A DNA stretch of 64,000 nucleotides from Deroplatys truncata (lineage: Eukaryota > Arthropoda > Insecta > Mantodea > Mantidae). Under the pieces are notes generated by a model. The model was not told where the DNA came from, made no database searches, and was given only the letters and a program-made list of their open reading frames with translations. The position numbers and the translations under genes were made by a program. Positions within the stretch are counted from its first letter, which is position 1; the number at the start of each line of letters is the position of its first letter. Positions 1 through 64,000 of this stretch are shown here, in pieces. Location of the stretch: positions 3,162,001 to 3,226,000 of the forward strand of contig CM060985.1 in assembly GCA_030765065.1 (NCBI GenBank). The letters are read 5' to 3'.

Positions 1-2126
1 ATGGTCAGCATGTTACTTATCACATGCAGATATTGTTACAACAACTCCCTCTGTACCTACACACCCAGGACCTCCTGGACAGAGTGCAACAATAGAGGTA
101 GCATATGGTCAACATGTTACTTATCACATGCAGATATTGTTACAACTCCCTCCGTACCTACACACCTAGGACATCCTGGACAGAGTGCAACAATAGAGGC
201 AAAATATGGTCGACATGTTACTTATCACATGCAAATATTGTTACAACTCCCTCTGTACCTACACACCCAGGACATCCTGGATAGAGTGCAACAATAGAGG
301 CAGCATATTGTCAACATGTTACTTATCACATGCAGATATTGCTACAACTCCCTCTGTAACTACACACCCAGAACATCCTGAACAGAGTGCAACAATATAG
401 GCAGCATATGGTCAACATGTTACTTAGCACATGCAGATATTGTTACAACTCCCTCTGTACCTACACGCCCAGGACATCCTGGACAGAGTGCAACAATAGA
501 GGAAGCATATGCTAAACATGTTATATATCACATGCAGATATTGTTACAACAACTCCCTCTGTACCTACACACCCAGTACTCCTGAACAGAGTGCAACAAT
601 AGAGGTAGCATATGCTAAACATGTTACTTATCACATGCAGATATTGTTACAACAACTCCCTCCAAACCTACACACCCAGGACATCCTGAACAGAGTGCAA
701 CAATAGAGGTAGCATGTGCTAAACATGTTACTTATCACATGCAGATCTTGTTACCACAACTCCCTCTGTACCTACACACCCAGGACATCCTGAACAGAGG
801 GCAACAATAGAGGTAGCATGTGCTAAACATGTTACTTATCACATGCAGATCTTGTTATCACAACTCCCTCTGTACCTACACACCCAGGACATCCTGAACA
901 GAGTGCAACAATACGGGCAGCATATGGACAACACGTTGCTTATCACATGCAGATATTGTTACAACTCCCTCCGTACGAACACACCCAGGACATCCTGGAC
1001 AGAGTGCAGCAATAGGGGCAGCATATGGTCAACATGTCACTTATCACATGCAGATATTGTTACAACAACTCCCTCCGTACGAACACACCCAGGAAATGCT
1101 GAACAGAGTGCTACAATAGGGGCAGCATATGGTCAACATCTTACTTATCACATGCAGATATTGTTACAACTCCCACCGTACCTACACACCCAGGACATCC
1201 TGGACAGAGTGCAACAATACAGGCAGCATATGGTCAACATGTCACTTATCACATGCAGATACTGTTACAACTCCCTCTGTACCTACACGGCCAGGACATC
1301 CTGGACAGAGTGCAACAATAGAGGCAAAATATGGTCGACATGTTACTTATCACATGCAAATATTGTTACAACTCCCTCTGTACCTACACACCCAGGACAT
1401 CCTGGACAGAGTGCAACAATAGAGGCAGCATATGGTCAACATGTTACTTATCACATGCAGATATTGCTACAACAACTCCCTCTGTAACTACACACCCAGA
1501 ACATCCTGAACAGAGTGCAACAATATAGGTAGCATATGGTCAACATGTTACTTAGCACATGCAGATATTGTTACAACAACTCCCTCTATACCTACACGCC
1601 CAGGACATCCTGAACAGAGTACAGCAATAGAGGCAGCATATGCTGAACATGTTACTTATCACATGCAGATATTGTTACAACTCCCTCCGTACCTACACAC
1701 ACAGGACATCCTGATCAGAGTGCAACAATAGAGGCAGCATATGGTCAACATGTCACTTATCACATGCAGATATTGTTACAACTCCCTCCGTACGAACACA
1801 CCCAGGACATCCTGAACAGAGTGCTACAATGGGGGCAGCATATGGTCAACATCTTACTTATCACATGCAGATATTGTTAAAACTCCTTCCCTACCTACAC
1901 ACCCAGGACATCCTGAACAGAGTGCAACAATAGAGGCAGCATATGGTCAACATGTCACTTATCACATGCAGATATTGTTACAACTCCCTCTGTACCTACA
2001 CGCCCAGGACATCCCGGACAGAGTGCAACAATAGAGGAAGCATATCACATGCAGATATTGTTACAACTCCCTCTGTACCTACACACCCAGGACATCCTGA
2101 ACAGAGTGCAACAATAGAGGTAGCAT
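1..2126 (+). repeat. Block S0: condensed partial copy of the 7.5-10.5 kb region
   Basis: Positions 1 to about 480 match 7520 to about 8000 at a constant shift of 7519. From about 490 to 1430 the shift is 7702, so this copy lacks about 183 bp present near 8.0-8.2 kb. The marker acaatggggg recurs 8525 bp later (ggggg at 1831 and 10356), so more material is missing between these points. After about 1960 the sequence returns to a type seen near 7.96-8.11 kb. The left edge is cut by the window. Confidence 0.8.
2044..2126 (+). repeat. Truncated 83-bp monomer (S0/S1 junction)
   Basis: The unit reads gaagcatatcacatgcag, lacking 18 bases (ggtcaacatgttacttat) between catat and cacatg. The same truncated form appears at 4173-4255, 8028-8110, 17071-17153 and 20724-20806. 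Identical breakpoints show that it arose once and was spread by duplication. It was not seen after 31 kb. Confidence 0.88.
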
Positions 2127-4172
2127 ATGGTCAATATGTTACTTATCACATGCAGATATTGTTACAACTTCCTCTGTACCTACACACCCGGGACTCCTGA
2201 ACAGAGTGCAACAATAGAGGTAGCATATGCTAAACATGTTACTTATCACATGCAGATATTGTTACAACAACTCCCTCCAAACCTACACACCCAGGACATC
2301 CTGAACAGAGTGCAACAATAGAGGTAGCATGTGCTAAACATGTTACTTATCACATGCAGATCTTGTTACCTCAACTCCCTCTGTACCTACACACCCAGGA
2401 CATCCTGAACAGAGAGCAACAATAGAGGTAGCATATGCTCAAAATGTTACTTATCACATGCAGATATTGTTACAACTCCCTCTGTACCTACACACCCAGG
2501 ACATCCTGAACAGAGGGCAACAATAGAGGTAGCATGTGCTAAACATGTTACTTATCACATGCAGATCTTGTTATCACAACTCCCTCTGTACCTACACACC
2601 CAGGACATCCTGAACAGAGTGCAACAATACGGGCAGCATATGGACAACACGTTACTTATCACATGCAGATATTGTTACAACTCCCTCCGTACGAACACAC
2701 CCAGGACATCCTGGACAGAGTGCAGCAATAGGGGCAGCATATGGTCAACATGTCACTTATCACATGCAGATATTGTTACAACAACTCCCTCCGTACGAAC
2801 ACACCCAGGAAATGCTGAACAGAGTGCTACAATAGGGGCAGCTTATGGTCAACATCTTACTTATCACATGCAGATATTGTTACAACTCCCACCGTACCTA
2901 CACACCCAGGACATCCTGGACAGAGTGCAACAATAGAGGCAGCATATGGTCAACATGTAACTTATCACATGCAGATACTGTTACAACTCCCTCTGTACCT
3001 ACACGGCCAGGACATCCTGGACAGAGTGCAACAATAGAGGCAAAATATGGTCGACATGTTACTTATCACATGCAAATATTGTTACAACTCCCTCTGTACC
3101 TACACACCGAGGACATCCTGGACAGAGTGCAACAATAGAGGCAGCATATGGTCAACATGTTACTTATCATATGCAGATATTGCTACAACAACTCCCACTG
3201 TAACTACACACCCAGAACATCCTGAACAGAGTGCAACAATATAGGTAGCATATGGTCAACATGTTACTTAGCACATGCAGATATTGTTACAACAACTCCC
3301 TCCGTACCTACACACCCAGGACATCCTGAACAGAGTGCAACAACAGAGGCAGCTTATGGTCAACATGTTACTTATCACATGCAGATATTGTTACAACAAC
3401 TCCCTCTGTACCTACACGCCCAGGACATCCTGGACAGAGTGCAACAATAGAGGCAGCATATGGTCAACATGTCACTTATCACATGCAGATATTGTTACAA
3501 CTCCCTTTGTACCTACACGCGCAGGACATCCTGGACAGAGTGCAACAATAGAGGTAGCATATGGTCAGCATGTTACTTATCACATGCAGATATTGTTACA
3601 ACTCCCTCTGTACCTACACACCCAGGACCTCCTGGACAGAGTGCAACAATAGAGGCAGCATATGGTCAACATGTTACTTATCACATGCAGATATTGTTAC
3701 AACTCCCTCTGTACCTACACACCCAGGACATACTGGACAGAGTGCAACAATAGAGGCAGCATATGGTCAACATGTCACTTATCACATGCAGATACTGTTA
3801 CAACTCCCTCTGTACCTACACGGCCAGGACATCCTGGACAGAGTGCGACAATAGAGGCAAAATATGGTCGACATGTTACTTATTACATGCAAATATTGTT
3901 ACAACTCCCTCTGTACCTTCACACCCAGGACATCCTGGACAGAGTGCAACAATAGAGGCAGCATATGGTCAACATGTTACTAATCACATGCAGATATTGC
4001 TACAACAACTCCCTCTGTAACTACACACCCAGAACATCCTGAACAGAGTGCAACAATATAGGTAGCATATGGTCAACATGTTACTTAGCACATGCAGATA
4101 TTGTTACAACAACTCCCTCTGTACCTACACGCCCAGGACATCCTGGACAGAGTGCAACAATAGAGGAAGCAT

Positions 4173-4255
4173 ATCACATGCAGATATTGTTACAACTCCC
4201 TCTGTACCTACACACCCAGGACATCCTGGACAGAGTGCAACAATAGAGGCAGCAT
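4173..4255 (+). repeat. Truncated 83-bp monomer (S1)
   Basis: It has the same 18-base deletion as at 2044, flanked here by cctggacagagtgc on both sides. Its S2 partner is 17071-17153 at a shift of 12898. Confidence 0.87.
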
Positions 4256-4665
4256 ATGGTCTACATGTTACTTATCACATGCAGATATTGTTACAACAAC
4301 TCCCTCTGTACCTACACACCCAGGACATCCTGAACAGAGTGCAACAATAGAGGCAGCATTAGGTCAACATGTCACTTATCACATGTAGATATTGTTACAA
4401 CTCCTTCTGTACCTACACACCCAGGACATCCTGGACAGAGTCAAACAATAGGGGCAGCATATGGTCAACATGTTACTTATCGCATGCAGATATTGTTACC
4501 ACTCCCTCTGTACTTACACACCCAGGACATCCTGGACAGAGTGCAACAATAGAGGCAGCATATGGTCAACATGTTACTTATTACATGCAGATATTGTTAA
4601 AACAACTCCCTCCGTACCAACACATCCAGGACATCCTGAACAGAGTGCAACAATAGCTGCAGCAT

Positions 4666-5468
4666 ATGGTCAACATGTTACTTATAACATGCAGATATTG
4701 TTACAACAACTCCCTCCATACCTACACACCCAGGACATCCTTAACAGAGTGCCATAATAGAGGCAGCATATGGTCTACATGTTACTTATCACATGCAAAT
4801 ATTGTTACAACTCCCTCTGTACCTACACACCCAGGTCATCATGGACAGAGTGCAACAATAGAGGAAGCATATGGTCTACATGTTACTTATCACATGCAGA
4901 TATTGTTAAGACATCTCCCTCTGTACCTACACACCCAGGACATCCTGAACAGAGTGCAACAATAGAGGCACATATGGTCAACATGTCACTTGTCACATGG
5001 AGATATTGTTACAACTCCTTCTGTACCTACACACCCAGGACATCCTGGACAGAGTCAAACAATAGGGGCAGCATATGGTCAACATGTTACTTATCACATG
5101 CAGATATTGTTACCACTCCCTCTGTACTTACACACCCAGGACATCCTGGACAGAGTGCAACAATAGAGGCAGCATATGGTCAACATTTCACTTATCACAT
5201 GGAGATATAGTTACAACTCCTTCTGTACCTACACATCCAGGACATCCTGGACAGAGTGGAACATTAGGGGCAGCATATGGTCAACATCTTACTTATCACA
5301 TGCAGATATTGTTACAACTCCCGCTGTACCTACACACCCAGGACATCATGAACAGAGTGCAACAATAGGGGCAGCATACGGTCAACATCTTACTTATCAC
5401 ATGCAGATATTGTTACAAGTCACTCCTTACCTACACTTCCAGGACATCATGAACAGAGTGCAACAATA
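4666..5468 (+). repeat. X-like segment in S1
   Basis: This run contains rare variants used as landmarks: ccttaacagagtgccataat near 4739, gttaagacatctcc near 4905, and the 98-bp-type unit gaggcacatatgg near 4965. The same order of variants appears at 17564-18366, 41208-42112 and 57535-58439. It is therefore the counterpart in the S unit of the X module in the later array. Confidence 0.85.
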
Positions 5469-5478
5469 GGGGCAGAAT

Positions 5479-5680
5479 ATGGTCAACATCTTACTTATCA
5501 CATGCAGATATTGTTACAAGTCCCTCCGTACCTACACACCCAGGACATCATGAACAGAGTGCAACAATAGGGGCAGAATATGGTCAACATCTTATTTATC
5601 ACATGCAGATATTGTTACAACTCACTCCTTACCTACACTTCCAGGACATCATGAACAGAGTGCAACAATAGGGGCAGAAT
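5479..5680 (+). repeat. Extra 202-bp dimer in S1
   Basis: Monomers with gggcagaatatgg alternate here between a caagtccctccg type and a caactcactcc/cacttccagg type. S1 has one dimer more than S2, where the same stretch near 18377 passes directly to gggccagcat. The exact boundaries are ambiguous by one dimer (5479-5680 or 5580-5781), as expected for unequal exchange between near-identical units. Confidence 0.8.
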
Positions 5681-6696
5681 ATGGTCAACATCTTACTTAT
5701 CACATGCAGATATTGTTACAAGTCCCTCCGTACCTACACACCCAGGACATCATGAACAGAGTGCAACAATAGGGCCAGCATATGGTCAACATCTTACTTA
5801 TCACATGCAGATATTGTTACAACTCCCTCCTTACCTACACACCCAGGACATCCTGAACAGCGTGCAGCAATAGGGGCAGCATATGGTCAACATGTCACTT
5901 ATCACATGCAGATATTGTTACAACAACTCCCTCCGTACGAACACACCCAGGACATCCTGAACAGAGTGCAACAATAGGGGCAGCATATGGTCAACCTCTT
6001 ACTTATCACATGCAGATATTGTTACAACTCCCACCGTACATAGACACCCAGGACATCCTGAACAGAGTGCAACAATAGAGATAGCATATGGTCAACATGT
6101 TACTTATCACATGCAGATATTGTTACAACTCCCTCCGTACCTACACACCCAGGACATCATGAACAGAGTGCAACAATAGGGGCAGCATATGGTCAACATC
6201 TTACTTATCACATGCAGATATTGTTACAACTCCCTCCGTACCTACACACCCAGTACATCCTGAACAGAGTGCAGCAATAGGGGCAGCATATGGTCAACAT
6301 CTTACTTATCACATGCAGATATTGTTACAATTCGCTCCGTACCTAGACACCCAGGACATCCTGATGAGAGTGCAACAATAGGGGCAGCATATGGTCATCA
6401 TGTCACTTATCACATGCAGATATTGTTACAACAACTCCCTCCGTAACTACACACCCAGGACATCCTGAACAGAGTACAGCAATAGAGGCAGCATATGCTG
6501 AACATGTTACTTATCACATGCAGATATTGTTAAAACTCCCACCGTACCTAGACACCCAGGACATCCTGAACAGAATGCAACAATAGGGGCAGCATATGGT
6601 CAACATCTTATTTATCACATGCAGATATTGTTACAACTCCTTCCCTACCAACACACCCAGGACATGCTGAAATGAGTGCAACAATAGAGGCTGCAT

Positions 6697-6800
6697 ATGG
6701 TCAACATGTCACTTATCACATGCAGATATTGTTACAACAACTCCCTCCGTACCTACACACCCAGGACATCCTGGAGAGAGTGCAACAATAGAGGCAGTTT
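6697..6800 (+). repeat. Representative 104-bp monomer (CAA insertion)
   Basis: This unit has ttacaacaactccc where the 101-bp form has ttacaactccc, a duplication of a CAA triplet inside a short CAA run. The 104-bp form is frequent in the first 31 kb and scarcer in the later array. Replication slippage in the short CAA tract is the simplest origin, which is an inference. Both lengths leave the same remainder modulo 3, so mixing them does not alter how open frames rotate through the array. Confidence 0.93.
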
Positions 6801-8027
6801 ATGGTCAACATGTTACTTATCACATGCAGATATTGTTACAACAACTCCCTCCGTACCTACACACCCAGGACATCCTGAACAGAGTGCAACAATAGCTGCA
6901 GCATATGGTCAACATGTTACTTATCACATGCAGATATTGTTACAACTCCCTCCGTACCTACACACCCAGGACATCCTGAACAGAGTGCAACAATAGAGGC
7001 AGCAAAATGACATCATCTTACTTATCACATGCAGATATTGTTAAAACAACTCCCTCAGTACCTACACAGCCAGGACATCCTGGACAGAGTGCAACAATAG
7101 AGGCAGCATATGGTCAACATGTTACTTATCACATGCAGATATTGTTACAACAACTCCCTCTGTACCTACACACCCAGGACATCCTGAACAGAGTGCAACA
7201 ACAGAGGCAGCATATGGTCAACATGTCACTTATCACATGCAGATATTGTTACAACAACTCCCTCCGTACCTACACACCCAGGACATCCTGAACAGAGTGC
7301 AACAACAGAGGCAGCCTATGGTCAACATGTTACTTATCACATGCAGATATTGTTACAACTCCCTCTGTACCTACACGCCCAGGACATCCTGGACAGACTC
7401 CAACAATAGAGGCAGCATATGGTCAACATGTCACTTATCACATGCAGATATTGTTACAACTCCCTTTGTAACTACACGCCCAGGACATCCTGGACAGAGT
7501 GCAACAATAGAGGCAGCATATGGTCAGCATGTTACTTATCACATGCAGATATTGTTACAACAACTCCCTCTGTACCTACACACCCAGGACCTCCTGGACA
7601 GAGTGCAACAATAGAGGTAGCATATGGTCAACATGTTACTTATCACATGCAGATATTGTTACAACTCCCTCCGTACCTACACACCTAGGACATCCTGGAC
7701 AGAGTGCAACAATAGAGGCAAAATATGGTCGACATGTTACTTATCACATGCAAATATTGTTACAACTCCCTCTGTACCTACACACCCAGGACATCCTGGA
7801 TAGAGTGCAACAATAGAGGCAGCATATTGTCAACATGTTACTTATCACATGCAGATATTGCTACAACTCCCTCTGTAACTACACACCCAGAACATCCTGA
7901 ACAGAGTGCAACAATATAGGCAGCATATGGTCAACATGTTACTTAGCACATGCAGATATTGTTACAACTCCCTCTGTACCTACACGCCCAGGACATCCTG
8001 GACAGAGTGCAACAATAGAGGAAGCAT

Positions 8028-8110
8028 ATCACATGCAGATATTGTTACAACTCCCTCTGTACCTACACACCCAGGACATCCTGAACAGAGTGCAACAATA
8101 TAGCTAGCAT
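8028..8110 (+). repeat. Truncated 83-bp monomer (S1, second site)
   Basis: It has the same 18-base deletion, followed by the rare tatagctagcat ending. Its S2 partner is 20724-20806 at a shift of 12696. S0 lacks this monomer at the equivalent position near 500, within its 183-bp gap. Confidence 0.87.
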
Positions 8111-9118
8111 ATGGTCAATATGTTACTTATCACATGCAGATATTGTTACAACTTCCTCTGTACCTACACACCCGGGACTCCTGAACAGAGTGCAACAATA
8201 GAGGTAGCATATGCTAAACATGTTATATATCACATGCAGATATTGTTACAACAACTCCCTCTGTACCTACACACCCAGTACTCCTGAACAGAGTGCAACA
8301 ATAGAGGTAGCATATGCTAAACATGTTACTTATCACATGCAGATATTGTTACAACAACTCCCTCCAAACCTACACACCCAGGACATCCTGAACAGAGTGC
8401 AACAATAGAGGTAGCATGTGCTAAACATGTTACTTATCACATGCAGATCTTGTTACCACAACTCCCTCTGTACCTACACACCCAGGACATCCTGAACAGA
8501 GGGCAACAATAGAGGTAGCATGTGCTAAACATGTTACTTATCACATGCAGATCTTGTTATCACAACTCCCTCTGTACCTACACACCCAGGACATCCTGAA
8601 CAGAGTGCAACAATACGGGCAGCATATGGACAACACGTTGCTTATCACATGCAGATATTGTTACAACTCCCTCCGTACGAACACACCCAGGACATCCTGG
8701 ACAGAGTGCAGCAATAGGGGCAGCATATGGTCAACATGTCACTTATCACATGCAGATATTGTTACAACAACTCCCTCCGTACGAACACACCCAGGAAATG
8801 CTGAACAGAGTGCTACAATAGGGGCAGCATATGGTCAACATCTTACTTATCACATGCAGATATTGTTACAACTCCCACCGTACCTACACACCCAGGACAT
8901 CCTGGACAGAGTGCAACAATACAGGCAGCATATGGTCAACATGTCACTTATCACATGCAGATACTGTTACAACTCCCTCTGTACCTACACGGCCAGGACA
9001 TCCTGGACAGAGTGCAACAATAGAGGCAAAATATGGTCGACATGTTACTTATCACATGCAAATATTGTTACAACTCCCTCTGTACCTACACACCCAGGAC
9101 ATCCTGGACAGAGTGCAA

Positions 9119-9938
9119 CAATAGAGGTAGCATGTGGTAAACATGTTACTTATCACATGCAGATCTTGTTACCTCAACTCCCTCTGTACCTACACACCCA
9201 GGACATCCTGAACAGAGAGCAACAATAGAGGTAGCATATGCTCAAAATGTTACTTATCACATGCAGATATTGTTACAACTCCCTCTGTACCTACACACCC
9301 AGGACATCCTGAACAGAGGGCAACAATAGAGGTAGCATGTGCTAAACATGTTACTTATCACATGCAGATCTTGTTATCACAACTCCCTCTGTACCTACAC
9401 ACCCAGGACATCCTGAACAGAGTGCAACAATACGGGCAGCATATGGACAACACGTTACTTATCACATGCAGATATTGTTACAACTCCCTCCGTACGAACA
9501 CACCCAGGACATCCTGGACAGAGTGCAGCAATAGGGGCAGCATATGGTCAACATGTCACTTATCACATGCAGATATTGTTACAACAACTCCCTCCGTACG
9601 AACACACCCAGGAAATGCTGAACAGAGTGCTACAATAGGGGCAGCTTATGGTCAACATCTTACTTATCACATGCAGATATTGTTACAACTCCCTCTGTAC
9701 CTACACGGCCAGGACATCCTGGACAGAGTGCAACAATAGAGGCAAAATATGGTCGACATGTTACTTATCACATGCAAATATTGTTACAACTCCCTCTGTA
9801 CCTACACACCGAGGACATCCTGGACAGAGTGCAACAATAGAGGCAGCATATGGTCAACATGTTACTTATCATATGCAGATATTGCTACAACAACTCCCAC
9901 TGTAACTACACACCCAGAACATCCTGAACAGAGTGCAA
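9119..9938 (+). repeat. Local ~820-bp tandem duplication in S1
   Basis: Two similar segments of about 0.82 kb lie next to each other in S1; the landmark catgcagatcttgttatcac sits near 8543 and again near 9360, 817 bp apart. S2 has only one, near 21239. The single S2 copy shares gttgctt with the first S1 copy (8637), whereas the second S1 copy has gttactt (9457). Either S1 gained a copy or S2 lost one. The presence of both versions near 0.9 kb and 2.6 kb argues that the duplication is older than S2. Confidence 0.75.
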
Positions 9939-11858
9939 CAATATAGGTAGCATATGGTCAACATGTTACTTAGCACATGCAGATATTGTTACAACAACTC
10001 CCTCTGTACCTACACGCCCAGGACATCCTGAACAGAGTACAGCAATAGAGGCAGCATATGCTGAACATGTTACTTATCACATGCAGATATTGTTACAACA
10101 ACTCCCTCTGTACCTACACGCCCAGGACATCCTGAACAGAGTACAGCAATAGAGGCAGCATATGCTGAACATGTTACTTATCACATGCAGATATTGTTAC
10201 AACAACTCCCTCCGTACCTACACACACAGGACATCCTGATCAGAGTGCAACAATAGAGGCAGCATATGGTCAACATGTCACTTATCACATGCAGATATTG
10301 TTACAACTCCCTCCGTACGAACACACCCAGGACATCCTGAACAGAGTGCTACAATGGGGGCAGCATATGGTCAACATCTTACTTATCACATGCAGATATT
10401 GTTAAAACTCCTTCCCTACCTACACACCCAGGACATCCTGAACAGAGTGCAACAATAGAGGCAGCATATGGTCAACATGTCACTTATCACATGCAGATAT
10501 TGTTACAAATCCCGCTGTACCTGCACACCCAGGACATCATGAACAGAGTGCAACAATAGGGGCAGCATACGGTCAACATCTTACTTATCACATGCAGATA
10601 TTGTTACAACTCACTCCTTACCTACACTTCCAGGACATCCTGAACAGAGTGCAAAAATAGGGGCAGAATATGGTCAACATCTTACTTATCACATGTAGAT
10701 ATTGTTACAACTCCCTCCGTACCTACACACCCAGGACATCATGAACAGAGTGCAACAATAGGGGCAGCATATGGTCAATATCTTACTTATCACATGTAGA
10801 TATTGTTACAACTCCCTCCTTACCTACACACCCAGGACATCCTGGACAGCGTGCAGCAATAGGGGCAGCATATGGTCAAGATGTCACTTATCACATGCAG
10901 ATATTGTTACAACTCCCTCCTTACCTACACACCCAGGACATCATGAACAGAGTGCAACAATAGGGGCAGCATATGGTCAATATCTTACTTATCACATGTA
11001 GATATTGTTACAACTCCCTCCTTACCTACACACCCAGGACATCCTGGACAGCGTGCAGCAATAGGGGCAGCATATGGTCAACATGTCACTTATCACATGC
11101 AGATATTGTTACAACTCCCTCCGTACGAACACACCCAGGACATCCTGAACAGTGTGCAACAATAGGGGCAGCATATGGTCAACCTCTTACTTATCACATG
11201 CAGATATTGTTACAACTCCCACCGTACATAGACACCCAGGACATCCTGAACAGAGTGCAACAATAGAGATAGCATATGGTCAACATGTTACTTATCACAT
11301 GCAGATATTGTTACAACTCCCTCCGTACGAACACACCCAGGACATCCTGAACAGAGTGCAACAATAGGGGCAGCATATGGTCAACCTCTTACTTATCACA
11401 TGCAGATATTGTTACAACTCCCACCGTACATAGACACCCAGGACATCCTGAACAGAGTGCAACAATAGGGGCAGCATATGGTCAACATCTTATTTATCAC
11501 ATGCAGATATTGTTACAACTCCCTCCGTACCTACACACCCAGAACATCCTGAACAGAGTGCAACAATAGAGATAGCATATGGTCAACATGTTACTTATCA
11601 CATGCAGATATTGTTACAACTCCCTCCGTACCTACACACCCAGGACATCATGAACAGAGTGCAACAATAGGGGCAGCATATGGTCAACATCTTACTTATC
11701 ACATGCAGATATTGTTACAACTCCCTCCGTACCTACACACCCAGTACATCCTGAACAGAGTGCAGCAATAGGGGCAGCATATGGTCAACATCTTACTTAT
11801 CACATGCAGATATTGTTACAATTCCCTCCGTACCTAGACACCCAGGACATCCTGAACA

Positions 11859-13009
11859 GTGTGCAACAATAGGGGCAGCATATGGTCATCATGTCACTTA
11901 TCACATGCAGATATTGTTACAACAACTCCCTCCGTAACTACACACCCAGGACATCCTGAACAGAGTACAGCAATAGAGGCAGCATATGCTGAACATGTTA
12001 CTAATCACATGCAGATATTGTTACAACTCCCTCCGTACGAACAAACCCAGGACATCCTGAACAGAGTGCTACAATGGGGGATGCATATGGTCAACATCTT
12101 ACTTATCACATGCAGATATTGTTAAAACTCCCACCGTACCTAGACACCCAGGACATCCTGAACAGAATGCAACAGTAGGGGCAGCATATGGTCAACATCT
12201 TATTTATCACATGCAGATATTGTTACAACTGCTTCCCTACCTACACACCCAGGACATCCTGAAATGAGTGCAACAATAGAGGCTGCATATGGTCAACATG
12301 TCACTTATCACATGCAGATATTGTTACAACTCCCTCCGTTCCTACACACCCAGGGCATCCTGACACAGTGCAACAATAGAGGCAGCATATGGTCAACATG
12401 TCACTTATCACATGCAGATATTGTTACAACAACTCCCTCCGTACCTACACACCCAAGACATCCTGGAGAGAGTGCAACAATAGAGGCAGTTTATGGTCAA
12501 CATGTTACTTATCACATGCAGATATTGTTACAACAACTCCCTCCGTACCTACACACCCAGGACATCCTGAACAGAGTGCAACAATAGCTGCAGCATATGG
12601 TAAACATGTTACTTATCACATGCAGATATTGTTACAACTCCCTCCGTACCTACACACCCAGGACATCCTGAACAGAGTGCAACAATAGAGGCAGCAAAAT
12701 GACATCATCTTACTTATCACATGCAGATATTGTTAAAACAACTCCCTCAGTACCTACACACGCAGGACATCCTGAACAGAGTGCAACAATAGAGGCAGCA
12801 TATGGTCAACATGTTACTTATCACATGCAGATACTGTTAAAACAACTCCCTCCGTACCTACACACCCAGGAAATCCTGAACAGAGTGCAACAATAGAGGC
12901 AGCATATGGTCAACATGTTACTTATCACATGCAGATATTGTTACAACAACTCCCTCCGTAACTACACACCCAGGAAATCCTGAACGGAGTGTAACAATAG
13001 AGGCAGCAT
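11859..13009 (+). repeat. Y-like segment in S1
   Basis: The landmarks are gaacagtgtgcaac near 11856, gggggatgcatatgg near 12075, gaatgcaacagtagg near 12176, and gcaaaatgacatcatc near 12694. The same series occurs at 23634, 32869 and 49297. It lies directly upstream of the core-start landmark, as in the later Y modules. Confidence 0.85.
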
Positions 13010-14519
13010 ATGGTATACATGTTAATTATCACATGCAGATATTGGTACAACTCCCTCTGTACCTACACACCCAGGACATCCTGGACAGAGTGCAACAATA
13101 GAGGCAGCATATGGTCTACATGTTACTTATCACATGCAGATATTGTTACAACAACTCCCTCTGTACCTACACACCCAGGACATCCTGGACAGAGTGCAAC
13201 AATAGAAGCACCATATGGTCAACATATTACTTATCACATGCAGAATTGTTACAAAAACTCCCTCTGTACCTACACACCCAGGACTCCTGAACAGAGTGCA
13301 ACAATAGAGGCAGCATATGGTCAACATGTTACTTATCACATGGAGATATAGTTACAAATCCTTCCTAAGCTACACACCCAGGACATCCTGAACAGAGTGC
13401 AACAATAGAGGCAGCATTAGGTTAACATGTCACTTATCACATGTAGATATTGTTACAACTCCTTCTGTACCTACACACCCAGGACATCCTGGACAGAGTC
13501 AAACAATAGGGGCAGCATATGGTCAACATGTTACTTATCACATGCAGATATTGTTACCACTCCCTCTGTACTTACACACCCAGGACATCCTGGACAGAGT
13601 GCAACAATAGAGGCAGCATATGGTCAACATGTCACTTATCACATGGAGATATTGTTACAACTCCTTCTGTACCTACACATCCAGGACATGCTGGACAGAG
13701 TGCAACAATAGAGGAAGCATATGGTCAACATGTCACTTATCACATGCAGATATTGTTACAACTCCCGCCGTACCTACACACCCAGGACATCATGAACAGA
13801 GTGCAACAATAGGGGCAGCATATGGTCAACATCTTACTTATCACATGCAGATATTGTTACAAATCCCTCCTTAGCTACACCTCCAGGACATCCTGAATAG
13901 AGTGCAACAATAGGGGCAGAATATGGTCAACATCTTACTTATCACATGCAGATATTGTTACAAATCCCTCCTTAGCTACACCTCCAGGACATCCTGAATA
14001 GAGTGCAACAATAGGGGCAGCATATGGTCAACATCTTACTTATCACATGCAGATATTGTTACAAATCCCTCCTTAGCTACACTTCCAGGACATCCTGAAC
14101 AGAGTGCAACAATAGGGGCAGAATATGGTCAACATCTTACTTATCACATGCAGATATTGTTACAAGTCCCTCCGTACCTACACACCCAGGACATCATGAA
14201 CAGAGTGCAAGAATAGGGGCAGCATATGGTCAATATCTTACTTATCACATGCAGATATTGTTACAACTCCCTCCTTACCTACACACCCAGGACATCCTGG
14301 ACAGCGTGCAGCAATAGGGGCAGCATATTGTCAACATGTCACTTATCACATGCAGATATTGTTACAACTCCCTCCGTACGAACACACCCAGGACATCCTG
14401 AACAGAGTGCAACAATAGGGGCAGCATATGGTCAACCTCTTACTTATCACATGCAGATATTGTTACAACTCCCACCGTACCTAGACACCCAGGACATTCT
14501 GAACAGAGTGCAACAATAG
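13010..14519 (+). repeat. Core-start segment in S1
   Basis: It begins with a distinctive group: gtatacatgttaattatc, agatattggtacaac, gaagcaccatatgg and catgcagaattgttac. One of these monomers has ggactcctg with a 1-bp deletion. This group is found seven times in the window (13010, 24785, 28237, 34017, 42734, 50445, 59263). It is the best single ruler for the higher-order structure, with spacings of 11775, 3452, 5780, 8717, 7711 and 8818 bp. Confidence 0.88.
13822..14124 (+). repeat. Triplet of caaatccctccttagc monomers (S1)
   Basis: Three successive 101-bp monomers carry caaatccctccttagctac followed by cctcc or cttcc in place of the usual cacccagg. The same triplet occurs at 25597-25899 and 29049-29351. 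In the later array only one such monomer remains (for example 34728-34828), where it joins directly to the following cacccagg type. A contraction of two monomers or more explains that change. Confidence 0.85.
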
Positions 14520-17500
14520 AGATAGCATATGGTCAACATGTTACTTATCACATGCAGATATTGTTACAACTCCCACCGTACATAGACACCCAGGACATCC
14601 TGAACAGAGTGCAACAATAGGGGCAGCATATGGTCAACATCTTATTTATCACATGCAGATATTCTTACAACTCCCTCCGTACCTACACACCCAGGACATC
14701 CTGAACAGAGTGCAACAATAGAGGTAGAATATGGTCAACATGTTACTTATCACATGCAGATATTGTTACAACTCCCTCCGTACCTACACACCCAGGACAT
14801 ATTGAACAGAGTGCAACAATAGGGGCAGCATATGGTCAACATCTTACTTATCACATGCAGATATTGTTACAACTCCCTCCGTAACTACACACCCAGGACA
14901 TCCTGAACAGAGTACAGCAATAGAGGAAGTATATGAACATGTTACTTATCACATGCAGATATTGTTACAACTCCCTCCGTACCTACACACACAGGACATC
15001 CTGATCAGAGTGCAACAATAGAGGCAGCATATGGTCAAAATGTCACTTATCACATGCAGATATTGTTACAACTCCCTCCGTAACTACACACCCAGGACAT
15101 CCTGAACAGAGTACAGCAATAGAGGAAGTATATGAACATGTTACTTATCACATGCAGATATTGTTACAACTTCCTCTGTACCTACACACCCGGGACTCCT
15201 GAACAGAGTGCAACAATAGAGGTAGCATATGCTAAACATGTTACTTATCACATGCAGATATTGTTACAACAACTCCCTCCAAACCTACACACCCAGGACA
15301 TCCTGAACAGAGTGCAACAATAGAGGTAGCATGTGCTAAACATGTTACTTATCACATGCAGATCTTGTTACCTCAACTCCCTCTGTACCTACACACCCAG
15401 GACATCCTGAACAGAGAGCAACAATAGAGGTAGCATATGCTCAAAATGTTACTTATCACATGCAGATATTGTTACAACTCCCTCTGTACCTACACACCCA
15501 GGACATCCTGAACAGAGGGCAACAATAGAGGTAGCATGTGCTAAACATGTTACTTATCACATGCAGATCTTGTTATCACAACTCCCTCTGTACCTACACA
15601 CCCAGGACATCCTGAACAGAGTGCAACAATACGGGCAGCATATGGACAACACGTTACTTATCACATGCAGATATTGTTACAACTCCCTCCGTACGAACAC
15701 ACCCAGGACATCCTGGACAGAGTGCAGCAATAGGGGCAGCATATGGTCAACATGTCACTTATCACATGCAGATATTGTTACAACAACTCCCTCCGTACGA
15801 ACACACCCAGGAAATGCTGAACAGAGTGCTACAATAGGGGCAGCTTATGGTCAACATCTTACTTATCACATGCAGATATTGTTACAACTCCCACCGTACC
15901 TACACACCCAGGACATCCTGGACAGAGTGCAACAATAGAGGCAGCATATGGTCAACATGTAACTTATCACATGCAGATACTGTTACAACTCCCTCTGTAC
16001 CTACACGGCCAGGACATCCTGGACAGAGTGCAACAATAGAGGCAAAATATGGTCGACATGTTACTTATCACATGCAAATATTGTTACAACTCCCTCTGTA
16101 CCTACACACCGAGGACATCCTGGACAGAGTGCAACAATAGAGGCAGCATATGGTCAACATGTTACTTATCATATGCAGATATTGCTACAACAACTCCCAC
16201 TGTAACTACACACCCAGAACATCCTGAACAGAGTGCAACAACAGAGGCAGCTTATGGTCAACATGTTACTTATCACATGCAGATATTGTTACAACAACTC
16301 CCTCTGTACCTACACGCCCAGGACATCCTGGACAGAGTGCAACAATAGAGGCAGCATATGGTCAACATGTCACTTATCACATGCAGATATTGTTACAACT
16401 CCCTTTGTACCTACACGCGCAGGACATCCTGGACAGAGTGCAACAATAGAGGTAGCATATGGTCAGCATGTTACTTATCACATGCAGATATTGTTACAAC
16501 TCCCTCTGTACCTACACACCCAGGACCTCCTGGACAGAGTGCAACAATAGAGGCAGCATATGGTCAACATGTTACTTATCACATGCAGATATTGTTACAA
16601 CTCCCTCTGTACCTACACACCCAGGACATACTGGACAGAGTGCAACAATAGAGGCAGCATATGGTCAACATGTCACTTATCACATGCAGATACTGTTACA
16701 ACTCCCTCTGTACCTACACGGCCAGGACATCCTGGACAGAGTGCGACAATAGAGGCAAAATATGGTCGACATGTTACTTATTACATGCAAATATTGTTAC
16801 AACTCCCTCTGTACCTACACACCCAGGACATCCTGGACAGAGTGCAACAATAGAGGCAGCATATGGTCAACATGTTACTAATCACATGCAGATATTGCTA
16901 CAACAACTCCCTCTGTAACTACACACCCAGAACATCCTGAACAGAGTGCAACAATATAGGTAGCATATGGTCAACATGTTACTTAGCACATGCAGATATT
17001 GTTACAACAACTCCCTCTGTACCTACACGCCCAGGACATCCTGGACAGAGTGCAACAATAGAGGAAGCATATCACATGCAGATATTGTTACAACTCCCTC
17101 TGTACCTACACACCCAGGACATCCTGGACAGAGTGCAACAATAGAGGCAGCATATGGTCTACATGTTACTTATCACATGCAGATATTGTTACAACAACTC
17201 CCTCTGTACCTACACACCCAGGACATCCTGAACAGAGTGCAACAATAGAGGCAGCATTAGGTCAACATGTCACTTATCACATGTAGATATTGTTACAACT
17301 CCTTCTGTACCTACACACCCAGGACATCCTGGACAGAGTCAAACAATAGGGGCAGCATATGGTCAACATGTTACTTATCGCATGCAGATATTGTTACCAC
17401 TCCCTCTGTACTTACACACCCAGGACATCCTGGACAGAGTGCAACAATAGAGGCAGCATATGGTCAACATGTTACTTATTACATGCAGATATTGTTAAAA

Positions 17501-17563
17501 CAACTCCCTCCGTACCAACACATCCAGGACATCCTGAACAGAGTGCAACAATAGCTGCAGCAT

Positions 17564-18366
17564 ATGGTCAACATGTTACTTATAACATGCAGATATTGTT
17601 ACAACAACTCCCTCCATACCTACACACCCAGGACATCCTTAACAGAGTGCCATAATAGAGGCAGCATATGGTCTACATGTTACTTATCACATGCAAATAT
17701 TGTTACAACTCCCTCTGTACCTACACACCCAGGTCATCATGGACAGAGTGCAACAATAGAGGAAGCATATGGTCTACATGTTACTTATCACATGCAGATA
17801 TTGTTAAGACATCTCCCTCTGTACCTACACACCCAGGACATCCTGAACAGAGTGCAACAATAGAGGCACATATGGTCAACATGTCACTTGTCACATGGAG
17901 ATATTGTTACAACTCCTTCTGTACCTACACACCCAGGACATCCTGGACAGAGTCAAACAATAGGGGCAGCATATGGTCAACATGTTACTTATCACATGCA
18001 GATATTGTTACCACTCCCTCTGTACTTACACACCCAGGACATCCTGGACAGAGTGCAACAATAGAGGCAGCATATGGTCAACATTTCACTTATCACATGG
18101 AGATATAGTTACAACTCCTTCTGTACCTACACATCCAGGACATCCTGGACAGAGTGGAACATTAGGGGCAGCATATGGTCAACATCTTACTTATCACATG
18201 CAGATATTGTTACAACTCCCGCTGTACCTACACACCCAGGACATCATGAACAGAGTGCAACAATAGGGGCAGCATACGGTCAACATCTTACTTATCACAT
18301 GCAGATATTGTTACAAGTCACTCCTTACCTACACTTCCAGGACATCATGAACAGAGTGCAACAATA
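17564..18366 (+). repeat. X-like segment in S2
   Basis: This is the S2 equivalent of 4666-5468 at a shift of 12898, with the same landmarks (ccataatag, gttaagacatctcc, gaggcacatatgg, gtggaacattagg). It differs from the later X modules in several bases, for example hctccctctg versus atctccatctg at the gttaagac monomer, and by having caagtcactcc where X has caactccctccg. Confidence 0.85.
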
Positions 18367-21300
18367 GGGGCAGAATATGGTCAACATCTTACTTATCACA
18401 TGCAGATATTGTTACAAGTCCCTCCGTACCTACACACCCAGGACATCATGAACAGAGTGCAACAATAGGGCCAGCATATGGTCAACATCTTACTTATCAC
18501 ATGCAGATATTGTTACAACTCCCTCCTTACCTACACACCCAGGACATCCTGAACAGCGTGCAGCAATAGGGGCAGCATATGGTCAACATGTCACTTATCA
18601 CATGCAGATATTGTTACAACAACTCCCTCCGTACGAACACACCCAGGACATCCTGAACAGAGTGCAACAATAGGGGCAGCATATGGTCAACCTCTTACTT
18701 ATCACATGCAGATATTGTTACAACTCCCACCGTACATAGACACCCAGGACATCCTGAACAGAGTGCAACAATAGAGATAGCATATGGTCAACATGTTACT
18801 TATCACATGCAGATATTGTTACAACTCCCTCCGTACCTACACACCCAGGACATCATGAACAGAGTGCAACAATAGGGGCAGCATATGGTCAACATCTTAC
18901 TTATCACATGCAGATATTGTTACAACTCCCTCCGTACCTACACACCCAGTACATCCTGAACAGAGTGCAGCAATAGGGGCAGCATATGGTCAACATCTTA
19001 CTTATCACATGCAGATATTGTTACAATTCGCTCCGTACCTAGACACCCAGGACATCCTGATGAGAGTGCAACAATAGGGGCAGCATATGGTCATCATGTC
19101 ACTTATCACATGCAGATATTGTTACAACAACTCCCTCCGTAACTACACACCCAGGACATCCTGAACAGAGTACAGCAATAGAGGCAGCATATGCTGAACA
19201 TGTTACTTATCACATGCAGATATTGTTAAAACTCCCACCATACCTAGACACCCAGGACATCCTGAACAGAATGCAACAATAGGGGCAGCATATGGTCAAC
19301 ATCTTATTTATCACATGCAGATATTGTTACAACTCCTTCCCTACCAACACACCCAGGACATGCTGAAATGAGTGCAACAATAGAGGCTGCATATGGTCAA
19401 CATGTCACTTATCACATGCAGATATTGTTACAACAACTCCCTCCGTACCTACACACCCAGGACATCCTGGAGAGAGTGCAACAATAGAGGCAGTTTATGG
19501 TCAACATGTTACTTATCACATGCAGATATTGTTACAACAACTCCCTCCGTACCTACACACCCAGGACATCCTGAACAGAGTGCAACAATAGCTGCAGCAT
19601 ATGGTCAACATGTTACTTATCACATGCAGATATTGTTACAACTCCCTCCGTACCTACACACCCAGGACATCCTGAACAGAGTGCAACAATAGAGGCAGCA
19701 AAATGACATCATCTTACTTATCACATGCAGATATTGTTAAAACAACTCCCTCAGTACCTACACACCCAGGACATCCTGGACAGAGTGCAACAATAGAGGC
19801 AGCATATGGTCAACATGTTACTTATCACATGCAGATATTGTTACAACAACTCCCTCTGTACCTACACACCCAGGACATCCTGAACAGAGTGCAACAACAG
19901 AGGCAGCATATGGTCAACATGTCACTTATCACATGCAGATATTGTTACAACAACTCCCTCCGTACCTACACACCCAGGACATCCTGAACAGAGTGCAACA
20001 ACAGAGGCAGCTTATGGTCAACATGTTACTTATCACATGCAGATATTGTTACAACTCCCTCTGTACCTACACGCCCAGGACATCCTGGACAGACTCCAAC
20101 AATAGAGGCAGCATATGGTCAACATGTCACTTATCACATGCAGATATTGTTACAACTCCCTTTGTAACTACACGCCCAGGACATCCTGGACAGAGTGCAA
20201 CAATAGAGGCAGCATATGGTCAGCATGTTACTTATCACATGCAGATATTGTTACAACAACTCCCTCTGTACCTACACACCCAGGACCTCCTGGACAGAGT
20301 GCAACAATAGAGGTAGCATATGGTCAACATGTTACTTATCACATGCAGATATTGTTACAACTCCCTCCGTACCTACACACCTAGGACATCCTGGACAGAG
20401 TGCAACAATAGAGGCAAAATATGGTCGACATGTTACTTATCACATGCAAATATTGTTACAACTCCCTCTGTACCTACACACCCAGGACATCCTGGATAGA
20501 GTGCAACAATAGAGGCAGCATATTGTCAACATGTTACTTATCACATGCAGATATTGCTACAACTCCCTCTGTAACTACACACCCAGAACATCCTGAACAG
20601 AGTGCAACAATATAGGCAGCATATGGTCAACATGTTACTTAGCACATGCAGATATTGTTACAACTCCCTCTGTACCTACACGCCCAGGACATCCTGGACA
20701 GAGTGCAACAATAGAGGAAGCATATCACATGCAGATATTGTTACAACTCCCTCTGTACCTACACACCCAGGACATCCTGAACAGAGTGCAACAATATAGC
20801 TAGCATATGGTCAATATGTTACTTATCACATGCAGATATTGTTACAACTTCCTCTGTACCTACACACCCGGGACTCCTGAACAGAGTGCAACAATAGAGG
20901 TAGCATATGCTAAACATGTTATATATCACATGCAGATATTGTTACAACAACTCCCTCTGTACCTACACACCCAGTACTCCTGAACAGAGTGCAACAATAG
21001 AGGTAGCATATGCTAAACATGTTACTTATCACATGCAGATATTGTTACAACAACTCCCTCCAAACCTACACACCCAGGACATCCTGAACAGAGTGCAACA
21101 ATAGAGGTAGCATGTGCTAAACATGTTACTTATCACATGCAGATCTTGTTACCACAACTCCCTCTGTACCTACACACCCAGGACATCCTGAACAGAGGGC
21201 AACAATAGAGGTAGCATGTGCTAAACATGTTACTTATCACATGCAGATCTTGTTATCACAACTCCCTCTGTACCTACACACCCAGGACATCCTGAACAGA

Positions 21301-23633
21301 GTGCAACAATACGGGCAGCATATGGACAACACGTTGCTTATCACATGCAGATATTGTTACAACTCCCTCCGTACGAACACACCCAGGACATCCTGGACAG
21401 AGTGCAGCAATAGGGGCAGCATATGGTCAACATGTCACTTATCACATGCAGATATTGTTACAACAACTCCCTCCGTACGAACACACCCAGGAAATGCTGA
21501 ACAGAGTGCTACAATAGGGGCAGCATATGGTCAACATCTTACTTATCACATGCAGATATTGTTACAACTCCCACCGTACCTACACACCCAGGACATCCTG
21601 GACAGAGTGCAACAATACAGGCAGCATATGGTCAACATGTCACTTATCACATGCAGATACTGTTACAACTCCCTCTGTACCTACACGGCCAGGACATCCT
21701 GGACAGAGTGCAACAATAGAGGCAAAATATGGTCGACATGTTACTTATCACATGCAAATATTGTTACAACTCCCTCTGTACCTACACACCCAGGACATCC
21801 TGGACAGAGTGCAACAATATAGGTAGCATATGGTCAACATGTTACTTAGCACATGCAGATATTGTTACAACAACTCCCTCTGTACCTACACGCCCAGGAC
21901 ATCCTGAACAGAGTACAGCAATAGAGGCAGCATATGCTGAACATGTTACTTATCACATGCAGATATTGTTACAACAACTCCCTCTGTACCTACACGCCCA
22001 GGACATCCTGAACAGAGTACAGCAATAGAGGCAGCATATGCTGAACATGTTACTTATCACATGCAGATATTGTTACAACAACTCCCTCCGTACCTACACA
22101 CACAGGACATCCTGATCAGAGTGCAACAATAGAGGCAGCATAGGGTCAACATGTCACTTATCACATGCAGATATTGTTACAACTCCCTCCGTACGAACAC
22201 ACCCAGGACATCCTGAACAGAGTGCTACAATGGGGGCAGCATATGGTCAACATCTTACTTATCACATGCAGATATTGTTAAAACTCCTTCCCTACCTACA
22301 CACCCAGGACATCCTGAACAGAGTGCAACAATAGAGGCAGCATATGGTCAACATGTCACTTATCACATGCAGATATTGTTACAAATCCCGCTGTACCTGC
22401 ACACCCAGGACATCATGAACAGAGTGCAACAATAGGGGCAGCATACGGTCAACATCTTACTTATCACATGCAGATATTGTTACAACTCACTCCTTACCTA
22501 CACTTCCAGGACATCCTGAACAGAGTGCAAAAATAGGGGCAGAATATGGTCAACATCTTACTTATCACATGTAGATATTGTTACAACTCCCTCCGTACCT
22601 ACACACCCAGGACATCATGAACAGAGTGCAACAATAGGGGCAGCATATGGTCAACATCTTACTTATCACATGCAGATATTGTTACAACTCCCTCCTTACC
22701 TACACACCCAGGACATCATGAACAGAGTGCAACAATAGGGGCAGCATATGGTCAATATCTTACTTATCACATGTAGATATTGTTACAACTCCCTCCTTAC
22801 CTACACACCCAGGACATCCTGGACAGCGTGCAGCAATAGGGGCAGCATATGGTCAACATGTCACTTATCACATGCAGATATTGTTACAACTCCCTCCGTA
22901 CGAACACACCCAGGACATCCTGAACAGTGTGCAACAATAGGGGCAGCATATGGTCAACCTCTTACTTATCACATGCAGATATTGTTACAACTCCCACCGT
23001 ACATAGACACCCAGGACATCCTGAACAGAGTGCAACAATAGAGATAGCATATGGTCAACATGTTACTTATCACATGCAGATATTGTTACAACTCCCTCCG
23101 TACGAACACACCCAGGACATCCTGAACAGAGTGCAACAATAGGGGCAGCATATGGTCAACCTCTTACTTATCACATGCAGATATTGTTACAACTCCCACC
23201 GTACATAGACACCCAGGACATCCTGAACAGAGTGCAACAATAGGGGCAGCATATGGTCAACATCTTATTTATCACATGCAGATATTGTTACAACTCCCTC
23301 CGTACCTACACACCCAGAACATCCTGAACAGAGTGCAACAATAGAGATAGCATATGGTCAACATGTTACTTATCACATGCAGATATTGTTACAACTCCCT
23401 CCGTACCTACACACCCAGGACATCATGAACAGAGTGCAACAATAGGGGCAGCATATGGTCAACATCTTACTTATCACATGCAGATATTGTTACAACTCCC
23501 TCCGTACCTACACAACCAGTACATCCTGAACAGAGTGCAGCAATAGGGGCAGCATATGGTCAACATCTTACTTATCACATGCAGATATTGTTACAATTCC
23601 CTCCGTACCTAGACACCCAGGACATCCTGAACA

Positions 23634-24784
23634 GTGTGCAACAATAGGGGCAGCATATGGTCATCATGTCACTTATCACATGCAGATATTGTTACAACAA
23701 CTCCCTCCGTAACTACACACCCAGGACATCCTGAACAGAGTACAGCAATAGAGGCAGCATATGCTGAACATGTTACTAATCACATGCAGATATTGTTACA
23801 ACTCCCTCCGTACGAACAAACCCAGGACATCCTGAACAGAGTGCTACAATGGGGGATGCATATGGTCAACATCTTACTTATCACATGCAGATATTGTTAA
23901 AACTCCCACCGTACCTAGACACCCAGGACATCCTGAACAGAATGCAACAGTAGGGGCAGCATATGGTCAACATCTTATTTATCACATGCAGATATTGTTA
24001 CAACTCCTTCCCTACCTACACACCCAGGACATCCTGAAATGAGTGCAACAATAGAGGCTGCATATGGTCAACATGTCACTTATCACATGCAGATATTGTT
24101 ACAACTCCCTCCGTTCCTACACACCCAGGGCATCCTGACACAGTGCAACAATAGAGGCAGCATATGGTCAACATGTCACTTATCACATGCAGATATTGTT
24201 ACAACAACTCCCTCCGTACCTACACACCCAGGACATCCTGGAGAGAGTGCAACAATAGAGGCAGTTTATGGTCAACATGTTACTTATCACATGCAGATAT
24301 TGTTACAACAACTCCCTCCGTACCTACACACCCAGGACATCCTGAACAGAGTGCAACAATAGCTGCAGCATATGGTAAACATGTTACTTATCACATGCAG
24401 ATATTGTTACAACTCCCTCCGTACCTACACACCCAGGACATCCTGAACAGAGTGCAACAATAGAGGCAGCAAAATGACATCATCTTACTTATCACATGCA
24501 GATATTGTTAAAACAACTCCCTCAGTACCTACACACGCAGGACATCCTGAACAGAGTGCAACAATAGAGGCAGCATATGGTCAACATGTTACTTATCACA
24601 TGCAGATACTGTTAAAACAACTCCCTCCGTACCTACACACCCAGGAAATCCTGAACAGAGTGCAACAATAGAGGCAGCATATGGTCAACATGTTACTTAT
24701 CACATGCAGATATTGTTACAACAACTCCCTCCGTAACTACACACCCAGGAAATCCTGAACGGAGTGTAACAATAGAGGCAGCAT
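23634..24784 (+). repeat. Y-like segment in S2
   Basis: This is the S2 copy of 11859-13009 at a constant shift of 11775, with the same atypical monomers (gggggatgc, acagtagg, gcaaaatgacatc). It is followed without a gap by the core-like segment. The later Y modules at 32.9 and 49.3 kb lie 9232-9235 bp and about 25.66 kb downstream and keep the order; one 104-bp unit here is 101 bp there. Confidence 0.85.
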
Positions 24785-27615
24785 ATGGTATACATGTTAA
24801 TTATCACATGCAGATATTGGTACAACTCCCTCTGTACCTACACACCCAGGACATCCTGGACAGAGTGCAACAATAGAGGCAGCATATGGTCTACATGTTA
24901 CTTATCACATGCAGATATTGTTACAACAACTCCCTCTGTACCTACACACCCAGGACATCCTGGACAGAGTGCAACAATAGAAGCACCATATGGTCAACAT
25001 ATTACTTATCACATGCAGAATTGTTACAAAAACTCCCTCTGTACCTACACACCCAGGACTCCTGAACAGAGTGCAACAATAGAGGCAGCATATGGTCAAC
25101 ATGTTACTTATCACATGGAGATATAGTTACAAATCCTTCCTAAGCTACACACCCAGGACATCCTGAACAGAGTGCAACAATAGAGGCAGCATTAGGTTAA
25201 CATGTCACTTATCACATGTAGATATTGTTACAACTCCTTCTGTACCTACACACCCAGGACATCCTGGACAGAGTCAAACAATAGGGGCAGCATATGGTCA
25301 ACATGTTACTTATCACATGCAGATATTGTTACCACTCCCTCTGTACTTACACACCCAGGACATCCTGGACAGAGTGCAACAATAGAGGCAGCATATGGTC
25401 AACATGTCACTTATCACATGGAGATATTGTTACAACTCCTTCTGTACCTACACATCCAGGACACGCTGGACAGAGTGCAACAATAGAGGAAGCATATGGT
25501 CAACATGTCACTTATCACATGCAGATATTGTTACAACTCCCGCCGTACCTACACACCAAGGACATCATGAACAGAGTGCAACAATAGGGGCAGCATATGG
25601 TCAACATCTTACTTATCACATGCAGATATTGTTACAAATCCCTCCTTAGCTACACCTCCAGGACATCCTGAATAGAGTGCAACAATAGGGGCAGAATATG
25701 GTCAACATCTTACTTATCACATGCAGATATTGTTACAAATCCCTCCTTAGCTACACCTCCAGGACATCCTGAATAGAGTGCAACAATAGGGGCAGCATAT
25801 GGTCAACATCTTACTTATCACATGCAGATATTGTTACAAATCCCTCCTTAGCTACACTTCCAGGACATCCTGAACAGAGTGCAACAATAGGGGCAGAATA
25901 TGGTCAACATCTTACTTATCACATGCAGATATTGTTACAAGTCCCTCCGTACCTACACACCCAGGACATCATGAACAGAGTGCAAGAATAGGGGCAGCAT
26001 ATGGTCAATATCTTACTTATCACATGCAGATATTGTTACAACTCCCTCCTTACCTACACACCCAGGACATCCTGGACAGCGTGCAGCAATAGGGGCAGCA
26101 TATGGTCAACATGTCACTTATCACATGCAGATATTGTTACAACTCCCTCCGTACGAACACACCCAGGACATCCTGAACAGAGTGCAACAATAGGGGCAGC
26201 ATATGGTCAACATCTTATTTATCACATGCAGATATTCTTACAACTCCCTCCGTACCTACACACCCAGGACATCCTGAACAGAGTGCAACAATAGAGGTAG
26301 AATATGGTCAACATGTTACTTATCACATGCAGATATTGTTACAACTCCCTCCGTACCTACACACCCAGGACATCCTGAACAGAGTGCAACAATAGAGATA
26401 GCATATGGTCAACATGTTACTTATCACATGCAGATATTGTTACAACTCCCTCCGTACCTACACACCCAGGACATCCTGAACAGAGTGCAACAATAGAGGT
26501 AGAATATGGTCAACATGTTACTTATCACATGCAGATATTGTTACAACTCCCTCCGTACCTACACACCCAGGACATCCTGAACAGAGTGCAACAATAGAGG
26601 TAGAATATGGTCAACATGTTACTTATCACATGCAGATATTGTTACAACTCCCTCCGTACCTACACACCCAGGACATCCTGAACAGAGTGCAACAATAGAG
26701 GTAGAATATGGTCAACATGTTACTTATCACATGCAGATATTCTTACAACTCCCTCCGTACCTACACACCCAGGACATCCTGAACAGAGTGCAACAATAGA
26801 GATAGCATATGGTCAACATGTTACTTATCACATGCAGATATTGTTACAACTCCCACCGTACATAGACACCCAGGACATCCTGAACAGAGTGCAACAATAG
26901 GGGCAGCATATGGTCAACATCTTATTTATCACATGCAGATATTCTTACAACTCCCTCCGTACCTACACACCCAGGACATCCTGAACAGAGTGCAACAATA
27001 GAGGTAGAATATGGTCAACATGTTACTTATCACATGCAGATATTGTTACAACTCCCTCCGTACCTACACACCCAGGACATATTGAACAGAGTGCAACAAT
27101 AGGGGCAGCATATGGTCAAAATCTTACTTATCACATGCAGATATTGTTACAACTCCCTCCGTAACTACACACCCAGGACATCCTGAACAGAGTACAGCAA
27201 TAGAGGAAGTATATGAACATGTTACTTATCACATGCAGATATTGTTACAACTCCCTCCGTACCTACACACACAGGACATCCTGATCAGAGTGCAACAATA
27301 GAGGCAGCATATGGTCAAAATGTCACTTATCACATGCAGATATTGTTAAAACTCCCACCGTACCTAGACACCCAGGACATCCTGAACAGAATGCAACAAT
27401 AGGGGCAGCATATGGTCAACATCTTATTTATCACATGCAGATATTGTTACAACTCCCTCCGTTCCTACACACCCAGGACATCCTGACACAGTGCAACAAT
27501 TGAGGCAGCATATGGTCTACATGTCACTTATCACATGCAGATATTGTTACAACGACTCCCTCCGTACCTACACACCCAGGACATCCTGGAGAGAGTGCAA
27601 CAATAGAGGCAGTTT
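24164..27615 (+). repeat. 3.45-kb tandem duplication, first copy
   Basis: The sequence from 24164 reappears 3452 bp later (24474 matches 27926, 24785 matches 28237, 26001 matches 29453). After 26211 the shift becomes 3553 because the second copy has one more monomer near 29.66-29.76 kb. The copies are next to each other, so this is a true tandem duplication overlapping the end of S2. The length is close to the 3.54-kb half-unit of the later core. Confidence 0.87.
26304..27010 (+). repeat. Seven-monomer local amplification in S2
   Basis: Seven 101-bp monomers start at 26304, 26405, 26506, 26607, 26708, 26809 and 26910. Most are introduced by gaggtagaatatgg or gagatagcatatgg. S1 has only a single unit here (14731-14831, which corresponds to 27011-27111). 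The insertion explains the change of S1-S2 shift from 11573 to 12280, exactly 707 bp. The run was then copied with the 3.45-kb duplication. Confidence 0.87.
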
Positions 27616-30600
27616 ATGGTCAACATGTCACTTATCACATGCAGATATTGTTACAACAACTCCCTCCGTACCTACACACCCAGGACATCCTGGAGAGAGT
27701 GCAACAATAGAGGCAGTTTATGGTCAACATGTTACTTATCACATGCAGATATTGTTACAACAACTCCCTCCGTACCTACACACCCAGGACATCCTGAACA
27801 GAGTGCAACAATAGCTGCAGCATATGGTAAACATGTTACTTATCACATGCAGATATTGTTACAACTCCCTCCGTACCTACACACCCAGGACATCCTGAAC
27901 AGAGTGCAACAATAGAGGCAGCAAAATGACATCATCTTACTTATCACATGCAGATATTGTTAAAACAACTCCCTCAGTACCTACACACGCAGGACATCCT
28001 GAACAGAGTGCAACAATAGAGGCAGCATATGGTCAACATGTTACTTATCACATGCAGATACTGTTAAAACAACTCCCTCCGTACCTACACACCCAGGAAA
28101 TCCTGAACAGAGTGCAACAATAGAGGCAGCATATGGTCAACATGTTACTTATCACATGCAGATATTGTTACAACAACTCCCTCCGTAACTACACACCCAG
28201 GAAATCCTGAACGGAGTGTAACAATAGAGGCAGCATATGGTATACATGTTAATTATCACATGCAGATATTGGTACAACTCCCTCTGTACCTACACACCCA
28301 GGACATCCTGGACAGAGTGCAACAATAGAGGCAGCATATGGTCTACATGTTACTTATCACATGCAGATATTGTTACAACAACTCCCTCTGTACCTACACA
28401 CCCAGGACATCCTGGACAGAGTGCAACAATAGAAGCACCATATGGTCAACATATTACTTATCACATGCAGAATTGTTACAAAAACTCCCTCTGTACCTAC
28501 ACACCCAGGACTCCTGAACAGAGTGCAACAATAGAGGCAGCATATGGTCAACATGTTACTTATCACATGGAGATATAGTTACAAATCCTTCCTAAGCTAC
28601 ACACCCAGGACATCCTGAACAGAGTGCAACAATAGAGGCAGCATTAGGTTAACATGTCACTTATCACATGTAGATATTGTTACAACTCCTTCTGTACCTA
28701 CACACCCAGGACATCCTGGACAGAGTCAAACAATAGGGGCAGCATATGGTCAACATGTTACTTATCACATGCAGATATTGTTACCACTCCCTCTGTACTT
28801 ACACACCCAGGACATCCTGGACAGAGTGCAACAATAGAGGCAGCATATGGTCAACATGTCACTTATCACATGGAGATATTGTTACAACTCCTTCTGTACC
28901 TACACATCCAGGACATGCTGGACAGAGTGCAACAATAGAGGAAGCATATGGTCAACATGTCACTTATCACATGCAGATATTGTTACAACTCCCGCCGTAC
29001 CTACACACCAAGGACATCATGAACAGAGTGCAACAATAGGGGCAGCATATGGTCAACATCTTACTTATCACATGCAGATATTGTTACAAATCCCTCCTTA
29101 GCTACACCTCCAGGACATCCTGAATAGAGTGCAACAATAGGGGCAGAATATGGTCAACATCTTACTTATCACATGCAGATATTGTTACAAATCCCTCCTT
29201 AGCTACACCTCCAGGACATCCTGAATAGAGTGCAACAATAGGGGCAGCATATGGTCAACATCTTACTTATCACATGCAGATATTGTTACAAATCCCTCCT
29301 TAGCTACACTTCCAGGACATCCTGAACAGAGTGCAACAATAGGGGCAGAATATGGTCAACATCTTACTTATCACATGCAGATATTGTTACAAGTCCCTCC
29401 GTACCTACACACCCAGGACATCATGAACAGAGTGCAAGAATAGGGGCAGCATATGGTCAATATCTTACTTATCACATGCAGATATTGTTACAACTCCCTC
29501 CTTACCTACACACCCAGGACATCCTGGACAGCGTGCAGCAATAGGGGCAGCATATGGTCAACATGTCACTTATCACATGCAGATATTGTTACAACTCCCT
29601 CCGTACGAACACACCCAGGACATCCTGAACAGAGTGCAACAATAGGGGCAGCATATGGTCAACCTCTTACTTATCACATGCAGATATTGTTACAACTCCC
29701 ACCGTACCTAGACACCCAGGACATTCTGAACAGAGTGCAACAATAGGGGCAGCATATGGTCAACATCTTATTTATCACATGCAGATATTCTTACAACTCC
29801 CTCCGTACCTACACACCCAGGACATCCTGAACAGAGTGCAACAATAGAGGTAGAATATGGTCAACATGTTACTTATCACATGCAGATATTGTTACAACTC
29901 CCTCCGTACCTACACACCCAGGACATCCTGAACAGAGTGCAACAATAGAGATAGCATATGGTCAACATGTTACTTATCACATGCAGATATTGTTACAACT
30001 CCCTCCGTACCTACACACCCAGGACATCCTGAACAGAGTGCAACAATAGAGGTAGAATATGGTCAACATGTTACTTATCACATGCAGATATTGTTACAAC
30101 TCCCTCCGTACCTACACACCCAGGACATCCTGAACAGAGTGCAACAATAGAGGTAGAATATGGTCAACATGTTACTTATCACATGCAGATATTGTTACAA
30201 CTCCCTCCGTACCTACACACCCAGGACATCCTGAACAGAGTGCAACAATAGAGGTAGAATATGGTCAACATGTTACTTATCACATGCAGATATTCTTACA
30301 ACTCCCTCCGTACCTACACACCCAGGACATCCTGAACAGAGTGCAACAATAGAGATAGCATATGGTCAACATGTTACTTATCACATGCAGATATTGTTAC
30401 AACTCCCACCGTACATAGACACCCAGGACATCCTGAACAGAGTGCAACAATAGGGGCAGCATATGGTCAACATCTTATTTATCACATGCAGATATTCTTA
30501 CAACTCCCTCCGTACCTACACACCCAGGACATCCTGAACAGAGTGCAACAATAGAGGTAGAATATGGTCAACATGTTACTTATCACATGCAGATATTGTT

Positions 30601-31168
30601 ACAACTCCCTCCGTACCTACACACCCAGGACATATTGAACAGAGTGCAACAATAGGGGCAGCATATGGTCAAAATCTTACTTATCACATGCAGATATTGT
30701 TACAACTCCCTCCGTAACTACACACCCAGGACATCCTGAACAGAGTACAGCAATAGAGGAAGTATATGAACATGTTACTTATCACATGCAGATATTGTTA
30801 CAACTCCCTCCGTACCTACACACACAGGACATCCTGATCAGAGTGCAACAATAGAGGCAGCATATGGTCAAAATGTCACTTATCACATGCAGATATTGTT
30901 AAAACTCCCACCGTACCTAGACACCCAGGACATCCTGAACAGAATGCAACAATAGGGGCAGCATATGGTCAACATCTTATTTATCACATGCAGATATTGT
31001 TACAACTCCCTCCGTTCCTACACACCCAGGACATCCTGACACAGTGCAACAATAGAGGCAGCATATGGTCTACATGTCACTTATCACATGCAGATATTGT
31101 TACAACGACTCCCTCCGTACCTACACACCCAGGACATCCTGGAGAGAGTGCAACAATAGAGGCAGTTT
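27616..31168 (+). repeat. 3.55-kb tandem duplication, second copy
   Basis: This copy repeats 24164-27615 with one added monomer. It keeps the core-start landmark (28237), the triplet (29049-29351), the gaggtagaat run (29857-30664) and the rare gttacaacgactccc monomer near 31100. The following 31169-31361 starts a further repetition but then switches to new monomer types at about 31362. Its 3' part aligns with the later core at a shift of 4672 (31065 and 35737). Confidence 0.86.
29857..30664 (+). repeat. Copied gaggtagaat monomer run
   Basis: This is the second-copy equivalent of 26304-27111 at a shift of 3553, with eight monomers in the same order of gaggtagaat, gagatagcat and ggggcagcat endings. 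Since both copies share the amplification and S1 lacks it, the amplification came before the 3.45-kb duplication. Confidence 0.86.
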
Positions 31169-32184
31169 ATGGTCAACATGTTACTTATCACATGCAGATA
31201 TTGTTACAACTCCCTCCGTACCTACACACCCAGGACATCCTGAACAGAGTGCAACAATAGAGGCAGCATATGGTAAACATGTTACTTATCACATGCAGAT
31301 ATTGTTACAACTCCCTCCGTACCTACACACCCAGGTCATCCTGAACAGAGAGCAACAATAGAGGCAGCATATGGTCAACATGTTACTTATTACATGCAGA
31401 TATTGTTAAAAAAACTCCCTCCGTACCAACACATCCAGGACAACCTGAACAGAGTGCAACAATAGAGGCAGCATATGGTCAACATGTTACTTATTACATG
31501 CAGATATTGTTAAAAAAACTCCCTCCGTACCAACACATCCAGGACAACATGAACAGAGTGCAACAATACAGGAAGCATATGGTCAACATGTTACTTATAA
31601 CATGCAGATATTGTTACAACTCCCTCCATACCTACACACCCAGGACATCCTGAACAGAGTGCAACAATAGGGGCAGCATATGGTCAACATCTTATGTATC
31701 ACATGCAGATATTGTTACAACTCTCTCCGTACCTACACACCCAGGACATCCTAAACAGAGTGCAACAATAGAGATAGCATATGGTCAACATGTTACTTAT
31801 CACATGCAGATATTGTTACAACTCCCTCCGTACCTACACACCCAGGACATCCTGGACAGCGTGCAGCAATAGGGGCAGCATATGGTCAACATGTCACTTA
31901 TCACATGCAGATATTGTTACAACTCCCTCCGTACGAACACACCCAGGACATCCTGAACAGAGTGCAACAATAGGGGCAGCATATGGTCAACATCTTATGT
32001 ATCACATGCAGATATTGTTACAACTCTCTCCGTACCTACACACCCAGGACATCCTGAACAGAGTGCAACAATAGAGATAGCATATGGTCAACATGTTACT
32101 TATCACATGCAGATATTGTTACAACTCCCTCCGTACCTACACACCCAGGACATCCTGAACAGAGTGCAACAATAGAGATAGCAT

Positions 32185-32285
32185 ATGGTCAACATGTTAC
32201 TTATCACATGCAGATATTGTTACAACTCCCTCTGTACCTACACACCCAGGACATCCTGGACAGCGTGCAGCAATAGAGATAGCAT
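32185..32285 (+). repeat. Representative 101-bp monomer
   Basis: This is one typical unit, phased at ATGGTCAACATG. It carries the inverted repeat CATGT-N8-ACATG at 32193-32210, then the pyrimidine-rich ttacaactccctc block and the cacacccagg block. It ends with the tgcaac segment. The phase is arbitrary because the array is continuous. Sites that vary most between monomers are acatgtt/acatgtc/acatctt near the start, ccgtac/ctgtac/ccttac in the middle, tgaac/tggac, and gaggcagcat/ggggcagcat/gagatagcat/gaggtagaat at the end. Confidence 0.95.
32193..32210. other. Short inverted repeat CATGT-N8-ACATG, in most monomers
   Basis: CATGTTACTTATCACATG has 5-base arms that are reverse complements, separated by 8 bases. 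It is present in monomers of the acatgtt and acatgtc classes and is broken in the acatctt class. Given for one representative monomer. Short dyads are common in satellites and can be protein-binding sites, but nothing here shows a function. A chance match is quite possible. Confidence 0.45.
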
Positions 32286-32689
32286 ATGGTCAACATGTTA
32301 CTTATCACATGCAGATATTGTTACAACTCCCTCCGTACGAACACACCCAGGACATCCTGAACAGAGTGCAACAATAGGGGCAGCATATGGTCAACCTCTT
32401 ACTTATCACATGCAGATATTGTTACAACTCCCACCGTACATAGACACCCAGGACATCCTGAACAGAGTGCAACAATAGGGGCAGCATATGGTCAACATCT
32501 TATTTATCACATGCAGATATTGTTACAACTCCCTCCGTACCTACACACCCAGAACATCCTGAACAGAGTGCAACAATAGAGATAGCATATGGTCAACATG
32601 TTACTTATCACATGCAGATATTGTTACAACTCCCTCCGTACCTACACACCCAGGACATCATGAACAGAGTGCAACAATAGGGGCAGCAT

Positions 32690-34016
32690 ATGGTCAACAT
32701 CTTACTTATCACATGCAGATATTGTTACAACTCCCTCCGTACCTACACACCCAGTACATCCTGAACAGAGTGCAGCAATAGGGGCAGCATATGGTCAACA
32801 TCTTACTTATCACATGCAGATATTGTTACAATTCCCTCCGTACCTAGACACCCAGGACATCCTGAACAGTGTGCAACAATAGGGGCAGCATATGGTCATC
32901 ATGTCACTTATCACATGCAGATATTGTTACAACAACTCCCTCCGTAACTACACACCCAGGACATCCTGAACAGAGTACAGCAATAGAGGCAGCATATGCT
33001 GAACATGTTACTAATCACATGCAGATATTGTTACAACTCCCTCCGTACGAACAAACCCAGGACATCCTGAACAGAGTGCTACAATGGGGGATGCATATGG
33101 TCAACATCTTACTTATCACATGCAGATATTGTTAAAACTCCCACCGTACCTAGACACCCAGGACATCCTGAACAGAATGCAACAGTAGGGGCAGCATATG
33201 GTCAACATCTTATTTATCACATGCAGATATTGTTACAACTCCTTCCCTACCTACACACCCAGGACATCCTGAAATGAGTGCAACAATAGAGGCTGCATAT
33301 GGTCAACATGTCACTTATCACATGCAGATATTGTTACAACTCCCTCCGTTCCTACACACCCAGGGCATCCTGACACAGTGCAACAATAGAGGCAGCATAT
33401 GGTCAACATGTCACTTATCACATGCAGATATTGTTACAACAACTCCCTCCGTACCTACACACCCAGGACATCCTGGAGAGAGTGCAACAATAGAGGCAGT
33501 TTATGGTCAACATGTTACTTATCACATGCAGATATTGTTACAACTCCCTCCGTACCTACACACCCAGGACATCCTGAACAGAGTGCAACAATAGCTGCAG
33601 CATATGGTAAACATGTTACTTATCACATGCAGATATTGTTACAACTCCCTCCGTACCTACACACCCAGGACATCCTGAACAGAGTGCAACAATAGAGGCA
33701 GCAAAATGACATCATCTTACTTATCACATGCAGATATTGTTAAAACAACTCCCTCAGTACCTACACACGCAGGACATCCTGAACAGAGTGCAACAATAGA
33801 GGCAGCATATGGTCAACATGTTACTTATCACATGCAGATACTGTTAAAACAACTCCCTCCGTACCTACACACCCAGGAAATCCTGAACAGAGTGCAACAA
33901 TAGAGGCAGCATATGGTCAACATGTTACTTATCACATGCAGATATTGTTACAACAACTCCCTCCGTAACTACACACCCAGGAAATCCTGAACGGAGTGTA
34001 ACAATAGAGGCAGCAT
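32690..34016 (+). repeat. Y0 module of the 16.4-kb HOR
   Basis: This is the first Y module. It matches Y1 at a constant 16428-bp shift (32869/49297, 33274/49702, 33399/49827, 33706/50134) with no length change. Landmarks are gaacagtgtgc, gggggatgc, aacagtaggg and gcaaaatgacatc. It runs directly into core1. The left edge is approximate, set where the 16428-bp relationship weakens. Confidence 0.82.
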
Positions 34017-37000
34017 ATGGTATACATGTTAATTATCACATGCAGATATTGGTACAACTCCCTCTGTACCTACACACCCAGGACATCCTGGACAGAGTGC
34101 AACAATAGAGGCAGCATATGGTCTACATGTTACTTATCACATGCAGATATTGTTACAACAACTCCCTCTGTACCTACACACCCAGGACATCCTGGACAGA
34201 GTGCAACAATAGAAGCACCATATGGTCAACATATTACTTATCACATGCAGAATTGTTACAAAAACTCCCTCTGTACCTACACACCCAGGACTCCTGAACA
34301 GAGTGCAACAATAGAGGCAGCATATGGTCAACATGTTACTTATCACATGGAGATATAGTTACAAATCCTTCCTAAGCTACACACCCAGGACATCCTGAAC
34401 AGAGTGCAACAATAGAGGCAGCATTAGGTTAACATGTTACTTATCACATGCAGATATTGTTACCACTCCCTCTGTACTTACACACCCAGGACATCCTGGA
34501 CAGAGTGCAACAATAGAGGCAGCATATGGTCAACATGTCACTTATCACATGGAGATATTGTTACAACTCCTTCTGTACCTACACATCCAGGACATGCTGG
34601 ACAGAGTGCAACAATAGAGGAAGCATATGGTCAACATGTCACTTATCACATGCAGATATTGTTACAACTCCCGCCGTACCTACACACCAAGGACATCATG
34701 AACAGAGTGCAACAATAGGGGCAGCATATGGTCAACATCTTACTTATCACATGCAGATATTGTTACAAATCCCTCCTTAGCTACACACCCAGGACATCAT
34801 GAACAGAGTGCAAGAATAGGGGCAGCATATGGTCAATATCTTACTTATCACATGCAGATATTGTTACAACTCCCTCCTTACCTACACACCCAGGACATCC
34901 TGGACAGCGTGCAGCAATAGGGGCAGCATATGGTCAACATGTCACTTATCACATGCAGATATTGTTACAACTCCCTCCGTACGAACACACCCAGGACATC
35001 CTGAACAGAGTGCAACAATAGGGGCAGCATATGGTCAACCTCTTACTTATCACATGCAGATATTGTTACAACTCCCACCGTACATAGACACCCAGGACAT
35101 CCTGAACAGAGTGCAACAATAGGGGCAGCATATGGTCAACATCTTATTTATCACATGCAGATATTCTTACAACTCCCTCCGTACCTACACACCCAGGACA
35201 TCCTGAACAGAGTGCAACAATAGAGGTAGAATATGGTCAACATGCTACTTATCACATGCAGATATTGTTACAACTCCCTCCGTACCTACACACCCAGGAC
35301 ATATTGAACAGAGTGCAACAATAGGGGCAGCATATGGTCAACATCTTACTTATCACATGCAGATATTGTTACAACTCCCTCCGTAACTACACACCCAGGA
35401 CATCCTGAACAGAGTACAGCAATAGAGGCAGCATATGCTGAACATGTTACTTATCACATGCAGATATTGTTACAACTCCCTCCGTACCTACACACACAGG
35501 ACATCCTGATCAGAGTGCAACAATAGAGGCAGCATATGGTCAAAATGTCACTTATCACATGCAGATATTGTTAAAACTCCCACCGTACCTAGACACCCAG
35601 GACATCCTGAACAGAATGCAACAATAGGGGCAGCATATGGTCAACATCTTATTTATCACATGCAGATGTTGTTACAACTCCCTCCGTTCCTACACACCCA
35701 GGACATCCTGACACAGTGCAACAATAGAGGCAGCATATGGTCTACATGTCACTTATCACATGCAGATATTGTTACAACGACTCCCTCCGTACCTACACAC
35801 CCAGGACATCCTGGAGAGAGTGCAACAATAGAGGCAGTTTATGGTCAACATGTTACTTATCACATGCAGATATTGTTACAACTCCCTCCGTACCTACACA
35901 CCCAGGACATCCTGAACAGAGTGCAACAATAGAGGCAGCATATGGTAAACATGTTACTTATCACATGCAGATATTGTTACAACTCCCTCCGTACCTACAC
36001 ACCCAGGTCATCCTGAACAGAGAGCAACAATAGAGGCAGCATATGGTCAACATGTTACTTATTACATGCAGATATTGTTAAAAAAACTCCCTCCGTACCA
36101 ACACATCCAGGACAACCTGAACAGAGTGCAACAATAGAGGCAGCATATGGTCAACATGTTACTTATTACATGCAGATATTGTTAAAAAAACTCCCTCCGT
36201 ACCAACACATCCAGGACAACATGAACAGAGTGCAACAATACAGGAAGCATATGGTCAACATGTTACTTATAACATGCAGATATTGTTACAACTCCCTCCA
36301 TACCTACACACCCAGGACATCCTGAACAGAGTGCCACAATAGAGGCAGCATATGGTCTACATGTCACTTATCACATGCAGATATTGTTACAACTCCCTCC
36401 GTACGAACACACCCAGGACATCCTGAACAGAGTGCAACAATAGGGGCAGCATATGGTCAACCTCTTACTTATCACATGCAGATATTGTTACAACTCCCAC
36501 CGTACATAGACACCCAGGACATCCTGAACAGAGTGCAACAATAGGGGCAGCATATGGTCAACATCTTATGTATCACATGCAGATATTGTTACAACTCTCT
36601 CCGTACCTACACACCCAGGACATCCTGAACAGAGTGCAACAATAGAGATAGCATATGGTCAACATGTTACTTATCACATGCAGATATTGTTACAACTCCC
36701 TCCGTACCTACACACCCAGGACATCATGAACAGAGTGCAACAATAGGGGCAGCACATGGTCAACATCTTACTTATCACATGCAGATATTGTTAAAACTCC
36801 CTCCGTACCTACACACCCAGTACATCCTGAACAGAGTGCAGCAATAGGGGCAGCATATGGTCAACATCTTACTTATCACATGCAGATATTGTAACAATTC
36901 CCTCCGTACCTAGACACCCAGGACATCCTGAACAGAGTGCAACAATAGGGGCAGCATATGGTCATCATGTCACTTATCACATGCAGATATTGTTACAACA

Positions 37001-37463
37001 ACTCCCTCCGTAACTACACACCCAGGACATCCTGAACAGAGTACAGCAATAGAGGCAGCATATGCTGAACATGTTACTTATCACATGCAGATATTGTTAA
37101 ACTCCCTCCGTACGAACACACCCAGGACATCCTGAACAGAGTGCTACAATGGGGGATGCATATGGTCAACATCTTACTTATCACATGAAGATATTGTAAA
37201 AACTCCCACCGTACCTAGACACCCAGGACATCCTGAACAGAATGCAACAATAGGGGCAGCATATGGTCAACATCTTATTTATCACATGCAGATATTGTTA
37301 CAACTCCTTCCCTACCTACACACCCAGGACATCCTGAAATGAGTGCAACAATAGAGGCTGCATATGGTCGACATGTCACTTATCACATGCAGATATTGTT
37401 ACAACTCCCTCCGTTCCTACACACCTAGGACATCCTGACACAGTGCAACAATAGAGGCAGCAT

Positions 37464-37663
37464 ATGGTCAACATCTTATTTATCACATGCAGATATTGTT
37501 ACAACTCCTTCCCTACCTACACACCCAGGACATCCTGACACAGTGCAACAATAGGGGCAGCATATGGTCAACATCTTATTTATCACATGCAGATATTGTT
37601 ACAACTCCTTCCCTACCTACACACCCAGGACATCCTGACACAGTGCAACAATAGAGGCAGCAT
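37464..37663 (+). repeat. Pair of 100-bp monomers ending gacacagtgc (core1)
   Basis: Two adjacent monomers have cctgacacagtgc instead of cctgaacagagtgc and are 100 bp long (starts 37464, 37564, next 37664). Both carry ctccttccctacc. The pair recurs at 46181-46380, 53892-54091 and 62710-62909, so it is part of every core. It is an example of a 1-bp indel, which would break any coding frame. Confidence 0.86.
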
Positions 37664-39794
37664 ATGGTCAACATGTCACTTATCACATGCAGATATTGTT
37701 ACAACAACTCCCTCCGTACCTACACACCCAGGACTCCTGAACAGAGTGCAACAATAGAGGCAGCATATGGTCAACATGTTACTTATCACATGGAGATATA
37801 GTTACAAATCCTTCCTAAGCTACACACCCAGGACATCCTGAACAGAGTGCAACAATAGAGGCAGCATTAGGTTAACATGTCACTTATCACATGTAGATAT
37901 TGTTACAACTCCTTCTGTACCTACACACCCAGGACATCCTGGACAGAGTCAAACAATAGGGGCAGCATATGGTCAACATGTTACTTATCACATGCAGATA
38001 TTGTTACCACTCCCTCTGTACTTACACACCCAGGACATCCTGGACAGAGTGCAACAATAGAGGCAGCATATGGTCAACATGTCACTTATCACATGGAGAT
38101 ATTGTTACAACTCCTTCTGTACCTACACATCCAGGACATGCTGGACAGAGTGCAACAATAGAGGAAGCATATGGTCAAGATGTCACTTATCACATGCAGA
38201 TATTGTTACAACTCCCGCCGTACCTACACACCCAGGACATCATGAACAGAGTGCAAGAATAGGGGCAGCATATGGTCAATATCTTACTTATCACATGCAG
38301 ATATTGTTACAACTCCCTCCTTACCTACACACCCAGGACATCCTGGACAGCGTGCAGCAATAGGGGCAGCATATGGTCAACATGTCACTTATCACATGCA
38401 GATATTGTTACAACTCCCTCCGTACGAACACACCCAGGACATCCTGAACAGAGTGCAACAATAGGGGCAGCATATGGTCAACCTCTTACTTATCACATGC
38501 AGATATTGTTACAACTCCCACCGTACCTAGACACCCAGGACATCCTGAACAGAGTGCAACAATAGGGGCAGCATATGGTCAACCTCTTACTTATCACATG
38601 CAGATATTCTTACAACTCCCTCCGTACCTACACACCCAGGACATCCTGAACAGAGTGCAACAATAGAGGTAGAATATGGTCAACATGTTACTTATCACAT
38701 GCAGATATTGTTACAACTCCCTCCGTACCTACACACCCAGGACATATTGAACAGAGTGCAACAATAGGGGCAGCATATGGTCAACATCTTACTTATCACA
38801 TGCAGATATTGTTACAACTCCCTCCGTAACTACACACCCAGGACATCCTGAACAGAGTACAGCAATAGAGGCAGCATATGCTGAACATGTTACTTATCAC
38901 ATGCAGATATTGTTACAACTCCCTCCGTACCTACACACCCAGGACATATTGAACAGAGTGCAACAATAGGGGCAGCATATGGTCAACATCTTACTTATCA
39001 CATGCAGATATTGTTACAACTCCCTCCGTAACTACACACCCAGGACATCCTGATCAGAGTGCAACAATAGAGGCAGCATATGGTCAAAATGTCACTTATC
39101 ACATGCAGATATTGTTAAAACTCCCACCGTACCTAGACACCCAGGACATCCTGAACAGAATGCAACAATAGGGGCAGCATATGGTCAACATCTTATTTAT
39201 CACATGCAGATATTGTTACAACTCCCTCCGTTCCTACACACCCAGGACATCCTGACACAGTGCAACAATAGAGGCAGCATATGGTCTACATGTCACTTAT
39301 CACATGCAGATATTGTTACAACGACTCCCTCCGTACCTACACACCCAGGACATCCTGGAGAGAGTGCAACAATAGAGGCAGTTTATGGTCAACATGTTAC
39401 TTATCACATGCAGATATTGTTACAACTCCCTCCGTACCTACACACCCAGGACATCCTGAACAGAGTGCAACAATAGAGGCAGCAAATGGTAAACATGTTA
39501 CTTATCACATGCAGATATTGTTACAACTCCCTCCGTACCTACACACCCAGGTCATCCTGAACAGAGAGCAACAATAGAGGCAGCATATGGTCAACATGTT
39601 ACTTATTACATGCAGATATTGTTAAAAAAACTCCCTCCGTACCAACACATCCAGGACAACCTGAACAGAGTGCAACAATAGAGGCAGCATATGGTCAACA
39701 TGTTACTTATTACATGCAGATATTGTTAAAAAAACTCCCTCCGTACCAACACATCCAGGACAACATGAACAGAGTGCCACAATAGAGGCAGCAT

Positions 39795-40299
39795 ATGGTC
39801 TACATGTTACTTATCACATGCAGATATTGTTTCAACTCCCTCCGTACGAACACACCCAGGACATCCTGGACAGAGTGCAGCAATAGGGGCAGCATATGGC
39901 CAACATGTCACTTATCACATGCAGATATTGTTACAACTCCCTCCGTACGAACACACCCAGGACATCCTGGACAGAGTGCAACAATAGGGGCAGCATATGG
40001 CCAACATGTTACTTATCACATGCAGATATTGTTTCAACTCCCTCCGTACGAACACACCCAGGACATCCTGGACAGAGTGCAGCAATAGAGGCAGCATATG
40101 GCCAACATGTTACTTATCACATGCAGATATTGTTTCAACTCCCTCCGTACGAACACACCCAGGACATCCTGGACAGAGTGCAGCAATAGGGGCAGCATAT
40201 GGTCAACATGTCACTTATCACATGGAGATATTGTTACAACTCCCTCCGTACGAACACACCCAGGACATCCTGGACAGAGTGCAACAATAGGGGCAGCAT
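39795..40299 (+). repeat. Five-monomer run with ccgtacgaacac (core1)
   Basis: Five 101-bp monomers start at 39795, 39896, 39997, 40098 and 40199. They share ccgtacgaacac and tggacagagtgc, and several have atggccaacatg and gtttcaactccc. Core2 (48512-48915) and core3 (56223-56626) hold only four. Each monomer contains the palindrome CGTACG, giving two CpG dinucleotides. Confidence 0.88.
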
Positions 40300-40492
40300 A
40301 TGGTCAACATCTTATGTATCACATGCAGATATTGTTACAACTCTCTCCGTACCTACACACCCAGGACATCCTGAACAGAGTGCAACAATAGAGATAGCAT
40401 ATGGTCAACATGTTACTTATCACATGCAGATATTGTTACAACTCCCTCCGTACCTACACACCCAGGACATCCTGAACAGAGTGCAACAATAG

Positions 40493-42733
40493 GGGCAGCA
40501 CATGGTCAACATCTTACTTATCACATGCAGATATTGTTAAAACTCCCTCCGTACCTACACACCCAGGACATCCTGAACAGAGTGCAACAATAGGGGCAGC
40601 ATATGGTCATCATGTCACTTATCACATGCAGATATTGTTACAACTCCCTCCGTAACTACACACCCAGGACATCCTGAACAGAGTACAGCAATAGAGGCAG
40701 CATATGCTGAACATGTTACTTATCACATGCAGATATTGTTAAACTCCCTCCGTACGAACACACCCAGGACATCCTGAACAGAGTGCTACAATGGGGGATG
40801 CATATGGTCAACATCTTACTTATCACATGCAGATATTGTAAAAACTCCCACCGTACCTAGACACCCAGGACATCCTGAACAGAATGCAACAATAGGGGCA
40901 GCATATGGCCAACATGTCACTTATCACATGCAGATATTGTTACAACTCCCTCCGTACCTACACACCCAGGACATCATGAACAGAGTGCAACAATAGGGGC
41001 AGCACATGGTCAACATCTTACTTATCACATGCAGATATTGTTAAAACTCCCTCCGTACCTACACACCCAGTACATCCTGAACAGAGTGCAGCAATAGGGG
41101 CAGCATATGGTCAACATCTTACTTATCACATGCAGATATTGTAACAATTCCCTCCGTACCTAGACACCCAGGACATCCTGAACAGAGTGCAACAATAGAG
41201 GGAACATATGGTCAACATGTTACTTATAACATGTAGATATTGTTACAACAACTCCCTCCATACCTACACACCCAGGACATCCTTAACAGAGTGCCATAAT
41301 AGAGGCAGCATATGGTCAACATGTCACTTATCACATGCAAATATTGTTACAACTCCCTCTGTACCTACACACCCAGGACATCATGGACAGAGTGCAACAA
41401 TAGAGGCAGTATATGGTCTACATGTTACTTATCACATGCAAATATTGTTACAACTCCCTCTGTACCTACACACCCAGGACATCATGGACAGAGTGCAACA
41501 ATAGAGGCAGCATATGGTCTACATGTTACTTATCACATGCAGATATTGTTAAGACATCTCCATCTGTACCTACACACCCAGGACATCCTGAACAGAGTGC
41601 AACAATAGAGGCACATATGGTCAACATGTCACTTGTCACATGGAGATATTGTTACAACTCCTTCTGTACCTACACACCCAGGACATCCTGGACAGAGTCA
41701 AACAATAGGGGCAGCATATGGTCAACATGTTACTTATCACATGCAGATATTGTTACCACTCCCTCTGTACTTACACACCCACGACATCCTGGACAGAGTG
41801 CAACAATAGAGGCAGCATATGGTCAACATGTCACTTATCACATGGAGATATAGTTACAACTCCTTCTGTACCTACACATCCAGGACATCCTGGACAGAGT
41901 GGAACATTAGGGGCAGCATATGGTCAACATCTTACTTATCACATGCAGATATTGTTACAACTCCCTCCGTACCTACACACCCAGCACATCATGAACAGAG
42001 TGCAACAATAGGGGCAGAAAATGGTCAACATCTTACTTATCACATTCAGATATTGTTACAACTCCCTCCGTACCTACACTTCCAGGACATCCTAAACAGA
42101 GTGCAACAATAGGGGCAGAAAATGGTCAACATCTTACTTATCACATTCAGATATTGTTACAACTCCCTCCGTACCTACACACCCAGGACATCATGAACAG
42201 AGTGCAACAATAGGGGCAGCATATGGTCAACATCTTACTTATCACATGCAGATATTGTTACAACTCCCTCCTTACCTACACACCCAGGACATCCTGGACA
42301 GCGTGCAGCAATAGGGGCAGCATATTGTCAACATGTCACTTATCACATGCAGATATTGTTACAACTCCCTCCGTACGAACACACCCAGGACATCCTGAAC
42401 AGAGTGCAACAATAGGGGCAGCATATGGTCAACCTCTTACTTATCACATGCAGATATTGTTACAACTCCCACCGTACCTAGACACCCAGGACATCCTAAA
42501 CAGAGTGCAACAATAGGGGCAGCATATGGTCAACATGTTACTTATCACATGCAGATATTGTTACAACAACTCCCTCCGTAACTACACACCCAGGAAATCC
42601 TGAACGGAGTGTAACAATAGAGGCAGCATATGGTCAACATGTTACTTATCACATGCAGATATTGTTACAACAACTCCCTCCGTAACTACACACCCAGGAA
42701 ATCCTGAACGGAGTGTAACAATAGAGGCAGCAT
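40493..42733 (+). repeat. X1 module of the 16.4-kb HOR (~2.24 kb)
   Basis: X1 takes the place that Y1 occupies after core2. Its centre (41208-42112) matches S-type sequence at 4666-5468, including ccttaacagagtgccataat and gttaagacatctcc. It matches X2 at a shift of 16327 up to about 42.1 kb and 16529 from 42.2 kb. It ends with two copies of a ccgtaactac/gaaatcctgaacggagtg monomer (starts near 42530 and 42630), where Y has one. Confidence 0.86.
42021..42222 (+). repeat. Pair of cattcag monomers (X1)
   Basis: Two adjacent monomers are preceded by gcagaaaatgg and have cacattcagatattg in place of cacatgcagatattg. The equivalent in X2 (58348-58751) has four copies. The pair is not seen in the S units, where gcagaatatgg and cacatgcag are found, so it arose within the X lineage. 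Confidence 0.87.
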
Positions 42734-45700
42734 ATGGTATACATGTTAATTATCACATGCAGATATTGGTACAACTCCCTCTGTACCTACACACCCAGGA
42801 CATCCTGGACAGAGTGCAACAATAGAGGCAGCATATGGTCTACATGTTACTTATCACATGCAGATATTGTTACAACAACTCCCTCTGTACCTACACACCC
42901 AGGACATCCTGGACAGAGTGCAACAATAGAAGCACCATATGGTCAACATATTACTTATCACATGCAGAATTGTTACAAAAACTCCCTCTGTACCTACACA
43001 CCCAGGACTTGTGAACAGAGTGCAACAATAGAGGCAGCATATGGTCAACATGTTACTTATCACATGGAGATATAGTTACAAATCCTTCCTAAGCTACACA
43101 CCCAGGACATCCTGAACAGAGTGCAACAATAGAGGCAGCATTAGGTTAACATGTTACTTATCACATGCAGATATTGTTACCACTCCCTCTGTACTTACAC
43201 ACCCAGGACATCCTGGACAGAGTGCAACAATAGAGGCAGCATATGGTCAACATGTCACTTATCACATGGAGATATTGTTACAACTCCTTCTGTACCTACA
43301 CATCCAGGACATGCTGGACAGAGTGCAACAATAGAGGAAGCATATGGTCAACATGTCACTTATCACATGCAGATATTGTTACAACTCCCGCCGTACCTAC
43401 ACACCAAGGACATCATGAACAGAGTGCAACAATAGGGGCAGCATATGGTCAACATCTTACTTATCACATGCAGATATTGTTACAAATCCCTCCTTAGCTA
43501 CACACCCAGGACATCATGAACAGAGTGCAAGAATAGGGGCAGCATATGGTCAATATCTTACTTATCACATGCAGATATTGTTACAACTCCCTCCTTACCT
43601 ACACACCCAGGACATCCTGGACAGCGTGCAGCAATAGGGGCAGCATATGGTCAACATGTCACTTATCACATGCAGATATTGTTACAACTCCCTCCGTACG
43701 AACACACCCAGGACATCCTGAACAGAGTGCAACAATAGGGGCAGCATATGGTCAACCTCTTACTTATCACATGCAGATATTGTTACAACTCCCACCGTAC
43801 ATAGACACCCAGGACATCCTGAACAGAGTGCAACAATAGGGGCAGCATATGGTCAACATCTTATTTATCACATGCAGATATTCTTACAACTCCCTCCGTA
43901 CCTACACACCCAGGACATCCTGAACAGAGTGCAACAATAGAGGTAGAATATGGTCAACATGCTACTTATCACATGCAGATATTGTTACAACTCCCTCCGT
44001 ACCTACACACCCAGGACATATTGAACAGAGTGCAACAATAGGGGCAGCATATGGTCAACATCTTACTTATCACATGCAGATATTGTTACAACTCCCTCCG
44101 TAACTACACACCCAGGACATCCTGAACAGAGTACAGCAATAGAGGCAGCATATGCTGAACATGTTACTTATCACATGCAGATATTGTTACAACTCCCTCC
44201 GTACCTACACACACAGGACATCCTGATCAGAGTGCAACAATAGAGGCAGCATATGGTCAAAATGTCACTTATCACATGCAGATATTGTTAAAACTCCCAC
44301 CGTACCTAGACACCCAGGACATCCTGAACAGAATGCAACAATAGGGGCAGCATATGGTCAACATCTTATTTATCACATGCAGATGTTGTTACAACTCCCT
44401 CCGTTCCTACACACCCAGGACATCCTGACACAGTGCAACAATAGAGGCAGCATATGGTCTACATGTCACTTATCACATGCAGATATTGTTACAACGACTC
44501 CCTCCGTACCTACACACCCAGGACATCCTGGAGAGAGTGCAACAATAGAGGCAGTTTATGGTCAACATGTTACTTATCACATGCAGATATTGTTACAACT
44601 CCCTCCGTACCTACACACCCAGGACATCCTGAACAGAGTGCAACAATAGAGGCAGCATATGGTAAACATGTTACTTATCACATGCAGATATTGTTACAAC
44701 TCCCTCCGTACCTACACACCCAGGTCATCCTGAACAGAGAGCAACAATAGAGGCAGCATATGGTCAACATGTTACTTATTACATGCAGATATTGTTAAAA
44801 AAACTCCCTCCGTACCAACACATCCAGGACAACCTGAACAGAGTGCAACAATAGAGGCAGCATATGGTCAACATGTTACTTATTAGATGCAGATATTGTT
44901 AAAAAAACTCCCTCCGTACCAACACATCCAGGACAACATGAACAGAGTGCAACAATACAGGAAGCATATGGTCAACATGTTACTTATAACATGCAGATAT
45001 TGTTACAACTCCCTCCATACCTACACACCCAGGACATCCTGAACAGAGTGCCACAATAGAGGCAGCATATGGTCTACATGTCACTTATCACATGCAGATA
45101 TTGTTACAACTCCCTCCGTACGAACACACCCAGGACATCCTGAACAGAGTGCAACAATAGGGGCAGCATATGGTCAACCTCTTACTTATCACATGCAGAT
45201 ATTGTTACAACTCCCACCGTACATAGACACCCAGGACATCCTGAACAGAGTGCAACAATAGGGGCAGCATATGGTCAACATCTTATGTATCACATGCAGA
45301 TATTGTTACAACTCTCTCCGTACCTACACACCCAGGACATCCTGAACAGAGTGCAACAATAGAGATAGCATATGGTCAACATGTTACTTATCACATGCAG
45401 ATATTGTTACAACTCCCTCCGTACCTACACACCCAGGACATCATGAACAGAGTGCAACAATAGGGGCAGCACATGGTCAACATCTTACTTATCACATGCA
45501 GATATTGTTAAAACTCCCTCCGTACCTACACACCCAGTACATCCTGAACAGAGTGCAGCAATAGGGGCAGCATATGGTCAACATCTTACTTATCACATGC
45601 AGATATTGTAACAATTCCCTCCGTACCTAGACACCCAGGACATCCTGAACAGAGTGCAACAATAGGGGCAGCATATGGTCATCATGTCACTTATCACATG

Positions 45701-48700
45701 CAGATATTGTTACAACAACTCCCTCCGTAACTACACACCCAGGACATCCTGAACAGAGTACAGCAATAGAGGCAGCATATGCTGAACATGTTACTTATCA
45801 CATGCAGATATTGTTAAACTCCCTCCGTACGAACACACCCAGGACATCCTGAACAGAGTGCTACAATGGGGGATGCATATGGTCAACATCTTACTTATCA
45901 CATGCAGATATTGTAAAAACTCCCACCGTACCTAGACACCCAGGACATCCTGAACAGAATGCAACAATAGGGGCAGCATATGGTCAACATCTTATTTATC
46001 ACATGCAGATATTGTTACAACTCCTTCCCTACCTACACACCCAGGACATCCTGAAATGAGTGCAACAATAGAGGCTGCATATGGTCGACATGTCACTTAT
46101 CACATGCAGATATTGTTACAACTCCCTCCGTTCCTACACACCTAGGACATCCTGACACAGTGCAACAATAGAGGCAGCATATGGTCAACATCTTATTTAT
46201 CACATGCAGATATTGTTACAACTCCTTCCCTACCTACACACCCAGAACATCCTGACACAGTGCAACAATAGGGGCAGCATATGGTCAACATCTTATTTAT
46301 CACATGCAGATATTGTTACAACTCCTTCCCTACCTACACACCCAGGACATCCTGACACAGTGCAACAATAGAGGCAGCATATGGTCAACATGTCACTTAT
46401 CACATGCAGATATTGTTACAACAACTCCCTCCGTACCTACACACCCAGGACTCCTGAACAGAGTGCAACAATAGAGGCAGCATATGGTCAACATGTTACT
46501 TATCACATGGAGATATAGTTACAAATCCTTCCTAAGCTACACACCCAGGACATCCTGAACAGAGTGCAACAATAGAGGCAGCATTAGGTTAACATGTCAC
46601 TTATCACATGTAGATATTGTTACAACTCCTTCTGTACCTACACACCCAGGACATCCTGGACAGAGTCAAACAATAGGGGCAGCATATGGTCAACATGTTA
46701 CTTATCACATGCAAATATTGTTACCACTCCCTCTGTACTTACACACCCAGGACATCCTGGACAGAGTGCAACAATAGAGGCAGCATATGGTCAACATGTC
46801 ACTTATCACATGGAGATATTGTTACAACTCCTTCTGTACCTACACATCCAGGACATGCTGGACAGAGTGCAACAATAGAGGAAGCATATGGTCAAGATGT
46901 CACTTATCACATGCAGATATTGTTACAACTCCCGCCGTACCTACACACCCAGGACATCATGAACAGAGTGCAAGAATAGGGGCAGCATATGGTCAATATC
47001 TTACTTATCACATGCAGATATTGTTACAACTCCCTCCTTACCTACACACCCAGGACATCCTGGACAGCGTGCAGCAATAGGGGCAGCATATGGTCAACAT
47101 GTCACTTATCACATGCAGATATTGTTACAACTCCCTCCGTACGAACACACCCAGGACATCCTGAACAGAGTGCAACAATAGGGGCAGCATATGGTCAACC
47201 TCTTACTTATCACATGCAGATATTGTTACAACTCCCACCGTACCTAGACACCCAGGACATCCTGAACAGAGTGCAACAATAGGGGCAGCATATGGTCAAC
47301 CTCTTACTTATCACATGCAGATATTCTTACAACTCCCTCCGTACCTACACACCCAGGACATCCTGAACAGAGTGCAACAATAGAGGTAGAATATGGTCAA
47401 CATGTTACTTATCACATGCAGATATTGTTACAACTCCCTCCGTACCTACACACCCAGGACATATTGAACAGAGTGCAACAATAGGGGCAGCATATGGTCA
47501 ACATCTTACTTATCACATGCAGATATTGTTACAACTCCCTCCGTAACTACACACCCAGGACATCCTGAACAGAGTACAGCAATAGAGGCAGCATATGCTG
47601 AACATGTTACTTATCACATGCAGATATTGTTACAACTCCCTCCGTACCTACACACCCAGGACATATTGAACAGAGTGCAACAATAGGGGCAGCATATGGT
47701 CAACATCTTACTTATCACATGCAGATATTGTTACAACTCCCTCCGTAACTACACACCCAGGACATCCTGATCAGAGTGCAACAATAGAGGCAGCATATGG
47801 TCAAAATGTCACTTATCACATGCAGATATTGTTAAAACTCCCACCGTACCTAGACACCCAGGACATCCTGAACAGAATGCAACAATAGGGGCAGCATATG
47901 GTCAACATCTTATTTATCACATGCAGATATTGTTACAACTCCCTCCGTTCCTACACACCCAGGACATCCTGACACAGTGCAACAATAGAGGCAGCATATG
48001 GTCTACATGTCACTTATCACATGCAGATATTGTTACAACGACTCCCTCCGTACCTACACACCCAGGACATCCTGGAGAGAGTGCAACAATAGAGGCAGTT
48101 TATGGTCAACATGTTACTTATCACATGCAGATATTGTTACAACTCCCTCCGTACCTACACACCCAGGACATCCTGAACAGAGTGCAACAATAGAGGCAGC
48201 ATATGGTAAACATGTTACTTATCACATGCAGATATTGTTACAACTCCCTCCGTACCTACACACCCAGGTCATCCTGAACAGAGAGCAACAATAGAGGCAG
48301 CATATGGTCAACATGTTACTTATTACATGCAGATATTGTTAAAAAAACTCCCTCCGTACCAACACATCCAGGACAACCTGAACAGAGTGCAACAATAGAG
48401 GCAGCATATGGTCAACATGTTACTTATTACATGCAGATATTGTTAAAAAAACTCCCTCCGTACCAACACATCCAGGACAACATGAACAGAGTGCCACAAT
48501 AGAGGCAGCATATGGTCTACATGTTACTTATCACATGCAGATATTGTTTCAACTCCCTCCGTACGAACACACCCAGGACATCCTGGACAGAGTGCAGCAA
48601 TAGGGGCAGCATATGGCCAACATGTCACTTATCACATGCAGATATTGTTACAACTCCCTCCGTACGAACACACCCAGGACATCCTGGACAGAGTGCAACA

Positions 48701-49108
48701 ATAGGGGCAGCATATGGCCAACATGTTACTTATCACATGCAGATATTGTTTCAACTCCCTCCGTACGAACACACCCAGGACATCCTGGACAGAGTGCAGC
48801 AATAGGGGCAGCATATGGTCAACATGTCACTTATCACATGGAGATATTGTTACAACTCCCTCCGTACGAACACACCCAGGACATCCTGGACAGAGTGCAA
48901 CAATAGGGGCAGCATATGGTCAACATCTTATGTATCACATGCAGATATTGTTACAACTCTCTCCGTACCTACACACCCAGGACATCCTGAACAGAGTGCA
49001 ACAATAGAGATAGCATATGGTCAACATGTTACTTATCACATGCAGATATTGTTACAACTCCCTCCGTACCTACACACCCAGGACATCCTGAACAGAGTGC
49101 AACAATAG
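42734..49108 (+). repeat. Core2 of the HOR (6375 bp)
   Basis: It matches core1 at a shift of 8717 up to about 39.99 kb, then at 8616 because one monomer is missing. It matches core3 at 7711 throughout. Marker C at 45905 and marker A at 46714 (catgcaaatattgttacc) are shared with core4, while cores 1 and 3 have the alternative bases. Differences found only here include ggacttgtgaacag near 43006 and ttattagatgc near 44880. It is followed by Y1. Confidence 0.88.
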
Positions 49109-50444
49109 GGGCAGCACATGGTCAACATCTTACTTATCACATGCAGATATTGTTACAACTCCCTCCGTACCTACACACCCAGTACATCCTGAACAGAGTG
49201 CAGCAATAGGGGCAGCATATGGTCAACATCTTACTTATCACATGCAGATATTGTTACAATTCCCTCCGTACCTAGACACCCAGGACATCCTGAACAGTGT
49301 GCAACAATAGGGGCAGCATATGGTCATCATGTCACTTATCACATGCAGATATTGTTACAACAACTCCCTCCGTAACTACACACCCAGGACATCCTGAACA
49401 GAGTACAGCAATAGAGGCAGCATATGCTGAACATGTTACTAATCACATGCAGATATTGTTACAACTCCCTCCGTACGAACAAACCCAGGACATCCTGAAC
49501 AGAGTGCTACAATGGGGGATGCATATGGTCAACATCTTACTTATCACATGCAGATATTGTTAAAACTCCCACCGTACCTAGACACCCAGGACATCCTGAA
49601 CAGAATGCAACAGTAGGGGCAGCATATGGTCAACATCTTATTTATCACATGCAGATATTGTTACAACTCCTTCCCTACCTACACACCCAGGACATCCTGA
49701 AATGAGTGCAACAATAGAGGCTGCATATGGTCAACATGTCACTTATCACATGCAGATATTGTTACAACTCCCTCCGTTCCTACACACCCAGGGCATCCTG
49801 ACACAGTGCAACAATAGAGGCAGCATATGGTCAACATGTCACTTATCACATGCAGATATTGTTACAACAACTCCCTCCGTACCTACACACCCAGGACATC
49901 CTGGAGAGAGTGCAACAATAGAGGCAGTTTATGGTCAACATGTTACTTATCACATGCAGATATTGTTACAACTCCCTCCGTACCTACACACCCAGGACAT
50001 CCTGAACAGAGTGCAACAATAGCTGCAGCATATGGTAAACATGTTACTTATCACATGCAGATATTGTTACAACTCCCTCCGTACCTACACACCCAGGACA
50101 TCCTGAACAGAGTGCAACAATAGAGGCAGCAAAATGACATCATCTTACTTATCACATGCAGATATTGTTAAAACAACTCCCTCAGTACCTACACACGCAG
50201 GACATCCTGAACAGAGTGCAACAATAGAGGCAGCATATGGTCAACATGTTACTTATCACATGCAGATACTGTTAAAACAACTCCCTCCGTACCTACACAC
50301 CCAGGAAATCCTGAACAGAGTGCAACAATAGAGGCAGCATATGGTCAACATGTTACTTATCACATGCAGATATTGTTACAACAACTCCCTCCGTAACTAC
50401 ACACCCAGGAAATCCTGAACGGAGTGTAACAATAGAGGCAGCAT
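49109..50444 (+). repeat. Y1 module of the 16.4-kb HOR (~1.34 kb)
   Basis: Y1 matches Y0 at 16428 bp and the S-unit segments at 11859 and 23634. It carries cccagtacatcc, gaacagtgtgcaac, gggggatgc, aacagtaggg and gcaaaatgacatc in the same order, and joins core3 at 50445 exactly as Y0 joins core1. The first monomer after the core is shared with X, so the true switch point between X and Y lies some 30-100 bp inside. Confidence 0.87.
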
Positions 50445-53400
50445 ATGGTATACATGTTAATTATCACATGCAGATATTGGTACAACTCCCTCTGTACCTA
50501 CACACCCAGGACATCCTGGACAGAGTGCAACAATAGAGGCAGCATATGGTCTACATGTTACTTATCACATGCAGATATTGTTACAACAACTCCCTCTGTA
50601 CCTACACACCCAGGACATCCTGGACAGAGTGCAACAATAGAAGCACCATATGGTCAACATATTACTTATCACATGCAGAATTGTTACAAAAACTCCCTCT
50701 GTACCTACACACCCAGGACTCCTGAACAGAGTGCAACAATAGAGGCAGCATATGGTCAACATGTTACTTATCACATGGAGATATAGTTACAAATCCTTCC
50801 TAAGCTACACACCCAGGACATCCTGAACAGAGTGCAACAATAGAGGCAGCATTAGGTTAACATGTTACTTATCACATGCAGATATTGTTACCACTCCCTC
50901 TGTACTTACACACCCAGGACATCCTGGACAGAGTGCAACAATAGAGGCAGCATATGGTCAACATGTCACTTATCACATGGAGATATTGTTACAACTCCTT
51001 CTGTACCTACACATCCAGGACATGCTGGACAGAGTGCAACAATAGAGGAAGCATATGGTCAACATGTCACTTATCACATGCAGATATTGTTACAACTCCC
51101 GCCGTACCTACACACCAAGGACATCATGAACAGAGTGCAACAATAGGGGCAGCATATGGTCAACATCTTACTTATCACATGCAGATATTGTTACAAATCC
51201 CTCCTTAGCTACACACCCAGGACATCATGAACAGAGTGCAAGAATAGGGGCAGCATATGGTCAATATCTTACTTATCACATGCAGATATTGTTACAACTC
51301 CCTCCTTACCTACACACCCAGGACATCCTGGACAGCGTGCAGCAATAGGGGCAGCATATGGTCAACATGTCACTTATCACATGCAGATATTGTTACAACT
51401 CCCTCCGTACGAACACACCCAGGACATCCTGAACAGAGTGCAACAATAGGGGCAGCATATGGTCAACCTCTTACTTATCACATGCAGATATTGTTACAAC
51501 TCCCACCGTACATAGACACCCAGGACATCCTGAACAGAGTGCAACAATAGGGGCAGCATATGGTCAACATCTTATTTATCACATGCAGATATTCTTACAA
51601 CTCCCTCCGTACCTACACACCCAGGACATCCTGAACAGAGTGCAACAATAGAGGTAGAATATGGTCAACATGCTACTTATCACATGCAGATATTGTTACA
51701 ACTCCCTCCGTACCTACACACCCAGGACATATTGAACAGAGTGCAACAATAGGGGCAGCATATGGTCAACATCTTACTTATCACATGCAGATATTGTTAC
51801 AACTCCCTCCGTAACTACACACCCAGGACATCCTGAACAGAGTACAGCAATAGAGGCAGCATATGCTGAACATGTTACTTATCACATGCAGATATTGTTA
51901 CAACTCCCTCCGTACCTACACACACAGGACATCCTGATCAGAGTGCAACAATAGAGGCAGCATATGGTCAAAATGTCACTTATCACATGCAGATATTGTT
52001 AAAACTCCCACCGTACCTAGACACCCAGGACATCCTGAACAGAATGCAACAATAGGGGCAGCATATGGTCAACATCTTATTTATCACATGCAGATGTTGT
52101 TACAACTCCCTCCGTTCCTACACACCCAGGACATCCTGACACAGTGCAACAATAGAGGCAGCATATGGTCTACATGTCACTTATCACATGCAGATATTGT
52201 TACAACGACTCCCTCCGTACCTACACACCCAGGACATCCTGGAGAGAGTGCAACAATAGAGGCAGTTTATGGTCAACATGTTACTTATCACATGCAGATA
52301 TTGTTACAACTCCCTCCGTACCTACACACCCAGGACATCCTGAACAGAGTGCAACAATAGAGGCAGCATATGGTAAACATGTTACTTATCACATGCAGAT
52401 ATTGTTACAACTCCCTCCGTACCTACACACCCAGGTCATCCTGAACAGAGAGCAACAATAGAGGCAGCATATGGTCAACATGTTACTTATTACATGCAGA
52501 TATTGTTAAAAAAACTCCCTCCGTACCAACACATCCAGGACAACCTGAACAGAGTGCAACAATAGAGGCAGCATATGGTCAACATGTTACTTATTACATG
52601 CAGATATTGTTAAAAAAACTCCCTCCGTACCAACACATCCAGGACAACATGAACAGAGTGCAACAATACAGGAAGCATATGGTCAACATGTTACTTATAA
52701 CATGCAGATATTGTTACAACTCCCTCCATACCTACACACCCAGGACATCCTGAACAGAGTGCCACAATAGAGGCAGCATATGGTCTACATGTCACTTATC
52801 ACATGCAGATATTGTTACAACTCCCTCCGTACGAACACACCCAGGACATCCTGAACAGAGTGCAACAATAGGGGCAGCATATGGTCAACCTCTTACTTAT
52901 CACATGCAGATATTGTTACAACTCCCACCGTACATAGACACCCAGGACATCCTGAACAGAGTGCAACAATAGGGGCAGCATATGGTCAACATCTTATGTA
53001 TCACATGCAGATATTGTTACAACTCTCTCCGTACCTACACACCCAGGACATCCTGAACAGAGTGCAACAATAGAGATAGCATATGGTCAACATGTTACTT
53101 ATCACATGCAGATATTGTTACAACTCCCTCCGTACCTACACACCCAGGACATCATGAACAGAGTGCAACAATAGGGGCAGCACATGGTCAACATCTTACT
53201 TATCACATGCAGATATTGTTAAAACTCCCTCCGTACCTACACACCCAGTACATCCTGAACAGAGTGCAGCAATAGGGGCAGCATATGGTCAACATCTTAC
53301 TTATCACATGCAGATATTGTAACAATTCCCTCCGTACCTAGACACCCAGGACATCCTGAACAGAGTGCAACAATAGGGGCAGCATATGGTCATCATGTCA

Positions 53401-56400
53401 CTTATCACATGCAGATATTGTTACAACAACTCCCTCCGTAACTACACACCCAGGACATCCTGAACAGAGTACAGCAATAGAGGCAGCATATGCTGAACAT
53501 GTTACTTATCACATGCAGATATTGTTAAACTCCCTCCGTACGAACACACCCAGGACATCCTGAACAGAGTGCTACAATGGGGGATGCATATGGTCAACAT
53601 CTTACTTATCACATGAAGATATTGTAAAAACTCCCACCGTACCTAGACACCCAGGACATCCTGAACAGAATGCAACAATAGGGGCAGCATATGGTCAACA
53701 TCTTATTTATCACATGCAGATATTGTTACAACTCCTTCCCTACCTACACACCCAGGACATCCTGAAATGAGTGCAACAATAGAGGCTGCATATGGTCGAC
53801 ATGTCACTTATCACATGCAGATATTGTTACAACTCCCTCCGTTCCTACACACCTAGGACATCCTGACACAGTGCAACAATAGAGGCAGCATATGGTCAAC
53901 ATCTTATTTATCACATGCAGATATTGTTACAACTCCTTCCCTACCTACACACCCAGGACATCCTGACACAGTGCAACAATAGGGGCAGCATATGGTCAAC
54001 ATCTTATTTATCACATGCAGATATTGTTACAACTCCTTCCCTACCTACACACCCAGGACATCCTGACACAGTGCAACAATAGAGGCAGCATATGGTCAAC
54101 ATGTCACTTATCACATGCAGATATTGTTACAACAACTCCCTCCGTACCTACACACCCAGGACTCCTGAACAGAGTGCAACAATAGAGGCAGCATATGGTC
54201 AACATGTTACTTATCACATGGAGATATAGTTACAAATCCTTCCTAAGCTACACACCCAGGACATCCTGAACAGAGTGCAACAATAGAGGCAGCATTAGGT
54301 TAACATGTCACTTATCACATGTAGATATTGTTACAACTCCTTCTGTACCTACACACCCAGGACATCCTGGACAGAGTCAAACAATAGGGGCAGCATATGG
54401 TCAACATGTTACTTATCACATGCAGATATTGTTACCACTCCCTCTGTACTTACACACCCAGGACATCCTGGACAGAGTGCAACAATAGAGGCAGCATATG
54501 GTCAACATGTCACTTATCACATGGAGATATTGTTACAACTCCTTCTGTACCTACACATCCAGGACATGCTGGACAGAGTGCAACAATAGAGGAAGCATAT
54601 GGTCAAGATGTCACTTATCACATGCAGATATTGTTACAACTCCCGCCGTACCTACACACCCAGGACATCATGAACAGAGTGCAAGAATAGGGGCAGCATA
54701 TGGTCAATATCTTACTTATCACATGCAGATATTGTTACAACTCCCTCCTTACCTACACACCCAGGACATCCTGGACAGCGTGCAGCAATAGGGGCAGCAT
54801 ATGGTCAACATGTCACTTATCACATGCAGATATTGTTACAACTCCCTCCGTACGAACACACCCAGGACATCCTGAACAGAGTGCAACAATAGGGGCAGCA
54901 TATGGTCAACCTCTTACTTATCACATGCAGATATTGTTACAACTCCCACCGTACCTAGACACCCAGGACATCCTGAACAGAGTGCAACAATAGGGGCAGC
55001 ATATGGTCAACCTCTTACTTATCACATGCAGATATTCTTACAACTCCCTCCGTACCTACACACCCAGGACATCCTGAACAGAGTGCAACAATAGAGGTAG
55101 AATATGGTCAACATGTTACTTATCACATGCAGATATTGTTACAACTCCCTCCGTACCTACACACCCAGGACATATTGAACAGAGTGCAACAATAGGGGCA
55201 GCATATGGTCAACATCTTACTTATCACATGCAGATATTGTTACAACTCCCTCCGTAACTACACACCCAGGACATCCTGAACAGAGTACAGCAATAGAGGC
55301 AGCATATGCTGAACATGTTACTTATCACATGCAGATATTGTTACAACTCCCTCCGTACCTACACACCCAGGACATATTGAACAGAGTGCAACAATAGGGG
55401 CAGCATATGGTCAACATCTTACTTATCACATGCAGATATTGTTACAACTCCCTCCGTAACTACACACCCAGGACATCCTGATCAGAGTGCAAAAATAGAG
55501 GCAGCATATGGTCAAAATGTCACTTATCACATGCAGATATTGTTAAAACTCCCACCGTACCTAGACACCCAGGACATCCTGAACAGAATGCAACAATAGG
55601 GGCAGCATATGGTCAACATCTTATTTATCACATGCAGATATTGTTACAACTCCCTCCGTTCCTACACACCCAGGACATCCTGACACAGTGCAACAATAGA
55701 GGCAGCATATGGTCTACATGTCACTTATCACATGCAGATATTGTTACAACGACTCCCTCCGTACCTACACACCCAGGACATCCTGGAGAGAGTGCAACAA
55801 TAGAGGCAGTTTATGGTCAACATGTTACTTATCACATGCAGATATTGTTACAACTCCCTCCGTACCTACACACCCAGGACATCCTGAACAGAGTGCAACA
55901 ATAGAGGCAGCATATGGTAAACATGTTACTTATCACATGCAGATATTGTTACAACTCCCTCCGTACCTACACACCCAGGTCATCCTGAACAGAGAGCAAC
56001 AATAGAGGCAGCATATGGTCAACATGTTACTTATTACATGCAGATATTGTTAAAAAAACTCCCTCCGTACCAACACATCCAGGACAACCTGAACAGAGTG
56101 CAACAATAGAGGCAGCATATGGTCAACATGTTACTTATTACATGCAGATATTGTTAAAAAAACTCCCTCCGTACCAACACATCCAGGACAACATGAACAG
56201 AGTGCCACAATAGAGGCAGCATATGGTCTACATGTTACTTATCACATGCAGATATTGTTTCAACTCCCTCCGTACGAACACACCCAGGACATCCTGGACA
56301 GAGTGCAGCAATAGGGGCAGCATATGGCCAACATGTCACTTATCACATGCAGATATTGTTACAACTCCCTCCGTACGAACACACCCAGGACATCCTGGAC

Positions 56401-56819
56401 AGAGTGCAACAATAGGGGCAGCATATGGCCAACATGTTACTTATCACATGCAGATATTGTTTCAACTCCCTCCGTACGAACACACCCAGGACATCCTGGA
56501 CAGAGTGCAGCAATAGGGGCAGCATATGGTCAACATGTCACTTATCACATGGAGATATTGTTACAACTCCCTCCGTACGAACACACCCAGGACATCCTGG
56601 ACAGAGTGCAACAATAGGGGCAGCATATGGTCAACATCTTATGTATCACATGCAGATATTGTTACAACTCTCTCCGTACCTACACACCCAGGACATCCTG
56701 AACAGAGTGCAACAATAGAGATAGCATATGGTCAACATGTTACTTATCACATGCAGATATTGTTACAACTCCCTCCGTACCTACACACCCAGGACATCCT
56801 GAACAGAGTGCAACAATAG
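50445..56819 (+). repeat. Core3 of the HOR (6375 bp)
   Basis: It shares the catgaag marker (A at 53616) and the G at 54425 with core1, not with core2. Like core2 it has four, not five, of the ccgtacgaacac monomers (56223-56626). It matches core2 at a uniform shift of 7711, so no monomer has been gained or lost between them. A small private change is gtgcaaaaatag near 55488. It is followed by X2. Confidence 0.88.
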
Positions 56820-59262
56820 GGGCAGCACATGGTCAACATCTTACTTATCACATGCAGATATTGTTAAAACTCCCTCCGTACCTACACACCCAGGACATCC
56901 TGAACAGAGTGCAACAATAGGGGCAGCATATGGTCATCATGTCACTTATCACATGCAGATATTGTTACAACTCCCTCCGTAACTACACACCCAGGACATC
57001 CTGAACAGAGTACAGCAATAGAGGCAGCATATGCTGAACATGTTACTTATCACATGCAGATATTGTTAAACTCCCTCCGTACGAACACACCCAGGACATC
57101 CTGAACAGAGTGCTACAATGGGGGATGCATATGGTCAACATCTTACTTATCACATGCAGATATTGTAAAAACTCCCACCGTACCTAGACACCCAGGACAT
57201 CCTGAACAGAATGCAACAATAGGGGCAGCATATGGCCAACATGTCACTTATCACATGCAGATATTGTTACAACTCCCTCCGTACCTACACACCCAGGACA
57301 TCATGAACAGAGTGCAACAATAGGGGCAGCACATGGTCAACATCTTACTTATCACATGCAGATATTGTTAAAACTCCCTCCGTACCTACACACCCAGTAC
57401 ATCCTGAACAGAGTGCAGCAATAGGGGCAGCATATGGTCAACATCTTACTTATCACATGCAGATATTGTAACAATTCCCTCCGTACCTAGACACCCAGGA
57501 CATCCTGAACAGAGTGCAACAATAGAGGGAACATATGGTCAACATGTTACTTATAACATGTAGATATTGTTACAACAACTCCCTCCATACCTACACACCC
57601 AGGACATCCTTAACAGAGTGCCATAATAGAGGCAGCATATGGTCAACATGTCACTTATCACATGCAAATATTGTTACAACTCCCTCTGTACCTACACACC
57701 CAGGACATCATGGACAGAGTGCAACAATAGAGGCAGTATATGGTCTACATGTTACTTATCACATGCAAATATTGTTACAACTCCCTCTGTACCTACACAC
57801 CCAGGACATCATGGACAGAGTGCAACAATAGAGGCAGCATATGGTCTACATGTTACTTATCACATGCAGATATTGTTAAGACATCTCCATCTGTACCTAC
57901 ACACCCAGGACATCCTGAACAGAGTGCAACAATAGAGGCACATATGGTCAACATGTCACTTGTCACATGGAGATATTGTTACAACTCCTTCTGTACCTAC
58001 ACACCCAGGACATCCTGGACAGAGTCAAACAATAGGGGCAGCATATGGTCAACATGTTACTTATCACATGCAGATATTGTTACCACTCCCTCTGTACTTA
58101 CACACCCACGACATCCTGGACAGAGTGCAACAATAGAGGCAGCATATGGTCAACATGTCACTTATCACATGGAGATATAGTTACAACTCCTTCTGTACCT
58201 ACACATCCAGGACATCCTGGACAGAGTGGAACATTAGGGGCAGCATATGGTCAACATCTTACTTATCACATGCAGATATTGTTACAACTCCCTCCGTACC
58301 TACACACCCAGCACATCATGAACAGAGTGCAACAATAGGGGCAGAAAATGGTCAACATCTTACTTATCACATTCAGATATTGTTACAACTCCCTCCGTAC
58401 CTACACTTCCAGGACATCCTAAACAGAGTGCAACAATAGGGGCAGAAAATGGTCAACATCTTACTTATCACATTCAGATATTGTTACAACTCCCTCCGTA
58501 CCTACACTTCCAGGACATCCTAAACAGAGTGCAACAATAGGGGCAGAAAATGGTCAACATCTTACTTATCACATTCAGATATTGTTACAACTCCCTCCGT
58601 ACCTACACTTCCAGGACATCCTAAACAGAGTGCAACAATAGGGGCAGAAAATGGTCAACATCTTACTTATCACATTCAGATATTGTTACAACTCCCTCCT
58701 TACCTACACACCCAGGACATCATGAACAGAGTGCAACAATAGGGGCAGCATATGGTCAACATCTTACTTATCACATGCAGATATTGTTACAACTCCCTCC
58801 GTACGAACACACCCAGGACATCCTGGACAGCGTGCAGCAATAGGGGCAGCATATTGTCAACATGTCACTTATCACATGCAGATATTGTTACAACTCCCTC
58901 CGTACGAACACACCCAGGACATCCTGAACAGAGTGCAACAATAGGGGCAGCATATGGTCAACCTCTTACTTATCACATGCAGATATTGTTACAACTCCCA
59001 CCGTACCTAGACACCCAGGACATCCTAAACAGAGTGCAACAATAGGGGCAGCATAAGGTCAACATGTTACTTATCACATGCAGATATTGTTACAACAACT
59101 CCCTCCGTAACTACACACCCAGGAAATCCTGAACGGAGTGTAACAATAGAGGCAGCATATGGTCAACATGTTACTTATCACATGCAGATATTGTTACAAC
59201 AACTCCCTCCGTAACTACACACCCAGGAAATCCTGAACGGAGTGTAACAATAGAGGCAGCAT
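56820..59262 (+). repeat. X2 module of the 16.4-kb HOR (~2.44 kb)
   Basis: X2 follows core3 as X1 follows core1. It is 202 bp longer because the cattcag monomer was amplified from two to four copies. Another change is at 58752, where the monomer has ccgtacgaacac and X1 has ccttacctacac, which suggests local exchange with a neighbouring monomer type. A private change is gcataaggtc near 59052. Confidence 0.86.
58348..58751 (+). repeat. Four-monomer cattcag run (X2)
   Basis: Four successive 101-bp monomers start at 58348, 58449, 58550 and 58651. All are introduced by gcagaaaatgg and contain cacattcag; the first three also have ctacacttccagg and cctaaacag. X1 has two. The two added units are near-identical, which points to a recent expansion. 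Confidence 0.88.
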
Positions 59263-62200
59263 ATGGTATACATGTTAATTATCACATGCAGATATTGGTA
59301 CAACTCCCTCTGTACCTACACACCCAGGACATCCTGGACAGAGTGCAACAATAGAGGCAGCATATGGTCTACATGTTACTTATCACATGCAGATATTGTT
59401 ACAACAACTCCCTCTGTACCTACACACCCAGGACATCCTGGACAGAGTGCAACAATAGAAGCACCATATGGTCAACATATTACTTATCACATGCAGAATT
59501 GTTACAAAAACTCCCTCTGTACCTACACACCCAGGACTCCTGAACAGAGTGCAACAATAGAGGCAGCATATGGTCAACATGTTACTTATCACATGGAGAT
59601 ATAGTTACAAATCCTTCCTAAGCTACACACCCAGGACATCCTGAACAGAGTGCAACAATAGAGGCAGCATTAGGTTAACATGTTACTTATCACATGCAGA
59701 TATTGTTACCACTCCCTCTGTACTTACACACCCAGGACATCCTGGACAGAGTGCAACAATAGAGGCAGCATATGGTCAACATGTCACTTATCACATGGAG
59801 ATATTGTTACAACTCCTTCTGTACCTACACATCCAGGACATGCTGGACAGAGTGCAACAATAGAGGAAGCATATGGTCAACATGTCACTTATCACATGCA
59901 GATATTGTTACAACTCCCGCCGTACCTACACACCAAGGACATCATGAACAGAGTGCAACAATAGGGGCAGCATATGGTCAACATCTTACTTATCACATGC
60001 AGATATTGTTACAAATCCCTCCTTAGCTACACACCCAGGACATCATGAACAGAGTGCAAGAATAGGGGCAGCATATGGTCAATATCTTACTTATCACATG
60101 CAGATATTGTTACAACTCCCTCCTTACCTACACACCCAGGACATCCTGGACAGCGTGCAGCAATAGGGGCAGCATATGGTCAACATGTCACTTATCACAT
60201 GCAGATATTGTTACAACTCCCTCCGTACGAACACACCCAGGACATCCTGAACAGAGTGCAACAATAGGGGCAGCATATGGTCAACCTCTTACTTATCACA
60301 TGCAGATATTGTTACAACTCCCACCGTACATAGACACCCAGGACATCCTGAACAGAGTGCAACAATAGGGGCAGCATATGGTCAACATCTTATTTATCAC
60401 ATGCAGATATTCTTACAACTCCCTCCGTACCTACACACCCAGGACATCCTGAACAGAGTGCAACAATAGAGGTAGAATATGGTCAACATGCTACTTATCA
60501 CATGCAGATATTGTTACAACTCCCTCCGTACCTACACACCCAGGACATATTGAACAGAGTGCAACAATAGGGGCAGCATATGGTCAACATCTTACTTATC
60601 ACATGCAGATATTGTTACAACTCCCTCCGTAACTACACACCCAGGACATCCTGAACAGAGTACAGCAATAGAGGCAGCATATGCTGAACATGTTACTTAT
60701 CACATGCAGATATTGTTACAACTCCCTCCGTACCTACACACACAGGACATCCTGATCAGAGTGCAACAATAGAGGCAGCATATGGTCAAAATGTCACTTA
60801 TCACATGCAGATATTGTTAAAACTCCCACCGTACCTAGACACCCAGGACATCCTGAACAGAATGCAACAATAGGGGCAGCATATGGTCAACATCTTATTT
60901 ATCACATGCAGATGTTGTTACAACTCCCTCCGTTCCTACACACCCAGGACATCCTGACACAGTGCAACAATAGAGGCAGCATATGGTCTACATGTCACTT
61001 ATCACATGCAGATATTGTTACAACGACTCCCTCCGTACCTACACACCCAGGACATCCTGGAGAGAGTGCAACAATAGAGGCAGTTTATGGTCAACATGTT
61101 ACTTATCACATGCAGATATTGTTACAACTCCCTCCGTACCTACACACCCAGGACATCCTGAACAGAGTGCAACAATAGAGGCAGCATATGGTAAACATGT
61201 TACTTATCACATGCAGATATTGTTACAACTCCCTCCGTACCTACACACCCAGGTCATCCTGAACAGAGAGCAACAATAGAGGCAGCATATGGTCAACATG
61301 TTACTTATTACATGCAGATATTGTTAAAAAAACTCCCTCCGTACCAACACATCCAGGACAACCTGAACAGAGTGCAACAATAGAGGCAGCATATGGTCAA
61401 CATGTTACTTATTACATGCAGATATTGTTAAAAAAACTCCCTCCGTACCAACACATCCAGGACAACATGAACAGAGTGCAACAATACAGGAAGCATATGG
61501 TCAACATGTTACTTATAACATGCAGATATTGTTACAACTCCCTCCATACCTACACACCCAGGACATCCTGAACAGAGTGCCACAATAGAGGCAGCATATG
61601 GTCTACATGTCACTTATCACATGCAGATATTGTTACAACTCCCTCCGTACGAACACACCCAGGACATCCTGAACAGAGTGCAACAATAGGGGCAGCATAT
61701 GGTCAACCTCTTACTTATCACATGCAGATATTGTTACAACTCCCACCGTACATAGACACCCAGGACATCCTGAACAGAGTGCAACAATAGGGGCAGCATA
61801 TGGTCAACATCTTATGTATCACATGCAGATATTGTTACAACTCTCTCCGTACCTACACACCCAGGACATCCTGAACAGAGTGCAACAATAGAGATAGCAT
61901 ATGGTCAACATGTTACTTATCACATGCAGATATTGTTACAACTCCCTCCGTACCTACACACCCAGGACATCATGAACAGAGTGCAACAATAGGGGCAGCA
62001 CATGGTCAACATCTTACTTATCACATGCAGATATTGTTAAAACTCCCTCCGTACCTACACACCCAGTACATCCTGAACAGAGTGCAGCAATAGGGGCAGC
62101 ATATGGTCAACATCTTACTTATCACATGCAGATATTGTAACAATTCCCTCCGTACCTAGACACCCAGGACATCCTGAACAGAGTGCAACAATAGGGGCAG

Positions 62201-64000
62201 CATATGGTCATCATGTCACTTATCACATGCAGATATTGTTACAACAACTCCCTCCGTAACTACACACCCAGGACATCCTGAACAGAGTACAGCAATAGAG
62301 GCAGCATATGCTGAACATGTTACTTATCACATGCAGATATTGTTAAACTCCCTCCGTACGAACACACCCAGGACATCCTGAACAGAGTGCTACAATGGGG
62401 GATGCATATGGTCAACATCTTACTTATCACATGCAGATATTGTAAAAACTCCCACCGTACCTAGACACCCAGGACATCCTGAACAGAATGCAACAATAGG
62501 GGCAGCATATGGTCAACATCTTATTTATCACATGCAGATATTGTTACAACTCCTTCCCTACCTACACACCCAGGACATCCTGAAATGAGTGCAACAATAG
62601 AGGCTGCATATGGTCGACATGTCACTTATCACATGCAGATATTGTTACAACTCCCTCCGTTCCTACACACCTAGGACATCCTGACACAGTGCAACAATAG
62701 AGGCAGCATATGGTCAACATCTTATTTATCACATGCAGATATTGTTACAACTCCTTCCCTACCTACACACCCAGGACATCCTGACACAGTGCAACAATAG
62801 GGGCAGCATATGGTCAACATCTTATTTATCACATGCAGATATTGTTACAACTCCTTCCCTACCTACACACCCAGGACATCCTGACACAGTGCAACAATAG
62901 AGGCAGCATATGGTCAACATGTCACTTATCACATGCAGATATTGTTACAACAACTCCCTCCGTACCTACACACCCAGGACTCCTGAACAGAGTGCAACAA
63001 TAGAGGCAGCATATGGTCAACATGTTACTTATCACATGGAGATATAGTTACAAATCCTTCCTAAGCTACACACCCAGGACATCCTGAACAGAGTGCAACA
63101 ATAGAGGCAGCATTAGGTTAACATGTCACTTATCACATGTAGATATTGTTACAACTCCTTCTGTACCTACACACCCAGGACATCCTGGACAGAGTCAAAC
63201 AATAGGGGCAGCATATGGTCAACATGTTACTTATCACATGCAAATATTGTTACCACTCCCTCTGTACTTACACACCCAGGACATCCTGGACAGAGTGCAA
63301 CAATAGAGGCAGCATATGGTCAACATGTCACTTATCACATGGAGATATTGTTACAACTCCTTCTGTACCTACACATCCAGGACATGCTGGACAGAGTGCA
63401 ACAATAGAGGAAGCATATGGTCAACATGTCACTTATCACATGCAGATATTGTTACAACTCCCGCCGTACCTACACACCCAGGACATCATGAACAGAGTGC
63501 AAGAATAGGGGCAGCATATGGTCAATATCTTACTTATCACATGCAGATATTGTTACAACTCCCTCCTTACCTACACACCCAGGACATCCTGGACAGCGTG
63601 CAGCAATAGGGGCAGCATATGGTCAACATGTCACTTATCACATGCAGATATTGTTACAACTCCCTCCGTACGAACACACCCAGGACATCCTGAACAGAGT
63701 GCAACAATAGGGGCAGCATATGGTCAACCTCTTACTTATCACATGCAGATATTGTTACAACTCCCACCGTACCTAGACACCCAGGACATCCTGAACAGAG
63801 TGCAACAATAGGGGCAGCATATGGTCAACCTCTTACTTATCACATGCAGATATTCTTACAACTCCCTCCGTACCTACACACCCAGGACATCCTGAACAGA
63901 GTGCAACAATAGAGGTAGAATATGGTCAACATGTTACTTATCACATGCAGATATTGTTACAACTCCCTCCGTACCTACACACCCAGGACATATTGAACAG
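59263..64000 (+). repeat. Core4 of the HOR (partial, cut by window end)
   Basis: It opens with the same core-start landmark and matches core3 at a shift of 8818 and core2 at 16529. It shares C at 62434 and A at 63243 with core2, as expected if the repeat alternates. One difference from all three earlier cores is atggtcaacatgtc at 63418 where they have atggtcaagatgtc. The window ends inside the ggacatattgaacag monomer, so whether Y follows cannot be seen. Confidence 0.87.

Follow-up and report, generated by a model that had tools for sequence, protein, structure and literature searches.

In the CentC satellite of maize centromere 10, recent higher-order repeats (HORs) are described as pairs of neighboring copies bordered by chimeric monomers; the youngest dated one duplicates 10 monomers in tandem, and the loss of a monomer is attributed to a 28-nt identity (PMC4806543). 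Among alpha satellites, the 52-mer of human and the 59-mer of orangutan are called by their authors the longest HORs in human and in primates, respectively (PMC12385485, PMC11276891). The goose satellite AFA-HinfI-S is presented as a 101-bp unit with 60% GC and a conserved HinfI site per unit (PMC6435179). As to mechanism, a review states that unequal exchange and break-induced replication both allow nested structures as well as tandem duplication when homologous repeats pair out of register (PMC8997354).

The window analyzed here (64,000 nucleotides, positions 3162001-3226000 of contig C11, which measures 200 Mb in an assembly of 4.29 Gb and 818 contigs) consists of a single satellite, arranged head-to-tail in units of 101 or 104 bp and filling all 64 kb. 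It contains 630 complete monomers, 437 of them 101 bp and 131 of them 104 bp long, with a mean identity to the consensus of 93.7%. The monomers comprise 201 distinct sequences, or 131 types after pooling those no more than one edit apart, and their median edit distance is 11 per approximately 101 bases, self-pairs included. The satellite has a GC content of 43.9% and is depleted in CpG (observed/expected 0.19). In the 264 kb examined around and including the window, 12-mers of the consensus are confined to one strand. Ungapped repeats of at least 1 kb and at least 99% identity contain 92% of the window bases.

The assembly contains 1,124 occurrences of a 28-bp piece of the monomer, always on the same strand, with 772 in the 264 kb around the window and 87 in another 50 kb; among the matches listed (the first 100 of 1,124), all are on C11, from 2889431 onward. 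Sampling bracketed the left edge of the array at 2851500-2889431 and the right edge at 3281500-3300001, which gives a size of about 0.39-0.45 Mb. From the counts, the array is probably one locus in the 4.29-Gb genome, which suggests that it is not a genome-wide centromere satellite. The CENP-B box (TTCG-N4-A-N2-CGGG) had no match on either strand of the window. Three open reading frames of at least 150 amino acids (bacterial code) were found in the window, all left of the duplicated block described below; no tRNA was found in the window, and the part searched against Rfam (32444-42444) gave no match at the gathering score.

Several known sources were considered and rejected. Alpha satellite has a monomer of 171 bp, as opposed to 101/104 bp here, and the goose satellite shares the monomer length but differs in GC content and in HinfI sites, of which the 64-kb window has 38. 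A prokaryotic or viral origin was dismissed, with no exact 31-mer in genome contigs or viral contigs and no 22-mer in viral contigs; phages (searched with 2,001 bp) and plasmids (with 7,001 bp) likewise gave no match. The best matches to COX1 are interrupted by TGA and by nothing else, as would be the case for mitochondrial DNA that uses TGA for tryptophan, and the source is therefore probably an animal. Twelve short pieces of the satellite, taken on both strands, had no printed match in the full-text literature, a search whose scope excluded most subscription journals and sequence databases.

Self-comparison of the window by diagonal counts revealed the order Y-core-X-core-Y-core-X-core with a period of 16,428 bp, all features lying on the forward strand. 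The longest ungapped diagonal found in the window (32444-40209 against 48872-56637, offset 16,428 bp) is 99.82% identical, and at a lag of 162 monomers there are 74 successive monomers of matching type; when the monomer order was shuffled 30 times, no run exceeded 3 at any lag. A core landmark placed by the preliminary description at 34017, 42734, 50445 and 59263, with spacings of 8717, 7711 and 8818 bp, proved to be the same 91-bp stretch at each site. The monomer types likewise bear out its arrangement of X after cores 1 and 3 and Y after core 2 and before core 1. Y is made up of types 52-75-54-76-55-77-78-57-104-59-79-80, and X of types 121-106-109-122-51-52-123-124-125-125-40-41-42-43-126-127-51-48-72-128-129. 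The block begins with Y0 (32728-33895), the old left flank of the core, which matches Y1 (49156-50323) at an offset of 16428 bp. It includes core1 (33896-40539), core2 (42613-49155), core3 (50324-56866) and core4 (59142-64000), the last extending past the window to about 65785, followed by X3 to about 67782 and then by other satellite. The "five versus four" monomers remarked on earlier correspond to one extra monomer near the end of core1. X1 (40540-42612) is two monomers shorter than X2 (56867-59141), which departs from the X pattern in having type 127 three times and type 131 instead of 48. Within the core there is also a duplication of earlier date and greater divergence, with lags of 3,443-3,544 bp between pieces of 715-787 bp that are 99.4-99.5% identical. 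Copy A of the 16.4-kb unit (Y-core-X-core) occupies 32690-49117, and copy B runs from 49118 through 64000 to its end at about 65747, past the window.

We propose that the block very probably represents two nested tandem duplications inside the satellite array. From a starting order of Y-core-X-Z, duplication of core-X (8.7 kb, 86 monomers) would have given Y-core-X-core-X-Z, the new X|core join being junction 1 (42518-42646). A single duplication of Y-core-X-core (16.4 kb, 162 monomers) would then have produced Y-core-X-core|Y-core-X-core-X-Z, with the new join of core end and Y being junction 2 (49118-49155), and later gains and losses of single monomers and a few base changes would complete the present arrangement. 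The likely event would be homologous exchange between misaligned sister chromatids or break-induced replication that restarts behind the fork, two mechanisms which the sequence does not separate.

The joins were counted in the 264 kb. The two-duplication model predicts three native core|X, two X|core, one core|Y and one X|Z joins; three, two, one and one were found. The Y|core join is present in 10 copies, and since eight of these lie outside the duplicated block it is the old order. The core|Y join (junction 2) has a single copy, with a query of 401 or of 531 bp. Both X|core joins, the second at 59047-59175 with one mismatch to the first, carry the same chimeric monomer, which was found nowhere else among monomers of that length in the 264 kb; because the two copies share this unique monomer, the X|core join predates the 16.4-kb event. 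Junction 2 agrees with the end of core3 as far as 49155 and with Y0 starting at 49118, which places the switch within the 38 bases common to both parents of the join. The join is in register with the 101-bp period, and the partners are alike at 240 of the 246 bases just to its left. Junction 1 follows X3 to 42536 and passes through a chimeric 104-bp monomer into core. This monomer most resembles the first monomer of the core (3 differences, versus 5 to the last Y0 monomer), and junction 1 is therefore not a plain switch: an extra core-like monomer is left behind, for which the simple model has no explanation.

The joins also bear on a different history, which we regard as unlikely, in which a 7.7-kb repeat of core and Y was the original arrangement, one Y later gave way to X through conversion or insertion, and duplication of the double block came last. 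X and Y do occupy the same place between cores, and the core2-Y1-core3 spacing is 7,711 bp, but such a history requires one additional event, its supposedly old core|Y join has a single occurrence against three for core|X, and X passes natively into other satellite after core4.

Base differences between the copies are few. The two 16.4-kb copies differ at 8 positions in 14,554 aligned bp, a count which excludes 40089-40209 and 42171-42277, the sites of gain or loss of single monomers. Over the 4,854 bp common to the four cores, the pairwise differences are 0 (cores 1 and 3), 3 (1 and 4), 3 (3 and 4), 5 (2 and 4), 6 (1 and 2) and 6 (2 and 3). Seven positions vary, of which two split cores 1 and 3 from cores 2 and 4, four are private to core2 and one is private to core4; no variable site in these 4,854 bp supports either other pairing. 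The two that split are exactly the alternating markers of the preliminary description, 37188/53616 (A) against 45905/62434 (C) and 37997/54425 (G) against 46714/63243 (A). At the first (+3171), cores 1 and 3 have the derived base, A, the other matching monomers having C in 3 of 3 cases; at the second (+3980), it is cores 2 and 4 that have a derived A, with G in 9 of 9. The informative sites give the tree predicted by the two-duplication model, on two sites only. The expectation that cores 1 and 3, and cores 2 and 4, would be closer to each other than to their neighbors held for the first pair; in the second, changes private to core2 leave core4 with fewer differences from core3 (3) than from core2 (5). 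The difference peculiar to core4, earlier put near 63418, was located at 63425 (+4162), where core4 has C, as do 9 of 9 other matching monomers, and cores 1-3 have G. This small conflict is best read as conversion or reversal. Later exchanges had been offered as the reason for such misfit markers. The marker at 63425 may be an exchange; as the cause of all of them, exchange between cores is rejected, since most misfit markers are changes private to one core.

Over 2,091 bp (from 40090 in X1), X1 and X2 show no difference, and X3 differs from both at four sites. The three X sites that could be polarized are all changed in X3, and thus no shared change unites X1 and X2. Compared with the 8 differences in 14,554 bp between the 16.4-kb copies, core1 and core2 differ at 7 positions in 6,193 bp (one-sided p 0.13), core2 and core3 at 7 in 6,543 bp (p 0.15), and core3 and core4, like core1 and core4, at 3 in 4,859 bp (p 0.55 each). 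Divergence counts alone thus do not show a greater age of the first duplication, and the order of events, as we infer it, rests mainly on the joins, plus the two shared bases.

These differences also speak to the possibility, which we consider quite improbable, that the assembly joined two haplotypes, or one molecule twice, end to end. Satellite arrays are hard to assemble, the present one is judged from the assembly alone, and an error is conceivable in a pair of 12.65-kb copies further right, which differ only within 7 bp. The 16.4-kb copies, in contrast, differ at the 8 bases given above and in gained monomers (one and two); no exact repeat in the window is longer than 6,375 bp, a length which common long reads exceed; and junction 2 is in register over 38 shared bp, with no kilobase overlap.

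The sequence to the right of the window was examined for what follows core4, where the preliminary description expected Y and took X to be evidence against it. Core4 continues like the other cores except for an additional monomer near 64544; X3 comes next, and after it monomers belonging to neither Y nor core start. X3 matches X2 at 0.999 over 1 kb, and it differs from X1 at 4 positions across 40200-42536. A fifth core is absent: the best match to a 584-bp core start right of the window is 95%, at 3238848, and matches of 98-100% are limited to the four cores and 3157318, left of the window. The prediction of Y thus failed; the presence of X was wrongly chosen as a refutation, since one duplication of Y-core-X-core necessarily leaves X, the original right flank, behind the last core, as nested tandem duplications predict. 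Copy number is taken on trust as it stands in the assembly. That a 16.4-kb HOR was amplified along the array, with Y after core4, is scarcely credible: X and Y do keep their phase where the double block recurs, but core4 leads into X3 and other satellite, and no run in the 264 kb exceeds 10 monomers at double the lag (324 monomers), which refutes it for this assembly. What stands of the 16.4-kb amplified unit is that it was copied as one piece, although only once, the 8-kb block having been duplicated before.

The two nested duplications have counterparts elsewhere in the 264 kb. At a lag of 17,591 bp, 124 of 124 monomers are in the same order, with 4 differences in 12,607 bp; at 12,647 bp, 124 of 125 monomers agree between adjacent copies, the 6 differences all lying within 7 bp (about 1 kb past the second copy was examined); and at 34,619 bp, 62 of 62 monomers agree, with 2 differences in 6,324 bp. 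Five shuffles gave runs of 4 or less. At twice each of these lags, and at twice 162/163 monomers, the longest run is 10 or less, and the large duplications therefore look like two-copy events. An exception is C11:2892001-2942000, in which a 300-bp landmark occurs four times without mismatch (2906001, 2916874, 2925293 and 2938087). Perhaps the main mode of growth in this array is the doubling of whole blocks of about 75-170 monomers, not the addition of short units, and recently enough to leave a readable nested record over much of it; we offer this tentatively and as something less than an even bet. If true, counting native versus chimeric joins would order events without a molecular clock, and if the pattern is general, rare and very large exchanges would set the pace of single-locus satellites. 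The contribution of small slips versus a few large exchanges to satellite growth is often masked by array homogenization. Two successive large duplications ordered from their scars would provide a test case for models of this growth, and near-identical 16-kb copies a check on assembler handling.

Like the copies of an HOR, the 16.4-kb copies are far more alike (8 differences in 14,554 bp) than the monomers inside the unit (median 11 per approximately 101); an HOR array has many homogenized copies, whereas the 16.4-kb unit has two. As in a tandem segmental duplication, these are adjacent and meet at a new join, junction 2. With only two copies of the 162-monomer unit, "duplication" is a better name than HOR array. 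Within the portions of the literature compared, maize CentC is the nearest printed case: both arrays have adjacent two-copy duplications with chimeric monomers at the joins, but the youngest dated CentC duplication has 10 monomers, as against 162 monomers of an unrelated 101-bp sequence here, where one duplication lies inside another. The human 52-mer and orangutan 59-mer resemble this locus in their very long units and near-identical copies (0.2% and 0.1%), and the human one also in having two copies; they differ in being built of 171-bp alpha satellite, with eight copies in orangutan, as opposed to two copies of 162 monomers of 101 bp. The array fits either the unequal exchange or the break-induced replication model. 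It is not a new kind of element, nor is the 162-monomer unit claimed to be the longest known; it is a known kind of satellite growth by large recombination, in which the size of the unit (162 monomers) and the clear junctions stand out.

The X and core blocks that alternate in the right half of the window, in the order Y-core-X-core, are joined at X1|core2 and X2|core4 by the same chimeric 104-bp monomer (window 42543–42646 and 59072–59175). Its closest match is the first core monomer, and the join therefore contains one extra core-like monomer.

Comparison of monomer order and of individual bases revealed a tandem duplication of 17.6 kb at the left edge of the window, with copies at C11 (contig CM060985.1) 3142591–3155197 and 3160182–3172788, the second of which starts just left of the window and stops at window position 10788. 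Monomer order is the same for all 124 of the 124 monomers, and the copies show four differences over 12,607 bp. Window 2136–26395 holds an older repeat in two copies, offset by approximately 11.8–13.0 kb and interrupted where one, two and eight monomers have been lost.

To the right of the window lies an adjacent tandem duplication of 12.65 kb (C11:3239684–3252227 and 3252331–3264874). The copies are identical except for six bases, all inside 3251805–3251811, and this pair represents either a very recent event or doubling by the assembly. In the left part of the array (C11:2892001–2942000), a block is present in four unevenly spaced copies (10873, 8419 and 12794 bp apart), so that copy number there exceeds two.

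Elsewhere in the D. truncata assembly, contig C16 carries many COX1-like pieces (e.g. 611231289–611358903 and 672461346–672974945), several of them in repeated clusters, which resemble mitochondrial DNA that was copied into the nuclear genome.
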